From: Actinomycetospora soli
Lineage (GTDB): Bacteria > Actinomycetota > Actinomycetes > Mycobacteriales > Pseudonocardiaceae
Length of the DNA stretch: 64,000 nt
NCBI RefSeq assembly: GCF_021026295.1
Contig: NZ_JAJNDA010000006.1
Location: 1-64,000 of the forward strand
Direction: 5' to 3'
Position numbers and translations under genes: made by a program. Position 1 is the stretch's first letter. Each line of letters begins with the position of its first letter. Positions 1 through 64,000 of the stretch are shown piece after piece. The notes under the pieces are model-generated. The model was not told the origin of the DNA. It did not search any database and saw nothing but the letters and a program-made list of their open reading frames with translations.

Positions 1-36
1 GTTGTGCGTCAGCGATGACGCACATCGCCGCACTCG
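1..36. repeat. Partial hairpin repeat, copy 1
   Basis: The arms TGTGCGTCA and TGACGCACA flank a GCGA loop. The right arm continues with TCGCCGCACTCG. The left arm is cut by the window edge. The same element recurs almost unchanged at 989-1034, so the pair brackets the single gene at 82-987. It may be a terminator-type or REP-type element. Confidence 0.6.
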
Positions 37-81
37 GAGATCCGATGGATCCGTGGAGGCCCCGGCAGAGTCAGAACCCGT

Positions 82-987
82 GTGAGCATCGACGAGCGCC
101 GACTCAACGACACCGTGCGCCGCCAGGACGGCGCCATCACTCTCGCGCAGGCCCTGGACTGCGGGTACAGCCACACGACGGTCCGCCGTCGCGTGGCCGC
201 CGGCGAATGGACCCGCGTGGCCCCGCGGGTCTACCTGGTCGGGTCGCACCGGCTGACCCCGACCGTGCGGGTCCGCGCCGCCCTGCTGTCGATCGGGGAC
301 CACGCCGTGCTGGCCGGGCCCGCCGCGGCCTGGTGGCACGGGCTGATCGACGAGTGCCCGGCCGTGATCGACGTCGCCGTCGACCCGCAGCACCAGCACC
401 GTCCGCGGCCGGGCGTCCGGATCGAGCGCCGCCACGTCCCGCGCGCCGCGAGCGATACGCGGCGCGGGCTCCGGGTGACCACCGTGCCGCACACCGTCCT
501 CGACGCGGCGGCCGCCCTGGGCCTGGAGGAGGGCGCCCGCCTGATGGACCGGGCGCTGCAGCAGGGGCGGGTGGCACTGCCGATCCTGGAGCGTCTCCAG
601 GAGGGTCGATCGCGACGACGGGGCACGCCGGTCGTCGTCCGGCTCCTCGCCCTCGCGGCGGGCGGAGCGGTGTCCGAGGCGGAGCGGCGCGCCCATGCCG
701 CCATGACCGGGGCGGGGCTGGTCGGCTGGATCGCGAACCTCGCCCTGGACCTGCCCGGCTACGGGAGCGTGGTCGCCGACGTCGCGTTCCGGCGGGAGAA
801 GGTGATCGTCGAGATCGACGGCTGGGCCTTCCACCGGGACCTCCGCGCCTTCCTGCGCGACGCCCGGCGGCAGAACGCCCTGACCGCCGCCGGCTGGATC
901 GTCGTCCGGACGAACTGGCACGAGCTCGTCGGCTCGCCGGCGGAGTTCCTCGACGCCCTGCGGGAGATCCTGGCCGCCCGCGCGTGA
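82..987 (+). CDS. AbiEi-like winged-helix / DUF559 (Vsr-fold) protein
   Basis: The protein has 301 residues and a GTG start. Residues 1-55 resemble the winged helix of type IV antitoxins (AbiEi): a conserved 'RQDGAITLAQAL' start is followed by 'GEWTRVAPRVYL'. Residues about 195-300 look like a DUF559/very-short-patch-repair nuclease fold. Visible PD-(D/E)XK-type residues are E199, D233 (VADVAF) and E244-x-D246 (EIDGWAFH), followed by the typical 'GWIVVRTNWHEL' strand. Proteins of this architecture are common and multicopy in actinobacteria, and their role is not settled. No AbiEii-type toxin gene lies next to it, so an antitoxin role is not supported by context. It stands alone between two copies of a hairpin repeat. 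Confidence 0.85.
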   Translation: MSIDERRLNDTVRRQDGAITLAQALDCGYSHTTVRRRVAAGEWTRVAPRVYLVGSHRLTPTVRVRAALLSIGDHAVLAGPAAAWWHGLIDECPAVIDVAVDPQHQHRPRPGVRIERRHVPRAASDTRRGLRVTTVPHTVLDAAAALGLEEGARLMDRALQQGRVALPILERLQEGRSRRRGTPVVVRLLALAAGGAVSEAERRAHAAMTGAGLVGWIANLALDLPGYGSVVADVAFRREKVIVEIDGWAFHRDLRAFLRDARRQNALTAAGWIVVRTNWHELVGSPAEFLDALREILAARA

Positions 988-988
988 G

Positions 989-1034
989 CGAGTGCGGCGA
1001 TGTGCGTCAGCGATGACGCACTACGCCGCACTCG
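989..1034. repeat. Hairpin repeat, copy 2 (terminator-like)
   Basis: There are two 21-nt arms (989-1009 and 1014-1034) around a GCGA loop. They are complementary at all but two central positions. The element begins two bases after the TGA stop of the preceding gene, so it would act well as a terminator. It lacks a U-tract, as is usual in GC-rich actinobacteria. It matches the element at 1-36. Confidence 0.75.
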
Positions 1035-1046
1035 CGGGTCCGCCTC

Positions 1047-1052
1047 TAGGGT
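1047..1052 (+). promoter_or_regulatory. -10 element of a leaderless promoter
   Basis: TAGGGT lies seven bases before GTG 1060. This TAnnnT-plus-6-to-8-bases spacing places the transcription start at the start codon. The same arrangement recurs in this window at 25273, 39055, 59938 and 63964. Confidence 0.6.
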
Positions 1053-1059
1053 CGGCCCC

Positions 1060-1917
1060 GTGCAGCTCGGACTGATGCTGGCCACCACCGACGACCCGGC
1101 CGGGACCGCGAGGTGGGGCGAGGACGCCGGGTTCGACCTGGTCGCGAGCGGCGAACACGTGCTGTTCGGCAGCCCGACGTCGAACGCGTTCGTCTCCCTC
1201 GCCGCCGCGGCGGCGGTGACCACCCGGGTGCGGCTGCTGTCCGCGGTGACGCTGCTGCCGCTGTATCCCGCGGCGCTCGCCGCGAAGCTGGCGGTGTCGG
1301 TGGACCGGGTGTCGAGCGGCCGGTTCGAGCTCGGCGTCGGGGTGGGCGGCGAGTACCCCGCCGAGTTCGAGGCGGTCGGCGTGCCGGTCAGCTCGCGGGG
1401 CCGGCGCACCGACGAGGCGCTCCCGGCCGTGCGTGCCTACCTGCGGGGCGAGGCCGTCGCGGGGCACGCGATGGACCCGCCCCCGGTGCGGCCGGTCCCG
1501 ATCTGGATCGGCGGCCGGTCGGAGGCGTCGATGCGCCGCGCGGGACGGGCCGGCGACGTGTGGATGCCGTACCTGTGCAGCCCCGACCGGGTCGCCCGCG
1601 GTCTCCGCGTGGTGAACGACGTGGCCGCCGAGCAGGGCCGGGGACCGGTCGCCGGCGGGGTGCTGGCGTGGTCGGCGGTGGCGGACACGCGCGCGGAGGC
1701 GCGCGAGCTCGCCGTCCGGCGACTGCGTGAGATCTACGGGCAGGACATGGACCGCATCGTCGACGCCTGCGTGCCGTACGGGACGCCCGACGAGGTGGCC
1801 GCGCGGCTCCTGGAGTACGCCGACGCGGGCGCGGAGCAGGTGCTCTACGCGCCGCTGAACCCGGACCGGGAGCTGGGCGCGGCGTTGTGTGACCGGTTGC
1901 ACCCGCGTACCAGATAG
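1060..1917 (+). CDS. LLM-class (F420-dependent type) oxidoreductase
   Basis: The protein has 285 residues and a luciferase-like (beta/alpha)8 barrel fold. Hallmarks are the N-terminal 'LGLMLATTDDP', the 'SGEHVLFG' block about 30 residues in, and 'SSGRFELGVGVGGEYPAEFEA', written here in pieces: SSGRFELGVGVGG then EYPAEFEA. A 'PVPIWIGGRSEASMRRAGR' block also fits. Such enzymes use reduced F420 or FMN, and the substrate cannot be told from sequence. The reading frame is open further upstream to 1000, but that would translate through the hairpin repeat. GTG 1060 follows a well-placed TAGGGT box and begins at the conserved first strand, so it is preferred. Confidence 0.85.
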   Translation: MQLGLMLATTDDPAGTARWGEDAGFDLVASGEHVLFGSPTSNAFVSLAAAAAVTTRVRLLSAVTLLPLYPAALAAKLAVSVDRVSSGRFELGVGVGGEYPAEFEAVGVPVSSRGRRTDEALPAVRAYLRGEAVAGHAMDPPPVRPVPIWIGGRSEASMRRAGRAGDVWMPYLCSPDRVARGLRVVNDVAAEQGRGPVAGGVLAWSAVADTRAEARELAVRRLREIYGQDMDRIVDACVPYGTPDEVAARLLEYADAGAEQVLYAPLNPDRELGAALCDRLHPRTR

Positions 1918-1994
1918 TAGGACTTCCGAGTAACCGAGGGGCCGGGTGACCGTGGGGAGGACGTCCGCCCCCGACCGTCTCGCGAGGCACCCCC

Positions 1995-2993
1995 TTGGGC
2001 TCGATCAGCTCGATCAGCACCGGCCACCCCGCCGCTCTCCTCGGGCTCGGCGCCTACCGTCCGCGTCGGGTGGTCACCAACGAGGAGGTGTGCGAGCACC
2101 TCGAGGTCGACGCCGCGTGGGTCCACGCGCGGTCCGGCATCTCGACGCGCCGGATGGCCGGTCCCGACGAGACCGTGGTGGCGATGGCGTCGGCGGCGGC
2201 CCGGGACGCCCTCGCGGCCGCCGGGGTCGCGGCGGCGGACGTCGCGGTGACCCTGGTGGCGACGATGTCGTCGGACACGGCGTGCCCCCAGGTCGGCACC
2301 CGGGTCGCCGCCGAGATCGGCGCGGTGCACGGGGCCGCGATGGACCTCGGGGCGGCGTGCGCGGGCTTCTGCTACGCCCTCGAGGTGGCCGCGTCGCTGG
2401 TCGCCGCGGGGCACGGGGCGGTGCTCGTCGTGGGCGTCGAGCGGATGAGCGACATCGTCGAGCCGACCGACCGGTCCACCGCGTTCCTGTTCGGCGACGG
2501 TGCGGGCGCGGTGGTGCTCGGTCCGTCGTCCGAGCCCGGGATCGGGCCGGCGGCGTGGGGCGCGGACGGGACGCAGGCCGACCTCATCGTGCAGTCGCCG
2601 ACGTGGGCGCAGGCCCGCCAGAGCGAGGAGCGCCCGGCGCTGCGCATGCAGGGCCCCGCGGTGTTCCGCTGGGCGACCTCGCGGATGGTGCCGCTGGTGT
2701 TCGAGGCCCTGGAGAAGGCGGGGTGCAAGCCCGAGCAGCTGGACGCGTTCGTGCCGCACCAGGCCAACGCCCGCATCACCGACGGCCTGGTCAAGGCGCT
2801 CGCGCTGCCCGACCACGTCGCCGTGGCCCGCGACGTCGCCGTCACCGGTAACACCTCCGCGGCCTCGGTGCCGCTGGCGATGCACGAGCTCCTGACGACG
2901 GGTCGGGCCCGCCCCGGCGACCTCGCGCTGCTGTGCGGGTTCGGGGCGGGCCTGACGTTCGCCTCCCAGGTGTGCGTGCTGCCGCGCACCTGA
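1995..2993 (+). CDS. fabH: 3-oxoacyl-ACP synthase III family protein
   Basis: The protein has 332 residues, the normal length for FabH. The thiolase-fold catalytic triad is visible as Cys122 in 'AACAGF', His255 in 'VPHQANARI' and Asn286 in 'VTGNTSAAS'. It condenses an acyl-CoA starter with malonyl-ACP. It may be the house-keeping fatty-acid initiator or a FabH-like enzyme for secondary metabolites, because no fab genes surround it. The only usable start is TTG 1995. A TGA in frame at 1947 blocks anything earlier, and GAGG lies about eight bases upstream. It is convergent with the glycosyltransferase that ends at 3003. Confidence 0.88.
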   Translation: MGSISSISTGHPAALLGLGAYRPRRVVTNEEVCEHLEVDAAWVHARSGISTRRMAGPDETVVAMASAAARDALAAAGVAAADVAVTLVATMSSDTACPQVGTRVAAEIGAVHGAAMDLGAACAGFCYALEVAASLVAAGHGAVLVVGVERMSDIVEPTDRSTAFLFGDGAGAVVLGPSSEPGIGPAAWGADGTQADLIVQSPTWAQARQSEERPALRMQGPAVFRWATSRMVPLVFEALEKAGCKPEQLDAFVPHQANARITDGLVKALALPDHVAVARDVAVTGNTSAASVPLAMHELLTTGRARPGDLALLCGFGAGLTFASQVCVLPRT

Positions 2994-3002
2994 CGGCCGG
3001 GC

Positions 3003-4634
3003 TCAGCCCTCGACCAGCTCCCCGGCCACCCGCGACGCGCGCTGCGTGGGCACGGCGGGCGCGGTGGACGCGGTGGACGCGGTGCGCGTCGGACGCGGCG
3101 TCGTGGTCGGCAGGACCGCCACCACCGCCCCGGGCGCGACCGCGAGGACCCGGGCGCGCTCGGCCTCGTCCTCCACGCGGACGGCACGGGCGGCCCGCAA
3201 CGCGGGGCGGGTGAGGAGGAGGTCGAGCGCGGCGGCCCGACCGCTCCGCGGCACGCCCAGCCCGTGCGGCTGCAGGACGAAGGCCCGCCCGCACACCCGG
3301 GACACGAGCGCCGCGGACGCGGCGGCGGTGCCGCTCGTGACGTGCACGTGGACGAGGTCGAAGCCGCGCACGTGGCGCAGGAGCCACCGCATCGTCGCGA
3401 ACGGGCCCGTGCCCGGTGCCGCGACGGTGGGCCGGTCCGCCCAGTCCGCGCCCGGGGTCCCCGTCGCCAGGGTGTGGATGGACGCGTCGGAGGCCCCGAC
3501 GTAGCTGCGCGCCACCGCGAGGGCGGCCGCGGCCTCCCGCGTCGAGACGTCGAACGACGGCACCACCTGGAGGACCGCCATCTCCCGGACCGTCGGCTCG
3601 AGGACGAGCGCCACCGGGTCGGCGTCGGCGCACCGCGCGGCGAAGAGCGCCCGGGCCCGGGCCGCGGCGTCGGCGCGCCACGACGGACCGGTGCGCAGCG
3701 ACGTGACGCGGTCGGCGATCCCCTCGGGTTCCGGGTCCGCGACGAGCCAGTCGGCGGGGAGCAGCTCGGGCAGGGCCCCGCGCCCGGTCGCGACGACCGG
3801 GACCCCGCGGGAGAGGGCCTCGAGCACGACGAGCGGCTCGGCCTCGTTGACGTAGCTCGACGGGAACAGGAAGACGTCGGCCCCGTCGAGGGCCTCGTTC
3901 ACCTCGTCGGTGGAGCAGGGCCCGAGCCACCGGACGGCCTCACCCGCCGCCGCGATCGCGGCCGCCGTCTCCTCGTCGCCGCACGGGCCGACCAGGGTCA
4001 GCGTCGCGTCCACGCCCCGCCGGCGCAGGGCCGCGCAGGTCGCGACGGCGGCCACCGACCCCTTGCTCACCGAGAGGTTGCTGACGTGCACGAGCGCGAG
4101 GCCGTGCCGCGCCGCGACGGGGCGGACCGGACCCGGGTCGACGACGTGCGCGTTGCTCACCACGCGGTGGTCGGCGCGCGAGGCGTACCGGTCGAGGAAC
4201 GCGGACCGCATGCTGGCGGAGAGGAACAGGTGCCGGTCCCGTCGCCCGAGCAGCGCGGTGATCAGCACCATCGGCACCGCGCGCGCGGTGATGTAGGCGT
4301 AGGAGTGGTGGTGGGCGACGAGTCGCAGGCCGCGGGCCCGGGCCAGCGCGAGCACCGGCAGCTGGTACCAGAGCCCGAACCCGCCGAAGAGCGAGACGTA
4401 GACGACCGCGCCCGCGGGCAGCCCGAGGACGACGCCGAGCGCGCGGAGGTGCGCCCGGGCCCGGGAGACGACGTGCCCGAGCCCCGCGCCCTTCCCCGCG
4501 ACGTCGACCACGCGCACGTCGTCGATCCGCTCGCGCACGCGCTCGAGCAGCCGGGCCGTCACCAGGCTCGCCCCGTGCACGGGCGGCGGGAGCGGCCCGA
4601 TCCAGGCCGCGGTCGAGCTCCCGGTCGCGCTCAT
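3003..4634 (-). CDS. Glycosyltransferase family 4, with an extra N-domain-like segment
   Basis: The protein has 543 residues. Residues 1-350 form a full GT4/GT-B enzyme: 'PPPVHGASLV' near the start, 'HVSNLSVSKGS' at the inter-domain start, and the donor-site block 'EAEPLVVLEALSRGVPVVAT' (about 265-283). From residue 352 a second segment begins like the N-terminus of another GT4 ('MAVLQVVPSFDVSTREAA', later 'FDLVHVHVTSGTAAA' and 'LQPHGLGVP'), but no second donor domain follows. It then ends in a Thr/Ala-rich tail. It could be a real fusion or a second gene truncated and fused at the downstream edge of cluster A. The last gene of cluster A, it starts two bases after the lipoprotein stop. Confidence 0.75.
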   Translation of the reverse strand: MSATGSSTAAWIGPLPPPVHGASLVTARLLERVRERIDDVRVVDVAGKGAGLGHVVSRARAHLRALGVVLGLPAGAVVYVSLFGGFGLWYQLPVLALARARGLRLVAHHHSYAYITARAVPMVLITALLGRRDRHLFLSASMRSAFLDRYASRADHRVVSNAHVVDPGPVRPVAARHGLALVHVSNLSVSKGSVAAVATCAALRRRGVDATLTLVGPCGDEETAAAIAAAGEAVRWLGPCSTDEVNEALDGADVFLFPSSYVNEAEPLVVLEALSRGVPVVATGRGALPELLPADWLVADPEPEGIADRVTSLRTGPSWRADAAARARALFAARCADADPVALVLEPTVREMAVLQVVPSFDVSTREAAAALAVARSYVGASDASIHTLATGTPGADWADRPTVAAPGTGPFATMRWLLRHVRGFDLVHVHVTSGTAAASAALVSRVCGRAFVLQPHGLGVPRSGRAAALDLLLTRPALRAARAVRVEDEAERARVLAVAPGAVVAVLPTTTPRPTRTASTASTAPAVPTQRASRVAGELVEG

Positions 4635-4636
4635 CG

Positions 4637-5347
4637 TCACCCTGCCCAACTGCGCACGAGGCGCACGTCGGCCGCTCCCGCGGCGTCCTTGTAGAACTCC
4701 CAGCACGCGAACCGGCCGCCGAGCGTGGCGATCCGCGGGTCGCTCACCGCGGTCGTCGTGCCGTCGGGCAGGGACAGCGAGGCCGTCGACCCGGTGACGA
4801 CGACCTCCGCCGCGTATGACGTCCCGTCCGGGTGGAGCGGGCTCGCGTGCACGCCGCGCGCGAGCACCGTCAGGCGCGTGGGGTCCTCGATCAGCCCGTA
4901 GATCCAGCGCTCGGGGGTGATCACGAAGTGGCAGCGGGTGCGCGGCGCCGGGCCCTCGAGCGGGATGCCGGTGAAGGTGGCGAGGCACAGCGACCCGGCC
5001 TCGGAGCCGGGCCCGACGGCGAAGGTGGCGCCGATCCGCACCACGTCGGCGCCCGCGTCCGCGAGCACGTAGGTGGCGGCGTGCGCGTCCGGCAGGCCCG
5101 CCTCGAGGCCGCCGTTCCGGACGACGGGTGGGGGCGCGTCGTGCGACACCACGCGGAACGGGGCGCCCTCGTCGCCGGTCACCGCGCCGGTGCCGTCCGG
5201 GCGGCGGGCCCAGTCGGTGGCGAGCCGGACCCCGGCCGACACCGGTCGCAGGGCCGACGCGGACGGGGCACCGCACGCCGCGAGCGCGGCCGGGGCGGCC
5301 AGCGCCAGGACCCCGAGGGCGGCGCGGCGCCCGAGGACCGGCGTCAT
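4637..5347 (-). CDS. Tat-dependent lipoprotein of an uncharacterised EPS-cluster family (copy A)
   Basis: The protein has 236 residues. The signal sequence carries twin arginines (R7-R8) and the lipobox LAAC with Cys25, so it should be exported folded and lipid-anchored outside the membrane. I do not recognise the mature domain. It is clearly related to the product of 42003-42710. Shared blocks are GDEG-x-PF, RIGA followed by GPGS, ITPERWI-x-G (TPDRWI-x-G in the other copy), LPDGTTT-x-V-x-DPR, WEFY(K/R)DA and a SWAG/TWAG end. Both copies sit inside polysaccharide clusters next to flippase or CpsD genes, so a role in moving, binding or trimming the polymer at the cell surface is inferred. ATG 5345-5347 overlaps the flippase stop (ATGA). 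Confidence 0.8.
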   Translation of the reverse strand: MTPVLGRRAALGVLALAAPAALAACGAPSASALRPVSAGVRLATDWARRPDGTGAVTGDEGAPFRVVSHDAPPPVVRNGGLEAGLPDAHAATYVLADAGADVVRIGATFAVGPGSEAGSLCLATFTGIPLEGPAPRTRCHFVITPERWIYGLIEDPTRLTVLARGVHASPLHPDGTSYAAEVVVTGSTASLSLPDGTTTAVSDPRIATLGGRFACWEFYKDAAGAADVRLVRSWAG

Positions 5348-6624
5348 CGGACCGGCTCCGGCACCGGGTCGACCAGCGTCTCCCCCGGCTCCGCGACCGG
5401 TGGTCCGGCGGGACGCGGTCGGGCGCGGTGCGCGACGACGGACTGGACGGCGACGACGAGCACGGCGGCGCCGGCCATCCCCCAGGCCAGCCCGAGCACC
5501 CCGGCCAGGACCAGACCCGCCGTCGCGCCGGCGACGATCGCGAGGCTCGTGAACACCTGCAACCCGCACAGCAGCCGTCCGCGCCGCATCCCGCGCAGCG
5601 CCGCCGCCGCGGGCACCGACAGCCCGAGCACGGCGACCGTCAGCGCGGTCGGCGTGACCAGCGGGGCGGCGTCGAGGTAGCGCGGGAAGAGCAGGCCCAT
5701 GAGCACGTCCCGCAGCGGGATCGCGGTGCAGATCAGCAGGCCGAGACCCGCCATCGCGACGGTGACCCGGCGGCGCAGGGCCCGGAAGCCCGGCGGCAGG
5801 GTGCCGTCGGCGGCGACCGGGAACCGCGCGAACATCGCCGTGGCGAGCACCAGCACGGCCGCCATGAGGGTCGTCGGCGGCTGCAGGACGAGCAGCTGCA
5901 CCGCGCGCAGACCGGCCATCTCGGTGGTCGAGACGACGAGCCCGGCGAGCAGGAGGACCGCGTAGGTCTGGACCTGGCCGAGGACGGAGACGACGGTGAA
6001 CCAGCCGGAGAGGTAGGCCCCCTCGCGCAGCCACGCCCCCGGACGGCCGGGCCGCTCGACGCCGACCGCGGCGAGCACGACGACCCCGCCCAGGGCCCCG
6101 ACGCCCCAGCACGCGGCCAGCGACGCCGGGCTCCACGTCCCCGTCGCCGCGACGACCGCGAGGCCGGCGCCCTGCACCAGTGCCCAGGCGCCGTCCACGG
6201 CGAGGGTCGCCCCGGTGCGCAGGCGGGCGAGCAGGACGAAGCGGCCCGCGTCGACGACGATCACGCCGACGATCCAGGGCGCGAACACGAGCAGCGTCGC
6301 GAGCACGTCGCCGCCCGCGAGGCCCAGTGCGACGACGAGCACGGTCCCGCCGAGCCCGAACAGCGCCGCCGCGCCGAGCGCGGACCCGGCGAGCCGGCGG
6401 CGGCGCCCGACGTCGGCGACCCCGGGCAGGTGCGCGATCAGCGGCTCGGAGAGCACCGCCCGGCTGGCGGCGGCGAGCACCGTGACGACGGCGAAGGCGA
6501 CGACGAAGGCACCGAAGTCGTGCGGCACGAGCACGAGGGACGCCACGAAGGCGGTGAGGTAGTTCGTGGCCGAGCTGACCACCTGGTCGGCGACCCCGAG
6601 CGCGGCACGGCGGGAACCGATCAC
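5344..6624 (-). CDS. Wzx-like polysaccharide flippase (cluster A)
   Basis: The protein has 426 residues and about 12 hydrophobic helices. The beginning 'ADQVVSSATNYLTAFVAS' is the usual start of actinobacterial MOP-superfamily flippases and nearly matches the cluster B flippase (45639-46892). 'GWFTVVSVLGQVQTY' and 'GLRAVQLLVLQPPTTLMA' are also shared. It should turn the undecaprenyl-linked repeat unit across the plasma membrane. GTG 6624 overlaps the stop of the upstream acyltransferase (GTGA), and its own stop overlaps the lipoprotein start (ATGA), implying translational coupling at both ends. Confidence 0.85.
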   Translation of the reverse strand: MIGSRRAALGVADQVVSSATNYLTAFVASLVLVPHDFGAFVVAFAVVTVLAAASRAVLSEPLIAHLPGVADVGRRRRLAGSALGAAALFGLGGTVLVVALGLAGGDVLATLLVFAPWIVGVIVVDAGRFVLLARLRTGATLAVDGAWALVQGAGLAVVAATGTWSPASLAACWGVGALGGVVVLAAVGVERPGRPGAWLREGAYLSGWFTVVSVLGQVQTYAVLLLAGLVVSTTEMAGLRAVQLLVLQPPTTLMAAVLVLATAMFARFPVAADGTLPPGFRALRRRVTVAMAGLGLLICTAIPLRDVLMGLLFPRYLDAAPLVTPTALTVAVLGLSVPAAAALRGMRRGRLLCGLQVFTSLAIVAGATAGLVLAGVLGLAWGMAGAAVLVVAVQSVVAHRARPRPAGPPVAEPGETLVDPVPEPVR

Positions 6625-7355
6625 AGGATGTCCACCTGGTCCCGCACGAAGAACGCGGACGCCGGGTCGGTCGGGCGCAGCGGCCGGACCGGGACGCCGC
6701 CGTAGAGGGCGGGCTCGGCGGGCAGGGAGCGGGCGACGACGCCGCCGGCCGCCACCAGCGAGGCGCCCGGCACCCGGCTGCCGGGCAGCAGGACCGACCG
6801 GCTCATCACCAGCGAGTGGTCCCCCACCGTCACGGGGCGGGCGTCCTGGCGCACGGTGTCGAAGTCGACCGAGTGCGTCTGCACGAGCGAACCGAAGCCC
6901 GCGAGCGTCGCCCACGGCTCGAACTCGACCCGGGCCGAGGCGTCGACGACGTGCATCGTCGTGATGAGGGCGGCGCGGCGCAGGATCAGCGACGGCGAGC
7001 GCTCGACCCCCTCGTAGAACCCGGTGCCGCGCCGGACGCCGTTGACGAGGTTCAGCATCCCCATCTTCGCGTCGCGCTCCAGGACGACGAGCTCGCAGCC
7101 GCGGATCACGTTGCCGGCCGAGATGACCGCGCCCTCCTCCATGACGAGGCGGTCGACGTCGACGAGGGCCCGCCCGAGGTGGGCGCGCGGGTGGATGTCG
7201 TGGCCGAGCAGGCGCACCGCGAGCACGCGGCGGGCGCGGTCGGGTGCGAGGACGGCCAGCAGCGCGACGAGCAGGCGCAGGCGGCGGTTCCGCAGGTGGC
7301 GGCGGGGGCAGGGACCGATCGCGTCGACGTCGAGCGGCCGGTGGTCGTCGTTCAT
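6621..7355 (-). CDS. Left-handed beta-helix (LbH) acyltransferase (cluster A)
   Basis: The protein has 244 residues. Hexapeptide-repeat character shows in 'VVLERDAKMGMLNLVNGV', 'PVTVGDHSLVMSRSVLLPG' and 'VPGASLVAAGGVVARSL', the pattern of WcaF/NodL-type O-acetyltransferases. It is paralogous to the cluster B protein at 46895-47575: they share GHxxxPxAxxG, FVDVD/LVDVD, IRGCE, LAGFG/IAGFG and VQTHxVD. It probably acetylates a repeat-unit sugar in the cytoplasm. The start overlaps the methyltransferase stop (ATGA). Confidence 0.82.
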   Translation of the reverse strand: MNDDHRPLDVDAIGPCPRRHLRNRRLRLLVALLAVLAPDRARRVLAVRLLGHDIHPRAHLGRALVDVDRLVMEEGAVISAGNVIRGCELVVLERDAKMGMLNLVNGVRRGTGFYEGVERSPSLILRRAALITTMHVVDASARVEFEPWATLAGFGSLVQTHSVDFDTVRQDARPVTVGDHSLVMSRSVLLPGSRVPGASLVAAGGVVARSLPAEPALYGGVPVRPLRPTDPASAFFVRDQVDIL

Positions 7356-8113
7356 CGGACGTCCTTGCGGATGAAGATCATCAGGGTGGAGGCGGCGCGG
7401 GAGGGCAGGAGCCGCTGCAGCAGGAGGCCGGCGCGCAGGGCGGCCGGAGAACGGCCGACGTACCCCGGCTCGGCGTCGAACTCGTAGACGCAGTGGGCGT
7501 AGCGGGTGGTCGGGAACCAGCGGTGCAGGGCCCGGCGGGAGTTCATCCGGTAGGCGGTCGGGAACGTGTCGACCTCGGCCTTGGCGGGCTGCAGCCGGCG
7601 GAGCACGGCGGTGTGCAGCGTGTTCGGGACGAGCCGCGTGGGGACGCCGATCGCACCCCACTTGCGGGGGGTGCGGGCGCACAGCCAGCCGCCGGGGGCG
7701 AGCACCCGGTCGATCTCGGCGGCGGTGTGGGCCGGGTTCGCGACGTGCTCGAACGTCCAGTCGCTGACGAGCAGGTCGACCGAGCCCGTCGCCAGGGGGA
7801 ACGGCCCGTCGGGGTCGATCACGTGGGCCTCGTGCAGGGCCGGGTTGGTGCGCACCGCCGGGTCGACGTCGAGACCGATCAGCCGGGCGCAACGGGGCCC
7901 GAGGTCGTGCAGCGACCGGCGGAACGCGCTCGGATCCTCGAGGAACGAGCCGCGGCCCGCACCGAGGTCGACGACGGTCGCGTCGGGCGGGAGGACGGCG
8001 TTGACCCGGGACCAGAACTCGACCGACCCGTCCAGGCGGGTGTAGCCGCCGGCGGCCACCTCGGGGAACACGTCCGGGCGGACGTCGGTGGGGCGGGGCA
8101 CGGACAGCGTCAT
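7352..8113 (-). CDS. SAM-dependent methyltransferase (cluster A)
   Basis: The protein has 253 residues and a class I Rossmann methyltransferase fold. Motif I is 'VVDLGAGRGSFL', the acidic end of strand 2 is 'LIGLDVDP', motif IV is 'VDLLVSDWTFEHV' and motif V is 'RVLAPGGWLCARTP'. It most likely methylates a sugar or modifies a polymer end. An alternative is modification of a lipid-linked intermediate. Start ATG 8113 overlaps the CpsD stop (ATGA), and its own stop overlaps the acyltransferase start. Confidence 0.85.
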   Translation of the reverse strand: MTLSVPRPTDVRPDVFPEVAAGGYTRLDGSVEFWSRVNAVLPPDATVVDLGAGRGSFLEDPSAFRRSLHDLGPRCARLIGLDVDPAVRTNPALHEAHVIDPDGPFPLATGSVDLLVSDWTFEHVANPAHTAAEIDRVLAPGGWLCARTPRKWGAIGVPTRLVPNTLHTAVLRRLQPAKAEVDTFPTAYRMNSRRALHRWFPTTRYAHCVYEFDAEPGYVGRSPAALRAGLLLQRLLPSRAASTLMIFIRKDVR

Positions 8114-9729
8114 GACGACCTCTCCTGGACGTGGTGGCGGGGGGCCGGGGCGGGGGCGGCGAGGCGTCCGACGAGGTCGCCGACCGCGACCCCGTGGGCG
8201 GGCGTGCGGTGCTGGCCGCCGGTCGCCGGCCGGTGGGCGGGGACGGGGCGGCTCCGGCGGTGGCTCGCGACGGGGCGGGTCCCCGCGGCGGGCGTGGTGG
8301 GCGTGGTGGCCGGGGCGGAGGCGGGAGCGGTGGACGCGCTGGGCGCAGTGGGCGCAGTGGGTGCGGCGGGAGCGGCGGGAGCGGTGGTGGCCGCGTGGTA
8401 GCGGCCGGTGTACTGGCCCTCGACCGCGCCGGTGACGCCGTTGAACACCACCCCGAGCGGGGTGACGCCCGCCGTGACGAGCTGCTCGTGGGCGCGGCGG
8501 ACCAGCGGGGCACCGGTCGAGCCGGCGCGGACCACCAGGACGACGGCGTCCGCGCGGCGGGCCAGGGCCAGCCCGTCGGCGACGGGCAGCAGCGGGGGCG
8601 CGTCCACGAGGACCACGTCGTAGCGCTCGCGGGCCTCGTCGAGGACCGCGCCCATCCGCTCGGACTCGACCACCTCGTAGGGGTTGCGCGGCAGCGGACC
8701 GCTGGCGAGCACGTCGAGCCGCTCGACGGGTCCCGGGCGGACCGCGGCCGCGAGCGGGGCGCGGCCGGCGAGCACCCCGGAGAGCCCCTCCCCCGCCGGC
8801 ACGCCGAGGTACCCGGCGGCCCGGGGGCGGCGCAGGTCGGCCTCGACGAGGAGCACCCGGCTCCCGGCGTTCGCCTCGGCCAGGGCGAGGTTGGCCACGA
8901 GGGTCGACTTCCCCTCGCCCTCGACGGCGCTGGTGACGGCGAGGACGCGGTCGGTGCCGACGCCGGCGGCCAGGTTGCCGTGCACCGCCCGCAGGCTCTC
9001 CGCCAGCGGCGAGGTGGGCCGGTCGCGCAGGACCACCGGTGCGTCCGCGAGGGTCCGGTCGCGCGGCAGGATCCCGAGGAGCGGGCGCGGGACGAGCCTC
9101 GCGAGCTCGGCGAGCCCGAGGACGGAGCGGTCCAGCGAGCGGCGGACCACGGCGACCGTGACGCCGACGAGCACGCCGGCGGCGAGGCCCAGGCCGAGGT
9201 CGACGAGCGGCTGCGGCGAGACCGGTCCGGGCAGGAGCACGGGCCCCTCGACCACGCGGGCGGACACCGTCGGCGGCTGCGTGCGGTCGGCGGGACGCTC
9301 CAGGTCCGCGATCAGGGCCGGGAAGCGCCGGCCGACGGCACCGGCGATCGCCTGGGCCCGCTCGGGCGAGGCGTCGGTGACCCGGGCGACGAGCAGCACC
9401 GTGTTCGGCGTGACGCTGGCGGACACCTCGTCGGCGACGTCCTGCGGGTCGTCGGGCAGCCGCAGGTCGGTGACCACCTCCTGGCCGAGGCGGTAGCTCG
9501 AGAGCAGCTCGGTGTAGGACTTCACGCGGTCCTGGGAGAGCAGGCTGCCCTGGTAGGCGTCGGCGGAGCTGGTGTTGGACGCGGTGGAGACGTAGAGGGT
9601 CACCGTGGCCGCGTAGGTCGCCGGGGTCAGCAGGACGACGACGCCCGCGAGGACGAACCCGACGAGGGCGGCGCCGGTGATCCAGCGCCACTGGGCGGCG
9701 AGGAGGGTGAGGTACTCGCGGGCGGTCAC
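8110..9729 (-). CDS. Wzz/CpsD-type polysaccharide co-polymerase and tyrosine kinase fusion (cluster A)
   Basis: The protein has 539 residues. It has a Wzz domain with TM helices near residues 17-35 and 178-195, and between them 'SSADAYQGSLLSQDRVKSY', a block typical of actinobacterial chain-length proteins. A BY-kinase P-loop domain follows: Walker A in 'SAVEGEGKST' (267-276), Walker A' 'VLLVEADLRRP' and Walker B 'VVLVDAPPL' (372-380). The C-terminal ~100 residues are low-complexity Ala/Pro/Thr with almost no tyrosine, unlike the Tyr-rich tail of classic CpsD. It should control polymer length with the Wzy protein. GTG 9729 has a good GGAAAGGA ribosome site. Confidence 0.88.
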   Translation of the reverse strand: MTAREYLTLLAAQWRWITGAALVGFVLAGVVVLLTPATYAATVTLYVSTASNTSSADAYQGSLLSQDRVKSYTELLSSYRLGQEVVTDLRLPDDPQDVADEVSASVTPNTVLLVARVTDASPERAQAIAGAVGRRFPALIADLERPADRTQPPTVSARVVEGPVLLPGPVSPQPLVDLGLGLAAGVLVGVTVAVVRRSLDRSVLGLAELARLVPRPLLGILPRDRTLADAPVVLRDRPTSPLAESLRAVHGNLAAGVGTDRVLAVTSAVEGEGKSTLVANLALAEANAGSRVLLVEADLRRPRAAGYLGVPAGEGLSGVLAGRAPLAAAVRPGPVERLDVLASGPLPRNPYEVVESERMGAVLDEARERYDVVLVDAPPLLPVADGLALARRADAVVLVVRAGSTGAPLVRRAHEQLVTAGVTPLGVVFNGVTGAVEGQYTGRYHAATTAPAAPAAPTAPTAPSASTAPASAPATTPTTPAAGTRPVASHRRSRPVPAHRPATGGQHRTPAHGVAVGDLVGRLAAPAPAPRHHVQERSS

Positions 9730-9768
9730 CGGGTGGTCCTTTCCGAGGGGTACGGGTGGGGTGGGGGG

Positions 9769-10479
9769 TCAGAAGGCACCGGCGAGCACCTGCCCCGCGC
9801 GGTCGCGCAGCGAGCGGGTGGCACCGACCGACCGGTCGAACCACGCGCCCTCGACGACCCGGCGGTACCGGGCCGGCGTGCCGGTGTAGAGGCCGCTCGC
9901 CCCGACCGGGCCGCGGCGCAGCAGGGAGCCGGCGGCGAGGACCGACCGGTCCGGGAGGCGGGCACCGGAGAGCACGGTGCACCGGGTCCCGACGAAGCTG
10001 TGGTCGCCGATCTCGATCGTCGAGCAGGTCTGCGAGGGGCCGCCGAACTCGACCTCGTGACTCAGCAGCTGGGTGTCGTGCCCCGCGATCGAGGAGTAGG
10101 CACCGAGCAGGACCGCACCCGAGCAGTCGATGCTGTGCCGGCTGGTGATCGCTGCGTGCGGCCCCATCCACAGCACGCCGTTCTCGCCCTCGTGCTGGAA
10201 GGCCGGGTGGGCGCTGAGGATGTTCCAGGGCCCGATCACCCCGTGGTCGCCCACGGTCAGCTCGGCGATCCCGCGGATGAAGTTGCCGGTGGCGATGACG
10301 ACGTGCTCGCCCACGGAGAGCCGCAGCAGCGACGGCACCAGGCAGGACCCCAGGGAGGCGCTGCGCGCGACCACGTGTCCGAAGCAGCGCAGCAGGCGGT
10401 TCTTGAGGCCCGAGGCGGGCAGCAGCCAGACCAGGGTGTGGAGGCGACGGACGAGCGGACCGCGGACGGGGCGGATCAC
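9769..10479 (-). CDS. LbH acyltransferase, second in cluster A
   Basis: The protein has 236 residues. The hexapeptide pattern is seen in 'LSVGEHVVIATGNFIRG', 'LTVGDHGVIGPWNIL', 'IEIGDHSFVGTRCTVLSG' and 'LPDRSVLAAGSLLRR'. It belongs to the same broad family as 6621-7355 and 46895-47575 but is more distant. It probably acetylates a sugar of the repeat unit. GTG 10479 overlaps the stop of the polymerase gene (GTGA). A 39-base gap with its own ribosome site precedes the CpsD gene downstream. Confidence 0.82.
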   Translation of the reverse strand: MIRPVRGPLVRRLHTLVWLLPASGLKNRLLRCFGHVVARSASLGSCLVPSLLRLSVGEHVVIATGNFIRGIAELTVGDHGVIGPWNILSAHPAFQHEGENGVLWMGPHAAITSRHSIDCSGAVLLGAYSSIAGHDTQLLSHEVEFGGPSQTCSTIEIGDHSFVGTRCTVLSGARLPDRSVLAAGSLLRRGPVGASGLYTGTPARYRRVVEGAWFDRSVGATRSLRDRAGQVLAGAF

Positions 10480-12008
10480 GGGAGGCTCCCGAGGGGTTCG
10501 GGCCGCGCGTGGCGGCCGGTGCGGGGAGAGCGGGAGACGAGCGCCAGCAGGACGAGGAGCGTCACGATGCGCGCCATGGCCTGGAGCAGGGAGCCGCGGA
10601 CGAGGATGAACTCGTAGCCGGCGATGACGGGGGCGGCGACGGCCACGAGGGGGACGACCGGGGTGCGGACCCCGCGGAGGGCGACGAAGGCGTCGTCGAG
10701 CCGGCGGGCCGCGACGCCGCAGAGCGCCAGCAGTCCGCAGGCGCCGACCCAGCCGAAGTCGACGTAGCCCTCGGCCCACAGCGGGGAGTCGAGGTTGCGG
10801 TTGGGGAAGCCGATCTCGTCCGCGATGAGGAACGCCGTGTTGTCGGGCTTGTCCGGCCACAGCGAGCGCGGCACCCAGAAGGTGGCCGCACCGAGCAGCT
10901 GCCGGCCGGACGTGTGCCCGTGGTGCTCGACGACGCGCAGCGCGACGCCGACGTCGGTGATCGAGGCGTAGTCGGTCTTGCCGAGCACGTAGTCCACCGG
11001 CTGGGAGTAGCTCGGGCTCCGGATCCCGTACTGCTTCATCTGCGACTCGGAGACCCGGAAGTGGTCGAGGTAGGGGAAGATGATCAACGAGCTGAGCGTG
11101 AACACCGTGACGAAGCCCGCCAGGACCGCGGGCCGGGCGGAGAACCGCCAGCAGAAGAAGAACGCGAGGACGATCGCGAAGGCCCAGTAGCGGGGGTTCG
11201 ACAGCGGGTTGTTCATCAGGGCGTTGAGCCCGACGAGCGCGGCGCCGAGGGCCCAGACCTCGGCCCGGCGGCGCTGGGCGGGGTCGTCGGCGAGGAGCTT
11301 CACCAGGCAGATCAGCGCCACGAAGGGCAGGACGTTGCCGATGACGGCGACCATGCCGCCGGTCGCGTTGGACGCCGAGGAGTAGAGCCCGGACGACGAG
11401 AGCTGGTCGAAGACGGCCTGGCGGTCCGAGAGCAGCACCCGGGGCCCGCCGAGCAGGGCGACCAGGACCGGCGCGGTGACCAGCGAGACCACGCCGAGCA
11501 GCAGGACCCGTGACGGGTCGAGGACGCGTCCGCGCAGTCGCCCGACCAGCGCCGCGGGCAGGAACCGGTCGTGCCGCGGCCGGACCCGGGAGGCCAGGTC
11601 GAAGCAGATCAGCCCGGCGAGCAGCAGCGAGGCCTGCTCGGTCATGAGGGCGGGGCCCAGCGTGAACCCGAGCGGGTTCTCGCCGGCGAGGGTCTGGGTC
11701 AGGCCCGCGACCGCCAACCAGGCGTAGGAGAACATCCACAGCCCGAGGACCGCCCAGCGCGGCTCGGCCTCCCACATGAGCGCGCCGAGGCGCAGCGCGC
11801 AGTAGACGACCGACACCGCGAACAGGGCGGCCGGCACCCCGGCCGCCACGGGGCCACGCTCGAGGACCGGCGCGACGAAGACCGCCGCCGGGACCGTCAG
11901 CAGGATCGTCACCGAGAACAGCGGGAGCAGGAACTGCAGCCCGGTGAGACGCCGCGGCGCCGGTGCGGCGACGTCCGGGGACGGCGCGGGCGGGAGGAGG
12001 AGGGTCAC
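10476..12008 (-). CDS. Wzy-like repeat-unit polymerase (cluster A)
   Basis: The protein has 510 residues and 10-12 hydrophobic helices. A long loop late in the protein contains 'SNPRYWAFAI' and 'TFWVPRSLWPDKPDNTA', features of the oligosaccharide repeat-unit polymerase family. It should join lipid-linked units on the outer face of the membrane. It differs from the cluster B membrane enzyme (44200-45642), which looks like the O-antigen ligase family, so the two clusters do not share this step. GTG 12008 overlaps the preceding stop (GTGA). Confidence 0.82.
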   Translation of the reverse strand: MTLLLPPAPSPDVAAPAPRRLTGLQFLLPLFSVTILLTVPAAVFVAPVLERGPVAAGVPAALFAVSVVYCALRLGALMWEAEPRWAVLGLWMFSYAWLAVAGLTQTLAGENPLGFTLGPALMTEQASLLLAGLICFDLASRVRPRHDRFLPAALVGRLRGRVLDPSRVLLLGVVSLVTAPVLVALLGGPRVLLSDRQAVFDQLSSSGLYSSASNATGGMVAVIGNVLPFVALICLVKLLADDPAQRRRAEVWALGAALVGLNALMNNPLSNPRYWAFAIVLAFFFCWRFSARPAVLAGFVTVFTLSSLIIFPYLDHFRVSESQMKQYGIRSPSYSQPVDYVLGKTDYASITDVGVALRVVEHHGHTSGRQLLGAATFWVPRSLWPDKPDNTAFLIADEIGFPNRNLDSPLWAEGYVDFGWVGACGLLALCGVAARRLDDAFVALRGVRTPVVPLVAVAAPVIAGYEFILVRGSLLQAMARIVTLLVLLALVSRSPRTGRHARPEPLGSLP

Positions 12009-12604
12009 CGGACCGCGCCCTCCGCCGCCCCCGGCACGCGGCCGAGGGCCTCTCGGCGCTGCCGCGGCAGCGAGGGGGCCGCCGGGACGATCGCGGCCGC
12101 CGGCTCCGCCACGGCGCCCGGGGTGCGGGCGAGGACCGCGCCGGCGGGGACGAGCCCGTCGGCGGGCACGACGACGCCGCGCAGGACGATCGCGCGCAGC
12201 GCCACCCACGCCCCGTCCCCGATGACGATGGGGGCGTTGTCGTAGGCGAAGGCGGGGTCGCGCAGCCGGTGGGAGCCGGTGCACAGGACGGCCTCCTGGG
12301 AGACGCAGACCTGGTCGCCGAGGGTGATCGGCTCGAGGTTCAGCAGCCAGGCGCCCTCGCCGAGCCAGCAGTGGTCGCCGATCTCGAGCTTCCAGGGCCA
12401 GTGCACGCGGACGTCGTTGCGGATGTTCACCCCGCGGCCCACGCGCGCCCCGAAGGCCCGCAGGATCGCCGGGCGCAGGCGCGCCGGGCACCACCAGGCG
12501 CGGAAGACGAGGTTCGAGACCGCCCACCACGCGATCCGCCACCCGGTGGAGCGGCCCTTCTCGTGCCCGGCACCGGTGAAGTCCTGCAGTCGCCGCGTGG
12601 TCAC
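12005..12604 (-). CDS. WcaF-like LbH acetyltransferase
   Basis: The protein has 199 residues. The N-terminal 'WWAVSNLVFRAWWCP' and 'LRAFGARVGRGVNIRNDVRV', then 'LEIGDHCWLGEGAWLLNLEP' and 'VCVSQEAVLCTGSHR', match colanic-acid type WcaF acetyltransferases closely. In that family the enzyme lies next to a WcaI-type glycosyltransferase, and that is the case here: GTG 12604 overlaps the stop of the WcaI-like gene (GTGA). The C-terminus is extended by about 35 low-complexity residues. Confidence 0.85.
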   Translation of the reverse strand: MTTRRLQDFTGAGHEKGRSTGWRIAWWAVSNLVFRAWWCPARLRPAILRAFGARVGRGVNIRNDVRVHWPWKLEIGDHCWLGEGAWLLNLEPITLGDQVCVSQEAVLCTGSHRLRDPAFAYDNAPIVIGDGAWVALRAIVLRGVVVPADGLVPAGAVLARTPGAVAEPAAAIVPAAPSLPRQRREALGRVPGAAEGAVR

Positions 12605-13920
12605 GACGCCTCCTCGGTGACGAGCGGGCGCACGGGCGCCGGGGCGGGACGGGGATCGGTGACGACGTCGGGTCCGGGTCGGCGGCCGCGCCGGTCGGCG
12701 AGGTCGGCCACCCAGCCGACGTAGGCACCGCGCGCGGCGACCGCCGAGAGGGCGTCGCGGGCGAACAGCTGTCCCCGCAGGCCGAGGGTCCCGGCCCTCG
12801 CGGGGTCGAGGCCGCAGCGCAGCACCGCGCCCAGGAGTTCCTCGGGCACGCCCGGGTCGACCCGCACGCCGCCACCCGAGGCCTCGATCTCGGCGCTCGC
12901 CGCGCTGCGGGCGCTCGTGGCCGCCGCGACGGGTCGGCCGGCGGCGAAGTAGGAGGTGAGCTTCGAGGGGACGCACATCTCCTCGACGCCCGGCTTCTCG
13001 TTGAGGACGAGGACGTCGGCGGCGGCCATGGCGAGCTCGAAGTCGGCACTGGGCAGCGGGTCGAGGAACTGCAGGCTCGCGACCCCGTCGCCGTAGGTCT
13101 CGAGGGCGGCCCGCCGGGAGCCGGTGCCGAGCAGGACGAAGCGGACCGTCGCGCCGGTGGCGTCGGCCAGGCGGGCCGCCTCGACGATGTTCTCCAGCCC
13201 CTGCTTCGCGCCCATGTTCCCGGCGTGCAGGGCCACCACCTCGTCGTCGCGCCAGCCGAGCCGGTGGCGCAGCGCGAGCAGGTCCGCACCGCCGGCCCGG
13301 ACCGCACGGACGTGGCTCCAGTTGCGGATGGTCGTGATGCGCCGGTCGTCGACCCCGAGCTCGCCCAGGGAGCGCCGGAAGCTCTCGTGGATCGCGACGA
13401 CGCCGTCGGCCCGCGTCAGCAGGGCCCGCTCCAGCGCGGCGACGACGCGCGTGCCCCGCCCGCCGAGGGCGCCGGTCTCGGCGACCGCCCGGCCGTAGAG
13501 GTCCTGCGTGACGACGCCGACCGCGGTCCGGCCCGGCGACCGCCAGCGCAGCGCCGCGACCACCGTGAGCAGGGCGGGGCTGACGGCGAGCACGACGTCG
13601 GGCCGCGCGCCGCGGTGCGCCCGCGCCGCGCCGGCCGCGAAGGCGGCCTCCATGCGGACGCGGTCGGTGCCGGTGGGGTCGGCGGGGACGGGGTGCGCGA
13701 TCCGGGTGAGGCGGACGTCGCCATCGCGCTCGTGCAGCACGCCGCGGGCGCGCCGGTAGCCCGCGGCCACCTCCCAGTGCGGGTAGTGCGGGAGCCCGGT
13801 GACGACGTGGACGTCGTGCCCCGCCTCGGCGAGGAAGCGGGCCATCCCGGTGGTGTAGGGCGCGATGCCGGTCGGCTCCGGGGCGTAGTTCAGGCCCAGG
13901 ATCAGGACGGAGAGACTCAT
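12601..13920 (-). CDS. WcaI-like GT4 glycosyltransferase (cluster A)
   Basis: The protein has 439 residues and a GT-B fold. The start 'LILGLNYAPEPTGIAPYTTG' is the signature of the WcaI family. 'VTGLPHYPHW' and the donor-domain block 'EMCVPSKLTSYFAAGRPV' also fit. Its closest relative in the window is 49456-50799, which is nearly collinear over the whole length. It adds a sugar to the undecaprenyl-diphosphate-linked primer. It starts 23 bases after the sugar transferase stop with GGGAG upstream. Confidence 0.88.
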   Translation of the reverse strand: MSLSVLILGLNYAPEPTGIAPYTTGMARFLAEAGHDVHVVTGLPHYPHWEVAAGYRRARGVLHERDGDVRLTRIAHPVPADPTGTDRVRMEAAFAAGAARAHRGARPDVVLAVSPALLTVVAALRWRSPGRTAVGVVTQDLYGRAVAETGALGGRGTRVVAALERALLTRADGVVAIHESFRRSLGELGVDDRRITTIRNWSHVRAVRAGGADLLALRHRLGWRDDEVVALHAGNMGAKQGLENIVEAARLADATGATVRFVLLGTGSRRAALETYGDGVASLQFLDPLPSADFELAMAAADVLVLNEKPGVEEMCVPSKLTSYFAAGRPVAAATSARSAASAEIEASGGGVRVDPGVPEELLGAVLRCGLDPARAGTLGLRGQLFARDALSAVAARGAYVGWVADLADRRGRRPGPDVVTDPRPAPAPVRPLVTEEAS

Positions 13921-13943
13921 GACGGGGGCTCCCGGGTGGTCGG

Positions 13944-15458
13944 TCAGTAGGCGCCGCGGCCGGTGAGGACGGCCGTCACGGTGCGGGCGAGGATGTGGAG
14001 GTCGAGTCCGGGCGACCAGTTCTCGACGTAACGCAGGTCGAGGCGCACGGTCTCCTCCCAGGAGAGGTCCGAGCGGCCGCTGACCTGCCAGAGCCCCGTC
14101 ATGCCGGGACGGACGAGCAGGCGCCGCCGCGCGTCGTCGGCGTACTCGACGACCTCGGCCGGCAGCGGCGGCCGCGGCCCGACCAGCGACATCGAGCCCC
14201 CGAGGACGTTCAGCAGCTGGGGCAGCTCGTCGATCGAGTACCGGCGCAGCACCGCGCCAACGCGGGTGACGCGGGGGTCGCGCCGCATCTTGAACAGCGG
14301 GCCGTCCCGGAGGTCGGAGCGCAGCGCGCCCCGGGCGGCCTCGGCGTCCACCGCCATCGAGCGGAACTTGACCATGCGGAACGGGCGCCCACGCCGGCCG
14401 ACGCGCTCCTGGCGGAAGAACACCGGGCCGCGGTCGTCGAGCCGGACGGCGATCGCGACGCCCAGCAGCACCGGCGCCAGGGCGAGGAGCGCGACGGCCG
14501 CGACGAGGCGGTCGAGCAGCGCCTTCGAGACCCGGGCGGCGCCCCGGAAGGTGGGCTGGGTCAGCCGGATCATCGGCTGGCCGTCCACCGGGGTCACGTG
14601 CAGGCGGGGTCCGGCGATCTCCATGAGCCCCGGGTCGACGACGAGGTCGAGGTCGGTGCCCTCGAGGTCCCAGGCGAGCCGGTGCAGGCGCTGGCCGCTC
14701 CAGCCCGGCGCCGTGCCGACGGCGACGACCTCCGCCCCGACGCGGTGCACCTGCTCGGCGACCGTGTCGAGGCCCCCGACGACGGGCACGCCGGCGCACG
14801 TCCCGACCCCGGCCGGGGTGCAGGCCGCCACGACGGTCCACCCGTGCTCGGGCGCCCGCCGGGTCCGGGTCACGAGGGCCTCGACCGACTCCTCCGACCC
14901 GACGGCGAGGACCCCGGTCAGGCCGATCCCCCGCCGCCGACGCCCGTGCAGCACGGCGCGGCCCAGACCGCGGACCGCCAGCACCGCGAGCACCGCCGCG
15001 GGGAGGACGAACAGCGTCCAGTGGCGCAGGCGGTCGTCGTGCAGGGCCACCTCGCACAGCGCGAGCACGAGGAGCGCGCCGGTGCCCGCCTGGAGCACGC
15101 GGGTGTACTCGAACCCGCCCGAGCAGACCACCAGCGGGTGCCAGCAGCGGCGGACCGCCAGGGCCGCACCGACGAGCACGACCAGCCCGCCCACCAGCGC
15201 GGCGCTCACGGCCGGACCGGGCGCGGCCGGTGCGAGCGCCGCGCCCAGGACCCCGACCACCGCCACGACGAGGAGGTCGGCGACGAGGATCCGCCGCGCC
15301 CACCCCCGGCGCACGCGCCGGACGGCGTCGATGCCGGCCCGTCCGGTCGTCCCCGTGAGCGGGTCCCGGCCCGGGACCACCGCGTCGCGGGCCGCACCCG
15401 TCGTCGGGAACGCCCCCGACGCCGGCCGGACCCGGTCGCTCGTGCTGGTCACCGACAC
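13944..15458 (-). CDS. Undecaprenyl-phosphate sugar-1-phosphate transferase (initiating enzyme)
   Basis: The protein has 504 residues. Residues 55-180 hold about five membrane helices, then a CoA-binding-like region, and from about 310 the bacterial sugar transferase domain. The signature blocks are 'MVKFRSMAVDAE', 'DELPQLLNVLGGSMSLVGPR' and 'RPGMTGLWQVSGRSDLSWEE'. It starts polymer synthesis by moving a hexose-1-phosphate onto the lipid carrier. First gene of cluster A. GTG 15458 is preceded by GAGGTGG, and GTG 15452 is an alternative. Cluster B has no such gene, so B may depend on this one. A copy of the dispersed motif at 15396 encodes PTTG near the N-terminus. Confidence 0.88.
   Translation of the reverse strand: MSVTSTSDRVRPASGAFPTTGAARDAVVPGRDPLTGTTGRAGIDAVRRVRRGWARRILVADLLVVAVVGVLGAALAPAAPGPAVSAALVGGLVVLVGAALAVRRCWHPLVVCSGGFEYTRVLQAGTGALLVLALCEVALHDDRLRHWTLFVLPAAVLAVLAVRGLGRAVLHGRRRRGIGLTGVLAVGSEESVEALVTRTRRAPEHGWTVVAACTPAGVGTCAGVPVVGGLDTVAEQVHRVGAEVVAVGTAPGWSGQRLHRLAWDLEGTDLDLVVDPGLMEIAGPRLHVTPVDGQPMIRLTQPTFRGAARVSKALLDRLVAAVALLALAPVLLGVAIAVRLDDRGPVFFRQERVGRRGRPFRMVKFRSMAVDAEAARGALRSDLRDGPLFKMRRDPRVTRVGAVLRRYSIDELPQLLNVLGGSMSLVGPRPPLPAEVVEYADDARRRLLVRPGMTGLWQVSGRSDLSWEETVRLDLRYVENWSPGLDLHILARTVTAVLTGRGAY
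15396..15411 (-). repeat. Dispersed motif copy (GTTCCCGACGACGGGT)
   Basis: Exact core TCCCGACGACGGG on the minus strand, inside the sugar transferase gene and read as F-P-T-T-G. Confidence 0.8.
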
Positions 15459-15858
15459 CCACCTCGTTTCGTCAACCCGTGTTGCGCCGTTCGAGGAGCG
15501 TCATCGACTGATCGGCGGCAGTCGCTACAGCGATCGGAGCAGTCGACCGGGGGTCCGACCCTGGTGACGCTCGGTGATGAGCGTCGGAAAACGTGGTCGC
15601 GGAGCGGGTCGGGCGGTCATGACGCGCGGGGGCCCGGCGCCTGTCGCGGAAGCCGCCGGGTTCACCCGATAGGGGTGCTCGCGACGGGGCACTAGCGCGA
15701 ACGCCGGGCGTGATGTTGTGCGCGATGCGATGGCGCATGTTCACCCGGCGGGGTGACCGCGATCCGTCGGAATTCCGCATGCGGAGCGCGCCGCACCTTC
15801 AGGTGAAGCGCCCTCCGACCGGTGTCGCTCAGACGGGTGCGCGGGCTACTCAGGCTCC
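15459..15858. promoter_or_regulatory. Divergent regulatory region between cluster A and the beta-helix gene
   Basis: These 400 bases carry no gene. The region holds an inverted repeat GACGCTC-6-GAGCGTC (about 15567-15586), a TCACCC-GGCG-GGGTGA repeat near 15740 and a short ATGCG/CGCAT repeat near 15726. On the minus side TTGACGAAACGAGGTGG directly precedes the sugar transferase start. These are likely operator or promoter parts, but no regulator can be assigned. Confidence 0.5.
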
Positions 15859-17484
15859 ATGGGAACCGGACCGAGCCGTCGCGAGCTGCTCCGCGCCACC
15901 GCGGCGCTGGTCGGCGTCGGACTGGTCGCGGGTGCCCGCCCCGCCCGGGCCGCGACGCTCCCGGCGCCCCCGTCCGGGTTCAGCGCGAGCACCCCGACGA
16001 CCACCACGGCCGCGCGTGCGGCGGGCTACGCGGTCGTCACCGACTTCGGGGCGGTCGGCGACGGCGGGTCCCGCCCGCTCTCGACCCGGTACGCCACGCT
16101 CGCCGACGCCCAGCGCGCCTTCCCCTCCGCGCGGAGCCTGTCCGACGAGCTCGACGGCGTCGCGATCCAGAAGGCCACCGACTCCGGGCGGGCCGGCGTC
16201 TTCTACCCCGCCGGGACCTACCTGCACTCGCAGGCGATCGTGGTGCGCGACCACCAGCGGCACCTGGGCGCGGGCGCCGCGGGCGTCTCCCCCACCGCGG
16301 TCCTGCGCAACACGCGGACCCGGACCACCGACTACGACTTCGCGCAGGCGCACAGCTTCCAGATCGGCGACATCCACCCGGCCGCCTTCGCCACCGGCCG
16401 GGCCGGGATCTCCTGGGCGACACGTCCGCTCGCCCCGATCACGGCGGGCGCGCGGTCGGTCCGCCTGACCCGGCCGATGGGCACGGTCCCGCTGCGGGTC
16501 GGCGACGTCGTCATGGTCCGCTGCGACAACGACCCGATGGTCAACCGCGAGGCCGTCGTCTACGACGCGCAGCAGTGGAACCGGGTCTCGTCCTACAACG
16601 CCACCACCGGCGTCGTCGGGCTGGAGCTTCCCGTGCCGTGGACGATCGTGGCGTCCTCCGCGGACCCGACCGTGCTCGACGGCCCCACCCTCTGCGTCAA
16701 CGACGGCGCCGACTACTTCATGCGCTGCCCGTGGTCGCTCTGCCAGGACATCGAGGTCGGCCGCCTGTGGCTGGACTCCGCCGGGTTCACCGCCCGCAAC
16801 GGCGTCTGGCGTGGCTGGTTCCACGACCTCGTCGTCGTCGGGGAGAACATGCTCGGGTTCAACGCCCTCGTCCTGTCGACGATCGAGCGGGTCAACGGCC
16901 GGTTCAGCTCGCGGATGATCGAGCTGAAGCACTCCGCGCACACCAGCATCGTGCGGGAGGTGTCGGGCTCCTGGGCGCCGCCGACGCCGGGCACGGCCGG
17001 CGTGGACGCCGACGCGATCGACATCGGCGAGCAGAGCTACGGCCTGACCCTGACCGGGATCCAGGTGACGATCGCGCCGGAGGACACCGCGAACCGGCGC
17101 GCCCTCAACATCAGTACCGGGCAGGTCAGCTTCACGGGCGCGCTGACACACCGGGGCACGGGACCGCAGCAGGCCGTCTGGGCGATCGTCGACTCGCAGG
17201 CGCCCGCGAATCCACCCCGTGACCTCTCGCTCGCGCTGCTCGTGCGCACCCGTCCGGGGATGTACGCCTACGGCGTCGTCGGGTGGCCCGACCCGCGGCC
17301 CTCCTCGCCGGTCGGGGTCACGCTCGACCTCGACCAGGCGTCGTCGGGGACACCGGCCGGGCAGGCCTTCCACGTCGCGACCGGACGGAACGTGAAGGTC
17401 ACGCGGATCGTCGGGGACCGGACCACCGCGTCCTGGTCGCCGCCCGGGCAGGCGCCGACGGGCTGCGCGAGCGTCCAGGTCTGA
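15859..17484 (+). CDS. Tat-exported right-handed beta-helix (pectate-lyase-like) protein
   Basis: The protein has 541 residues. The signal 'SRRELLRATAALVGVG' has twin arginines, and a cleavage site ends in ARPARA near residue 31. The mature start 'VVTDFGAVGDGG' is the entry strand of the pectate-lyase superfamily fold seen in polysaccharide lyases, hydrolases and phage tailspikes. 'GVFYPAGTYLHSQAIVV' and the later Asn/Asp-rich strands support a beta-helix. Its position, divergent from cluster A, suggests that it binds or cuts the cluster's polymer outside the cell. The catalytic residues cannot be named. Confidence 0.8.
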   Translation: MGTGPSRRELLRATAALVGVGLVAGARPARAATLPAPPSGFSASTPTTTTAARAAGYAVVTDFGAVGDGGSRPLSTRYATLADAQRAFPSARSLSDELDGVAIQKATDSGRAGVFYPAGTYLHSQAIVVRDHQRHLGAGAAGVSPTAVLRNTRTRTTDYDFAQAHSFQIGDIHPAAFATGRAGISWATRPLAPITAGARSVRLTRPMGTVPLRVGDVVMVRCDNDPMVNREAVVYDAQQWNRVSSYNATTGVVGLELPVPWTIVASSADPTVLDGPTLCVNDGADYFMRCPWSLCQDIEVGRLWLDSAGFTARNGVWRGWFHDLVVVGENMLGFNALVLSTIERVNGRFSSRMIELKHSAHTSIVREVSGSWAPPTPGTAGVDADAIDIGEQSYGLTLTGIQVTIAPEDTANRRALNISTGQVSFTGALTHRGTGPQQAVWAIVDSQAPANPPRDLSLALLVRTRPGMYAYGVVGWPDPRPSSPVGVTLDLDQASSGTPAGQAFHVATGRNVKVTRIVGDRTTASWSPPGQAPTGCASVQV

Positions 17485-17491
17485 GGGTCAC

Positions 17492-17503
17492 CCACCCGGG
17501 TGG
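17492..17503. terminator. Short palindrome after the beta-helix gene
   Basis: CCACCCGGGTGG is a perfect 12-base palindrome eight bases after the stop at 17484. It is a weak terminator candidate. Confidence 0.3.
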
Positions 17504-17554
17504 CACTGCACCGAACGGCCTAACGGCCGCCGCGCGGGCGGCGATGCGGGTCAC

Positions 17555-18364
17555 ATGACGACCGAGACCGTCGTGCCGATGCACGACCTGCAGGAGGCCG
17601 TCCACGGTGACGGGCACGACTACCTCTCCGGCTCGCCCCACCTGCGGCACGCCTACCTGAACCGCTGGATGCGCGACACCCTCAACGACGTGGTCACCAA
17701 CCTCGCCGACCGGCTCGGCCGCCCGCCGCGGGTGATCGAGGTGGGCGCCGGGCACGGCGGGTTCACCGAGACCATGGTCTCCGCCGGGGCCGAGGTGGTG
17801 GTCACCGAGATGAGCGGCCCGAGCGCGCGCTCGATCGCCGCGCGGTTCCGGCACAACCCGCGGGTCCGGGTCCACCACGACCTCGACGGCCGGCTCGACG
17901 TCCACGGCGAGGTCGACCTCGTGGTCTACATGGCCGTGCTGCACCACATCCCCGACTACCTGGCCTCCCTCGAGGAGGCCTGCGGCATCGTCGCGCCCGG
18001 CGGCGCGATCGTCACCTTCCAGGACCCGCTGTACTACCCGCGCCAGCCCCGCTCGGCCGTCGCGCTCTCGCGCGCGGCGACCCTCGCGTGGCGGGTGACC
18101 GAGGGCGAGCTCGCCCGCGGCTTCCGCACGCTCTCGCGCCGGATCCGCGGGGTCTACGACGAGTCGCTGCCCTCGGACATGTCCGAGTACCACGTGGTGC
18201 GCGACGGCGTCGACGAGGACGCGATCGCCCTCCTGCTGCGCCGGTCCTTCGCCGACGTCGACGTGCACCGGTACTTCTCCACGCAGGGCGGCTGGGTGCA
18301 GACCCTGGGGCAGCGCGTGCTGCGCCCGAACACGTTCGGGGTGGTCGCGCGCGCCCGCCGGTGA
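17555..18364 (+). CDS. Class I SAM-dependent methyltransferase
   Basis: The protein has 269 residues. Motif I is 'VIEVGAGHGGFTETMVSAGA', then 'VVVTEMSGPSARS', motif IV 'VDLVVYMAVLHHIPDY' and motif V 'IVAPGGAIVTFQDP'. It resembles the methyltransferase-12/23 families used on sugars and small secondary metabolites. It follows the beta-helix gene by 70 bases on the same strand, so the two may be co-transcribed and serve the adjacent cluster. The target is unknown. Confidence 0.82.
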   Translation: MTTETVVPMHDLQEAVHGDGHDYLSGSPHLRHAYLNRWMRDTLNDVVTNLADRLGRPPRVIEVGAGHGGFTETMVSAGAEVVVTEMSGPSARSIAARFRHNPRVRVHHDLDGRLDVHGEVDLVVYMAVLHHIPDYLASLEEACGIVAPGGAIVTFQDPLYYPRQPRSAVALSRAATLAWRVTEGELARGFRTLSRRIRGVYDESLPSDMSEYHVVRDGVDEDAIALLLRRSFADVDVHRYFSTQGGWVQTLGQRVLRPNTFGVVARARR

Positions 18365-18368
18365 CCGC

Positions 18369-19337
18369 TCAGCGGTGCCCGGCGATGCCCCGCGGCTCGT
18401 AGGTCTCCGACAGCTCGGTGAGCTCGTGCTCGTCGAGCTGCAGGTCGACCGCGGCGACGGCCTCGGAGAGGTGGTTCAGCTTCGTCGCCCCGATGATCGG
18501 CGAGTCGACGACGGGCTGGGCGAGCAGCCAGGCCAGGGCCACCTGGGCCCGGCTGACGCCCCGCCTGCCGGCGATCTCGGCGACCTTCTCCACGATGTGC
18601 CGGTCCGAGTCGCGGTAGAGCGTCTTGCCGAACTCGTCGGTGTCGCCGCGGGTCGTCGACTCGTCCCAGTCGCGGGTGAGCTTGCCGCGCGCGAGCGGGC
18701 TCCACGGGATCGAGCCGACGCCCTCGTCGAGGCAGAGCGGGTTCATCTCCCGCTCCTCCTCGCGGTAGAGCAGGTTGTAGTGGTTCTGCATGGTCACGAA
18801 CCGCGCCCACCCGTTCGCGTCCTGCAGGTGCAGCGCCTTCGCGAACTGCCACGCGAACATCGACGACGCCCCGATGTAGCGCGCCTTGCCCGAGCGCACC
18901 ACGTCGTGCAGCGCCTCGAGCGTCTCCTCCAGCGGCGTCTCGGGGTCGAACCGGTGGATCTGGTAGAGGTCCACGTAGTCCATGCCGAGCCGGCGCAGCG
19001 AGTGGTCGATCCCGCTCAGGATCGCCTTGCGCGAGAGGCCGGCGCCGTTCGGGCCGGGCCGCATCCGGTTGAACACCTTGGTCGCGACGACGATCTCGTC
19101 GCGGTCGGCCATCTCGTTCAGCCAGCGGCCGGTGATCTCCTCCGACGTGCCTTGCGAGTAGACGTCGGCGGTGTCGAAGAAGTTGATCCCCGCCTCGAGC
19201 GCGGCGGAGAAGAACGGCTTCGCCTCGTCCTCGGGCAGCGCCCACGGCCAGCGGTCGTTCGGCACCCCGTAGCTCATGGTGCCGAGGCAGATGCGCGAGA
19301 CGTCCAGGCCGGTCGACCCGAGCTTCGTGTACTCCAT
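18369..19337 (-). CDS. Aldo/keto reductase
   Basis: The protein has 322 residues and the standard AKR barrel. The catalytic tetrad is visible: D55 and Y60 in 'FDTADVYSQG', K87 in 'VVATKVF' and H128 in 'YQIHRFD'. The C-terminal NADPH site has 'SPLARGKLTRDW' and 'PIIGATKLNHL'. It resembles the YajO/YhdN group of general aldehyde reductases. The gene is convergent with the methyltransferase, ending five bases from it with a small ACCGC-TCA-GCGGT hairpin between the stops. Confidence 0.9.
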   Translation of the reverse strand: MEYTKLGSTGLDVSRICLGTMSYGVPNDRWPWALPEDEAKPFFSAALEAGINFFDTADVYSQGTSEEITGRWLNEMADRDEIVVATKVFNRMRPGPNGAGLSRKAILSGIDHSLRRLGMDYVDLYQIHRFDPETPLEETLEALHDVVRSGKARYIGASSMFAWQFAKALHLQDANGWARFVTMQNHYNLLYREEEREMNPLCLDEGVGSIPWSPLARGKLTRDWDESTTRGDTDEFGKTLYRDSDRHIVEKVAEIAGRRGVSRAQVALAWLLAQPVVDSPIIGATKLNHLSEAVAAVDLQLDEHELTELSETYEPRGIAGHR

Positions 19338-19370
19338 GTCCCCCGACTACCCGCGCTCCCGAGCCGCCGC

Positions 19371-19386
19371 ACCCGCCGTCGGGAAG
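19371..19386 (-). repeat. Dispersed motif copy (GGCGGG variant)
   Basis: CTTCCCGACGGCGGGT on the minus strand, in the gap between the flavin monooxygenase and aldo/keto reductase genes. Confidence 0.7.
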
Positions 19387-19431
19387 GGCCCGGGAACGCA
19401 CGAACGGCCCGCCCGTACCGAGCCGGGGTCG

Positions 19432-21255
19432 CTACTCGGTGTGGTGCGAGGGCTGGAGCTTGTAGACGGGCGTGTCGATGCCCTCGTGGCGGGCCTTCAG
19501 CTGCAGCGCCAGGTAGAGCGAGTAGTGGCGCGACTGGTGGAGGTTCCCGCCGTGGAACCACAGGTTCCGCTGCTGGGTGGGCTTCCACATGTTGCGCTGC
19601 TCGCCCTCCCAGGGGCCCGGGTCCTTCGTGGTCTCGGAGCCGAGGCCCCACACCTTCCCGACCCGCGTGGCCATCTCCTCGCCGATGATGTCGGCGACCG
19701 AGGTGATCATCGAGCGGTACCCGGTGGCGAGGACGACGAGGTCGGCCTCCAGGTGGGTGCCGTCCTCCAGGGTCACCCCGTCCTCGGTGAACTCCTGGAC
19801 CTGCCCCTTCACCAGCTTGACCTTGCCCTCGGCCACGAGCTGGGCGGCGCCCACGTCGATGTAGTAGCCCGAGCCGCGGCGCAGGTACTTCATGAACAGG
19901 CCCGACTCGTCGTCCCCGAAGTCGAGCTCGAAGCCGGCCGCGCGGAGCTGGTCGTAGAACTCCTGGTCGCGGACCTTAGCCTCGTCGTAGGCGGGCCGCT
20001 GGAAGTCGGCCATGATCCGGTAGGGCAGCGACGCGAACGTCAGGTCCGCGGTGCGCGTGGTGATCCCGTTGCGCACGGCCTCCTCGGAGTAGAGCCCGCC
20101 GAGGGCGAGCTCCATCAGGGTGTCCGACTTGATGATGTGCGTGGACGACCGCTGCACCATCGTGATGTCGGCGCCCGCCTCCCAGGCGGCCCCGCTGATG
20201 TCGAACGCGGAGTTGTTCGAGCCGATCACGACGATCTTCTTGCCCTCGTAGCCCTGCGGCCCGGGGTGCTCCGACGAGTGCTGGATCTCGCCGCGGAAGC
20301 GGTCCGTGCCCGGGAACTCGGGCCGGTTCGGCTTGCCGGAGACGCCCATCGCGAAGACGAGCTGGGTCGGCCGGAGCACGACCTCCTCGGGGCCGTTGCC
20401 GCGGTCGCGGTGGACCTTCACGGTCCAGCGGCCCTCGGCCTCGTCGAACTCGGCGGACTCCGCCGTCGTCGAGCCCCAGTAGTTGATCTCCATGACCCGC
20501 GTGTACATCTCGAGCCAGTCGCCGATCTTGTCCTTCGGCGCGAAGACCGGCCAGTTGTCCGGGAACGGGATGTAGGGCAGGTGGTCGTACCAGACCGGGT
20601 CGTGCAGGGCGAGGCTCTTGTAGCGCTTGCGCCAGGAGTCGCCGGGGCGCTCGTTGCGCTCGATGACGATGGTCGGGACCCCGAGCTGGCGCAGGCGGGC
20701 CGAGAGCGCGATGCCGCCCTGGCCGCCGCCGATGACGACGACCTCGGGCTGGCGGGTGTAGCCGAGCTCCTCCGCCTCCTGCTCGCGGCTCTCCTTCCAC
20801 GTCACGCGGTCGGGGTTCGCGCCGTGCTCGGTGCCGAACGGGCGCCGTTCGCGCTGGTTCTCCTCGTGGCCCTTGAGTTCGTCGAGCGTCGTCAGCAGGG
20901 TCCAGGCCTTGCCGTCCTTGAGCCGGACGTGCCCGGTCCCGCGGCCGACCGCCGTCTCGAAGGTCAGCCACGCCTCGTCGACGCCGTCGGCGGAGCTCGG
21001 CTCGCCGTCAACCGCGAAGTGCGTGGGGTCGATCCGGTCGAGCACCTGGGTGAGCAGGTCGGCGACCTCGTCGGTCCCCTCGACCGTGGCGATGTTCCAG
21101 GTGAAGGACACCAGGTCGCGCCAGTAGCACTCGTCGGCGAACAGCGACACCGCCGCGCCGACGTCGCGCGCGGACAGGGCGTCCTGGAACGCCGACACCC
21201 ATGCCTCGACGCGGTCGGCCACCTCGCTCCCGGGGCGATCCAGGGTCTGCGTCAC
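19432..21255 (-). CDS. Flavin-containing monooxygenase with N-terminal NTF2-like domain
   Basis: The protein has 607 residues. Residues 12-125 look like a SnoaL/NTF2-like domain. From 170 an FMO domain begins: FAD site 'VVVIGGGQGGIALSARL', 'NERPGDSWRKRY', the FMO fingerprint region 'FRGEIQHSSEH', NADPH site 'IVVIGSNNSAFDIS' and the late 'LVVLATGYRSM'. This arrangement is that of YUCCA-like and actinobacterial FMOs. The substrate is unknown. GTG 21255 is chosen because the NTF2-like domain starts right after it. The gene is divergent from the MFS exporter, so the two may be regulated together. Confidence 0.85.
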   Translation of the reverse strand: MTQTLDRPGSEVADRVEAWVSAFQDALSARDVGAAVSLFADECYWRDLVSFTWNIATVEGTDEVADLLTQVLDRIDPTHFAVDGEPSSADGVDEAWLTFETAVGRGTGHVRLKDGKAWTLLTTLDELKGHEENQRERRPFGTEHGANPDRVTWKESREQEAEELGYTRQPEVVVIGGGQGGIALSARLRQLGVPTIVIERNERPGDSWRKRYKSLALHDPVWYDHLPYIPFPDNWPVFAPKDKIGDWLEMYTRVMEINYWGSTTAESAEFDEAEGRWTVKVHRDRGNGPEEVVLRPTQLVFAMGVSGKPNRPEFPGTDRFRGEIQHSSEHPGPQGYEGKKIVVIGSNNSAFDISGAAWEAGADITMVQRSSTHIIKSDTLMELALGGLYSEEAVRNGITTRTADLTFASLPYRIMADFQRPAYDEAKVRDQEFYDQLRAAGFELDFGDDESGLFMKYLRRGSGYYIDVGAAQLVAEGKVKLVKGQVQEFTEDGVTLEDGTHLEADLVVLATGYRSMITSVADIIGEEMATRVGKVWGLGSETTKDPGPWEGEQRNMWKPTQQRNLWFHGGNLHQSRHYSLYLALQLKARHEGIDTPVYKLQPSHHTE

Positions 21256-21288
21256 GCGGCACCTCTTCTCGTGTTGCCCAGTGGTGAG

Positions 21289-21342
21289 GTGACCACGGTC
21301 ACGCGCGGAGGCCGGTGCGGGCAAGGGTTGCAACGTTGTTGC
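21289..21342. promoter_or_regulatory. Two inverted repeats between the FMO and MFS genes
   Basis: GTGACC-AC-GGTCAC at 21289-21302 and GCAAC-GTT-GTTGC at 21330-21342. The second lies seven bases before the MFS start. Both look like operator sites for dimeric regulators. No regulator gene is adjacent. Confidence 0.5.
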
Positions 21343-21349
21343 GCGCTCC

Positions 21350-23107
21350 GTGACCCACGCGACCCCGTCCGCCGTCGAGCAGGCCCCGCGCCGCTGGTGG
21401 ATCCTCGCCGTCATCGGCGTGGCCCAGCTGATGGTCATCCTCGACAACTCGATCGTGAACATCGCCCTGCCGTCCGCGCAGGCCGACCTGGGGTTCACCG
21501 ACGCGCAGCGGCAGTGGGTCGCCACCGCGTACGAGCTCGCGTTCGGCAGCCTGCTGCTGCTCGGCGGGCGCCTCTCGGACCTGTTCGGGCGCAAGGCGGC
21601 GTTCGTCGTCGGGCTCGTGGGGTTCGCGGTCGCCTCGGTGCTCGGCGGGCTCGCCCCGGGCTTCGGACTGCTCGTGGCGGCGCGGGCGCTGCAGGGCGTG
21701 TTCGGCGCGCTGCTGGCCCCGGCGGCGCTCTCGCTGCTCACGACGACCTTCCCCGCCGGCCGCGACCGCGCCCGCGCCTTCGGCGTCTTCTCCGCCCTCG
21801 CCGGCTCGGGCGCCGCGATCGGACTGCTGCTCGGCGGGACGCTCACCGAGTACGCCGACTGGCGCTGGTGCATGTACGTCAACGTCGTCTTCGCGCTGAT
21901 CGCGCTGGTCGGCGCCCTGGTCCTCATGCCGGCGCACCCCGCGGGGGCGCGGCCGCGCCTCGACCTCGTCGGGACCGTGCTCGCCTCGGCCGGCCTCTTC
22001 GGGGTCGTCTTCGCCTTCGCCACCGCCGAGACCGACGGCTGGGGCTCGTGGCCCGTCTACGTCCTCCTCGCGGCCGGTGTGGTCCTGCTGGCGGCCTTCG
22101 TCGCGGTGCAGCGGGTCCGCGCCGCGCCGCTGCTGCCGCTGCGCGTGCTGCTCGACCGCTTCCGCGGCGGCTCGTACCTGACGATCCTCGTCCTGACGAC
22201 GGGCATGTTCGGGCTGTCGCTGTTCCTCGCCTACGTGATGCAGACCGAGCTGGGCCTCTCCCCGGTGCTGACCGGGGTGGCGTTCCTGCCGATGGTCGCC
22301 TCGATCATGACGGCGTCGACGACGGTGCCCGCGTTCGTCCTGCCCCGCCTCGGGCCGAAGCCGCTGATCGTCGTGGGCCTGTTGCTCGGGTCCGGCGCGC
22401 TCTTCTGGTTCTCGCACCTCTCGCCGGGATCGACCTACGCGAGCGGGGTGCTGGGGCCGCTGATCCTCATGGGCCTCGGCATGGGCACCGCGATGTCGAC
22501 CTCGATCAACACCGCGACCCTCGGGGTCGACGCGCAGGACGCCGGGGTGGCGTCGGCGACGGTGAACACGATGCAGCAGGTCGGCGGTTCGGTGGGCACC
22601 GCGCTGCTCTCCTCGATCGCCGGCACCGCGACCGCGACGGCCCTCGGCCTCGGCCTGGACCCCCGGGCCGCCGCGCTCGCCGGCTACGACCGCGCCTTCC
22701 TCGTCGCGTCGGCGATCTTCGTGGTCGCCGCGGTGGTGTGTGGCTCGCTGGTCCCGGCGGGCCGCCCGCACGCGGTGGTGGCCGACTCCGGTCCGGCGCC
22801 GCGGGAGCTGCCGGCGGCGCGCGACGCGTGGGGCGGGCCGGACGCGGTCGACGAGCTCACCGCCCCGGGCCTCTCCGGGCGGGTGCTCGACGGCGGGGCG
22901 GCGGTCGACGGCACCGTGACCCTGATCGACGCGCTCACCGGCGCCCAGGTCGCCACGGCCCGCACCGTGGACGGGCACTACCGCGTCGAGGTGCCGCGCG
23001 CCGGGGACTACCTGCTCGTCGTCTCGGCCGACGGCCGTCGCCCTCTCGCCGAGCGGGTCCGCGTGGCCGCGCCGGAGATCGCGATGGCGCGCGACGTGCG
23101 GGTCTGA
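21350..23107 (+). CDS. DHA2-type MFS exporter with C-terminal carboxypeptidase-regulatory-like domain
   Basis: The protein has 585 residues. Residues 1-480 form a 14-helix drug:H+ antiporter of the EmrB/QacA group: 'LDNSIVNIALPSAQADLGF', motif A 'GGRLSDLFGRK', motif C-like 'GSGAAIGLLLGGTL' and a late 'ASATVNTMQQVGGSVGTA'. The last ~80 residues ('LSGRVLDGGAAVDGTVTLID' through 'YRVEVPRAGDYLLVVSADG') look like a transthyretin-fold carboxypeptidase regulatory domain, which would lie in solution. This tail is uncommon in the family. Start GTG 21350. Confidence 0.87.
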   Translation: MTHATPSAVEQAPRRWWILAVIGVAQLMVILDNSIVNIALPSAQADLGFTDAQRQWVATAYELAFGSLLLLGGRLSDLFGRKAAFVVGLVGFAVASVLGGLAPGFGLLVAARALQGVFGALLAPAALSLLTTTFPAGRDRARAFGVFSALAGSGAAIGLLLGGTLTEYADWRWCMYVNVVFALIALVGALVLMPAHPAGARPRLDLVGTVLASAGLFGVVFAFATAETDGWGSWPVYVLLAAGVVLLAAFVAVQRVRAAPLLPLRVLLDRFRGGSYLTILVLTTGMFGLSLFLAYVMQTELGLSPVLTGVAFLPMVASIMTASTTVPAFVLPRLGPKPLIVVGLLLGSGALFWFSHLSPGSTYASGVLGPLILMGLGMGTAMSTSINTATLGVDAQDAGVASATVNTMQQVGGSVGTALLSSIAGTATATALGLGLDPRAAALAGYDRAFLVASAIFVVAAVVCGSLVPAGRPHAVVADSGPAPRELPAARDAWGGPDAVDELTAPGLSGRVLDGGAAVDGTVTLIDALTGAQVATARTVDGHYRVEVPRAGDYLLVVSADGRRPLAERVRVAAPEIAMARDVRV

Positions 23108-23132
23108 CGCATCCCCGTGCCGGCACCCGGCC

Positions 23133-24593
23133 CTACTCCGGGTCGTTCGGCGTGTCCGGGCCCGCCCGGTAGGGGGTCGTCACGCCCTCGTACATCAGGT
23201 GCGCCACGAGGCCCTGCTTCGGGTGGGCCAGGTTGTGGCAGTGGTCCATCCACACGCCCGGGTTGTCGGCGACGAAGGCGACGTCGTAGGTCGCGTCGTC
23301 GGGCACGTCGAGGGAGTCGATCCACCACGGGCTCCCGGTCGCCGGCACGCCGTTGCGCGCGAGCACCACGGCGTGGTGCCCGTGCAGGTGCATCGGGTGG
23401 ACCTCGCCCGAGGAGTTGCTGATGCGCATCCGCACCACGTCGCCCTCGCGCACCATGAACATCGGGACGTCGGGGTACAGCCCGCCGTTGATCGTCCAGT
23501 ACAGCCCCGGGACCCCGCCGACGAAGCCGGGCCGACGGCCGATGGCGTAGTCGAACACGCGGTTCGGGGTCGTCGGGTCGAAGCCGAGCGCGACCGGTGA
23601 GCCGTAGGTCAGCAGGTCGACGGTCGCGGTCGGCACCGGCGCGGGGGCACCACCGCCGCCCACGACGACCGCCGCTCCCCCGAGCTCGATCCGCGCCGGC
23701 GCGACGACCTCCAGGTCCGCGCGCCCGCCCGCGGTGACCAGCACGGCCGCGCCGGACACGGGCGTCGGCGCGTGCACGTCGGTGCCGTCGACCGCCAGGA
23801 CGCGGTAGGGCGTCGCCGACCACGCCCGCATCGGCCCGTCGTCGGTGTTGGTGATCCGCACGCGCACCGTGCTCCCCGGCGCCGCGGGCACCGCGACCTC
23901 CCCCGGGGCGCCGTTCACGGTGCGCTTCCCGTCGAACAGGTGCACGAGAGCGGTCGCGTCCGGGCTCACGCCTCCGGGCGGCTCCACGACGAGCGACCCG
24001 AACAACCCGTTCCGGACCTGCTCGTCCGCGACCTGGTGCGAGTGGTACCAGTACGTGCCGACCTGGTCGGCGCGGAAGCGGTAGACGAACTCCTGCCCCG
24101 GCAGCACCGCGTCCTGGGTCACGCCGGCCACGCCGTCGTCCCCGTTCGGCACGTCCAGGCCGTGCCAGTGCAGCGTGATCCCCCGCGCCACGTTCTCGTT
24201 GACCAGCCGGACCGCCACGACCTGGCCCGCCACGGCCCGGATCTCCGGCCCCGGCGTCCGCCCGTTCAGCGTGTAGCGCGCGCCGTCGGCCCGGGCGACC
24301 AGCGTGACCGTCACGTCCGCGGGGACCGACGCCGGGAGCCGCAGCGTGTCCACCGAGCGCCCGACCGTGCCGTCGTGACCGTGGCCGTGACCGGCCATGA
24401 GGGCCGGACCACCCCCGTCGTCGGGAACGCCCATGTCGGCGACGGACCAGCTGCCCGCGGGCAGGCTCGCGGCCCAGAACCAGGCGATCGGGGCGAGGAC
24501 GACGAGCGTCGCCAGCACCGCGACCAGCGTGCGACGACGGGTGCGGCGGCCGCGGGATGCGGCCGCCGCGGTCGGCCGGACCTCGGTGAGCAC
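23133..24593 (-). CDS. Membrane-anchored multicopper oxidase
   Basis: The protein has 486 residues from GTG 24593. One N-terminal membrane helix (about 22-43) would anchor it outside the cell. The copper ligand motifs are present in order: HWHG, YWYHSHQ, HPMHLHG and 'MDHCHNLAHPKQGL' with the type 1 His-Cys-His set. It could oxidise Cu(I) or organic substrates. The frame is open upstream to GTG 24638, which would overlap the preceding gene by 44 bases. GTG 24593 sits one base after that gene's stop and is preferred. It forms an operon with 24595-25068. Confidence 0.85.
   Translation of the reverse strand: MLTEVRPTAAAASRGRRTRRRTLVAVLATLVVLAPIAWFWAASLPAGSWSVADMGVPDDGGGPALMAGHGHGHDGTVGRSVDTLRLPASVPADVTVTLVARADGARYTLNGRTPGPEIRAVAGQVVAVRLVNENVARGITLHWHGLDVPNGDDGVAGVTQDAVLPGQEFVYRFRADQVGTYWYHSHQVADEQVRNGLFGSLVVEPPGGVSPDATALVHLFDGKRTVNGAPGEVAVPAAPGSTVRVRITNTDDGPMRAWSATPYRVLAVDGTDVHAPTPVSGAAVLVTAGGRADLEVVAPARIELGGAAVVVGGGGAPAPVPTATVDLLTYGSPVALGFDPTTPNRVFDYAIGRRPGFVGGVPGLYWTINGGLYPDVPMFMVREGDVVRMRISNSSGEVHPMHLHGHHAVVLARNGVPATGSPWWIDSLDVPDDATYDVAFVADNPGVWMDHCHNLAHPKQGLVAHLMYEGVTTPYRAGPDTPNDPE
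24413..24428 (-). repeat. Dispersed motif copy in the oxidase gene
   Basis: Exact core TCCCGACGACGGG on the minus strand, read as V-P-D-D-G, a different frame from the PTTG copies. Confidence 0.8.
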
Positions 24594-24594
24594 C

Positions 24595-25068
24595 TCAGGC
24601 GACGGGGGCGTGGTGGCTGCCCATGGCGGCGGGCTCACGCGTCCGGTCGGCCGCGCTGCTGCGGCGGGCCGCGACGAGCGCGACGACGAGCAGGCCCAGG
24701 GCGACGGCGCCGTGCAGCATGCCGAGCGCGGGGATCGCGTGGGCGAAGATGCCGAGCGCGACCTGGACGACGGTCAGCAGGAACGCCGCCGCGCCCCACG
24801 CGACGGCCCCGGGGAACCGCGCGAAGAACGAGGAGATCAGGAAGAGCAGCGCGAGCGCGGGCACGATCAGGGTCCCGTTCATGCCGTGGACCATGAAGCC
24901 GGTGACGCCGTCGAAGACGACGCTCTCGCTCTCCATCCCGGCCTTGTCGAGGACGCCCCCGCCCTCGATCCACGCGGTGAGGCCGAAGATCGCCCAAGCG
25001 ATCGCGGCGGCCTGCACGATGACCTCGAGCGCGAGCAGATAGGCCAGGACACGGTAGACGGCACGCAT
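24595..25068 (-). CDS. Four-helix membrane protein, DUF6220-like
   Basis: The protein has 157 residues with four predicted membrane helices starting at 'YRVLAYLLALEVIVQAAAI'. It has 'MVHGMNGTLIVPALALL' and 'ALGMLHGAVALGLLVV', each with a histidine in a helix, which is compatible with haem or metal binding. It resembles DUF6220-type proteins, but this is tentative. A longer frame starts at 25116. ATG 25068 with GGGGG upstream and the helix directly after it is preferred. The downstream oxidase gene starts one base after its stop. Confidence 0.75.
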   Translation of the reverse strand: MRAVYRVLAYLLALEVIVQAAAIAWAIFGLTAWIEGGGVLDKAGMESESVVFDGVTGFMVHGMNGTLIVPALALLFLISSFFARFPGAVAWGAAAFLLTVVQVALGIFAHAIPALGMLHGAVALGLLVVALVAARRSSAADRTREPAAMGSHHAPVA

Positions 25069-25284
25069 CACGTAACCCCCGGTTCGATCACGGTGTGGTG
25101 GTTCTCGCGTCCGCATCCGTGAACCGTGGTCTCGATTCGTCGGAGTCGACCGGAGTGGCGGCTACTCTAAGTCCACAGTGTGATCGAAATCCTAGTCTTT
25201 ACGGGTGAATCACCCTGTCAAGCGATCGGGACACGCCCCGGCACCCCGCCGACACGACGCGTCACCGGTCGGTACCGTTGGGCC
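25069..25284. promoter_or_regulatory. Divergent promoter region, oxidase operon / PASTA gene
   Basis: The region is AT-richer than its surroundings. The inverted repeat GGGTGA-A-TCACCC is at 25203-25215. The minus strand has TAGAGT (25164-25169) as a possible -10. CTAAGTCCACAGTG (25167-25180) could be a regulator half-site. The PASTA gene has its own -10 at 25273. Confidence 0.45.
25273..25278 (+). promoter_or_regulatory. -10 element of a leaderless promoter
   Basis: TACCGT is followed by six bases and ATG 25285. Confidence 0.55.
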
Positions 25285-25611
25285 ATGGCCGACAGCCTCA
25301 CCGACACGACCACGGTCCCCGAGCTCGTCGGGCTCGCCGCGGCCGACGCCCACGACGCGGCCCTCGACGCGCGTCTGCTCGCGATCCCGCAGAACGCCCG
25401 GCACACGGGCGCGGGGCGCAGCATCATCACCAACCAGCGCCCGAAGGCGGGCGCCGCGGCGACCCCGGGCGACACGATCATGATCTGGGTCGACGACCCG
25501 GCCGCCGGACCGTCGACGGAGGAGGGTCCCGACGACGACGGGTCCGGCGGCGGCGGCGGCTCCCGCCTGCCCGACGGCCCGAAGACCACGCCCACCGCGG
25601 GCGCCAAGTAG
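25285..25611 (+). CDS. Small cytoplasmic PASTA-domain protein
   Basis: The protein has 108 residues. Residues 10-68 fit one PASTA repeat: 'VPELVGLAAADAHDAALDAR' at the start, 'ITNQRPKAGAAATPGDTIMI' at the end. A Gly/Pro/Asp-rich tail follows. No signal peptide or membrane helix is seen, which is odd because PASTA repeats normally bind peptidoglycan or beta-lactams outside the cell. The ATG start follows a leaderless-type -10. The gene ends at a strong bidirectional hairpin. Confidence 0.75.
   Translation: MADSLTDTTTVPELVGLAAADAHDAALDARLLAIPQNARHTGAGRSIITNQRPKAGAAATPGDTIMIWVDDPAAGPSTEEGPDDDGSGGGGGSRLPDGPKTTPTAGAK
25526..25545 (+). repeat. Dispersed motif copy with 3-base insertion
   Basis: GTCCCGACGACGACGGGTCC: the motif with one extra GAC triplet, inside the PASTA gene. 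Confidence 0.55.
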
Positions 25612-25628
25612 CGCCCACCGACTCCCGG

Positions 25629-25659
25629 GCCCGGCCCACGACCTCGTCGTGCGCCGGGC
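25629..25659. terminator. Bidirectional terminator hairpin
   Basis: The arms GCCCGGC-C-CACGAC and GTCGTG-C-GCCGGGC surround a CTC loop. The 14-nt arms have a single mismatch. The hairpin lies midway between two convergent genes. Confidence 0.7.
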
Positions 25660-25676
25660 TCGTCCCGTCTCCGGGG

Positions 25677-25982
25677 TCAGTGCGCGAACTGGACCGCCGA
25701 GCGCGAGGAGATCAGCGGCGCGATCTGCTCGGCGATGATCCGCTTGTGCTCCGGGTGGTCGCGGTAGCGCAGGTAGGCGTCCTGGTCGGTGAAGGTGGCC
25801 GACACGGCGAAGTCGGCGTTGCCCTCGTTGACCCCGAGGTCGGGACCCGCCTTCCACGACTCGAGGCCCTCGAGCCCCTCCCGGCGGTCGATCCACTCCT
25901 GCAGGTTGCGCAGGATGTCCTCGACGGTCCCCGCCGAGGTGCCCTCGACCCAGCTGAACGTGACGACGTGCGTGACGGCCAT
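25677..25982 (-). CDS. Dabb (stress-responsive alpha/beta barrel) protein
   Basis: The protein has 101 residues, the full length of the Dabb family. 'THVVTFSWVEGTS' at the start and 'DFAVSATFTDQDAYLRYRDH' then 'PEHKRIIAEQIAP' are diagnostic of this dimeric ferredoxin-like fold. The cellular function is unknown in most bacteria, though some members are cyclases in polyketide pathways. CAGGGT lies about eight bases before ATG 25982, suggesting a leaderless message. Confidence 0.85.
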   Translation of the reverse strand: MAVTHVVTFSWVEGTSAGTVEDILRNLQEWIDRREGLEGLESWKAGPDLGVNEGNADFAVSATFTDQDAYLRYRDHPEHKRIIAEQIAPLISSRSAVQFAH

Positions 25983-26002
25983 GCCGCACACCCTGCCATC
26001 CC

Positions 26003-26024
26003 GTTCCCGACGACCGGTCGGGTC
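26003..26024 (+). repeat. Dispersed motif, diverged copy
   Basis: GTTCCCGACGACCGGTCGGG: the left half fits the motif, and CCCGAC and GTCGGG can pair as a small hairpin. Intergenic. Confidence 0.45.
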
Positions 26025-26027
26025 GGT

Positions 26028-27743
26028 TCAGGTGCGCGGCTTCGCCGCGAGCGGCACCACCCGGGCCGCGGGTGACTCCTCGGCGTCCCCGGCGCTTTCG
26101 GCTTCCTCGGGCTGCTCGGCCTCCTCGGCGTCCTCGCCGGCCGACGATGTGGCGTCACTGTCACTGGATGCATGCCATGACGCATTGCTGTCACCGGAGG
26201 TGGCGGGTGCCAGCGCCGTCAGCCCCGTCCGCGCCCGGGCCACGACGGCCGGGTCGGCGGCGGCCAGCGCCGCGGTGAACGCCTCGCGGGCCGCGTCGGG
26301 GTGGCCGGTCGTGGACTCGAGCGTGCCGAGCTGACAGGCCGCCTCGACGGCCAGCGCGGGGTCGCGGGATCGGCGCAGCACCGTGAGCAGGGTCCGGGCG
26401 TCGGCGATCCGCCCCTGCCGCAAGGCGATGTCGGCGAGCACCACCTGCACGCCGAGCTGGTCGGCGGCCTGGTCGAGGTGACGCCGGGCCCGGTCGAGCC
26501 GGTCGTAGCGGTAGAACACGAGTCCGAGGCCGCGATGCGCCGCCCGGGCCTGCTCCTCGTCGCCGACCGCGATGACGTAGGCGAACCACTGCGCGGCCTC
26601 CCGGTCGCGCTCCAGTCCGGCGTAGCCCCGGGCGATGCGCAGCGCGACGACGGGGCCGAGCGGGTCGGGCTCGAGGTCGGTCACCATCGCGGCGGCGAGG
26701 CTGTCCAGCCCGGCGGCGAGCATGGTGCGGGCGGCCGCGTAGCGCGCGTGGTGGTCGAGGCGGGCGGCGATGCACCCGACGAGCTCGGCCGAGGGCAGGC
26801 GGGCGAGGTCGACCAGGACGCGGGCGGGCGCGAGGTGCCGCTCCCCCGCGCGGGTCGTGCGCACGAGCCACCCGGCCTCGACGAGCCCGTCCACGACGGA
26901 CGCGAGGTCGCCGGTGGCGTCGTCGGGGCGCAGGGCGTCGAGGGTCTCGAGGTCGAGCGCGGTCGGGACGCCCAGGCGGTGCCACACCGCGGCGAGGCGC
27001 ACGACGTCGCCGGACGGGCCGGCAAAAGCCGCCCGCGCGGCCTCGAGCGGCGAGACGAGGTCGCCGAGCCGGCGCCCGACCGCGCGCGGCACGCCGAGCG
27101 CGGCGACCAGCGCGTGGGACTCACGCCCGACGACCTCGGCGGGGGTCAGCGGGGCGACCACCACCGGCGCGAAGCGCGGCGCGGCGACCTCCCCCCGGGA
27201 GAGCGGGGCCAGCCCCCAGCGCACGGTGAACACCAGCCGCACCACGATGTCCCGGTCCGCCCGGCAGGCGGCGAGCACGTCCCCGCGGACCTGGTCGAGC
27301 AGGGCCAGCGGGGCGTCGTCGCACCAGACGACGACCGACCGGGACGCGGACGCCCGCTTCCGGGCCCGCTCCACGACCTCGTCGAGCCGCGCGCGGTGCG
27401 GGTCGTCGATCGCGACGAACAGGTCGTCGGGACGCTGCCGGCGCACGCCGTGCGCCGCGGTCCGGGTGACCCCGGCCGACGGCGGGCCGGTCACGACGAC
27501 GACGGGGTGGGTCGGGGCGGTCAGCAGCTCGGCCAGGCGTTCGTCGGCGGCCCGCGGCAGGTAGTCGGCGTCGAGCTCGCCGCCGCCGGTGTCGGGCAGC
27601 GCCGTCGTCGCGCCCACGCGGACGCCGACGAGCTTCTCGGCGACCCGTCCCAGGGAGACGGGAGCGCGCCGCGGACGTCGGTCGGTCGGTGCCGAGGGTG
27701 CTCCCACGTACGCAGTGTGACGTATCAGGCGCTTTTCGGTCAC
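26028..27743 (-). CDS. ATPase-like protein with TPR-like helices and acidic tail
   Basis: The protein has 571 residues. Residues 75-230 resemble a STAND/AAA-type nucleotide domain ('HPVVVVTGPPSAGVTRTA', 'VVVWCDDAP'), but the P-loop has no lysine before the threonine, so ATP hydrolysis is doubtful. Residues 380-520 contain repeated helix pairs of TPR type ('AAHRGLGLVFYRYDRLDRAR', 'AREAFTAALAAADPAVVARA'). The last 45 residues are very acidic (Glu/Asp/Ser). Such proteins often act as scaffolds or regulators. The start is GTG 27743. GTG 27707 is a possible later start. No partner is evident. Confidence 0.7.
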   Translation of the reverse strand: MTEKRLIRHTAYVGAPSAPTDRRPRRAPVSLGRVAEKLVGVRVGATTALPDTGGGELDADYLPRAADERLAELLTAPTHPVVVVTGPPSAGVTRTAAHGVRRQRPDDLFVAIDDPHRARLDEVVERARKRASASRSVVVWCDDAPLALLDQVRGDVLAACRADRDIVVRLVFTVRWGLAPLSRGEVAAPRFAPVVVAPLTPAEVVGRESHALVAALGVPRAVGRRLGDLVSPLEAARAAFAGPSGDVVRLAAVWHRLGVPTALDLETLDALRPDDATGDLASVVDGLVEAGWLVRTTRAGERHLAPARVLVDLARLPSAELVGCIAARLDHHARYAAARTMLAAGLDSLAAAMVTDLEPDPLGPVVALRIARGYAGLERDREAAQWFAYVIAVGDEEQARAAHRGLGLVFYRYDRLDRARRHLDQAADQLGVQVVLADIALRQGRIADARTLLTVLRRSRDPALAVEAACQLGTLESTTGHPDAAREAFTAALAAADPAVVARARTGLTALAPATSGDSNASWHASSDSDATSSAGEDAEEAEQPEEAESAGDAEESPAARVVPLAAKPRT

Positions 27744-27789
27744 GTTTCGTCACGGTTCCCACCACCATCGAGCAGCCGCCGCCCGTGTG

Positions 27790-27807
27790 GTCGACCTGCA
27801 GGTCGAC
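27790..27807. promoter_or_regulatory. 18-bp perfect palindrome
   Basis: GTCGACCTGCAGGTCGAC lies between gmd and the TPR-like gene. It could be a regulator site or the stem of a short terminator. Confidence 0.35.
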
Positions 27808-27885
27808 GCGCCGTGCACCGCTGTGGTGGGGCGTGAGTGACGGGACGCCCGACGGCGACCGGGCCTGTCACGCAGCGTGCCCGGA

Positions 27886-28941
27886 TCAGCCCGCGATCGA
27901 CCGGTCCACGAAGCCCGGCCCGGGGAACGGGGCGACCTCGGCGGCCGGCCCCTGCAGCTGGGACAGCTCGGCGTCGACCATGATCCGCGCGAGCTCGGGC
28001 GTGAACGTGCGGGGCCGCCAGCCCAGCTCCCGCGCCGCCTTCGACGGGTCGCCGATCAGCGCGTCGACCTCCGTGGGACGCAGGTAGCGGTCGTCGAAGC
28101 GCACGTGGCGGGTCCAGTCGAGGCCGACGTGGGCGAAGGTCAGGCGCGCGAAGTCCTCGACCGTGTACGCGGTGCCGGTGGCCAGGACGTAGTCGGCGGG
28201 CTCGTCGGCCTGCAGCATCGCCCACATGCCCTCGACGTACTCCGGGGCGAAGCCCCAGTCGCGGACCGCGTCGAGGTTGCCGAGGTACACGTGCTGCTCG
28301 AGGCCGAGCGCGATCCGCGCCGCGGCCCGCGCGATCTTGCGGGTCACGAACGTCTCGCCGCGCCGCGGGGACTCGTGGTTGAACAGGATCCCGTTCACCG
28401 CGAAGAGCCCGTAGGCCTCGCGGTAGTTGCGGGTGGTCCAGTAGCCGAACACCTTGGACACGCCGTAGGGCGAGCGCGGGTGGAACGGCGTCTCCTCGTG
28501 CTGCGGCGGCGGCGTCGCGCCGAACATCTCCGAGCTCGACGCCTGGTAGAAGCGCACGTCCAGCCCGATCATCCGGATCGCCTCGAGCAGCCGCACCGTG
28601 CCCACGCCGGTGGTGTTCGCCGTGAACTCCGGCTCGTCGAACGAGACGCGCACGTGGGACTGCGCGGCCAGGTGGTAGACCTCGTCCGGCGCGATCTCGG
28701 AGAGCAGCGACACCAGGCGCGAGGAGTCGGTCAGGTCCCCGTAGTGCAGGTGCAGGCGCGCCCCGGGCTCGTGCGGGTCGCGGTAGAGGTGGTCGATGCG
28801 GTGGGTGTTGAACGTCGACGCCCGCCGGATCAGGCCGTGCACCTGGTAGCCCTTCGCGAGCAGGAACTCCGCGAGGTACGAGCCGTCCTGGCCGGTGATG
28901 CCGGTGATGAACGCGGTCTTCGTGGTCGGGGCCTGGTTCAC
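27886..28941 (-). CDS. gmd: GDP-mannose 4,6-dehydratase
   Basis: The protein has 351 residues and an extended SDR fold. The NAD(P) site is '[17 protein letters not shown]' (G14-x-x-G-x-x-G20). The catalytic residues are in 'QASSSEMFG' (Ser-Glu) and 'SPYGVSK' (Y159, K163). The RR and '[12 protein letters not shown]' segment and '[17 protein letters not shown]' are classic Gmd blocks. It makes GDP-4-keto-6-deoxy-mannose, the precursor of fucose, rhamnose or perosamine type sugars, which would supply the two polysaccharide clusters. GTG start with GGAAGGA upstream. No fcl/rmd gene is present in the window. Confidence 0.93.
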
Positions 28942-29054
28942 GCGCGGGGTCCTTCCATCGTGCGGTGCGGTGCCGTGCTGCCGGGGCGAGACGCGCCGCC
29001 TCGCACGGCCTGTCGCGAACCGCGGCCGTTACCACCCGATGGAGTGAGGTCGGA

Positions 29055-31319
29055 TCACGGGGAGGAGGGGGCCGCCGGCGGCGGAGCGACGTGCCCGGAG
29101 GACGAGACCAGCGCGATCGTCTGACCCGCGATGCCCTGTCCCCCGCCCCCGCCGGGCGTCTGCCCCACCACGGTGCCCGCGGGCGAGCGGTTGTCGACCT
29201 GCGAGGTCGTCACCACGAACCCGGCGGCCCGCAGGGCGGCGGCCGCCCGGTCCACCGGCTGCCCGATCTCCTGCGGCACGGTGATCCGGTTGCCACCCGC
29301 GACGAAGCGCGGGTCGGTCGGGGGCAGCGGCAGCACCGGCTGCCCGGCCAGGACCGTCGTCATGGCCTGGTAGTAGGTCGCGGCCGGGGTCTCGCCGCCG
29401 AACAGGTTGCCGGTGGCGCAGGTCGTCGGCGGGGTGCCGTAGCAGATGGGCCGCGGCGACGACGAGTCGTCGAAGACGATCGAGGCGCCCGACATCTGGG
29501 GGGTCGCCCCCACGAACGCCCCCGACTCGGAGGTCTCCGTGGTGCCGGTCTTCGCCGCCGTCGGCCGGTTCCACCCGGCCGCCACCGCCGAGGCCGCCGA
29601 CGTGCCGCCCGGCTGGTCGTCCTTCGACATGCCGGTCATGAGGGTGTCGGCGAGCTGCGGCGGGAGGGCCTGGTGGCAGGCGGTCGTCGGGATCGTGACC
29701 GGGGCCCCGGTGGCGTCGGTGACCGACATGATCGGGTCGGGCGGGCACCACGTGCCGTGCGAGGCCAGGGTGGCGCCGACGCTCGCGAGCTCCAGCGGGC
29801 TGGTCGGTGTCGGGCCGAGGGTGAACGAGGCCTGGTTCTGCGCCTTCACGGTGTCCGCGATCGAGGGGCCACCCGTCGCCGTCGGCTTCGCCAGCGACGT
29901 CATGCCCATCCGCACCGCCATGTCGACCACCGGCGCCACGCCCGTCGTCTCCTCCAGCTTGACGAAGGCGGTGTTCGGCGACTGCGCGAGCGCGTCCTGC
30001 AGCGTGAGCGCCCCCGGGTAGTTGCCGTCGTTCTTGACGACGAAGCCCGGCGAGAGCGGGGAGGCGTACCCCGACGGCGGGACCGGGATGACGTTGGAGA
30101 TCCCGCCGCCGCCCAGGAGGTACACCGCCGAGGTGAAGATCTTGTACACCGACCCGGCGCCGAGGTTCTCCGGCTCCGCGGGCAGGTCGTAGGTGGTCTG
30201 CCCGGCGGCGGCATCGAGCCCGTAGCCGCGGTTCGCGGCGAGCGCCCGCACCGGGTGCGACGTCGCGCCCGGCTGCACGATCGCGAGCGTGTCGGCCACG
30301 TGCGGCTGCGTCGGCGGGACCTTCGCGTCCACGGCCGCCTTGGCGGCGGCCATCGCGGCCGGGTCGAGGGTGGTGCGGACCGTGTAGCCGCCCGAGCGCA
30401 GCTGCTCGGGGGTGATCCCGGCCTGGTCGAGGTAGTCGAGGACGTAGCTGCAGAAGAACCCGTCGTCGCCGGCGCCGACGCAGCCGTTCGCGATCCCGTG
30501 CAGCGGAGCCGCCACGCCGAGCGGGGCCGCCGTGGCCGCGGCCGCCTGCTCCGGGGTCAGCTCGCCCTGCTGGCGCATCTGGTCGATGACGACGTTCCGG
30601 CGCCCGGTCGCGGCCTGCGGGTGGTCGACCGGGTCGTACGCCGTCGGGCTCTGCACCATCCCGGCGAGCAGGGCGGCCTGGGGCACCGTGAGCTGCTCGG
30701 GCGTCTCGTCGAAGTACGTGCGCGCGGCCGCCGCGACGCCGTAGGACTGGTTGCCCAGGTACACCACGTTGAGGTAGCGGGTGAGGATCTCGTCCTTGGA
30801 CAGCGAGTGGTCGAGCTGCTCGGCCACCCGCGCCTCGCGCAGCTTGCGCCCGAAGGTGGCCTCGGTGGCCTTGAGCTGCTCGGCCGGGGTCTTCGCGGCG
30901 ACGTACTCGTCGTAGTTCTTGACGTACTGCTCGGTGAGCGTCGAGGCGCCCTGCGTGGAGCCGCCGGTGCCGTTGTTCACGAGGGCCCGCGCGATCGAGC
31001 GCGGGTCGAGGCCCGATTCGCTGAAGAACCGGCGGTCCTCGATCGCGACGATCGCCGCCTTCATCGTCACCGCGATCTGGTCGGACCGGACGATCTGACG
31101 ATTCTGGTCATAGAGGTACGCGATCGGCGCACCGTTCATGTCGGTGATCGTGGTGATCGAGGGCATGTCACCCCCGATCACCCCCGGCGCCGTGTCCTGC
31201 GCACCGACGATGGCCTCACTCGACAGCAGCCCCAGGCCCCCCACCAGCGGGAACGCCATCCCCGCCACGAGAATCCCGGCAATCACCGTCACGGCCAGCA
31301 GCCGCACCTTCGACGTCAT
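29055..31319 (-). CDS. Class A penicillin-binding protein with PASTA domain
   Basis: The protein has 754 residues. There is a membrane helix at about 6-33. The transglycosylase (GT51) has 'AIVAIEDRRFFSESGLDPRS' with E94, and 'GASTLTEQYVKN'. The transpeptidase has S390-V-Y-K, S447-P-N and K590-T-G. A C-terminal PASTA repeat starts at 'ITVPQEIGQPVDRAAAALRA'. This is the layout of mycobacterial PonA-type enzymes that build peptidoglycan. The frame is open to 31442, but that would overlap the P450 gene and translate a hairpin. ATG 31319 directly before the membrane anchor is chosen. Confidence 0.9.
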   Translation of the reverse strand: MTSKVRLLAVTVIAGILVAGMAFPLVGGLGLLSSEAIVGAQDTAPGVIGGDMPSITTITDMNGAPIAYLYDQNRQIVRSDQIAVTMKAAIVAIEDRRFFSESGLDPRSIARALVNNGTGGSTQGASTLTEQYVKNYDEYVAAKTPAEQLKATEATFGRKLREARVAEQLDHSLSKDEILTRYLNVVYLGNQSYGVAAAARTYFDETPEQLTVPQAALLAGMVQSPTAYDPVDHPQAATGRRNVVIDQMRQQGELTPEQAAAATAAPLGVAAPLHGIANGCVGAGDDGFFCSYVLDYLDQAGITPEQLRSGGYTVRTTLDPAAMAAAKAAVDAKVPPTQPHVADTLAIVQPGATSHPVRALAANRGYGLDAAAGQTTYDLPAEPENLGAGSVYKIFTSAVYLLGGGGISNVIPVPPSGYASPLSPGFVVKNDGNYPGALTLQDALAQSPNTAFVKLEETTGVAPVVDMAVRMGMTSLAKPTATGGPSIADTVKAQNQASFTLGPTPTSPLELASVGATLASHGTWCPPDPIMSVTDATGAPVTIPTTACHQALPPQLADTLMTGMSKDDQPGGTSAASAVAAGWNRPTAAKTGTTETSESGAFVGATPQMSGASIVFDDSSSPRPICYGTPPTTCATGNLFGGETPAATYYQAMTTVLAGQPVLPLPPTDPRFVAGGNRITVPQEIGQPVDRAAAALRAAGFVVTTSQVDNRSPAGTVVGQTPGGGGGQGIAGQTIALVSSSGHVAPPPAAPSSP

Positions 31320-31347
31320 CGACCCCAGACCTGACCAATTCGGACAA

Positions 31348-31403
31348 TTCCCGACGACGGGTCCTCCCGCCCCTGCGGAACCATTCTCACCCGTCGTCGG
31401 GAA
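31348..31403. terminator. 15-bp perfect stem made of two inverted dispersed-motif copies
   Basis: TTCCCGACGACGGGT (31348-31362) and its exact complement ACCCGTCGTCGGGAA (31389-31403) enclose 26 bases. The stem lies 16 bases after the P450 stop and before the PBP start. It may end the P450 transcript or act in the PBP leader. Confidence 0.65.
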
Positions 31404-31419
31404 AAGCGGTGTCAGCGCC

Positions 31420-32652
31420 TCACCATGTGACCGGGAGCGCATGGACGCCGTACACGGCCATCGTGTCGCGGAAGGCGATGTCCTCGAGCGGCGCGTCCAC
31501 CCGCAGCCCGGGGAAGCGGCGCAGCAGCGCCGGGTAGGCGATCTGCAGCTCGACGCGCGCGAGCTGCTGGCCGAGGCACTGGTGCACGCCGTGGCCGAAG
31601 GCGACGTGGTGGTTGGGCGTGCGGTCGACGTCGAGCGCGTCGGGGTCGGCGAACACGTCCGGGTCGCGGTTCGCGATCTCGCCGGCCGCGATCACGCCCT
31701 CCCCCGCGCGGATCGTCACCCCGCCGAGCTCGATGTCCTCGGTGGCGACGCGGCGCCGTCCGATGTGGGTCACGGTGAGCAGCCGCAGCAGCTCCTCCAC
31801 GGCCCCGTCGACCGACTCGCCGTCGCGGACCTTCGTGGCCTGGTCCGGGTCCTGCAGCAGGAGCAGCGTGCCCAGGGCGATCATGTTCGCGGTCGTCTCG
31901 TGCCCCGCGACGAGGAGCAGCAGCCCCATCGACGCCGCCTGGTGCCGGGTGATCTCGCCGGTCAGCACGTGCCGGACCGCGAGCCGACCCAGCAGGTCGT
32001 CCTCGGAGCCGGACTCCTCCCGCTCCGCGACGAGCCCCTCCAGGTACTCCACCAGCTCGTTCGTCGCGGCCACCGAGTCGTCCACGGACGACGTGGTGTC
32101 GACCAGGGTGTGCGACCGTGCCTGGAAGAACGGGTGGTCGGCGTAGGGCACGCCGAGCATCCGGCAGATGACGAGGCTGGGCAGCGGCAGGGCGAAGGCC
32201 TGCACGAGGTCGACGGGCTGCTCGGACGCCGCCATCGTGTCGAGCAGGTCGTCGACGGCCTCGGTGATCATCGGCCGGAGCCGCCGGATCGCCTTGACGC
32301 TGAACTCGCTGATGAGCATCTTGCGGAAGAACGCGTGCTGCGGGTCGTCCATCGCGATGAAGCTCGGGGCGGTCCGACGGCGGGTGGCGACGCTCGCCGA
32401 GGTGGCGGGGTAGCCCGGGGTGAACACGTCGGCGGAGAACCGCTGGTCGGCGAGCACGGCCCGGACGTCGGCGTGCCGGGTGACCAGCCACGGGTGGCTG
32501 CCGTCCCAGAGCGTCACCCGCGTGATCGGCTCCGTGGCCTGGATGGCGTTCAGCTCCTGCGGCGGGTCGAACGGGCACTGCCGCGCCATCGGGTAGTGCG
32601 GGTCCCCGGTCTCCGACGTCCCTGCCGCTGTGGTGTCCACGGTCGCCGTCAT
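31420..32652 (-). CDS. Cytochrome P450
   Basis: The protein has 410 residues, typical of soluble actinobacterial P450s (CYP105-like). I-helix 'AGHETT' (249-254), K-helix 'EELLR' (286-290) and haem loop 'FGHGVHQCLGQQLAR' with Cys359 as iron ligand are all intact. No ferredoxin gene is adjacent, so electrons must come from elsewhere. The substrate is unknown. ATG 32652 has GGAGGC seven bases upstream. Confidence 0.92.
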   Translation of the reverse strand: MTATVDTTAAGTSETGDPHYPMARQCPFDPPQELNAIQATEPITRVTLWDGSHPWLVTRHADVRAVLADQRFSADVFTPGYPATSASVATRRRTAPSFIAMDDPQHAFFRKMLISEFSVKAIRRLRPMITEAVDDLLDTMAASEQPVDLVQAFALPLPSLVICRMLGVPYADHPFFQARSHTLVDTTSSVDDSVAATNELVEYLEGLVAEREESGSEDDLLGRLAVRHVLTGEITRHQAASMGLLLLVAGHETTANMIALGTLLLLQDPDQATKVRDGESVDGAVEELLRLLTVTHIGRRRVATEDIELGGVTIRAGEGVIAAGEIANRDPDVFADPDALDVDRTPNHHVAFGHGVHQCLGQQLARVELQIAYPALLRRFPGLRVDAPLEDIAFRDTMAVYGVHALPVTW

Positions 32653-32695
32653 GACCCAGCCTCCACGTTTTGGTTGCTGAGGCTAACGATATACC
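32653..32695 (-). promoter_or_regulatory. P450 promoter and ribosome-binding site
   Basis: On the minus strand TATCGT (32686-32691) is a fair -10. GGAGGC is the ribosome site before ATG 32652. The short repeat GTT-n-GC around 32672-32684 may be an operator. Confidence 0.4.
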
Positions 32696-32730
32696 GGGGT
32701 CCGGGGGCGTGCAGGAGCACGGCGGCCGAC

Positions 32731-32777
32731 GTCGATGGCGGATGGCTCGCACTGGACGCGTCCAGGACGCCATCGAC
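32731..32777. other. Nested palindromes (structured non-coding element)
   Basis: The outer arms GTCGATGGCG (32731-32740) and CGCCATCGAC (32768-32777) enclose a perfect 14-base palindrome CTGGACGCGTCCAG (32752-32765). No gene is predicted here. The element lies upstream of the P450 promoter. Confidence 0.55.
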
Positions 32778-32875
32778 GCCCCCGACCCGTCGGGCCGACC
32801 CGTCCCGCTGCGCGCCCGGTCGGCCCGGTGGCGGTCGCCGTCGTCCTGGCGCGGGCTCCCGCGCTCCACACCACG

Positions 32876-32904
32876 CCTTGTCGCGGGGACTCACCGCGAC
32901 AAGG
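32876..32904. other. 11-bp perfect hairpin in non-coding DNA
   Basis: CCTTGTCGCGG and CCGCGACAAGG flank a seven-base loop. Together with the element at 32731 it makes 32695-33118 a structured stretch with no recognisable gene. Confidence 0.55.
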
Positions 32905-33118
32905 TCGGCGGGTGGCCGCAGCGGACCGCGACAGGGTGCGGCCGCCGGACACCCCGGTGCCGCTCGCGTGTGCACCGGGACCCGGGGCACCCGGGGTTGA
33001 TCACTCGTTCAGCCGTACCGCCCGTCGAGGCCCCCCGTTCGTGTCCCTCGACCCCGGCGCGTCGACCTCGTGGGATGTCAGGGGCCGCGCCGTCGGGGGG
33101 CGGGCCGGACGGGGGTGT

Positions 33119-34936
33119 GTGGTGGCAGGGTCGTGCTCACGCTGCGGGGCGCCGCGAACGGACGACTGGGCGTTCTGCCGCTCCTGCGGCGCGGTCGACG
33201 TCCCCGCACCGCGCCAGGCGCCGCAGGAGGCACGGGCGACGGCCGCGGTCGAGGCGGGCGCCCGGCACGGCGCCCGCGCCGAGGACCCGGTCGACCCGCC
33301 CTCGGGCCTCATCCCGACGACGGGCCCCGCCTCCGCACCCGTCCGGGCACCACGGTCCGCGCGCCACTCCGGACCGATCCCGACGACGGGTCCGGCGTCC
33401 GGGCCCGTCCCGGACCCACGGCCCGCGCGCCACTCCGGACCGATCCCGACGACGGGCCCCGCCTCCGCACCCGTCCCGGCACCACGGTCCGCGCGCCACT
33501 CGGGCCCGATCCCCACGACGGGTCGCGAGGCCCCGTCTAGGCCGGCCCCACGACCCCGCCGGCCCGAGGGTGAGGGCCGCCCGGCCGCGTGGCCGACGAT
33601 CGAGCCCGCGCCCCGGCCGGTCCTGCGACCGGAGCAGCCCGGGCGCGTCCGGGTCCCGCTGCACCACACGCCCGGCGCCGGGGTCCCCCGCGGGCCCGCG
33701 CCCGTCGGCCGACCGACCGTCCACGTCGGCTCGGCCGCCGACTGGGGCGGGGCGCTCCTGGCGGCGGTCGCCGTGCTCGCCGTGCTGGCGCTGCCGGGCG
33801 CGCTGCTGGCGGTCACGCTCGGCGGGGACGCGGCGGGCGGGTCACCGCTGCTGCTCCTGCCGATCGCGGTCGCGCTCGGGGTCGGCGGGCCCGTGGGCGT
33901 CACGGTGGGGCCGATCGGCCTCGGCGCGACCGTCGCCGCGACCCCGCTGCTCGTCACCGCCGCGGCCGTCACCCTGGGCGCCGCCCTCGTGGTCGCCCGC
34001 AGCCGACCCGCCGCCGAGGTGCCGGTGCAGGCCGTGCGGACCCTCGTCCTGTTCCTCGCCGGGCTCACGGCCGTCGCGCTGACCGGGCGCGCGGCGGCGG
34101 GCGACGGCACGCTCACCGTCGGCGTCGCCCCCACGCTGGTCGGCGGGGCCGTCTGGTTCGGCGGTGCGCTCGCCCTCGCGATCGCCTGGCGGCGGCCCGA
34201 CGCGCTCCCGCCCGCCCTGCGCGGCCTGCGCGACCTGCTCGCGGGACCCGTGGCGGGGCTCGGCGCGATCCTGGGGTCGTGCTGGCTCGCCGGCCTCGCC
34301 CTGGTCGTCGCGTCCGTGCTGGCCCGCTCCGGAGCCGTCCCCACCCCGACCGCGCTCGGCGGCACCCTCGGCTCCGACACCCCGCCCGTCGTCGCCGTCC
34401 TGCTCGTCGTCGTCTTCGCCCCGGCGGCCCTGCTCGTCGCGTTCGCCGTCGCCCTCGGCGTGCCGCTGAGCCCGCGCGTGCCGTTCGCCGACGCCCAGGT
34501 CGGCCTGACGCACCTGCTCGGCGAGGGACCGTCGTGGTGGCTCGCCCCGCTCGTCGCCGGCGTGGTGTGCACGCTCGGCGGGATGGTCGCGGCCCTGCAT
34601 GCCCCCGGCCCTGACGCGGCCGTGCGGCGGGGATGGGCGCTCGGGCCGGCCCTGGCCCTGCTGCTCGCCGCTGCGGTGCCCGCGACCACCGTCGTCGTCG
34701 GCCCCTTCGGCCTGCAGCTCGACCTCGCGACCGCCGTCGTGCTCGGCCTGGCGTGGGGCACGGTGGGCGGCCTGCTCGGCGCCGTCGTCGCTCCCGGGCT
34801 GCCCCCGGCCCTGCGCTCCGGGCGCCTCGGACCGGCCTCCACGCCGCTCGGCCAGGCGACCGGGGTCGTCGTCGTGGTCCTGTTCCTCGCGGCCGCCCTG
34901 GTCGTCGGATTCGCCACCGCAGCGCGACTCGGGTGA
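33119..34936 (+). CDS. Zinc-ribbon polytopic membrane protein with tandem PTTG repeats
   Basis: The protein has 605 residues from GTG 33119. It opens with a zinc ribbon ('CSRCGAPRTDDWAFCRSCGA'). Then comes a proline-rich linker holding four tandem 22-residue units (each with IPTTG, most ending in ARHSGP). From about 190 there are many hydrophobic helices (10 or more). The family is not recognised. Zinc ribbon plus multi-helix proteins are common in actinobacteria and of unknown role. The frame is open upstream to 32735, but that stretch has poor codon character. The start just before the ribbon is preferred. Confidence 0.65.
   Translation: MVAGSCSRCGAPRTDDWAFCRSCGAVDVPAPRQAPQEARATAAVEAGARHGARAEDPVDPPSGLIPTTGPASAPVRAPRSARHSGPIPTTGPASGPVPDPRPARHSGPIPTTGPASAPVPAPRSARHSGPIPTTGREAPSRPAPRPRRPEGEGRPAAWPTIEPAPRPVLRPEQPGRVRVPLHHTPGAGVPRGPAPVGRPTVHVGSAADWGGALLAAVAVLAVLALPGALLAVTLGGDAAGGSPLLLLPIAVALGVGGPVGVTVGPIGLGATVAATPLLVTAAAVTLGAALVVARSRPAAEVPVQAVRTLVLFLAGLTAVALTGRAAAGDGTLTVGVAPTLVGGAVWFGGALALAIAWRRPDALPPALRGLRDLLAGPVAGLGAILGSCWLAGLALVVASVLARSGAVPTPTALGGTLGSDTPPVVAVLLVVVFAPAALLVAFAVALGVPLSPRVPFADAQVGLTHLLGEGPSWWLAPLVAGVVCTLGGMVAALHAPGPDAAVRRGWALGPALALLLAAAVPATTVVVGPFGLQLDLATAVVLGLAWGTVGGLLGAVVAPGLPPALRSGRLGPASTPLGQATGVVVVVLFLAAALVVGFATAARLG
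33311..33524 (+). repeat. Four tandem 66-bp units seeded by the dispersed motif
   Basis: The motif ATCCCGACGACGGG(C/T)C starts at 33311, 33377 and 33443, and a copy with one change (ATCCCCACGACGGG) starts at 33509. The spacing is exactly 66 bases. In between are similar Pro/Ala/Arg codons. Confidence 0.8.
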
Positions 34937-35041
34937 TGGTTCCTCGTCCGATCGGGTGATCGGGATAACGGCCGGACGGCTGCGGGCGACACCGACGGTG
35001 AGCCCCGTCCGGGGCCGCCACACGATGTCGGGGGACACCAC

Positions 35042-35293
35042 ATGATCGTCACCGTCGCTGCCGCCGCCGGAGCCGCCGCCGGCGCCTGGCTCGTCGCACC
35101 GTTCGTCTCGATGGCGCGCCGCGGCACGATCGACGACCGCGCCCGCGCCGCCGCACGCGCCGAGGCCGACCGCGAGGACGCGCTCCGTCGGGCCCGTCGT
35201 CGGGAGGCCCTGGTGATCGCGGCGGGCGCGGCCGACCTCCCCGCGATCCCCGCCCAGCGCAGCCCCGTGCGCGAGGCGCTCCTCGTCTGCTGA
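35042..35293 (+). CDS. Small membrane protein with APxVxMARxGTxD motif
   Basis: The protein has 83 residues: one N-terminal membrane helix ('TVAAAAGAAAGAWLVAPFV') ending in the motif W-L-V-A-P-F-V-S-M-A-R-R-G-T-I-D, then a charged Arg/Ala/Glu helix. The product of 52966-53238 carries the same motif (WIAAPWVAMARHGTVD). No known family is recognised. ATG 35042, about 100 bases after the zinc-ribbon gene on the same strand. Confidence 0.6.
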   Translation: MIVTVAAAAGAAAGAWLVAPFVSMARRGTIDDRARAAARAEADREDALRRARRREALVIAAGAADLPAIPAQRSPVREALLVC

Positions 35294-35296
35294 GCC

Positions 35297-35905
35297 TCAG
35301 GCCCGGAACAACCGCACCGCGACCCCGTCCGCCACCGGCTCGACGTCCTCGAGCCGGAACCCGCCCGGCACCGGCATCCCGCTGCCGGGCAGCGGCGGCA
35401 GGCGGGCCGGGAGCCGCCACCGCCGTCGTCGGATGCGCAGCGCCACCGCCCGGAGCACGAGCCCGTCCTCGTCGACCTCCGGACGGACCTCGAGCGCCGC
35501 CGCGCGCGGCACCCGCGACCACCGCAGCACCGGGACGCCGTCGCGGATCGCCACCAGCACGGGGGTCGTGGCGGACCGGTCGAGCAGGGCCTGCACGAGC
35601 GGCGTCGGCAGCGTGCCCGACACCGTCACCCCCGCGGGCTCCAGCGCCCCCGAGAGCCGGACGTCGACGGTCGCCACGTGCACCTGCGCGCGAGGCACGG
35701 TCAATCCCGACCACTCGACGTCCGTCGCCTCCACCCGCAGGTCACGGACCCGCCCCGGGCGCAGCAGCGAGCCGCCCCCGAACGTCAGCGACGCCACGCG
35801 CAGCCGCACCGGGCCCGCCGCGGTGGGCAACGTGAGGACCCGGTCGCGCGCCCCGGCGGCGACCGCCGTGCGCAGCAGGGCGAACCACGCGTCCGCGAGT
35901 CCCAT
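35297..35905 (-). CDS. DUF2993 (LmeA-like) protein
   Basis: The protein has 202 residues. It resembles the DUF2993 family: 'VASLTFGGGSLLRPGRVRDL', 'VEWSGLTVPRAQVHVATVDV' and 'VSGTLPTPLVQALLDRS'. In mycobacteria LmeA of this family is a periplasmic factor for lipomannan growth. Here no signal peptide is visible, so a lipid-binding role in the cytoplasm or a missed start is possible. It is convergent with the small gene before it, four bases apart. Confidence 0.65.
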   Translation of the reverse strand: MGLADAWFALLRTAVAAGARDRVLTLPTAAGPVRLRVASLTFGGGSLLRPGRVRDLRVEATDVEWSGLTVPRAQVHVATVDVRLSGALEPAGVTVSGTLPTPLVQALLDRSATTPVLVAIRDGVPVLRWSRVPRAAALEVRPEVDEDGLVLRAVALRIRRRRWRLPARLPPLPGSGMPVPGGFRLEDVEPVADGVAVRLFRA

Positions 35906-35979
35906 GATCGGCCAGTGTGCAGGCGCCGGACGGCCGCACCTCCCGCCGGGTCCGCCCGTTCTGTGGTGCCATGGGCGCC

Positions 35980-37293
35980 ATGGAGCAGTGCCGGCAGTGC
36001 GGCGGGGGGCCGGTCCAGGGCGGATGGTGCCGGTCGTGCGGCATGCCCGCGGACGCTCCCCCGGTCCCGACGACGGGTCCTGCCGCGGCGCCCGCGCCGG
36101 GCGCCCGCCGGCACGACACGCTCCGGTGGCACGGCGACCCCGCCGGCGCCCACTCCCCCCACGGCCACTCCCCCCACGGCGGCCCGCACCCGGACGGCCC
36201 GCACCCCGGCCGCGCCCAGGCGATGCCGGTGCTGCTCTGGGCCGCGATCGGCGCCCTCGCACTCGCGGCGGTGCTCTGCCTGACGACGTTGATCGGCACC
36301 CTCTCCGCCGCCGACGCCCTGTCCTCCGACGAGCTGGCCGTGCTCGCGAGCGCGGCCGGCACCCCGTCGCCCGGGCTCGCGCTGGTCGGCACGGTGTGGC
36401 TGGGCCTCGTCGCCGGGTTCGTGGCGCTGGGCAGCCGGCCGGCGCGGGCGTTCACGCTGGTCGGGGCCGTGCTCGGGGTGTGCGCGCTGGTCTCGGGGCT
36501 GCTGGTGGTCCCCCTCGCGGCGGGCGCCCTGCTCACGCTGGGGGCGGCCGTCGTGCTCGTGGTCGTCCCCGACGCGCGGGCCTGGTTCACCGGGCCGTAC
36601 GGCCGTCCCGTGCGCAGCCCCGTGTCGGTGCTGCTGGTGCGCACCGGGTCGCTGGGCGCGGCGATCGGGTGGGTGCTCACCGCGGTGGCCCTCGGCGTCA
36701 TCGGGCTCGTCGCCCTGGCGGGCGGGCTGGTCAGCGCCTCGGTGGGCGCCGACTCCGAGTTCGGTGCCGCGCTCGGGGGGCTGCTCGGCGTGATCGGCGG
36801 CTTCGTGCTCGTCGCCGCCGTGTTCTCGGCCGGCCTGGCGGCGGTGCTGTTCTGGGTGTTCGCGGCCCTCGCCCGCACCCCGCCGCGCTCTGCGCGCGGC
36901 GCCCGGATCACCGCGACCGTCCTCGCCGGGCTGGCCGGCCTCGCCGCGCTGCTCGCGTTCGACCGCTGGACGCTGCTCGGGCTCGCCGTCGCGGCCACGG
37001 TGATCGGCGCGCTGTGGGTGCCCGACGACGCCCGGGCGCACGTCGGCGACGCCCCGCTGCCCGCCGTGCGGCGCCTGCTCGACCGGGTTCACGCGCTGGG
37101 CCCGGCGCCCGCGGTGCCGGCCGCGACCGGTCCCGCCACCGGGCACGGCCCGTGGTACGCCACGCAGGCGGGCCCGGACCCGGATCCCGCGCCGCGCCAC
37201 CCGTCGTCGGGACCGGAGACGGCCTGCGCGCTGTGCGGCACGCCCTTCCCCGCGTCGTCCTCCTTCTGCGGGAACTGCGGCGCCCGCAGGTGA
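35980..37293 (+). CDS. Membrane protein with zinc ribbons at both ends
   Basis: The protein has 437 residues. An N-terminal ribbon ('CRQCGGGPVQGGWCRSCG') is followed by a His/Gly/Pro-rich linker (HSPHGHSPHGGPHPDGPHPG), about seven membrane helices and a C-terminal ribbon ('CALCGTPFPASSSFCGNCGA'). The His-rich linker suggests metal contact. It has the same general plan as 33119-34936. ATG 35980 is chosen just before the first ribbon. ATG 35971 is equally possible. Function unknown. Confidence 0.72.
   Translation: MEQCRQCGGGPVQGGWCRSCGMPADAPPVPTTGPAAAPAPGARRHDTLRWHGDPAGAHSPHGHSPHGGPHPDGPHPGRAQAMPVLLWAAIGALALAAVLCLTTLIGTLSAADALSSDELAVLASAAGTPSPGLALVGTVWLGLVAGFVALGSRPARAFTLVGAVLGVCALVSGLLVVPLAAGALLTLGAAVVLVVVPDARAWFTGPYGRPVRSPVSVLLVRTGSLGAAIGWVLTAVALGVIGLVALAGGLVSASVGADSEFGAALGGLLGVIGGFVLVAAVFSAGLAAVLFWVFAALARTPPRSARGARITATVLAGLAGLAALLAFDRWTLLGLAVAATVIGALWVPDDARAHVGDAPLPAVRRLLDRVHALGPAPAVPAATGPATGHGPWYATQAGPDPDPAPRHPSSGPETACALCGTPFPASSSFCGNCGARR
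36064..36079 (+). repeat. Dispersed motif copy
   Basis: GTCCCGACGACGGGTC, read as V-P-T-T-G in the linker after the N-terminal zinc ribbon. Confidence 0.8.
37199..37214 (-). repeat. Dispersed motif copy, antisense to its gene
   Basis: ACCCGTCGTCGGGACC on the plus strand. The core is antisense and the gene reads P-S-S-G just before the C-terminal zinc ribbon. Confidence 0.8.
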
Positions 37294-37315
37294 GCGTCCG
37301 GCCGCCGCACGGAGC

Positions 37316-38338
37316 ATGATCGGCGGGGTGCGACGCGCGGACCTGGTACTCGAGGGCGGTGGGGTCAAGGGGATCGGCCTGGCCGGGGCGGTCGCCGCCG
37401 TGACCGACGCCGGGTACACCCCGCAGCGCATCTCGGGGACCTCCGCCGGGGCGCTGGTGGGCGCGATCGCCGCGGCCGGCGCGCGCGGGGACCGACTGGG
37501 CGAGATCACGCGGCGCCTCGACTTCCGGGCGGTCGCCGACCGGCACGGCCTCGGCCGGGTGCCGCTCGTCGGGCCGGGGCTCTCGCTGCTCACGGGCGCC
37601 GGGCTCTACACGGGCGCGTACCTGCTCGAGTGGATCACCACCGAGCTCGCCGCGCTCGGCGTGCACACGTGGGCCGACCTGCGCCTCGACGACCCGGCGC
37701 TGCCGCCCGAGCAGCGCTACCGGCTCGTCGTGACCTGCTCGGACCTCACGCTCGGCCAGCTCGTGCGCCTGCCCTGGGACTACCGCGGCGTGTACGGGCT
37801 GGACCCCGACACCCAGCCGGTGGCGGAGGCGGTGCGGGCGTCGATGTCGATCCCGTTCCTGTTCCGCCCGACCACGCTGGTCCACGCGGACGGGCTGTCC
37901 TCCACGCTCGTCGACGGCGGGCTGCTCTCCAACTTCCCGATCGACTCCCTCGACCGCACCGACGGCGCCGCCCCCGCGTGGCCGACCTTCGGCGTCACGA
38001 TCACCACCCGACCCGGCCTCGGCGACCGGGTGGCGCTCTTCCGGACGCCGCTCGCGGGCTGGCCGCAGCCGACCGCGCTGCGCCTGCTCGAGCAGCTCCT
38101 GACGACGATGGTGGTCGGCCGCGACCAGGCCTACCTGAACCGGCCGTGGGTCGCGGCCCGCACCATCCACGTCGACGCCGGCACCGTCGGCCTGCTCGAC
38201 TTCGGGATCAGCCGCAGCCGCACCGACGCCCTGTACCGGCGCGGCTACGACGCGGCGGCGGCGTTCCTGGCGGAGTTCGACTGGGACGCCTACCGCGAGC
38301 GGTTCCGCGGCGAGGTGCCTGCGGCACGTGAGCACTAA
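37316..38338 (+). CDS. Patatin-like phospholipase
   Basis: The protein has 340 residues. The Ser-Asp dyad motifs are intact: oxyanion hole 'LEGGGVKGIGLAG', nucleophile 'GTSAG' and 'VDGG'. It hydrolyses acyl esters of membrane lipids. No signal peptide is present. ATG 37316 is used. GTG 37328 is an alternative, with CATGAT about eight bases before it as a leaderless -10. It ends inside a bidirectional terminator shared with the convergent gene. Confidence 0.85.
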   Translation: MIGGVRRADLVLEGGGVKGIGLAGAVAAVTDAGYTPQRISGTSAGALVGAIAAAGARGDRLGEITRRLDFRAVADRHGLGRVPLVGPGLSLLTGAGLYTGAYLLEWITTELAALGVHTWADLRLDDPALPPEQRYRLVVTCSDLTLGQLVRLPWDYRGVYGLDPDTQPVAEAVRASMSIPFLFRPTTLVHADGLSSTLVDGGLLSNFPIDSLDRTDGAAPAWPTFGVTITTRPGLGDRVALFRTPLAGWPQPTALRLLEQLLTTMVVGRDQAYLNRPWVAARTIHVDAGTVGLLDFGISRSRTDALYRRGYDAAAAFLAEFDWDAYRERFRGEVPAAREH

Positions 38339-38368
38339 GGGTCGCTATGGCGACCGTCAGTGCTCACG
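38327..38368. terminator. Bidirectional terminator overlapping both stop codons
   Basis: The outer arms CGTGAGCACT and AGTGCTCACG and the inner arms GGTCGC and GCGACC with a TATG loop are perfectly paired. The stem contains the TAA of the patatin gene and the TGA of the convergent gene. Confidence 0.8.
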
Positions 38369-39046
38369 CGGCGGAGCCCCATCGTCGGTCCGCGTCCCGA
38401 ACACGCACAGCGGCGCGAGCCACGGCTCCGGGTCGCCGTCCCAGTCCCAGTCGCGCATCTGGTCGAGGCTGCGTCGGCTGAACACGCCGCGGAGGAACTC
38501 CCACGGCGCGATCGTCAGGGTGGCCGCCGGCCCGTCGCCGGTGCCGCCGACGACCTCCTTCTCCCCCACCCGCACGGTCAGCGTCCCCGGCACCTCGAGA
38601 CCCTTGACGCGGCCGCCGCACAGCAGGCCCGCGACCCCGGCCCACGACGCGGCCGGCGGCACCTCGTCGCCGAGCGCCTCGACGAGGTCGCCCTCGTGGA
38701 CGAGGAGGTCGGCGCAGGCCGGGGGCGGGATCCGACGGTCGTTGAGCCCGGTGGCCATCGGGTCGACCAGGGGCGCCCACTCCGCGAGCACGTCCTCGAC
38801 CGGCACGCCGAGCCGCGCGTCGACCTGACCGGCGGTCCACTCGTCGTCGGGCGGGCCGGAGAGCCGCCCGCCGAGGGCGTCGGCCGCGATCCCCGCGAGG
38901 TGGGACACCACGGAGTGCACCGTCCAGCCGGGGCAGGCCGGCACGGCGGTGCCGAGGGCGTCGGGGTCGAGGGCGGCGAGCGAGCGCATCCGCGCGTCGA
39001 CCCGGGCGTGGGCGTCGCGGTAGGCGTCACCGAGGAGGACCGGCAT
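38357..39046 (-). CDS. Mycothiol-dependent isomerase / DinB-like (TIGR03083-type) protein
   Basis: The protein has 229 residues. 'VPACPGWTVHSVVSHLAGIA' is the metal-binding helix signature of the maleylpyruvate-isomerase N-domain family. 'CADLLVHEGDLVEALG' supplies the later His-Glu-Asp region. Members are metal- and thiol-dependent enzymes. The substrate is unknown. The start ATG 39046 lies eight bases after TAGGGT (minus strand), so the message is likely leaderless. Confidence 0.82.
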   Translation of the reverse strand: MPVLLGDAYRDAHARVDARMRSLAALDPDALGTAVPACPGWTVHSVVSHLAGIAADALGGRLSGPPDDEWTAGQVDARLGVPVEDVLAEWAPLVDPMATGLNDRRIPPPACADLLVHEGDLVEALGDEVPPAASWAGVAGLLCGGRVKGLEVPGTLTVRVGEKEVVGGTGDGPAATLTIAPWEFLRGVFSRRSLDQMRDWDWDGDPEPWLAPLCVFGTRTDDGAPPREH

Positions 39047-39054
39047 ACCGGTGG

Positions 39055-39060
39055 ACCCTA
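39055..39060 (-). promoter_or_regulatory. -10 element of a leaderless promoter
   Basis: TAGGGT on the minus strand, eight bases before ATG 39046. Confidence 0.55.
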
Positions 39061-39117
39061 GGCCGGTCACGCGCCGTGACAACCGGTGCGGATCGGGTGA
39101 ACATCCGCGGAAAGTCC

Positions 39118-39133
39118 GTCCCGACGGCGGGTG
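39118..39133 (+). repeat. Dispersed motif copy (GGCGGG variant)
   Basis: GTCCCGACGGCGGGTG in the divergent gap before the MEDS/STAS gene. Confidence 0.7.
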
Positions 39134-39217
39134 GCGGGTGATGCTGGTCGGCGGTTGCGGTCGGTGAGGCCGCACCTCGGACGTCGGGGGACGGACCGAC
39201 CGGGAGTCACGCACGCG

Positions 39218-40090
39218 ATGACGGTGGACGCGGGACCGGCACGCGCCCACCTGCTGCAGGTCGCGGAGAGCGACCACGCGCAGCGGGTCGGCACCGCCGC
39301 CTGGCTCGACCGCGAGCTCGCCTTCGGCGCCAAGGTCTTCTACAAGGGCTGGCTGGGCGAGGACGGACGGCTCGAGAAGCACTGGATCGCCGGGCCGCAG
39401 GCGACGGTGCGGACCCGGCGGGCGCTCGAGACCGGGCAGCTGGAGTTCATGGACTTCCCCCGGCTGATCGACGTCGTGGGCGGCACGGCGGAGGGGCTGC
39501 ACCGGGTGCAGTCCGAGGAGCTGCACCGCGCGCTCGACGAGGGCTGGACGTCGGTGGCGATGACCCAGGAGTCGTCGCGCCGGCCGCTGGTCGACGCCGA
39601 CGAGGTGGCGGTCTTCGCGCAGCAGGAGGGCGGCTACGACGAGCTCGCGGACCGCTTCCCGCTGCACGTGCTCTGCCAGCTGACCACCGCCGTGGAGAAC
39701 GAGGTGCACGTCGTGCACTCGCTCGGCATCCACCACCGCGACGTGGTCGACGTCGGGTGGGGCGCCCGCGAGACCTGCGGGCGCTGGCGGGTCTCCGGCG
39801 ACCTCGACGCCCACGTGGCCCAGCGCTTCGGCGGCGCGCTCACCGGGGCGATGCGCCGGATGCGGGAGGTCGCCGAGCAGGGCACCGGGGCGAGCCCGGA
39901 CCTGCACGTCGACCTCGCCGGCGTCGGGTTCGTCGACGTCGCGTGCGCCCAGCTCATGGTCCTCGCGGCCCGCTCCGCGCCACCCGGCCAGCGGCTCGTG
40001 CTGCACGAGCCGCCCCGGCTGCTGCGCCGCCTGCTCGACGCCCTCGAGCGCCCGGGCACGATCGTCCTGGACGAGGGCGGCCCCGCGTGA
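39218..40090 (+). CDS. MEDS-domain / STAS-domain fusion
   Basis: The protein has 290 residues. Residues 1-165 resemble the MEDS sensor domain found with anti-sigma systems ('FYKGWLGEDGRLEKHW', then a Gln/Glu-rich stretch). Residues 185-285 resemble STAS ('GALTGAMRRMREVAEQGTGA', 'DLHVDLAGVGFVDVACAQLM'). The position of the phospho-accepting Ser of classic anti-sigma-factor antagonists seems to be taken by 'VGFVDVACAQ', so Ser phosphorylation is uncertain. It should work with the next gene. CGGGAG is the ribosome site. Confidence 0.75.
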   Translation: MTVDAGPARAHLLQVAESDHAQRVGTAAWLDRELAFGAKVFYKGWLGEDGRLEKHWIAGPQATVRTRRALETGQLEFMDFPRLIDVVGGTAEGLHRVQSEELHRALDEGWTSVAMTQESSRRPLVDADEVAVFAQQEGGYDELADRFPLHVLCQLTTAVENEVHVVHSLGIHHRDVVDVGWGARETCGRWRVSGDLDAHVAQRFGGALTGAMRRMREVAEQGTGASPDLHVDLAGVGFVDVACAQLMVLAARSAPPGQRLVLHEPPRLLRRLLDALERPGTIVLDEGGPA

Positions 40091-40962
40091 GCCCGGGCGG
40101 GCCGGGGCTGCTGCACGCGGCCGTCGTCGCCGAGGACCCGGAGGACCTCGTCCGGCTCTGCCTGCCCGTGCTCGACGCCGCCCTCGCCGCGGACGCCCCC
40201 GTCGAGATCGTGCTCGACCGCCGCGGCGCCCGCGCCTTCCGCGACGCCCGCCCCGAGGCCGCGCTGACCCTGCCCGCCCCGGTCGACGTCGACCCGCTCG
40301 GGCTGGGGCACCGGCTCGCCGACCTCCCCGCCGGCGCCGTGGTGATCGGTCGCAGCTGCGCCGACGCCCCGGCCGCGGACCGCCCGGTCGCCGAGGACGC
40401 GCTGACCCTACTGCTCGCCGACCGCACGCTCGCCGTGCTGTGCGTCTACGCCCCGGGCCAGGTCGAGGCCGCCCGCGCGGCCCACCCGTGGATGCTCACG
40501 CCATACGGCTCCGTGCCCTCCCCCGACCACCGTCCGCCCGCGACGACGAGCCCGGTGCCCGCCGCGGTGCTCGGCCCGTCGGTCGACACCGTCGCCGTCC
40601 CGGACGGGGCCGCGCTCGCGGCATTGCGCGCCCGGTTCGCGGCGGCGGTCCGCGACGCCGGGCTCGACGGCGAGCGCGCCGAGGCGGCCGTGCTCGCCGC
40701 CCACGAGGCGATGTTGCTGGCCTGCGGGGTCGACCTGGTGCCCGGGACCGACCTGCCGCCCGGGGAGCACACCCTCGACGTGCGGGTCAGCACGGAGGCC
40801 GTGGTCGCGGAGTGCCGGGCCGACGTCCCCGGCGGCCCGGACGGCCCCGGTGCGGCCGTGCACGACCCGCGCTTCGCGCACCTCACCCGCTTCTGCGACC
40901 ACGCGACCGTGCACGACGACCGCCACGGCCGCACCGTCCGGGTCCTCACCGGCGTCCGCTGA
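40087..40962 (+). CDS. MEDS-domain / HATPase-like anti-sigma-type protein
   Basis: The protein has 291 residues. The N-terminal half again looks MEDS-like ('GLLHAAVVAEDPEDLVRLCL', 'WMLTPYGSVPSPDH'). The C-terminal half resembles the RsbW-type GHKL ATPase ('AALRARFAAAVRDAGLDGER', 'AVLAAHEAMLLACGVD'). The N-box Asn of GHKL ATPases seems missing (AHEAMLLACG), so it may bind ATP weakly or not at all. The start GTG 40087 overlaps the STAS gene stop (GTGA), pointing to a two-gene switch. No sigma factor is adjacent. Confidence 0.7.
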   Translation: MSPGGPGLLHAAVVAEDPEDLVRLCLPVLDAALAADAPVEIVLDRRGARAFRDARPEAALTLPAPVDVDPLGLGHRLADLPAGAVVIGRSCADAPAADRPVAEDALTLLLADRTLAVLCVYAPGQVEAARAAHPWMLTPYGSVPSPDHRPPATTSPVPAAVLGPSVDTVAVPDGAALAALRARFAAAVRDAGLDGERAEAAVLAAHEAMLLACGVDLVPGTDLPPGEHTLDVRVSTEAVVAECRADVPGGPDGPGAAVHDPRFAHLTRFCDHATVHDDRHGRTVRVLTGVR

Positions 40963-40999
40963 TCTTCCGGCCCGGCCGGGCACCTGCCACGATCGGGTG

Positions 41000-42031
41000 A
41001 TGGGCGTGCGGGTCGTGCTCGCGACGGCCGTCCTCGGGCTCGCCACCGCCGCCCTCGTCCTGACGGTGCATCCGCCGGCGTCCGGCGTGGCCCTCGACGC
41101 CGCGGTGACGGTCGCGCCCGGCGCCCCACCCCCGTCCGAGCCCGGTCCGGCCGTGCGCGCCGACGCCTCCGCCCTGCTCGGCGGCGTCCCCTCCCCCGCC
41201 GACCTGGCCGCGACCACGTCGGTCGAGCTCGTCGGGGTCACGCTCACGGTCCGGGCCCGGGCCGCCACGACCGAGGAGGCCGCCGTCGTCGCCCGCGCCC
41301 TGGCCACGGCCGCGTCACGTCGGCTCGCGCAGACCGGGGCCGACACCCGCCCGGCCAACCGACCCGCCGTCGTGGTCGCGGTGGCCGAGCCGCGCCCGAC
41401 CGGGCCGCAGCCGCACCCCGGCCTGGTCCTCGCCGCCGGGGCGCTGCTCGGGCTGCTGCCCGGCCTGGTCGCCCTGCGCCGTCCCGACGCCGGGTCGGCT
41501 CGGCTCCCCCGCTCCCGGCGCGACCCCGTGGTGCTCACCCGCGGGACGGGGCGCCGCCACGCCCGACGGGTCGCCGCGACGCGGCGCGTGGCCGGTTCCC
41601 TACGCGCGGGTCACGTGATCGCCGTCGTCGAGTCCGCGGGGCGCTCCCCGGTCTCGGCGGCCGTCGAGATCGCCACCGCGCTCGCCGCCGACGGCGCCCG
41701 GGTGCTGCTCGTCGAGGCCGGGCCGCGCTCGTCGTCGTCGCGCGTACGCCGGATCGCCGACCCCTCGCCCGGCGTCCGGGAGGTGATCGCCGGGACGGCC
41801 GGGACCGACCGGGCGATCCGGCCGTGGGCGCGCGGCGGCCTCGACGTGCTGCCCACCGGGCGCAGCGGCCCGCCCCTGGCCGACGCCGACGTCGCCGCCG
41901 TGCTCGACCCGCTGCGCGGGCGCTACGACCACGTCGTGCTCGACGCCCCCGGCCCCGCCGACCTCACCGTCACCGTGCGCGGCACGCGCGTCGACCCGCC
42001 CGTCAGCCGGCCCACGTCTCCGCGAACGTGA
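41000..42031 (+). CDS. Truncated Wzz/CpsD-like protein without Walker A
   Basis: The protein has 343 residues. There are two membrane helices (about 5-25 and 150-165) bracketing a short Wzz-like loop, then a CpsD-like domain: 'HVIAVVESAGRSPVSAAVEI' sits where the P-loop should be but lacks GxxGxGK(S/T), and the A' aspartate is lost in 'VLLVEAGPR'. A Walker B-like 'HVVLDAPGPADL' is present. The protein then stops ~100 residues short of normal CpsD. Its last 29 bases overlap the lipoprotein gene of cluster B on the other strand. CACGAT before ATG 41000 suggests a leaderless promoter. Remnant or regulatory pseudo-kinase. Confidence 0.65.
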   Translation: MGVRVVLATAVLGLATAALVLTVHPPASGVALDAAVTVAPGAPPPSEPGPAVRADASALLGGVPSPADLAATTSVELVGVTLTVRARAATTEEAAVVARALATAASRRLAQTGADTRPANRPAVVVAVAEPRPTGPQPHPGLVLAAGALLGLLPGLVALRRPDAGSARLPRSRRDPVVLTRGTGRRHARRVAATRRVAGSLRAGHVIAVVESAGRSPVSAAVEIATALAADGARVLLVEAGPRSSSSRVRRIADPSPGVREVIAGTAGTDRAIRPWARGGLDVLPTGRSGPPLADADVAAVLDPLRGRYDHVVLDAPGPADLTVTVRGTRVDPPVSRPTSPRT

Positions 42032-42710
42032 CCGCCGCCGAGTCCTCGGCGTCCCGGTAGAACTCCCACACCGCGACGGTGCCGGTGCCGGAGGCGAACC
42101 GGGGGTCGCGGACGGTGGTCGTGGTGCCGTCGGGCAGCCGCAGCACCACCGCGTCGCCGGCGGTGATCACCTCGACCGGCCGCGGGGTCCCGTCCTGGGG
42201 CAGCGCGAGCCCGTAGTCCGCGCGGGCGATCTCGCGGACCTGGCCCCCGGCGAGGACGCCGGCGATCCAGCGGTCCGGGGTGAACACCATGTGCAGGTGG
42301 CCCTCGACGCGGTCGACGCTCGGGGCGCCGTTCCACGCCACGAGGGCCGCCGAGCCCGACGTGGAGCCCGGGCCGAAGGCGATCCGCGCCCCGATCCGGC
42401 GGACCGGCGCGCCGACCGGCTGGGTGAGGTACGCCGCGGACGCGGCCGCGGGCAGGTTGCCGACGAGCACCCCGCCGCGCAGCGAGGGCGGCGCGGTGGC
42501 GTTCGAGAGCAGCGTCGTGAACGGCACGCCCTCGTCCCCCGCGGCCGGCAGCGGGCCGTCGGGGCGGCCCGCCCACCGGGTGTGCCGACGCAGCGGGACG
42601 TCGGGGACCGCCCCGGCCGTCGGCACGACCGCGCCGGAACCGCACCCGGCGAGCACCCCGAGCAGCGCTGCGCCGCCCAGCCCGAGGGCGCCGCGCCGGG
42701 AGAGGGTCAC
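42003..42710 (-). CDS. Tat-dependent lipoprotein of the EPS-cluster family (copy B)
   Basis: The protein has 235 residues. Twin arginines R5-R6 and lipobox LAGC with Cys23. The mature part is homologous to 4637-5347 through GDEG-x-PF, RIGA-RIAFGPGS, TPDRWI, LPDGTTT-x-V-x-DPR, WEFYRDA and ETWAG. No known domain is recognised. The spacing of Trp/Gly-rich blocks would suit a beta-sandwich that binds sugar, but this is only an inference. GTG 42710 overlaps the CpsD stop (GTGA). A longer frame to 42758 would bury the signal sequence and is rejected. Last gene of cluster B. Confidence 0.8.
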   Translation of the reverse strand: MTLSRRGALGLGGAALLGVLAGCGSGAVVPTAGAVPDVPLRRHTRWAGRPDGPLPAAGDEGVPFTTLLSNATAPPSLRGGVLVGNLPAAASAAYLTQPVGAPVRRIGARIAFGPGSTSGSAALVAWNGAPSVDRVEGHLHMVFTPDRWIAGVLAGGQVREIARADYGLALPQDGTPRPVEVITAGDAVVLRLPDGTTTTVRDPRFASGTGTVAVWEFYRDAEDSAAVTFAETWAG

Positions 42711-44203
42711 CGCGCGGCCCGGTGCGCGCCGCCGCCCGTCGACCGCCGGGCGGACCACAGGTCGAAGCTCGCGACCGACGCCGCCGGACGGGGCTCCAGC
42801 CCGACCAGGGCGGGACGCGCCGACGGGGAGAAGTCCAGCATCGAGGTCGGTGCGCCCCAGCCACCGTCCGAGCCGGTCGCGCCCGGCGCGGCGGTCGGGG
42901 CGACGGTCGCGCGGGTCTCACCGTCCCCGGTCAGCACGGTCCCGACGATGCGGGCGCCGACCGCGCGCAGGGCCTCGGTCGCGGAGGTGACGGCCTCGGC
43001 CGACGTCGTGCCGGCCCGGCAGAGCAGCACCGCGCCGTCCGAACCGGCGGCGAGCACGGCCGCGTCGGCGACCGGACCGAGCGGCGGGGCGTCGACCAGG
43101 ACGACGTCGTGGGTCGCGCGCAGCCGCTCGACCACGGTGCCGAGGGCCCGCGAGGTGAGCAACCCCGACGGGTCGGTCGGCACCTCGCCGCTGACGAGGA
43201 CGTCCACGCCTGCGTGGCGCTGCAGCGCCGACTCGAGGGCGCAGCGCCCGCGCAACACGTCGGTCAGGCCCAGCCGGCCGCGCAGGCCGAGGCGCTCGCC
43301 GAGGACCGGCGTCCGCAGGTCGCCCTCGACCACGGCGACCCGGCCCGTCGCGGCGAACGCGCTGGCGAGGGCCTGCACCAGGCTGGTCCGCCCCTCCCCC
43401 GCGACCGCGCTGGTGACGGTGATGACCCGCACGGCCCGGTCGACGTCGGCGAACGCCAGGTTCGTGCGGACCCGCCGCACCGCCTCGGCGTACCCGCCCT
43501 CGGCGTCCGGCACGAACGCGCCGCGCACGGTGGGCAGGCTGCCCAGCGACGGCGCCCCGGCGAGGCCCGCGAGGTCGGTGGGGCGGCGCAGGGAGCGGTC
43601 GGTGGCGGCGGCGGTCACGGCGGCGGCGATGCCGAGCAGCAGGCCGACGACGGCGCCCACGACGAGGTTGACCGACCAGCGGGGCGACACGGCCGACGGG
43701 TCGGCCACCGCGGCGTCGACCGTGGCGACGGTGACCGCGGGCGCCTGCCCCGCGGCCGCGCCCGCCGGACGCTCCAGCTGGCCGACCACCTGGGCGAACC
43801 GGGCGGCGACCGCGTTGGCGAGGTCGGCCGCGAGCGGCGCCGAGTCCTCGGTGACGGTCACCTTCATGACCGTCGAGTCGGTGTCGGTGGTGACCGCGAC
43901 GTGGTCGGCGAAGTCGGCGGTGCTGCCGGGGATGCCTGCGGCGTCCATGACCGGGCGCAGCACCCGCTCCGAGGTGAGGATCTCGGTGTAGGACTTCACG
44001 CGCTGCTGGGAGAGCAGCACGCCCTGGTAGGCGTTCTGCGCGGTCGTGTCGTCGACGGCGGAGACGTAGAGGCTGGCGGTCCCGGCGTAGGTCCGCGGCA
44101 GGAACGCCGTGACACCGGCGGCGACGGCCAGCCCGACGGCGAGGCCGGCGACCAGCAGCAGCCAGCGACGACGGATCGCGGTGAGCAGGGCGACGAAGGT
44201 CAT
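42707..44203 (-). CDS. Wzz/CpsD-type fusion with altered Walker A (cluster B)
   Basis: The protein has 498 residues. The Wzz part shows 'NAYQGVLLSQQRVKSYTEIL' and membrane helices near 14-35 and 178-200. The kinase-like part has 'SAVAGEGRTSLV', where the Walker A lysine is arginine (R272), a changed A' ('AVVEGDLRTP') and an intact Walker B ('DVVLVDAPPLGP'). The tail is Ala/Gly/Ser-rich without a Tyr cluster. It is homologous to 8110-9729. With Arg at the P-loop, ATP hydrolysis and autophosphorylation would be weak at best. The start overlaps the ligase-like gene stop (ATGA). Confidence 0.85.
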   Translation of the reverse strand: MTFVALLTAIRRRWLLLVAGLAVGLAVAAGVTAFLPRTYAGTASLYVSAVDDTTAQNAYQGVLLSQQRVKSYTEILTSERVLRPVMDAAGIPGSTADFADHVAVTTDTDSTVMKVTVTEDSAPLAADLANAVAARFAQVVGQLERPAGAAAGQAPAVTVATVDAAVADPSAVSPRWSVNLVVGAVVGLLLGIAAAVTAAATDRSLRRPTDLAGLAGAPSLGSLPTVRGAFVPDAEGGYAEAVRRVRTNLAFADVDRAVRVITVTSAVAGEGRTSLVQALASAFAATGRVAVVEGDLRTPVLGERLGLRGRLGLTDVLRGRCALESALQRHAGVDVLVSGEVPTDPSGLLTSRALGTVVERLRATHDVVLVDAPPLGPVADAAVLAAGSDGAVLLCRAGTTSAEAVTSATEALRAVGARIVGTVLTGDGETRATVAPTAAPGATGSDGGWGAPTSMLDFSPSARPALVGLEPRPAASVASFDLWSARRSTGGGAHRAAR

Positions 44204-45642
44204 GACGGTTCTCCCGGGGAGCGGACGAGGGCCGGAACGGGCTGCGGGGACGGGGGTCGGGCGCCGGCGGACACGGCGAGCCCGGCCAGCAGGGCGAGGG
44301 GGACGTAGAGGTAGAGGTCGGCGATCTGGTTCTCGACGACGCCGACCACGAGCCAGGCGCCGAAGGCGACGACGAGGGCCCGCGCGAGGCCGGCCGCCGG
44401 GCCGCCGGCGCGGGCGATCGCCCGGCCGTCGGCGAGCGCCCCGACGGCGGTGACCACGAACCCGAGGAACAGCAGCGCCCCGCCGGACGCGCCGAGCTGC
44501 AGGTAGATGCTGTGGCCCTCGGTCATCACGTGCAGCCCGATCCCGCGCAGCGGCGAGTGCTCGATGTCGAGCAGCGCCTGGGCGTGGATGCGGGCGCGGA
44601 TGGCGTCGGACTCCGCGGCGCTCTCCGCGCCGGTGAGCCGCAGTTCCCGCCCGAGCCGGTCGAGCATCGTCGGGAAGAAGGCCACGAGGAGCGTGCCGGC
44701 GCCGAGCGCCGCGCCCGCGAGGGGGAGCAGCAGGCGGCGGCCGAGGCGGTCGACGAGCAGGGCGACGAGTACCGCCCCGAGCGCCACGACCAGCCCGCCC
44801 CGGGAGCCGGAGACGAACAGGCCGCCGCCCATCACCGCGGTCGCGCCCGCCCAGAGCAGGCGTTCGCGGCCGCGGGTGGAGAGCAGGAACCACACGGCGA
44901 CCGGCGCGGCGAGCCCGACCGAGAGGGCCAGGTGGTTGGGCTGGGCGGTCAGACCCGCCTGCCGGCCGCCGACGTCGACGGCGATGAAGCGGGCGCTGAT
45001 CGCGGTCAGCCCGGTCTCGTCGGCGAGCGCGACGGCCGCGTTGACGGCCGCCCCGAGCACCCACGCGGCGGTGAGGGTCCGGACGAGCCGTGTCCGGGCC
45101 CCGGGCTCGCGGCCCGCCACGGCGAGGCAGACCGCGAGCGGCAGCGCGAGCGCCGGGACGATCCAGCGGACCCCGTTGAGCAGGTTGGCGATGCCCGGGC
45201 TCGGGATGGCCGCGGCGGTCGCCGCGTCGATCGGCACGCCGAAGCGGGCGGTCAGGTAGCCGCGGTCGATCGGGAACAGCACCGAGCACGCGACCACCAG
45301 CAGCAGCGCCGTCGGCAGCGGCCACACCCACGACGGCGCCGCGAGCCGCGCCCCGGAGCCGACGGCGAGCAGGGCGAGCACCCCGAGCGCCGCGGCGAGG
45401 AACAGGTGGCCCAGCGGGAGGCCGAGGGAGACGCCGTTCCAGGTGGCGGTCGCGACGGCGAGGGCCAGCAGCGTGACCCCGAGGTCGCCCGGGCCGCGCA
45501 GCACCACGACGAGGCCGACCACGACGACGCCCGCCAGCGCCGGGACGGTCAGCTGGAGTCCGAGCAGCCGGGTCGCGTCGAGCACCAGTGCACCCGCGAC
45601 GACGAGCGCGACGAGGCCGCCGAGGGCCACGGTGCGGTTCAC
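44200..45642 (-). CDS. O-antigen ligase / Wzy-C family membrane protein (cluster B)
   Basis: The protein has 480 residues and 11-12 hydrophobic helices. The blocks 'GLTAQPNHLALSVGLAAPVA', 'GGGLFVSGSRGGLVVALGAV' and 'SPLRGIGLHVMTEGHSIYLQ' match the Wzy-C ligase/polymerase family: Arg in SGSRGG and the His-Ser region in the long outer loop are the functional residues there. It could polymerise repeat units or attach the polymer. GTG 45642 overlaps the flippase stop (GTGA). Confidence 0.85.
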   Translation of the reverse strand: MNRTVALGGLVALVVAGALVLDATRLLGLQLTVPALAGVVVVGLVVVLRGPGDLGVTLLALAVATATWNGVSLGLPLGHLFLAAALGVLALLAVGSGARLAAPSWVWPLPTALLLVVACSVLFPIDRGYLTARFGVPIDAATAAAIPSPGIANLLNGVRWIVPALALPLAVCLAVAGREPGARTRLVRTLTAAWVLGAAVNAAVALADETGLTAISARFIAVDVGGRQAGLTAQPNHLALSVGLAAPVAVWFLLSTRGRERLLWAGATAVMGGGLFVSGSRGGLVVALGAVLVALLVDRLGRRLLLPLAGAALGAGTLLVAFFPTMLDRLGRELRLTGAESAAESDAIRARIHAQALLDIEHSPLRGIGLHVMTEGHSIYLQLGASGGALLFLGFVVTAVGALADGRAIARAGGPAAGLARALVVAFGAWLVVGVVENQIADLYLYVPLALLAGLAVSAGARPPSPQPVPALVRSPGEPS

Positions 45643-46892
45643 GCCGGCACCCCCGTCGCGACGACGGGTGCGGGACGCGCACCCGTCGTCGCGAAGGCGG
45701 CGGCGCCCAGCGCGACCAGCGACGAGGCCGTCAGGCCCCACGCCAGCCCCGTGACCCCGGAGCCGGCCGCGCCCCCGACGACGAGGCCGGCCCCGGCGCC
45801 CGCGAGCATCCCGGCGGCCGTGACCACCTGGAGCGCGAACAGGGAGCGCGCCCGGCGCTCCCCGCGGATCTGGGCGAGGAAGGGCACCGCGAGGGCCGCG
45901 AGCGCCGTCTGCAGCACGATCGGCACGACGAGCCCGGCGTGGTGGACGTACTGCGGGAACAGCGCGCCCATGAGGACCTCCCGCAGCGGGATCGCGGCGA
46001 GCAGCACCAGGGCGAGCGCCCCCGCCCCAACGAGGGCGACCCGCCGGGCGCGGAGCAGCCCCGCCCGGTCCCCGTCGGCTGCCAGGCGGGCCATGACCGG
46101 GGTCGCGAGGACCAGCAGCGCCGCGAGCACGGTCACCGGCGGCTGGAACACCAGCAGCTGCACCGCCCGCAGGCCCGCGACGTCGTCGGCGACGAGCACC
46201 GCGCCCGCCACCGCCAGCACCAGGTAGACCTGGGCCTGCCCGAGCACCGAGGTGAGCGTGAACCAGCCGGACAGGTAGCGGGACTCCGCGAACCAGCGCT
46301 GCGGCCGGCCGACCCGGCGGGCCTCCGGCGTCACCGCCACGACCACGGCGAGCGCGACCAGCGCCCCGATCCCCCACGCGGCCGAGACGGACGCGACCGA
46401 CAGGACCCCACCCGTCGTCAGGAAGGCACCCAGGACGAGGCCCTGGGCAAGCAGCCAGACGACGTCGACGACGAGCGCCCGGTGGGTGTCGGTGCGGGCG
46501 AGCAGCACGTACCGACCCGCGTCGACCACGAGGGCGCCCGGCACCCACACCGCGAGGGCGAGGAGGGCGTCCCCGACGGGGCCGTCCCAGGCGATCCCGA
46601 CGACGACGCACACCGCGAGCCCGCCGGCGCCGAGCACCGCCGCGGCCGCGAGGGCCGAGGTCCCCGACGATGGGCGCCGCGCCGCGTCCACCGTCGGGAG
46701 GTGCGCGAGCAGCGGCTCCCCGATCACCGCGCGGGCCGCCGCGCTCAGCACCGTCACCACCGCGTACGCGGCGACGAACGCCCCGAACGCCTCCGGCGCC
46801 AGGACCGCCGACGCCACGAACGCGGTGAGGTAGTTGCTCGCCGAGCTGACGAGCTGGTCCGCGATCCCCGTCGCCGCCCTCCCCCGACGCAT
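45639..46892 (-). CDS. Wzx-like polysaccharide flippase (cluster B)
   Basis: The protein has 417 residues and about 12 membrane helices. It starts 'ADQLVSSASNYLTAFVAS', with 'GWFTLTSVLGQAQVYLVL' and 'GLRAVQLLVFQPPVTVLA', almost the same as the cluster A flippase (5344-6624). The N-terminus begins right at the conserved motif with ATG 46892. Near the 3' end a perfect 17-bp hairpin lies in the coding sequence (45656-45694). The gene starts two bases after the acyltransferase stop. Confidence 0.86.
   Translation of the reverse strand: MRRGRAATGIADQLVSSASNYLTAFVASAVLAPEAFGAFVAAYAVVTVLSAAARAVIGEPLLAHLPTVDAARRPSSGTSALAAAAVLGAGGLAVCVVVGIAWDGPVGDALLALAVWVPGALVVDAGRYVLLARTDTHRALVVDVVWLLAQGLVLGAFLTTGGVLSVASVSAAWGIGALVALAVVVAVTPEARRVGRPQRWFAESRYLSGWFTLTSVLGQAQVYLVLAVAGAVLVADDVAGLRAVQLLVFQPPVTVLAALLVLATPVMARLAADGDRAGLLRARRVALVGAGALALVLLAAIPLREVLMGALFPQYVHHAGLVVPIVLQTALAALAVPFLAQIRGERRARSLFALQVVTAAGMLAGAGAGLVVGGAAGSGVTGLAWGLTASSLVALGAAAFATTGARPAPVVATGVPA
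45656..45694. repeat. 17-bp perfect hairpin inside the flippase gene
   Basis: Arms 45656-45672 (TCGCGACGACGGGTGCG) and 45678-45694 are exact complements around a five-base loop. Each arm contains GACGACGGGT, the right half of the dispersed motif. It lies 14 bases before the start of the downstream ligase-like gene, so it may tune expression between the two genes. Confidence 0.65.
46410..46425 (-). repeat. Dispersed motif copy with one change
   Basis: CTTCCTGACGACGGGT on the minus strand within the flippase gene, read F-L-T-T-G. Confidence 0.6.
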
Positions 46893-46894
46893 CG

Positions 46895-47575
46895 TCAGGC
46901 GATCTGCGACGTGGTGCGGTGCAGGAAGGGCATGTCCGGGTCGAGCGCCCGCGCGGGGCGGGCGGGCGACCCGGCGTAGACCTGGTGCTCGGCGCGCAGC
47001 GCCTTGGTCACCGTCGAGCCGGCGGCGACGATGCTGCGTGCGGGCACGGCGGCGCCGGGCAGCAGGAGGCACCGGGTGGAGACCATGGCGTACTCGCCCA
47101 GCCGGATCGGGCGGGCGTCCTGGACCATGTTCACGACGTCCACCGCGTGGGTCTGCACGATCGTCCCGAAGCCCGCGATCGCGGAGAAGTCGCCGAGCTC
47201 GACGAGGTCGCACGCGTCGATCAGGTGCAGCGACGTGATGAGCGAGTGGTCGCCCATGACGAGCTCCGGGCGGCGGCCCTCGAGTCCGGCGAAGTAGCCG
47301 GTGGAGCGCCGGACCGAGTTGACCCAGACCAGCATCAGGATCACGGCGCCCGCGCCCAGCGAGACGCGCTCGCAGCCGCGGATCGCGACCAGGTGGCCGA
47401 TCCGGGCCCCGTCGCCCATGACGAGGTGGTCGACGTCGACGAACGAGTGCCCGATCGAGGCGGTGGGGGCGAGCTCGTGGCCGAGCAGGCGGGTGTGGAC
47501 GAACCGGCGCAGCCGGCCGGGCGCGACGACGGCGGCCGCGGCGGCGAGGGTGCGCAGGGTGCGGTGGGTGATCAC
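46895..47575 (-). CDS. LbH acyltransferase (cluster B)
   Basis: The protein has 226 residues. Hexapeptide repeats are visible in 'VSLGAGAVILMLVWVNSV', 'VELGDFSAIAGFGTIVQTHA' and 'IRLGEYAMVSTRCLLLPG', and 'VPARSIVAAGSTVTKAL' ends the helix. Paralogue of 6621-7355. It probably acetylates a sugar of the repeat unit. GTG 47575 overlaps the methyltransferase stop (GTGA). Confidence 0.82.
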   Translation of the reverse strand: MITHRTLRTLAAAAAVVAPGRLRRFVHTRLLGHELAPTASIGHSFVDVDHLVMGDGARIGHLVAIRGCERVSLGAGAVILMLVWVNSVRRSTGYFAGLEGRRPELVMGDHSLITSLHLIDACDLVELGDFSAIAGFGTIVQTHAVDVVNMVQDARPIRLGEYAMVSTRCLLLPGAAVPARSIVAAGSTVTKALRAEHQVYAGSPARPARALDPDMPFLHRTTSQIA

Positions 47576-48315
47576 GCCGCGACCCCGACCCAGGGCTGGG
47601 CCACCGCGAGGTCCTTGCGGACGGTGAAGCCGAAGATGTTGCCCTGGCGGCGGGCGAGCGTGTTGAGCCCGCCGTTGAGCAGGCCGATCACGCGGTCGCG
47701 GCCGCCGATGGCCGAGCGCATGCCCGGCGTCAGGGCCCGGTCGGAACCGATCAGCCAGCGCGAGTGGAACTCGATCGGGACGACCCGTCCCGGGTCGAAG
47801 CTCGCCACCGTCTTGCGGACCTCGTGGCGGGTCCAGCGGTAGACGTGGTTCGGGACGCCGCTGCCGTCGACGCCGCCCGTGGTGCCGCCGCCGTCGGCGA
47901 CCGCGTCGTGCTCGTAGACCCCGGCGAGGCCGAGCGAGCAGGCGAGCCGCATGAGCGGCGAGTCCTGGTTCTCCACCGCGACCACGGTCTGGCGGGCGAT
48001 CCGGTACATCTCGTGCAGCGCCTGGTGCGGGCGGGAGCAGTGGTGCAGCCCGGCGTGGCCGATGACGTGGTCGAAGCTCGCGTCGGCGTAGGGCATCGCG
48101 TGGGCGTCGCCCGCGTTGGCCGCCCGCAGCCGCGACGACGGCGAGTCGGGCGCGAGGTTGGAGAACGTGCAGTTCGTCAGCCCGACCCGGGCCGTGACGT
48201 CCTCGTCGAACTCCCCGGCGAACTGGACGAGGATCGCGTCGTCGCGGCCGATGACGCCGCGGTCGAGCAGGTCGGTCAGGATCGCGGCGTAGGTGCCGCC
48301 GCCGGCTTCAGCCAT
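47572..48315 (-). CDS. Methyltransferase-11-like protein (cluster B)
   Basis: The protein has 247 residues. 'DAHAMPYADASFDHVIGHAG' followed by 'LHHCSRPHQALHEMYRIARQ' fits the middle of the methyltransferase-11 fold. The expected glycine-rich motif I is poor (ILVQFAGEFDED), so SAM binding is not certain. It is not closely similar to the cluster A methyltransferase. ATG 48315 overlaps the end of the upstream glycosyltransferase by eight bases. The frame is open to 48342 but an earlier start is unlikely. Confidence 0.72.
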   Translation of the reverse strand: MAEAGGGTYAAILTDLLDRGVIGRDDAILVQFAGEFDEDVTARVGLTNCTFSNLAPDSPSSRLRAANAGDAHAMPYADASFDHVIGHAGLHHCSRPHQALHEMYRIARQTVVAVENQDSPLMRLACSLGLAGVYEHDAVADGGGTTGGVDGSGVPNHVYRWTRHEVRKTVASFDPGRVVPIEFHSRWLIGSDRALTPGMRSAIGGRDRVIGLLNGGLNTLARRQGNIFGFTVRKDLAVAQPWVGVAA

Positions 48316-49459
48316 GGCTGGTCTCCCGGTAGAGATCGACAAGGGTGGACACCCACGCGCGGGTGGAGAAGTGCTGTTCGTAGGTCGCGCGGGCCCGGTG
48401 GCCGAGGGCCGCCCGGTCGCGCTGGACGTCCTTGAGGGCGACGGCGAGCTCGGCGGCGTCGCCCGGGCGGACGACGACCCCGGTGCCGCGCCGCGCGACG
48501 TCGTCGGCCGCGCCGTTGCCCTCGTACGCGACGACGGGCACGCCGGAGGCGAGGGCCTCGACGTAGGTCAGCGGCGGCCCGGCCTCGGCCCAGAGGCTGG
48601 GGACGACGAGGCCGGTGTAGTGCGCGAGGCGCGCCCGGACCTCGCCGTTGCCCATGCCGCCGAGGAAGCGGACGTTCGGGCGCGCGCCGTGCCGGCGCTC
48701 GAGCTCCTGCTGCTGGTCGCCGGTGCCGACGACGTCGATCGGCAGGTGCGCCGGCCAGGCGTCGAGCAGGGCCGCGACGCCCTTCTCCGCGGAGAGGCGG
48801 CCGACGAACAGCCAGCGGGGGTCGTGCACGTGGTCGGTGTGACCGGCGGTGTGCTCGACGTCGGCCACCGCGTTGGGGACGACGACGAGCTTCTCCGCGC
48901 CCACCCCGGCCGCGAGGTACTCGTCGGCGGCGCGCTGCGAGATGGTGATCAGCCGGTCGGCCCGGGCGATGACCGGGTGGTTCACGGCGCCGCCGCGGGT
49001 GGCGACCGCGAGCGGGAGGGTCGCCAGCCGCGAGTGCTGGAAGCAGCGGTGGGTCACCGCGGCACGCGGGGTGTGGGTGCAGTCGGTGCACCGCTTGCCG
49101 TCGCGCAGCAGCGTCCCGGCCGGGCAGATGGGGCGGAAGTTGTGCAGCGTCGCGACCAGCGGCCCCTGCCACCGGGCGAGCCAGCGGGTCCCGAAGTTCG
49201 GGAACAGGTTGTGTACGTGGACCACGTCGGGGCGGATGCGGTGCAGCATCTCCGTCGGGTCGGGCCCGAGACCGGTCGCCACGGTCGCGGCGGCCTCGAG
49301 CGGGTAGGTGCGACGACGCCGGCGGAGGTCGTTGTGCTGGGCGACGACCACGACCTCGTGGCCCGCGTCCTGCAGCGCCTGCACCTGGGCGTCGACCACC
49401 ACGTTCTCCCCCGAGGGCACCTCCGTGTGGTGGTAGCTGTGGACGAGCGCGACCCTCAC
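48308..49459 (-). CDS. GT4 glycosyltransferase (cluster B)
   Basis: The protein has 383 residues and a GT-B fold. 'VALVHSYHHTEVPSGENVVV' at the start, 'PDVVHVHNLFPNFGTRW', a cysteine-rich insert 'CPAGTLLRDGKRCTDCTHTP' and 'RWLFVGRLSAEKGVAALLDA', with the donor block 'GPPLTYVEALASGVPVVAYE'. The Cys insert (Cys...CxxC...C) is typical of a subfamily of capsule glycosyltransferases and may hold zinc. GTG 49459 overlaps the WcaI-like gene stop (GTGA). Confidence 0.88.
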   Translation of the reverse strand: MRVALVHSYHHTEVPSGENVVVDAQVQALQDAGHEVVVVAQHNDLRRRRRTYPLEAAATVATGLGPDPTEMLHRIRPDVVHVHNLFPNFGTRWLARWQGPLVATLHNFRPICPAGTLLRDGKRCTDCTHTPRAAVTHRCFQHSRLATLPLAVATRGGAVNHPVIARADRLITISQRAADEYLAAGVGAEKLVVVPNAVADVEHTAGHTDHVHDPRWLFVGRLSAEKGVAALLDAWPAHLPIDVVGTGDQQQELERRHGARPNVRFLGGMGNGEVRARLAHYTGLVVPSLWAEAGPPLTYVEALASGVPVVAYEGNGAADDVARRGTGVVVRPGDAAELAVALKDVQRDRAALGHRARATYEQHFSTRAWVSTLVDLYRETSHG

Positions 49460-50799
49460 GCCGGCTCCACCCAGGAGTTCGGGAGGCGCCGCGCCCCGCC
49501 GTCGAGCACGCCGATGTCGGTGACCACCTCCGGGAGGGGCTCGTGGTCGGGCCGCGCACGGGAGGCGGCGAGGCCCTCGACCCACGCGACGTAGGCCTCG
49601 CGGGCGGCGTCGACGTGCAGCACGTCGTGGGCGAACAGCTGCCCGCGCAGGCCCATGGCCTCCGACTCGCCGGGCTGCAGGCGGGTGTCGACGATCGCGT
49701 CGAGCAGGGCCCGCGGTGCGCCCGGCGCCACGGTGACGCCGGCGCGCGAGGCGACGATCTCGGCGCTCGCGGCGGACAGGGCGTTGGTCGCGGCGACGAC
49801 CGGGCGGCCCGCGGCGAAGTACGAGGTCAGCTTGCTGGGGACGCACATCTCGGCGACCCCGGCCTTCTCGTTGAGCACGAGGACGTCGGCGGCGGCGAGC
49901 GCGTCGGTGAAGCGCTCGGTGGGCAGCGGGTCGAGGAACTGGACGCGGCGCACGCCCCGGGCGACGGCGCGGAGGTGGTCGCGCCGGCTGCCGTGGCCGA
50001 GGAGGACGAACCGGATCGGGCACCTGTCGACGTCGGCCAGGCGGGCCGCCTCGACGACGTTCTCCAGGCCCTGCTTCGCGCCCATGTTGCCCGCGTGCAG
50101 AGCGATGATCTCGTCGTCACGCCACCCCAGCTCGCGCCGGACGGCGGCGATGTCGGCGGGCCGGCGGGTGACGGTCGGGACGTGGGTCCAGTTGCGGATC
50201 GTCGTGATGCGGTCCTCGGCGACCCCCATCGCGGCGAGCGAGGAGCGGAACCGTCCGTGGATCGCGACGACCCCGTCGGCCCGGGCGAGCAGCCGGCGCT
50301 CGAGGGAGGCGGCGCCCGCAGCGGCGCGGCCGGACCCGATGCCGGTCTCGGCGAGCGCGTGGCCGTAGAGGTCCTGCGGGACGACACCGACGGCCGTGCG
50401 GCCCGGTCGGCGCAGCGTCGCGGCGGCGGCGACCGCGAGCAGCGCAGGGCTGATCGCGACGACGACGTCGGGTCGCGGCTGCCGGGCGACGACGCGCGTG
50501 GCGCGGGCGGCGAAGGCCGCCTCCATCGCGACGCGGCCGGCGCCGGTCGGGTTGGTCGGCACGGGGTGCGCCACGCGGGTGATGCGGACGTCGCCGTCGC
50601 GCTCCTGCAGCAGGCGGCCCGTGTAGCCCGGCTCGACCTGCCACCGCGGGTAGTGCGGGAGGCCGGTGACGACGTGGACGTCGTGGCCCGCCTCGGCCAG
50701 GAAACGGGCGAGACCGGTCGTGTACGGGGCGATGCCCGTGGGTTCCGGGGCGTAGTTCAGCCCCAGGACGGTGACCCGTAGCCGCGACTGCGGGGACAT
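49456..50799 (-). CDS. WcaI-like GT4 glycosyltransferase (cluster B)
   Basis: The protein has 447 residues. 'VLGLNYAPEPTGIAPYTTGL', 'VVTGLPHYPRW' and 'EMCVPSKLTSYFAAGRPV' mark the WcaI family. The sequence is collinear with 12601-13920. First gene of cluster B, with a strong GGAGGTGAAGG ribosome site before ATG 50799. Because B has no initiating sugar transferase, this enzyme may act on a primer made by cluster A's transferase (inference). Confidence 0.9.
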   Translation of the reverse strand: MSPQSRLRVTVLGLNYAPEPTGIAPYTTGLARFLAEAGHDVHVVTGLPHYPRWQVEPGYTGRLLQERDGDVRITRVAHPVPTNPTGAGRVAMEAAFAARATRVVARQPRPDVVVAISPALLAVAAAATLRRPGRTAVGVVPQDLYGHALAETGIGSGRAAAGAASLERRLLARADGVVAIHGRFRSSLAAMGVAEDRITTIRNWTHVPTVTRRPADIAAVRRELGWRDDEIIALHAGNMGAKQGLENVVEAARLADVDRCPIRFVLLGHGSRRDHLRAVARGVRRVQFLDPLPTERFTDALAAADVLVLNEKAGVAEMCVPSKLTSYFAAGRPVVAATNALSAASAEIVASRAGVTVAPGAPRALLDAIVDTRLQPGESEAMGLRGQLFAHDVLHVDAAREAYVAWVEGLAASRARPDHEPLPEVVTDIGVLDGGARRLPNSWVEPA

Positions 50800-50813
50800 C
50801 CTTCACCTCCGTC

Positions 50814-50888
50814 GACGTGGACCAACTGACGTGCGCTGGATCGCTGGTCCCCGACAGACAGCAACCATGTGGACCACCGATCGGTGGT
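50814..50888. promoter_or_regulatory. Direct repeats and 16-bp palindrome upstream of cluster B
   Basis: GTGGACCA occurs at 50817-50824 and again at 50869-50876, 52 bases apart. The second overlaps a perfect palindrome ACCACCGATCGGTGGT (50873-50888). These are probably regulator sites for the cluster B operon. Confidence 0.5.
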
Positions 50889-51011
50889 TTGCGCTGCCCC
50901 GTTCGGGGTAGCTCACGCCGGAGGAACGCGCGTCTGGTGACTGCATGACGTGAGAAGTCGGAGAAAGTTGAAGAACTACCGCTCGTCATCGGAGCACTAC
51001 GCCCCGATCGG

Positions 51012-52940
51012 GTGGCGGTGGTGGTGACGAGGCGTGATTACTCCGAATGGCCTCTGGATCTTGTCGAACTGGTGTTCGATGATGGGTGCATGGCGATCGA
51101 GGCAGGGTGGGACCCCGACACGGGGATGCCGCTGCCTGACGATGCGCCGTTCGTGCCGCTCTCGGACGAGGAGCTCGCGGCGTGGGCGGTCGAGGACGCC
51201 CTCGCGCCGATCTCGGCGTACTCCTTCCATGACGAGGAGGAGCCGCCACTCGCCACCGAGCCAATCGAGCCGGTGGAGCCTGGGTGGGCGGTGCCGGGAG
51301 TCTCGGACGCTGAGCCCTCTTCTGGGGAGGGTGTGTCGGCGGAGTCGTTGTCACTGTTGGCTGAGGGCGCGGCCGCGGTCCGGGCCCGACGGTTGGCGGG
51401 GGCCCGGTTGTACCGGGCGATCAACGCCATCCGTGACAGCGATGTGCTCGACGAGACCGGCTACCGGCGGATGTCGCGGCTGCTGGAGGACCATCTGCGC
51501 CTGGACCCCACGACGGTCCGTCTGCTGGAGCGGCAGGCGGACGCGTTGCGGGAGACCGTCACCCCCACCGGGGCGAGGACACCGGCGGATCTGCCGGCGA
51601 CGGCGGCGGTGGTCGACGACGGGCTGGTCGACGAGCACCACGTCGAGGTGATCCGCAAGACGATGCAGCGCCTCGGCGCGGTCCCTGGCTTGGAGCCGGC
51701 GGTGCTGGCGACGGCGGAGGAGCAGCTCGCCGCGCTGGCCACCACCCACAGCCCGAAAGCACTGTTCTCGGCCGCCAGAGTGATCGCGGACCGGCTCGAC
51801 CCCGACGGCGCGGCGCCGAAGGACGACGACGCGTCGGGCAACGAGTTGCGCTACACCAAGCGCCGCAACGGGGACCTGCACGCCAAACTCGTGCTCCGCG
51901 AACGGGCCGCCGCGGCGTTGTTCGACGACGCGATCCGGGCCGCCACGCCTGCTCCGGCGTCCTCGGTGGTCGCCGACCCCGACACCGGGGAAGCCCCGGA
52001 ATCCGCCGACGGGAACCGTGGGCACGACCCGCGCGACGAGGCCGACCGCTCCCTCCCGGCCCGGCAAGCCTCGGGGTTGTTGGACCTGATCTCCGCCAGC
52101 CACCACGCCGGCCTCAACGAACCCGACCCCGAGCCCGGCCCCGGGCAGGCGGCCATGTCGTTCCCCGACGGCGACGGCGACGGCGACAACACCGCGCCCG
52201 CAGCGTCCGCCACGGACGAGCCTGCGGCCGAGGCCGACGAGCCGTCGATGTTCGGCCCCGGCGCCTCAGAGCAGGACGCCGGAACCGGTGCCGCCGGCAG
52301 CGGCTCCGGCGCCACCCCCGAACCCGAGCCCGAGTCCGAGTCCTGGTCCGAGGCTGAGGCCGATCCGGGAGAGTCGCCACCACGGCGGCCGTGGACCCCA
52401 CCGGACGTCGACACCATGGCGCTACCCGGCCGGGAACGCGTCACCCTGACCGTCACCCTCGACTACGAGACGCTGCGCCAACAACTCGCCGACACCAGCA
52501 CCGCGCTGGCGTTGCTCGGTGACTCCACCTGGATCCGCCCCGACACCGCGCGGCGGTTGGCCTGCGACGCCGACATCATCCCCATGCTGCTCGGCTCGAA
52601 GGGCGAAGTCCTCGACGTCGGCCGCAAGACCCGCTCGATCCCCACCGCCACCGCCCGCGCCGTCACCCGCCGCGACCGGCACTGCGCCTTCCCCGGCTGC
52701 CGCCGACGCGCGCGGCACTCCGAGATCCACCACATCATCCACTGGGCCCACGGCGGACACACCGAACCCGACAACCTGGTCTGCCTCTGCCGGTATCACC
52801 ACGACCTGGTCCACCACAGCGGCTGGGACGTCCACATGACCGACCACATGCCCTGGTTCCGACCCCCCACATGGCTCGACCCCACCCGACAACCCCGACA
52901 CAACCGGCCCTGGCAGAACCCGACCGACCTTTCGGCGTGA
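51012..52940 (+). CDS. DUF222 / HNH endonuclease protein
   Basis: The protein has 642 residues. The DUF222 region spans about 110-300 ('ARLYRAINAIRDSDVLDETG', 'TAAVVDDGLVDEHHVEVIRK'). A long acidic Glu/Pro/Asp/Gly-rich insert covers about 310-460. The HNH nuclease is at the end ('HCAFPGCRRRARHSEIHHII', 'DNLVCLCRYHHDLVHH'). This 13E12-like family is multicopy in actinobacteria and of unknown role. GTG 51012 is the longest start. ATG 51090 is a good alternative. Codon use is a little less GC-rich than in neighbours. Confidence 0.88.
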   Translation: MAVVVTRRDYSEWPLDLVELVFDDGCMAIEAGWDPDTGMPLPDDAPFVPLSDEELAAWAVEDALAPISAYSFHDEEEPPLATEPIEPVEPGWAVPGVSDAEPSSGEGVSAESLSLLAEGAAAVRARRLAGARLYRAINAIRDSDVLDETGYRRMSRLLEDHLRLDPTTVRLLERQADALRETVTPTGARTPADLPATAAVVDDGLVDEHHVEVIRKTMQRLGAVPGLEPAVLATAEEQLAALATTHSPKALFSAARVIADRLDPDGAAPKDDDASGNELRYTKRRNGDLHAKLVLRERAAAALFDDAIRAATPAPASSVVADPDTGEAPESADGNRGHDPRDEADRSLPARQASGLLDLISASHHAGLNEPDPEPGPGQAAMSFPDGDGDGDNTAPAASATDEPAAEADEPSMFGPGASEQDAGTGAAGSGSGATPEPEPESESWSEAEADPGESPPRRPWTPPDVDTMALPGRERVTLTVTLDYETLRQQLADTSTALALLGDSTWIRPDTARRLACDADIIPMLLGSKGEVLDVGRKTRSIPTATARAVTRRDRHCAFPGCRRRARHSEIHHIIHWAHGGHTEPDNLVCLCRYHHDLVHHSGWDVHMTDHMPWFRPPTWLDPTRQPRHNRPWQNPTDLSA

Positions 52941-52965
52941 AAGCCCCACGAAAGGCGGGAGCGGT

Positions 52966-53238
52966 GTGATCGGACGCGTGAGCCACCCGCGCCGACGCAC
53001 CGCCCCGCCGGGGGGAGGGGGCGGTCGGGCGCCGGGGCCACGCCGCGCGGCGACGGTGGCGCTGAGCGCTGCCGTCGTCGCGGCGGTCGGGTGGATCGCT
53101 GCCCCGTGGGTCGCGATGGCCCGACACGGCACCGTGGATCAGCGACACGTGCGGTCGTGGGCGGACGAGCCGGACACTCCCCCGGCGATCCCATTACCCC
53201 GCCGCCCGCCGGTCGTGGAGCACGTCCGCGCTCTCTAG
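52966..53238 (+). CDS. Small membrane protein with APxVxMARxGTxD motif
   Basis: The protein has 90 residues. An Arg/Gly/Pro-rich N-terminus, a single membrane helix ('ATVALSAAVVAAVGWIAAPW'), the motif W-I-A-A-P-W-V-A-M-A-R-H-G-T-V-D, then a short tail. Paralogue of 35042-35293. GTG 52966 has the ribosome site AAGGCGGGAG. Its last 45 bases overlap the end of the convergent HAD gene. Confidence 0.6.
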   Translation: MIGRVSHPRRRTAPPGGGGGRAPGPRRAATVALSAAVVAAVGWIAAPWVAMARHGTVDQRHVRSWADEPDTPPAIPLPRRPPVVEHVRAL

Positions 53239-53901
53239 CTCGGCCAACGAGTGAACGTGGAGGTCGGGCCGGGTGATGGCGGCCGTCGTCGGTGTCGCAC
53301 CCGTGCCGGCCTGGCCGTGCCGCCGCTCGACCCAGCACGTCCGCAGGCCGAGGGCGTGCGCGGCGCCGATGTCGTGATACTGACTCTGCGCGACGTGCAG
53401 CACCTCGTCCCGGTGGATGCCGACGGCCGCGAGCTTGGCCAGGGCCGCTTCGAACATGCGCGGGTCCGGCTTGTTCACCCCGACCTCGTCCACGGTCACC
53501 GTGTCGTGGAACGGATGGCCGAGGGCGGGCCCCCACGCCTCCACCGCAGCGCGATCGGCGTTGGTCAGCGCGATCAGCACGAACCGGTCCCGCCACCGGG
53601 CCAGCACCTCCGCCGCGTCGGGGAACGCAGGCCACGACCCGATCGACCGACGTAGAGGCGAGGGCACCTCCGCCAGTTCGGGGATGCCGAGGTCGACGGC
53701 CAGGCGCGCCGAGATCGGGTCGAGCATCGCCGGGAACGGCATCTCGGGCGTGCTCCGCTGCTGCACCGCCTCGGCGGCGCCGAACGCCGCCAGCACCGAC
53801 CCGTCGTCGGGAACGGCGGAGAACTCCCGCACGCACCGCAGGATGCCCGACTCGAAGTCGATCAACGTCCCGACGACGTCGAACGTCATGGCGTGGATCA
53901 T
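53194..53901 (-). CDS. HAD-superfamily hydrolase (haloacid dehalogenase-like)
   Basis: The protein has 235 residues. Motif I 'FDVVGTLID' has the nucleophile Asp8, motif II is 'LIALTNADR', motif III Lys is in 'VGVNKPDPRMFEAAL' and motif IV is 'VAQSQYHDIGAAHALG'. This is the type II haloacid dehalogenase layout. The second Asp of DxDxT is Val, as in dehalogenases, so phosphatase activity is less likely. It is divergent from a TetR gene with shared operator sites, so it is probably the TetR target. Confidence 0.85.
   Translation of the reverse strand: MIHAMTFDVVGTLIDFESGILRCVREFSAVPDDGSVLAAFGAAEAVQQRSTPEMPFPAMLDPISARLAVDLGIPELAEVPSPLRRSIGSWPAFPDAAEVLARWRDRFVLIALTNADRAAVEAWGPALGHPFHDTVTVDEVGVNKPDPRMFEAALAKLAAVGIHRDEVLHVAQSQYHDIGAAHALGLRTCWVERRHGQAGTGATPTTAAITRPDLHVHSLAELESADVLHDRRAAG
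53799..53814 (-). repeat. Dispersed motif copy in the HAD gene
   Basis: Exact core on the minus strand (GTTCCCGACGACGGGT), read V-P-D-D-G-S. Confidence 0.8.
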
Positions 53902-53912
53902 GCTCGCCTCCA

Positions 53913-53961
53913 GGTATACCGACCGGTCTCGTCGAGACAGTGACCCACCGGTCGGTATACC
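53913..53961. promoter_or_regulatory. Paired TetR operator sites
   Basis: GGTATACCGACCGGT (53913-53927) and its exact inverted copy ACCGGTCGGTATACC (53947-53961). Each holds the palindrome GGTATACC. The pair fills the 68-base gap between the divergent HAD and TetR genes. Confidence 0.75.
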
Positions 53962-53969
53962 GTCAAGTC

Positions 53970-54503
53970 GTGACCACCCCCGCCGGGCAGCGCATCCTCG
54001 AGCAGGCTTCGGCGCTCTTCTACGCGCACGGGATCACGGCGGTCGGGGTCGCCGGGATCGCCGAGGCCGCCGGCGTCACGAAGAAGACGCTGTACGACTG
54101 CTTCGGCTCGAAGTCCGCCCTGATCACCGCCTACCTGCAGCGCCGCCACAACCAGTGGTGGGCCGAACTCCAGGAGCGCCTCGCCGAACGGCCGGGTGTC
54201 GACACCGTCTTCGACACGTACCTGGCGCACTCCCAGTTCGACACCGAACTCGGGTGCGGGTTCCAGCGCGCCGCGGCCGAACTGCCGCACGATCACCCCG
54301 CGTTCGCGGTGATCCGCGCCCACAAGCAAGCCGTTCGCGACGAACTGGAGCGCCTCACCGGCGACCCCGAGCGCGCCGACTTCCTTTTCCTCCTCCTCGA
54401 GGGCGCCGTCGCCCGGCGTGCGTTCGAGGGCACCACCGAGGCACTCGAGTACGCTCGCGGCGTCGCGGCAGACCGACCTACGTCCGCGCCGACCGCCGAT
54501 TAG
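53970..54503 (+). CDS. TetR-family transcriptional regulator
   Basis: The protein has 177 residues. The N-terminal HTH is 'ALFYAHGITAVGVAGIAEAA' followed by 'GVTKKTLYDCFGSKSALITA', a textbook TetR DNA-binding domain. The ligand domain has a Cys in 'FDTELGCGFQRAAAELP'. It lies just downstream of the paired sites at 53913-53961 and most likely represses itself and the HAD gene. GTG 53970 is chosen by fit to the family N-terminus and distance from the operator. Confidence 0.88.
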   Translation: MTTPAGQRILEQASALFYAHGITAVGVAGIAEAAGVTKKTLYDCFGSKSALITAYLQRRHNQWWAELQERLAERPGVDTVFDTYLAHSQFDTELGCGFQRAAAELPHDHPAFAVIRAHKQAVRDELERLTGDPERADFLFLLLEGAVARRAFEGTTEALEYARGVAADRPTSAPTAD

Positions 54504-54614
54504 ACGGCGCTGTCGACGCGACGGAGCGTCGACGAACTCAAGCGCGGCGCGCACCGTTCCGACCGTGAGCGACGGACCGGCCGTCTCCGATTCCGCAATA
54601 GCGCGGCAATCGGG
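54504..54614. other. Short gap after the TetR gene
   Basis: No gene or clear repeat is seen here. It separates convergent transcription of TetR and the hypothetical gene that follows. Confidence 0.4.
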
Positions 54615-55055
54615 TCATGCCCGCACAGTCCAACCCCCACCTGGGGCCGTGGTCGGGCGAAGGTCGAGCTCCGAGTCACCCGCGAGAATCCAGCCGCCGC
54701 CCGGGATCGATCGCGGGACGAAGCGGCCGTCACCCATCTGCCAACCGCCGCCGGGCGCGCGAACCAGAAACTCACGTCGCGTGTTCCACTGCTGGGCCTG
54801 ACGGACGTGCGGAACAACGCGCGACGCGTTCATGAAACGGGTTTTCCTCCGGAGCGTTTCCACCGCCGACTCAGGGAGAGTCGTGGCGCCACGACCGACA
54901 GTTGACCGTTGCGCGATCGTTATGATGTCTGAGGACGCAGCCCAGTTGCCTCCGCTGGACGCATAGCCCACCAACGAGCTCAACTGTTCGCCTGGTGGTC
55001 GGATTATCACGCCAGACGGTCGCACTTCCCCGTCCACGCGGACCTTCCCGTCCAC
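54615..55055 (-). CDS. Hypothetical protein with three PGGGW repeats
   Basis: A possible 146-residue protein. No family is recognised. The C-terminal third holds three copies of P-G-G-G-W (APGGGWQMGD, IPGGGWILAGD, APGGGWTVRA) spaced 17-20 residues apart. Codon use is markedly less GC-rich at third positions than in the rest of the window, which suggests recent transfer or a non-coding stretch. It starts 21 bases after the stop of 55077-56252 on the same strand. Existence is uncertain. Confidence 0.4.
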   Translation of the reverse strand: MDGKVRVDGEVRPSGVIIRPPGEQLSSLVGYASSGGNWAASSDIITIAQRSTVGRGATTLPESAVETLRRKTRFMNASRVVPHVRQAQQWNTRREFLVRAPGGGWQMGDGRFVPRSIPGGGWILAGDSELDLRPTTAPGGGWTVRA

Positions 55056-55076
55056 GGTTCGCCACCTGGTCTAGCC

Positions 55077-56252
55077 CTACGACCATGCTGCAGGGCGCCA
55101 GAGGAAGGCGACCCCGTGCCCGGGCAGCATCCATGAGCTTGCTGGGAAGACAGCGACCCCCTTGCCAGCGTTCCACGTCGGAGGCTCGGCGCCGGTCACA
55201 GCAAAAGGCTTGATACTGAACTGCAGGTCCGGGTTCTCCGAGATGGAGAACGAACTGGTGTCGAAGGTCATCTGCTCGACGAAACACGGATACGGCGCCT
55301 GCCAGTAGCTGAAGCCGTCGGTAATGTTCTGGATCGTTGTCGAACTGATGGTCAGGCGCGTGATGGTCTCGACATCGTGGCGACTGCCGGACAGGGCGTG
55401 GAGATCGATCTCGAAGATCCGTAGACGATCCATGTACACGCGACGGTCCAGTTCGAGCCCCTCGGTGAGGTCGCTCCGGAAGAACGTGAGGTACTTGCCC
55501 CATTCCTGGACCTTGACCTCCCGGATGACGTCCCGCGGGTCACTGAGCGGCACCTCGTGCCTACGGCCGTGCTCATCGGCGTACTCGAGTCCGACGTGGA
55601 TGGAGCGCTGCATCGCCTCCACCGACTCCTCGAAACGAGGCTTGTCCGGGTCCTCACGCACGAACCACAGTTCGAAGAGCGGGAGCCGGCAGCCGGAAAT
55701 GATGGAGTCCCGCAGCAGCGGTTCTGAGGTCGCGAAGATGACGACCTTGGAGGTCGGCACACGGTTGCGGAACGAGTACCTCTGCTCGATGACGAGGTGG
55801 TAGCTGCGGTCGTCGAGACTGTCGAGGCGGAAGTCGATCTCGGTGTGCTCGCTGATGGTCAGGTCGCCCCCGTCACCGGCTCGACCCTCGCCTCCGAGCA
55901 GGGCGGTCAGGAGCGCCTGGTTGTAGGGCGACGGGCCGTAGACGCGGTCGAGGAGTCGCTCGGCGACGCGGCCCGGCGGCAGGACCTCGACGACGCCGCG
56001 TTCGACGACCTCGTTGACGTACTCGACGTGCCCGAGGAGTTCGCGGCGCACGACCCCGATGACGACGACCGCTGCGACCGCCAGCGACCCGACGAGTACG
56101 AGGACACCGCCGAACAGGAACGATTTGTCGGTCGACGTCAGCACGACGACGAGCAGACCGGCGAGCGCGACCAGCACGCCGCCCGCGGCCCATCGCCCCA
56201 AGGGCAGACGACCGAGGTCGCTGCGCCGAACGTTCCCCCCGTTCACCCTCAC
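55077..56252 (-). CDS. Two-helix membrane protein with large unrecognised cytoplasmic domain
   Basis: About 391 residues from GTG 56252 (GTG 56246 is also possible). Two membrane helices ('GGVLVALAGLLVVVLTS', 'GGVLVLVGSLAVAAVVVIGV') are followed by ~300 soluble residues with no recognisable domain. Features are 'LTISEHTEIDFRLDSLDDRS', 'FRNRVPTSKVVIFATSEPLL' and 'WQAPYPCFVEQMTFDTSSFS'. Third-position GC is lower than in neighbours, as in 54615-55055. The pair looks like an accessory insertion between TetR and GntR genes. Confidence 0.7.
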   Translation of the reverse strand: MRVNGGNVRRSDLGRLPLGRWAAGGVLVALAGLLVVVLTSTDKSFLFGGVLVLVGSLAVAAVVVIGVVRRELLGHVEYVNEVVERGVVEVLPPGRVAERLLDRVYGPSPYNQALLTALLGGEGRAGDGGDLTISEHTEIDFRLDSLDDRSYHLVIEQRYSFRNRVPTSKVVIFATSEPLLRDSIISGCRLPLFELWFVREDPDKPRFEESVEAMQRSIHVGLEYADEHGRRHEVPLSDPRDVIREVKVQEWGKYLTFFRSDLTEGLELDRRVYMDRLRIFEIDLHALSGSRHDVETITRLTISSTTIQNITDGFSYWQAPYPCFVEQMTFDTSSFSISENPDLQFSIKPFAVTGAEPPTWNAGKGVAVFPASSWMLPGHGVAFLWRPAAWS

Positions 56253-56304
56253 ATCTTGTGTGGCGATAGTGGCGTGAGACAACCACTGTGACGGGACGGG
56301 ATCG

Positions 56305-57135
56305 TCAGGAGCCGTCCGGCGGCGGGTCCTCGAACATCGGGGTGTCCCGGATCTCGATGTAGGTCGAGACGGTGGCCGGCGCGCGCTTCTCGGAGGCGAC
56401 GTCGACCTGACGGCGGATGCCGGAGTAGAGCCCGAGGAGATGGGTCGCCATGGCCATCCGGGCGCCGATCTCGTCGCCCCGACGAATCTGCACCGCCACC
56501 TGGACGTGGTCGAGGGCCGACCGGTCGTGCACCTCGGCACTGGTGAAGCTGTGCTCGCGCCACTCGGCCACCAGCGGGGTGAGCATGCCGTACAGGCTCT
56601 TCAGGTACTCGTTCCCGGACGCCTCGACGATCGCGCCGTGGAACTCCTCGTCCGCCTTGAGCAGGGCCGCGCCGTCGCCGGGGTCCGCGGCCTGGTCGAT
56701 CCGGCTGAGCTTGACGATGTCGTCGCGCTGACCGGCGGAGGCCCGCGCGGCCGCGAGCCCGGCCGCCGCCCCCTCGAGGGCGATCCGGACCTCCATCACG
56801 TCCCGGACGTCGAACTCCCGCGCGGCCATCCGCTCCTGCATCACCTCGACCGTCGTCCGCGCGGGCGTCGCCGACACGAACCAGCCGCGGCCCCGGTTGA
56901 CCTCGACCACGCCCTGTGCCTGCAGGCGCTGCAGACCCGACCGCACCGAGCTCCGGGCCACCCCGAAGCGACGCGCGAGCTCGGGTTCGGTGATGAGCTT
57001 CTCGCCGGGTGCGAGGACCCCGTCGCGGACCAGTTCGAGGATGCGGTCGGCCACGAGGTCCGGGATGGGCTTCCTCGTGTCGGGCAGCGACCAGCGTTCG
57101 CTCTCGGACGTCTCGTCCTGATCATCCGCACTCAT
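56305..57135 (-). CDS. GntR-family (FadR/FCD type) transcriptional regulator
   Basis: The protein has 276 residues. The winged helix is 'LITEPELARRFGVARSSVRS' then 'GLQRLQAQGVVEVNRGRGWF'. The FCD ligand domain has 'RIALEGAAAGLAAARASAGQ' and 'FHGAIVEASGNEYLKSLYGM', with metal-binding Asp/His positions (ADEEFH, and H in MATHLLG). FCD proteins respond to organic acids or sugars. The TNGTCnGACnA-like sites nearby fit this family. Divergent from the small membrane gene at 57310. Confidence 0.88.
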   Translation of the reverse strand: MSADDQDETSESERWSLPDTRKPIPDLVADRILELVRDGVLAPGEKLITEPELARRFGVARSSVRSGLQRLQAQGVVEVNRGRGWFVSATPARTTVEVMQERMAAREFDVRDVMEVRIALEGAAAGLAAARASAGQRDDIVKLSRIDQAADPGDGAALLKADEEFHGAIVEASGNEYLKSLYGMLTPLVAEWREHSFTSAEVHDRSALDHVQVAVQIRRGDEIGARMAMATHLLGLYSGIRRQVDVASEKRAPATVSTYIEIRDTPMFEDPPPDGS

Positions 57136-57223
57136 ACCGACCTCGCGAACTCCGGCGGCTCCGTCGTGCCGCCGAACGACGTCGGACGACGGACACCTCA
57201 ACGTAGCACGGCATACAAGCACA

Positions 57224-57232
57224 TGTCGGACA
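57224..57232. promoter_or_regulatory. GntR half-palindromic site 1
   Basis: TGTCGGACA lies upstream of both the regulator gene and the small membrane gene. Confidence 0.45.
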
Positions 57233-57243
57233 GCAGAAGGGCG

Positions 57244-57273
57244 TTGACAGACAACATCTCTCCTTCTCATGCT
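57244..57273 (+). promoter_or_regulatory. SigA-type promoter
   Basis: -35 TTGACA (57244-57249), 18-base spacer, -10 CATGCT (57268-57273), in front of the small membrane gene. Confidence 0.5.
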
Positions 57274-57309
57274 GAGAGACATCAGACAACGAGACATCGG
57301 GGGAACACC

Positions 57310-57513
57310 ATGAGCAGCATCCCGGCCGGTCAGCTGGTTCTCGTCCTCGCCCTCGGCATCTTCCTCGTCATCGTCTTCTGGCGCGTGGCCATCCCGATCA
57401 TCCTCGCCCTCGTGCTGGCCAAGGTGGTCGTGTCGATCGCCGCGATGGCGCAGACGCTCCCGCTCCAGCCGGCCGCGTCGGCCCTCGCGACCGTGGCTCC
57501 GCTCCTCCACTGA
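57310..57513 (+). CDS. Small single-helix membrane protein
   Basis: The protein has 67 residues with one long hydrophobic segment ('LVLVLALGIFLVIVFWRVAI' and 'PIILALVLAKVVVSIAAMA'). No family is recognised. ATG 57310 is preceded by a clear GGGGGA ribosome site. Its promoter and the divergent GntR gene share a TGTCGGACA site, and a second site lies right after its stop. Confidence 0.65.
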   Translation: MSSIPAGQLVLVLALGIFLVIVFWRVAIPIILALVLAKVVVSIAAMAQTLPLQPAASALATVAPLLH

Positions 57514-57575
57514 GGTTGTCGGACAACCGACCCGACCGATCGTCCCGCACCGGCGAACCCGGCCCTGGTCGGACA
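57514..57575. promoter_or_regulatory. GntR operator GGTTGTCGGACAACC and a third site
   Basis: A perfect 7-bp inverted repeat (57514-57528) matches the FadR/FCD consensus TNGTCnGACNA. A weaker TGGTCGGACA follows at 57566-57575. Both lie upstream of the SnoaL-like gene, which is the likely target. Confidence 0.6.
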
Positions 57576-57601
57576 GTCGGGAACGCGCCAGGCTCCGCCC
57601 C

Positions 57602-58084
57602 ATGCTCACCGCGGAGCACATGTCAGCCCTGATCCGGCGCTACTTCGACGGCTGCAACGACGCCGACGTCGAGGGCATGATCGCCTGCTTCACCCCGGAC
57701 GCCGTGCACTACTTCCCGCCGGGGATGTACGGCGGGGCCTGGCGCGGGGCGCGCACGATCGCGGAGAACTGGGCGCACCGGGTCGCGACGCTGGGCTCGG
57801 CCTGGACGATCGACCGCCTCCTCGCCGACCCGGCGAGCGCGCAGGCCGTGATCGAGTGGAGCCACTTCAAGACCGCGGAGGGCACGGTCCTGCGCGGCGA
57901 CGAGTGGTACGTGTTCGACGAGGCGTCCGGCCTGATCGCGGAGATCCGCGCCTACTACGCCTCCCCCGTCGACCCGACCCGCGCCGAACTCGCCCTCGAC
58001 GGCTACGACTACGCGGGCCGCGGCTATCCGCTCACCTGCCCGGTGCCGCGCCCACACGCCACGCAGAGAACATCGTCCACCTGA
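57602..58084 (+). CDS. SnoaL/NTF2-like protein
   Basis: The protein has 160 residues: 'MSALIRRYFDGCNDADVEGM', 'CFTPDAVHYFPPGMYGGAWR', 'WSHFKTAEGTVLRGDEWYVF' and 'LIAEIRAYYASPVDPTRAEL' fit the SnoaL-like cone fold. Members are small enzymes (cyclases, isomerases, hydrolases) or binding proteins. The upstream GntR-type palindrome suggests that it is induced by the GntR regulator's ligand. Confidence 0.82.
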   Translation: MLTAEHMSALIRRYFDGCNDADVEGMIACFTPDAVHYFPPGMYGGAWRGARTIAENWAHRVATLGSAWTIDRLLADPASAQAVIEWSHFKTAEGTVLRGDEWYVFDEASGLIAEIRAYYASPVDPTRAELALDGYDYAGRGYPLTCPVPRPHATQRTSST

Positions 58085-58085
58085 A

Positions 58086-58116
58086 GTTGACGCTCAGCCA
58101 AGCGTCAACCTACGGT
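58086..58116 (+). promoter_or_regulatory. Promoter with overlapping 9-bp palindrome
   Basis: The inverted repeat GTTGACGCT-6-AGCGTCAAC (58086-58109) covers the -35 TTGACG (58087-58092). The -10 TACGGT (58111-58116) follows 18 bases later and lies six bases before ATG 58123, so the message is leaderless. Confidence 0.75.
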
Positions 58117-58122
58117 GGACGC

Positions 58123-58845
58123 ATGACCTCACCACCGTCGCCCGTCCGCCTCGACGACCTCATCCGTGCCATCACCACCGTGCACGACCAGCCGCTCGAC
58201 CAGCTCTCCGACGCCGTCCTCGCGGCCGAGCACCTGGGTGAGGTGGCCGACCACCTCATCGGCCACTTCGTCGACCAGGCCCGCCGCTCGGGCGCGTCGT
58301 GGACCGAGATCGGCGCGAGCATGGGCGTCACGAAGCAGGCCGCCCAGAAGCGGTTCGTCCCGAAGGGCGGGACGAGCGACCTCGACCCCGAGGAGGGGTT
58401 CCGTCGCTTCACGCCGCGGGCGCGGTCGGTGGTCGTGGCCGCGCAGGAGGAGGCGCGCGCCGCCCGCAGCCCCGAGATCACCCCCGGGCACCTGGCCCTC
58501 GGGCTGCTCTCCCAGCCGGAGGGCCTGGGCGCGCGGGCGGTCGTCGCGCAGGGCGTCAGCGCCGAGGCGCTGCGGCGCAGGGTCGCCGAGGAGCTGCCGG
58601 CCCCCGTCGAGGAGCCGCCCGCCCTCATCCCGTTCGACGCGGCCGCGAAGAAGGTCCTCGAGCTGACCTTCCGGCAGGCGTTGCGCCTCGGGCACAACTA
58701 CGTCGGCACCGAGCACCTCCTGCTCGCCCTGCTCGAGGCCGAGGACGGCGCGGGCGTGCTCACCGGTCTCGGCCTCGACAAGGCCGCGGCCGAGACCGAG
58801 GTGACCCGGCTCCTCGCGGAGGCGACCGGGCAGCAGGAGCGGTAG
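58123..58845 (+). CDS. HTH / Clp-N repeat protein
   Basis: The protein has 240 residues. Residues 38-75 form a helix-turn-helix ('SGASWTEIGASMGVTKQAAQ', 'KRFVPKGG'). Residues 95-235 carry two Clp N-terminal repeats ('ITPGHLALGLLSQPEGLGAR', 'VGTEHLLLALLEAEDGAGVL') without any AAA+ ATPase. Such stand-alone ClpN proteins may link DNA binding to substrate binding for ClpC/ClpP. A palindrome over its own promoter suggests self-repression. Confidence 0.85.
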   Translation: MTSPPSPVRLDDLIRAITTVHDQPLDQLSDAVLAAEHLGEVADHLIGHFVDQARRSGASWTEIGASMGVTKQAAQKRFVPKGGTSDLDPEEGFRRFTPRARSVVVAAQEEARAARSPEITPGHLALGLLSQPEGLGARAVVAQGVSAEALRRRVAEELPAPVEEPPALIPFDAAAKKVLELTFRQALRLGHNYVGTEHLLLALLEAEDGAGVLTGLGLDKAAAETEVTRLLAEATGQQER

Positions 58846-58854
58846 GACCCGGCG

Positions 58855-59733
58855 TCAGGAATGCCGGTCCCCCACGGCGAGCTCGCCGCCGGCGGTGACG
58901 TCGGCGTAGACCCCGGCGCACGCCCAGCGGCCCGCGACCTCGGGCTTCTCGATGTCCACGCGGTTGTGCTTCGCCACCGTGCGCAGCGTGTCCCGGTCCT
59001 CGGGCAGGTCCTCCTGGGCGAGCGTGGTCATGACGCAGCGCATCGTCTGGAAGGTGTAGGACACCCGGACCGCGTCCCCGAACGACATCTCGCGCCCGAC
59101 CCAGTCGTTCTCGACGAAGCCCGGCTCGGTCTCGTCGAGCACCACGTTGGGCCGGTAGCGGCGCGGGTCGAAGCGGCTGTCCGGCGCGAGCTCACCGAGG
59201 CGCGCGAGCGTCGACGTGGTGATCACGTGCAGCGCCGCGAGGTCGTAGAAGCGGCCGGGCGGGGCGAAGGCGGCGACGTCGAAGCGGCTGATCGCCTCGC
59301 CGGTGTCCTCCTGGCGTGCGGTGGTCGCGTCGATGATGTGCTGCGGCGCGAGGTCGTCGATCTCCGGCCAGATCTCCTCGAAGCCGGCGCCCTCCGGCGG
59401 GGTCGTGATCAGCGTGACGTCCCGGCCGAGGACGCTCGAGAGGGCCTTGTTGATGTCCGGGTCGTCGCTGCGGCGCGTCGAGCCGTCCGGGAAGGTGATG
59501 ACGACGGGCGGGGCCGGCTCCCCCGCCGTCGGCTCCGCGGTGAAGGCGGCGGAGAACCGCAGCAGCTGGTCCCACCGCTTCGGGACCTTGGCGCTCGCGA
59601 CGATGCCCGTCTCGACGTCGAGCAGCGCGTACGCGCGGTCGCCGACCACGCCGCGCTCGTCGAGCGTGGCGCGCTGCAGCGCCTCGCCCTGCATCGATTT
59701 GACCGGATAGCGGTGGATCGCGGCGATCGTCAT
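58855..59733 (-). CDS. MOSC-domain protein
   Basis: The protein has 292 residues. The MOSC N-terminal beta-barrel domain starts 'TIAAIHRYPVKSMQGEALQR' and 'ERGVVGDRAYALLD'. The MOSC core has 'FDPRRYRPNVVLDETEPGFV', and the conserved Cys is in 'QTMRCVMTTLAQEDLP'. This family moves sulfur or reduces N-hydroxylated compounds with a molybdenum cofactor. Convergent with the ClpN gene, ten bases apart. Confidence 0.88.
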   Translation of the reverse strand: MTIAAIHRYPVKSMQGEALQRATLDERGVVGDRAYALLDVETGIVASAKVPKRWDQLLRFSAAFTAEPTAGEPAPPVVITFPDGSTRRSDDPDINKALSSVLGRDVTLITTPPEGAGFEEIWPEIDDLAPQHIIDATTARQEDTGEAISRFDVAAFAPPGRFYDLAALHVITTSTLARLGELAPDSRFDPRRYRPNVVLDETEPGFVENDWVGREMSFGDAVRVSYTFQTMRCVMTTLAQEDLPEDRDTLRTVAKHNRVDIEKPEVAGRWACAGVYADVTAGGELAVGDRHS

Positions 59734-59881
59734 GGGCGACGTCGTACCCGGTGGGATCTCCCGGACGAACCGGGCCGACCGGATGGGGCCGGGTGGTGGG
59801 CGCCCGAACGGCGTACGGGAGGACCTCGAGGAGACCGAGAAGGCGGGCCGGGCGGGGCCGTGGGGCCGTAGGTGCGGAACG

Positions 59882-59897
59882 GTCCCGACGGCGGGTC
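59882..59897 (+). repeat. Dispersed motif copy (GGCGGG variant)
   Basis: GTCCCGACGGCGGGTC in the divergent promoter gap. CCCGAC and GTCGGG can pair as a small hairpin. Confidence 0.7.
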
Positions 59898-59937
59898 GGG
59901 CGAAGTTCGTCCGTTCGGTATCCGGCGCGTCCCCGCC

Positions 59938-59943
59938 TAGGGT
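59938..59943 (+). promoter_or_regulatory. -10 element of a leaderless promoter
   Basis: TAGGGT is followed by six bases and ATG 59950. Confidence 0.6.
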
Positions 59944-59949
59944 CGGGGC

Positions 59950-61293
59950 ATGGCTGACGTACCCGCGGACCTGCAGGCCGCCGTCGACGCGGTGCTCCCC
60001 GACGCCCGGCGTGACCTCGAGGGCCTCGTCCGCATCCCGAGCATCTGGGCGGACCCGGCGCACCGCGAGGACACGCGGCGCTCGGCCGACGCCGTGGCCA
60101 CGCTCGCCCGGGAGGCCGGGGCGGCGTCGGTCCGGGTGCTGGCGGCCGAGGGCGGGGCACCGGCCGTCGTCGCGCACTGGCCGGCGCCGGAGGGGCAGCC
60201 GACCGTCATGCTCTACGCCCACCACGACGTGCAGCCCACCGGCGGCGACGACCTGTGGACGAGCGCGCCGTTCGAGCCCACCGAGCGCGCCGGTCGGCTC
60301 TACGGCCGCGGCGCCGCCGACGACAAGGCCGGCGTGATGACCCACCTCGCGACGCTGCGCGCCTACGGGGGCCGCCCGCCGGTCGGGGTGACGCTGTTCG
60401 TGGAGGGCGAGGAGGAGTCGGGATCGCCGACCCTCTCCGCCCTGCTCGCCGAGCACCACGCCGACCTCGCGGCCGACGTCATCGTCATCGCCGACGCCGG
60501 CAACCCGGCGGTCGACGTGCCGGCGCTGACGACCTCGCTGCGCGGCCTCACCAACATCGTCGTCGAGGTGTCGATGCTCGAGCGCGCCGTGCACTCGGGC
60601 GTCTTCGGCGGGCCGGCCGGCGACGCGCTCACGGCCCTGTGCCGCCTGCTCGCGACGCTCCACGACGACAAGGGCTCGGTGGCCGTCGCCGGGCTCGTGC
60701 GCGGGTCGTCCGACGTCCCCGGCATGTCCGAGGAGCAGTTCCGCGGCGACGCGGGCGTGCTCGACGGCGTCGACCTGCTCGGCACCGGGACGATCGAGGA
60801 GCGCATCGCCCAGCAGCCGGCGATCGCGGTGCTCGGCATCGACGCGCCCGCCGTCGAGGGCGCGGCGAACATCCTCGTGCACCGGGCGCGGGCGATGATC
60901 AGCGTCCGCCTGGCCCCGGGCGACTCCACGTCCTCGGCCTTCGAGGCGGTCCGCGAGCACCTGGCGCGGAACGCGCCGTGGGGCGTCGGGCTCGAGGTGT
61001 CCCTGGCCGCGTCGGGCGAGCCGTTCGCGCTCTCGCCCACCGGGTCGGTCTACGACCTCGCCCGCGAGGCGCTGTCGACCGCGTTCGGCTCCGAGACCGT
61101 CGAGATGGGCATGGGCGGCACGATCCCGTTCATCGCCGAGTTCGCCCGCACCTTCCCGGGCGCGACCGTCCTCGTCACCGGCGTCGGCGACCCGGCGTCG
61201 CGCTGGCATGGCATCGACGAGAGCCTGCACCTCGGGATGTTCCGCCGCTGCGTCCTCGCGGAGACGCTGCTGCTGCGCTCGTTGGCGCGGTAG
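59950..61293 (+). CDS. M20-family metallopeptidase (dipeptidase)
   Basis: The protein has 447 residues. The two-zinc site is intact: 'LYAHHDVQPTGGDD' (His, Asp), 'GRGAADDKAGVM' (bridging Asp), 'VEGEEESGSP' (catalytic Glu and zinc Glu), 'VIADAGN' (Asp) and 'WHGIDESLHLGMF' (His). It belongs to the dipeptidase/carnosinase branch and should cleave short peptides in the cytoplasm. A TAGGGT box six bases before ATG indicates a leaderless mRNA. Confidence 0.92.
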   Translation: MADVPADLQAAVDAVLPDARRDLEGLVRIPSIWADPAHREDTRRSADAVATLAREAGAASVRVLAAEGGAPAVVAHWPAPEGQPTVMLYAHHDVQPTGGDDLWTSAPFEPTERAGRLYGRGAADDKAGVMTHLATLRAYGGRPPVGVTLFVEGEEESGSPTLSALLAEHHADLAADVIVIADAGNPAVDVPALTTSLRGLTNIVVEVSMLERAVHSGVFGGPAGDALTALCRLLATLHDDKGSVAVAGLVRGSSDVPGMSEEQFRGDAGVLDGVDLLGTGTIEERIAQQPAIAVLGIDAPAVEGAANILVHRARAMISVRLAPGDSTSSAFEAVREHLARNAPWGVGLEVSLAASGEPFALSPTGSVYDLAREALSTAFGSETVEMGMGGTIPFIAEFARTFPGATVLVTGVGDPASRWHGIDESLHLGMFRRCVLAETLLLRSLAR

Positions 61294-61297
61294 CCCG

Positions 61298-61313
61298 TTC
61301 CCGACGGCGGGTC
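61298..61313 (+). repeat. Dispersed motif copy (GGCGGG variant) after the peptidase gene
   Basis: TTCCCGACGGCGGGTC starts five bases after the stop. CCCGAC-GGCGG-GTCGGG can form a hairpin, so this copy may double as a terminator for the convergent genes. Confidence 0.7.
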
Positions 61314-61340
61314 GGGGCGGGTCGGGATCGTGGCGTCGGC

Positions 61341-62237
61341 TCAGTTCCGCGACCAGGTGCAGGACCCGGAGAACTGCACGTAGGCGTCGGAGGCCTTCAC
61401 GACCATCGTCGTCGGGCCCGGCGCCGCACCCCCTGCGATGAAGGAGTCGAACTCGCCGTCGGCCTCCGTCAACCGGGACCAGGTGCAGAACTCGCCGCCC
61501 TCGGTGGACCACGTCCCCGGCGCGATACGCCCGCCGACCGCGTAGGTGCCGGCGCCGAGGCTGCCGGCCGGAACGGCGGCGCGGGCGGTCGTGGTGGGGA
61601 CCCGGACGGACGTCGACGGCACCGCGGCGGACGACGTCGAGCGCACCGACGGCACGGTGGGGACCGGCGCGGAGAACGTCGGCACCTCGTCCACCACGTC
61701 CACCGCGTCCCCGGGCACCGGTGAGGTCACGACGACGGGGCTCGGCGCCGTCGGTACCACCGGCGCGGCGACCGGCGTCGACGCCATCGCGACGAAGAAC
61801 AGCGCGTACAGCGTGCAGACCAGCAGTCCCACCACGCCCAGCACCACCCCGGCGATCCCGAGGCCGCGGCCGACGTCGGACCGGCTCCGCGCGGCGACGA
61901 CCCCCGCGACGGACAGCCCGAGCCCGACCGGGCAGAGCAGCCACGACACGACACCGACCACCGGCAGGAGCGCCAGGACCGCCCCGACGAGGGCGACCGT
62001 GAAGCCCGCCGTCGCGAGCGGGTTCGCGGGCGGAACGGGCGGGACGGGCGGACCGGGCGGCACGGCCACGCCCCCGGCGGGGAGCAGGGGGACGGCCGCC
62101 GGCCGGACGCTCATCGGCACCGGGCGGTGGGCGAACGGCGCCGCCCGCCGCGGGGCCGGGATCGCCAGCTCGACGGTCACCGCGTCGGCGGCCTCGTCCT
62201 CGGCGCTCCAGCGTCCCCAGGTGTTCGTCGTCGTCAT
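61341..62237 (-). CDS. DUF4190-like membrane protein with secreted C-terminal domain
   Basis: The protein has 298 residues. A proline-rich N-terminus, then two or three membrane helices in a DUF4190-like arrangement ('NPLATAGFTVALVGAVLALL', 'LGLSVAGVVAARSRSDVGRG'), a Pro/Ser/Thr/Val linker, and a C-terminal domain with two CTWSR/CTWSRN motifs ('GTWSTEGGEFCTWSRLTEAD', 'FSGSCTWSRN'). The paired Cys probably form a disulfide outside the cell. GGGGAGC is the ribosome site. Confidence 0.75.
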   Translation of the reverse strand: MTTTNTWGRWSAEDEAADAVTVELAIPAPRRAAPFAHRPVPMSVRPAAVPLLPAGGVAVPPGPPVPPVPPANPLATAGFTVALVGAVLALLPVVGVVSWLLCPVGLGLSVAGVVAARSRSDVGRGLGIAGVVLGVVGLLVCTLYALFFVAMASTPVAAPVVPTAPSPVVVTSPVPGDAVDVVDEVPTFSAPVPTVPSVRSTSSAAVPSTSVRVPTTTARAAVPAGSLGAGTYAVGGRIAPGTWSTEGGEFCTWSRLTEADGEFDSFIAGGAAPGPTTMVVKASDAYVQFSGSCTWSRN

Positions 62238-62415
62238 CCCTGTTGCTCCCCCGACCGGTCGTGCGATGTCACCGGGCGAGTCGCAGACGATCAGGAAGGG
62301 GTTAACCGGAGCAGTGGAACTTCGCCCGCTCGGATTACACGGGTGATCCACATCGTCCGGACGAGTGACCTTCCGGCGTGTCGCGCGTTGCACCCGGTGA
62401 GGGCGGGAGGCATCG

Positions 62416-62892
62416 ATGTCCGAACCCAGCACGGTGACCGGTCGACACGCACGGCCGGAACCCACCGACACGCCGCCGACCACGGGCCGCCACGCCGCGC
62501 CGGAGGCCGACGAGACCCCCACCGGCAACGACGTCCCCGCGCGCCCGCCGACCCGGCCGTTCGAGGCCGCCCCGGTCCGCACCCACCACCGCCGGCCGCG
62601 ACCACGGACGCGGCTCGCCCTCCTGCTCAGCGGCGGCGCGGCGGCCCTGGGGCTCGCGACCGTCGCCGGGGTCGCCGTGGCCCTGAGCGCGGAGGACGCC
62701 GAGGCGCCTCCCGTCGCCGAGGCACCCGCCCCGGAGCCGACGACGGCCACGGCCGTCACCCCGCCGGTCGCGGCCCCGCCCGTCGTCCCCTCGAGCCGCG
62801 CCGGCACCCGCACGGCGTCACCGGCCGCCTCCACCACGAGCCGCCGCTCGACGACCACCCGCACCACCACGACGACGACCCTCCCCGGCTGA
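62416..62892 (+). CDS. Single-pass membrane protein with Thr/Pro tail
   Basis: The protein has 158 residues. An acidic/Pro-rich cytoplasmic start (containing P-T-T-G-R-H), one membrane helix ('LALLLSGGAAALGLATVAGV'), then a secreted Ala/Pro/Thr tail ending in a run of Thr/Arg. No family is recognised. Low-complexity composition limits confidence. Confidence 0.55.
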   Translation: MSEPSTVTGRHARPEPTDTPPTTGRHAAPEADETPTGNDVPARPPTRPFEAAPVRTHHRRPRPRTRLALLLSGGAAALGLATVAGVAVALSAEDAEAPPVAEAPAPEPTTATAVTPPVAAPPVVPSSRAGTRTASPAASTTSRRSTTTRTTTTTTLPG

Positions 62893-63021
62893 GTGCGGTC
62901 GGCGGCGCGTGTCGCGCGGTGTCCGGAGCGCGCCCGCGGGACGGCGACACGCTCACCGCACTGCACGTCCGGCCCACCGCGACCCTCCGTCCGGGCCGCG
63001 ACGAGCCCGGGACACGGTCCC

Positions 63022-63027
63022 TAGCCT
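63022..63027 (+). promoter_or_regulatory. Candidate -10 element for mscL
   Basis: TAGCCT with a short leader and GAGGA before ATG 63066. Confidence 0.35.
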
Positions 63028-63065
63028 CGCCGTTCAGCTCCCCAGCTCCCGGCCCGAGGACCACC

Positions 63066-63761
63066 ATGCTCAAGGGATTCAAGGACTTCCTGCTGCGCGG
63101 GAACGTCATCGACCTCTCGGTGGCGGTCGTCATCGGTGCCGCCTTCACGGCGGTCGTCAACGCCTTCACCGAGTCGTTCCTCAAGCCGCTGATCCAGCTG
63201 CTCTCCCCCGGCGGCGACCAGTTCCGCGGCACCGTCCGCGTCAGCGGCGTCGCCTTCGACTACGCCGACTTCATCAACCAGGCGATCACGTTCCTCATCA
63301 CCGCGGGCGTCGTGTACTTCCTCGTCGTCGCCCCGATGAAGGCCCTGCAGAACCGCCGTCTGCGCGGCGAGGAGGCCGGGCCGGCGCAGCCCACCGACGT
63401 CGAGCTCCTCACCCAGATCCGCGACCTCCTCGAGACGCAGGCCGAACTGCAGGCGGAGATCCAGGCCGGGCAGGCCGACCAGCGATCCCCCGACGACGGG
63501 TACGGTCCGGTCGCGCCGCCGTCCCGCCCGTCGGTGCCGCCCGCACCGGCCACGCCCCCCGCGCCCCCCGCGCCGCTCCCGCCGACGGCCGCGCCGCTCC
63601 CGCCGACGGCCGTGCCGCGACGCGGCCACGACGTCGAGACCGCACCCGCCCACGCGATGGCACCCGCCCACGCCGGGTACGCACCGCCATCCGGGCGCCC
63701 GACCCCGCCGCGCCCGGTCGAGGCCGAGGCGCCGCCCCGGCACCGGGCCGGCGTGCGCTGA
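63066..63761 (+). CDS. mscL: Large-conductance mechanosensitive channel with extended tail
   Basis: The protein has 231 residues. 'MLKGFKDFLLRGNVIDLSVA' and 'VVIGAAFTAVVNAFTESFLK' are the classic MscL N-terminus and first helix, 'FINQAITFLITAGVVYFLVV' is the second, and 'ELLTQIRDLLETQAELQAEI' is the cytoplasmic helix bundle. Usual MscL is 130-150 residues. Here about 85 extra Pro/Ala-rich residues follow, with a short duplication (LPPTAAPLPPTAVP). It opens to release solutes on osmotic downshock. Confidence 0.93.
   Translation: MLKGFKDFLLRGNVIDLSVAVVIGAAFTAVVNAFTESFLKPLIQLLSPGGDQFRGTVRVSGVAFDYADFINQAITFLITAGVVYFLVVAPMKALQNRRLRGEEAGPAQPTDVELLTQIRDLLETQAELQAEIQAGQADQRSPDDGYGPVAPPSRPSVPPAPATPPAPPAPLPPTAAPLPPTAVPRRGHDVETAPAHAMAPAHAGYAPPSGRPTPPRPVEAEAPPRHRAGVR
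63488..63503 (+). repeat. Dispersed motif copy in the mscL tail
   Basis: CCCCGACGACGGGTAC (one base off the core), read P-D-D-G. Confidence 0.65.
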
Positions 63762-63765
63762 CCCG

Positions 63766-63957
63766 TCAACGACCGCGCGCCGACCACCACAGCCATGCCG
63801 CCACCAGCACGAGGGCGACCGAGAGCAGGTCGGCCGTGGTGACGGCGTGGGTCTCGGAGAGCACGAGCAGCTTCGGCCCCTCGACGGACTGGTTCAGCGG
63901 GAGCCAGAGGAGAGCGAGCCCGACGAGGACGAGCGCGGTGATCCGCCGACGAGGCAC
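63766..63957 (-). CDS. Small two-helix membrane protein
   Basis: The protein has 63 residues with two hydrophobic helices ('ITALVLVGLALLWLPL', 'LLSVALVLVAAWLWW') joined by a short loop. No family is recognised. GTG 63957 is preceded by TAGGCT six bases upstream on the minus strand, a leaderless promoter pattern that supports a real gene. Convergent with mscL. Confidence 0.65.
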   Translation of the reverse strand: MPRRRITALVLVGLALLWLPLNQSVEGPKLLVLSETHAVTTADLLSVALVLVAAWLWWSARGR

Positions 63958-63963
63958 CCGCGG

Positions 63964-63969
63964 AGCCTA
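63964..63969 (-). promoter_or_regulatory. -10 element of a leaderless promoter
   Basis: TAGGCT on the minus strand, six bases before GTG 63957. Confidence 0.5.
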
Positions 63970-64000
63970 GGGGGCCCGGTCGAGCACCGAGCGGACCGCC

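Follow-up and report, generated by a model that had tools for sequence, protein, structure and literature searches.

A 13-base DNA word, TCCCGACGACGGG, is scattered in hundreds of copies through the genomes of one clade of Actinomycetospora. The genomic hallmarks of DNA uptake sequences are present in this word, and a DNA uptake sequence is the reading that fits its anatomy best; it did not appear in the first-pass annotation of this DNA. On the whole of the comparative analysis we give about an even chance that word-biased transformation maintains the consensus, TTCCCGACGRCGGGTS, as an uptake-sequence-like word specific to its lineage. The full form of the proposal has a chance a little short of even: it would be a true DNA uptake sequence in one actinobacterial genus, with a postulated receptor on a Tad-type pilus and three living stages of copy number.

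The window, as we call the whole stretch of 64,000 nucleotides that was analysed, comes from an Actinomycetospora genome of 6.52 Mb. It has 11 exact copies of TCCCGACGACGGG, and 28 sites are found when up to one mismatch is allowed, against 1.38 (sd 1.19, maximum 6) in 100 dinucleotide shuffles: the dispersed word is real. It is not limited to the window either, since the whole genome has 516 exact copies (263 on the plus strand and 253 on the minus strand) and none of the reversed word, which was used as a control. A second form, TCCCGACGGCGGG, adds 397 copies in the same genome. Five species of the genus, all in one clade, have 396–668 exact copies each; the culturable A. chiangmaiensis is one of these high-copy species. 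The two species neighbouring this clade have 96 and 82. Among word-free congeners the counts are 0–12, and 2–12 in the eight that were placed with the carriers in an rpoB tree. When both forms are counted there are about 180 copies in the low-copy species and about 780–1,090 in the high-copy ones, with a density of about 1 per 6–9 kb. Outside the genus no enrichment was found among 190 genomes of the family and 395 of the phylum. Among viral contigs the word was met in 34, always as a single copy, and these were left out of the further analysis. In congeners we have found no comparable dispersed word by k-mer scans of 40–80 kb (G001, G007, G016) and 160–200 kb (G006, G009); another dialect of the word was thus rejected for these small samples of five genomes (40–200 kb).

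The copies in the window are given here in 1-based coordinates; most positions in the first-pass annotation were 0-based starts, one unit lower. Its ten exact copies were correct, but one at 35193..35205 (−) had been overlooked. This copy is retained as CCCG[T/C]CGTCGGGA in G005, G013, G002 and G017 and is absent from G006 and G009, in ungapped alignments. Other exact copies on the minus strand are found in a sugar-transferase gene (15397..15409; gene 13944-15458, −), in a multicopper-oxidase gene (24414..24426) and in the gene of a HAD-family hydrolase (53800..53812). The second of them is exact in G002 and G017, with one mismatch in G005, G013 and G006 and two in G009, always ungapped. The hydrolase copy is exact in G005, has one mismatch in G002, one mismatch and an edge gap in G013, and is absent from G017. 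The gene 35917-37293 (+) contains a copy in sense at 36065..36077 (+) and another in antisense at 37200..37212 (−). The ninth base of the sense copy is T in G013 and G002 and G in G017, while in G005 the word is broken by a 7-base gap. At 33312..33522 (+) there are three exact copies and one with a single mismatch, inside an ORF (32735-34936) which has a zinc-ribbon match below the cut-off and which the gene caller left partly intergenic. These copies (33312, 33378, 33444 and 33510) are not independent, because all of them lie in one tandem array with a 66-bp repeat.

The variants with GGCGGG were borne out at 19372, 39119, 59883 and 61299, all of them intergenic. The first (19372..19384, −) aligns with an identical word in G005, but G013 lacks it there. 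The next two (39119..39131 and 59883..59895, both +) have divergent genes on either side; the former is not retained in the aligned carriers, nor the latter in G005 or G013. The fourth (61299..61311, +) lies between convergent genes, 5 bases past the stop codon of a gene for a peptidase M20, and is retained in G005 and G002. A GCC form is found at 41482..41494 (+), in the gene 40997-42031 (+). As for the near matches proposed earlier, those at 26005, 33510, 46411 and 63488 have indeed one mismatch; the one at 25527 has two, and is actually TCCCGACGACGACGGG, longer by one triplet.

The genome has a high G+C content and the word is resembled by codons for Asp, Thr, Pro and Gly, so that chance, codon usage or a peptide motif had to be considered. 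We rejected all three, and their probability is practically nil: they are refuted by the reversed-word control, by the counts in congeners and by a shuffle of synonymous codons, which covered 736 kb of genes of G005, a related genome with a high copy number, and 104 kb of the genome of the window. In G005 there are 67 genic exact copies against 1.83 ± 1.29 in the shuffles (maximum 6 in 60), a 37-fold excess; in the genome of the window there are 9 against 0.23. Neither of the outcomes that the first-pass annotation had named as refuting the word, confinement to the window and counts no higher than a codon-aware null, was thus observed. Third positions are also conserved: in 46 word alignments their identity is 0.90 in the genic word, 0.685 near it and 0.738 far from it. 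In a codon-matched test 121 of 136 codons were identical (88.2 expected), with one of the four species pairs, G000-G013, showing no excess (11 identical against 10.1). Intergenic words are not more conserved than their own flanks. The codon null, the synonymous conservation and the presence of the word on both strands, in several frames and at intergenic sites indicate that it is the DNA word itself which is kept and that a peptide motif is insufficient, as the first-pass annotation had argued. The peptide counts by group are not used as evidence, because they are mixed and come from small samples: PDDG and PVVG are higher in carriers, PTTG is not. Ancestral-state protein alignments of 122 genic words gave seven with a gap-free outgroup (six from one locus), two gapped and eight uncovered.

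The consensus is asymmetric and about 15 bp long, and is found on both strands. Its flanks were taken separately, as an iterated weight matrix slid towards coding periodicity. Beyond the word the copies share only about three flanking bases. This bears on the idea, raised in the first-pass annotation, of a small mobile or recombinogenic repeat inserted hundreds of times. The copies are dispersed, two intergenic ones are missing in a relative inside gaps of 25–27 or more bases, and in several species pairs gaps are slightly more frequent in genic words than in random 13-mers from the whole stretch. However, a local control shows that this excess is due to gap-rich surroundings: in comparisons between high-copy species 13 of 87 genic words are gapped, against 102 of 518 adjoining 13-mers, and 12 of 47 intergenic words, against 108 of 258. 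In the small sample of comparisons with low-copy species the gapped words are 1 of 9 genic and 7 of 10 intergenic. Among the 33 gapped cases listed, which include low-copy partners, there is no gap bounded by the word. At the comEC site the alignment is gap-free in 16 genomes: the word is present in all five high-copy species and in none of the other 11. With neither a shared body nor word-bounded gaps, and with fewer gaps than the adjoining 13-mers, we consider a mobile repeat highly improbable; an insertion element was rejected, as no insertion footprint was found.

The core CCCGACG-N-CGGG is semi-palindromic, which recalls HIP1 of cyanobacteria, GCGATCGC. According to the part of PMC4390886 cited here, HIP1 is an over-represented dispersed word of its lineage, an 8-bp palindrome linked to a methyltransferase. 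A word made and kept by methyltransferase-linked repair, as proposed for HIP1, would also agree with the high copy number and with the genic and intergenic copies, and within the limits of that source both words are over-represented, dispersed and bound to a lineage. The Actinomycetospora word differs in being longer and asymmetric. Its asymmetry is seen at the flanks and also at position 9, where a palindromic core would need T: no other base is as rare there (in G005, 16 of 198 N-form copies). Two methylase families, PF00145 and PF01555, were tested for co-occurrence and are not tied to the word: neither is present in two of the five high-copy genomes (G000 and G013) and some members are found in word-free genomes. 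An origin of this kind seems quite unlikely.

About two thirds of the copies are genic: 259 of 380 lie entirely within genes, on both strands. In genes the sense orientation is the commoner one, 146 against 105. The pooled intergenic density is 2.6–3.6 times the genic one. We have seen no bias towards gene ends. Most copies are single, but some form inverted pairs. Six of the seven loci with intergenic +− pairs come directly after a stop codon; the remaining one is between divergent genes. Five inverted pairs were folded and all gave strong structures, with z from −4.6 to −7.6. One of them is in the window at 31349..31402 (31349-31361 + and 31390-31402 −), between the stop of a P450 gene (31420) and the start of a penicillin-binding-protein gene (31319); its predicted hairpin has −38.2 kcal/mol and z −6.06. 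This position has an inverted pair, made of the word or of the GGC form, in G005, G013, G002 and G017 as well, and in neither G006 nor G009. Close pairs inside or touching genes have no favoured orientation (8 +− and 7 −+). Paired copies are thus predicted to be reused as terminator-like hairpins, mostly directly after genes. That the word is first of all an RNA element, one half of a transcription terminator, is very unlikely, given the genic location of most copies, on both strands, and the majority of single ones.

The main alternative to an uptake sequence, possible but less probable, is a genome-wide binding site for a chromosome protein peculiar to the lineage, such as a factor of the nucleoid, of repair or of recombination, with the word kept by selection or by biased repair. 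The spread over the whole chromosome, the length and asymmetry of the word, its conservation as DNA in genes and its restriction to a clade would all agree with such a site. Chi and KOPS signals are dispersed chromosomal words of about 8 bp, oriented with replication and read by a DNA-handling protein. The Actinomycetospora word is longer and unoriented: in 40 segments of G005 there is no correlation with GC skew (r = −0.02), and a replication-oriented signal was rejected for this reason. Nor is the spacing regular, since a dispersion of 1.12 corresponds to a random spread. Both features speak against a Chi/KOPS-type signal and against the segregation signal suggested in the first-pass annotation. 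The inverted pairs and the absence from a prophage are expected for uptake sequences and not specially for a chromosome-protein site. The prophage segment, the only one sampled, has no word with up to one mismatch, against an average of 8.6 for the 38 other segments (P 2e-4 when it is taken singly, about 0.008 once the 40 segments inspected are taken into account). The absence of the word is not decisive, because a recent prophage would equally lack the young sites of a chromosome protein. Genes that can be aligned between species have a higher word density (24.7 against 9.5, p 0.003); two more comparisons gave 16.7 against 10.3 and 10.8 against 6.4, neither of them significant.

If the word is an uptake sequence, cells would preferentially take up or integrate DNA which carries it, so that alleles that chance to bear the word would spread through recombination, as with the DUS of Neisseria and the USS of Pasteurellaceae. 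The route would be ComEA/ComEC together with a Tad-type pilus, and genes assigned to both are present. ComEC is found in 16 of 18 genomes and in all 15 with at least 90% completeness. In G005 and G001 a ComEA with the domains HHH_3 and SLBB precedes comEC; ComEA and ComEC were confirmed by Pfam. A T2SSE ATPase, which we infer to be TadA, is also present in 16 of 18 genomes. A DUS or USS would have a specific receptor, a minor pilin of the ComP type. The TadE pilin model had no match in the 18 genomes, and matched only 1 of 14 control genomes. ComEC and the ATPase are equally frequent in word-free congeners, so no clade-specific component has been found so far.

This genus has a word with the anatomy of an uptake sequence, and its species range from background counts through a low to a high number of copies. 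If uptake is its function, the rise of such a word could be traced step by step; it would imply a receptor that reads sequence in a Tad/ComEC-type system and frequent, kin-biased transformation among soil actinobacteria. Should a chromosome protein read the word instead, this group would have in that protein a genome-wide organiser of a new kind.

The uptake sequences in the parts of the literature cited here are those of Neisseriaceae and Pasteurellaceae, and their origin is debated there between selfish drive and selection for exchange among kin. Our literature search found no uptake sequence from Actinobacteria or other Gram-positives. In the portions of PMC2397512 and PMC3630211 cited, the DUS of Neisseriaceae is asymmetric, 10–15 bp long and present in hundreds to thousands of copies, on both strands, genic and intergenic, with inverted pairs as terminators. 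It is conserved, with slightly more diverged surroundings, it is absent from recently acquired genes, and its copy number and variant change with the clade. As far as those portions go, the Actinomycetospora word is similar in its asymmetry, its length, its hundreds of copies, its presence on both strands, its genic and intergenic copies, its inverted terminator-like pairs, the conservation of its genic copies between more diverged flanks and its clade-dependent counts and variants. It differs in its unrelated sequence, actinobacterial host, lower density and intergenic copies which are not specially conserved, and the likeness is one of genomic pattern alone. The USS of Pasteurellaceae, in the part of PMC2346458 cited, is dispersed without a general orientation, with one orientation commoner in reading frames. 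Compared with that description, the sequence and the phylum are different and the bias of USS towards gene ends is missing; like the USS, the Actinomycetospora word is dispersed and unoriented overall, with one orientation, the sense one, commoner in genes.

The 13-base word extends well beyond the window: the 6.52 Mb genome of A. soli has 516 exact copies, 263 on one strand and 253 on the other, so that confinement to the window, an alternative raised in the first-pass annotation, is not borne out. The reversed word, taken as a control, has no copy in this whole genome. We have scanned 18 members of the genus. Five high-copy species have 668 (G005), 577 (G002), 516 (A. soli), 446 (G013) and 396 (G017) exact copies; G006 and G009 have 96 and 82, G010, which is 59% complete, has 40 and the remaining ten have 0–12. 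The GGC variant adds 417, 278, 397, 361 and 384 copies in the five high-copy species, in the same order; it is found 93, 94 and 42 times in G006, G009 and G010, and 2–7 times in the remaining members. In a midpoint-rooted tree of the rpoB region (15 genomes with rpoB) one clade (100/100) holds all five high-copy species; eight word-free species lie beyond one branch (100/100), with two low-copy species in between. Elsewhere in the family there are at most eight copies in each of 190 genomes (200 minus 10 of Actinomycetospora). A 15-base form has matches in eight of 396 genomes of the phylum: 257 in the window's own genome and at most two in each of the others. With a 16-base form searched in genome contigs, Actinomycetospora accounts for 58 of the 80 matches listed (A. 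termitidis, A. chiangmaiensis, A. endophytica, NBRC 106378, TBRC 11914); the remaining 22 come from other organisms, with a single copy each.

In the window we have found every exact copy noticed earlier and a further one at 35193; allowing up to one mismatch there are 28 sites, while 1.38 are expected. A 66-bp tandem array (33311–33522) has four units with the word, one of them mismatched; it lies within an ORF whose zinc-ribbon match is below the cut-off. The consensus is TTCCCGACGRCGGGTS, with flank preferences mainly at −3 to −1 and +13/+14: no other shared sequence was found around the 41 copies first used, nor around 118 intergenic and 260 other copies. Position 9 is A in 90, G in 62, C in 30 and T in 16 cases (860 kb); T, which gives a palindromic core, is the rarest variant. 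In G005 the word is the top 12-mer signal, with 10.5 exact and 29.7 one-mismatch copies per 100 kb; the corresponding densities of shuffled words are 0.09 and 1.3. In the 40–80 kb sampled from each of the word-free G016, G001 and G007 there are no exact copies and there is no clear one-mismatch excess.

We have located 380 copies with position 9 free in 1,904 kb of partly orthologous stretches from the five high-copy species, using a home-made gene caller which misses some genes, such as the ORF around 33312. Most copies (259) are wholly genic, 118 are intergenic and 3 lie on gene edges; the density is 41.5 per 100 kb in intergenic regions versus 16.0 in genes. Genic copies are found on both strands and in several reading frames, with 146 sense and 105 antisense copies in genes over 300 bp (p 0.011). 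The G005 chromosome is a single contig; in forty 20-kb segments taken at even intervals along it the copies are scattered at random (dispersion 1.12, p 0.28) and their strand has no link with GC skew. Just one segment (L215, C1:3000001–3020000) lacks any copy with up to one mismatch, against a mean of 8.55 in 38 others (Poisson P 2e-4, or about 0.008 when all 40 segments are allowed for). Its G+C is host-like (0.737), and it is a prophage, since it has terminase, portal, head protease and major head protein genes. The second-lowest segment has one copy and contains two rRNA operons.

The word is kept as DNA, as the first-pass annotation had considered likely. When synonymous codons are shuffled within each gene, G005 retains 1.83 ± 1.29 exact genic copies (maximum 6, 60 shuffles) and the actual number is 67; a 104-kb stretch of A. 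soli has 9 against 0.23. We have aligned genic words between carriers in 46 cases: the identity at third positions is 0.90 within the word, 0.685 in the adjacent sequence and 0.738 farther away. Same-amino-acid codons in words are identical in 121 of 136 cases, versus 88.2 expected from the same codons elsewhere; p is nominally 2e-10, with codons of one word, and words common to species pairs, not independent. The G013 pair alone has no codon excess (11 identical versus 10.1), and the average conservation of intergenic words aligned between carriers is no higher than that of their flanks. Genes aligned between species have a higher word density, 24.7 versus 9.5 per 100 kb (p 0.003); two other comparisons, 16.7 versus 10.3 and 10.8 versus 6.4, are not significant.

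A small mobile repeat, also proposed earlier, would spread by insertion. This is unlikely in genes. Among the gapped cases listed, no gap coincides with the limits of the word; a relative lacks two intergenic copies, which fall inside larger gaps. In several genes the word aligns gap-free with near-words in relatives. From A. soli to G005, 24 aligned genic words give 15 exact, 6 with one mismatch, 2 gapped and 1 with four or more; control 13-mers are exact in 7.3 of the 46.8 per cent aligned, a comparison slightly favouring the word, which may have A or G at position 9. Word surroundings are rich in gaps, so that neighbouring 13-mers are a fair control. Between high-copy species 13 of 87 genic words are gapped versus 102 of 518 neighbours, and 12 of 47 intergenic words versus 108 of 258. 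Against low-copy species the values are 1 of 9 (neighbours 8 of 52) in genes and 7 of 10 (35 of 65) between them. In comEC all five high-copy species have the word at one site, gap-free across 16 genomes, where none of 11 others has it; the stretch reads A-P-V-V-G-M, and A-P-L-V-G-L in G001. G009 has the GGC form elsewhere in the locus. Gap-free near-words, the local gap control and the comEC site give good support to genic copies having probably arisen by substitution rather than insertion.

Intergenic inverted pairs are facing (+−) in 11 cases and reverse in 3, when one member may be mismatched, and 11 versus 0 for position-9-free forms within 80 bp, pairs touching genes included; in both counts, five of the cases belong to the same orthologous locus (window 31349–31402). 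The first count contains seven separate +− loci: six follow a stop codon, some between convergent genes, and the seventh (L214:17846) is flanked by divergent genes. Neither orientation prevails among pairs that are within genes or touch them (8 +−, 7 −+). Five pairs were folded: their energies are −34.7 to −41.4 kcal/mol, with z from −4.6 to −7.6.

Other repeats are also present. A second, separate palindromic repeat with arms AAAGCGTCGTTGC / GCAACGACGCTTT and a hairpin of about 60 bp is dispersed in G005 (L216:16820–16857 and other stretches); it is REP- or MITE-like, and a 12-base piece has 17 matches in the stretches sampled, at least one in G002. GGGGCTATA occurs 14 times in G005 versus 0.3 expected, mostly twice per stretch among those listed (L186, L206, L225, L226, L241, L244); its sequence suggests that it may form a palindrome with CTATAGCCC. 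In G009 (L256, near 687) GCAACGGCGGCAAC is repeated locally, with 11 matches in a single stretch that may encode a repetitive protein.

Word-biased transformation may be the mechanism, with chances that we consider about even. For the actinobacterium Micrococcus luteus, PMC6370729 and PMC4322843 describe comEA and comEC, and Tad/Flp genes required for transformation. The genomes studied here encode ComEC and a ComEA that has HHH_3 and SLBB domains, together with a T2SSE ATPase that is presumably TadA; with the M. luteus precedent this makes an uptake machinery plausible. Word-free congeners have the same machinery, which therefore cannot by itself explain the clade, and no receptor was found with a TadE pilin model searched in 18 genomes. 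In the portions of the open literature searched, no uptake-sequence word is reported for Actinobacteria or Gram-positives. One known system is the DNA uptake sequence (DUS) of Neisseriaceae; a study of it argues that many copies came about by recombination, since they have too many mismatches for point mutation, and on this point the present word may differ. The word displays most of the genomic anatomy of DUS.
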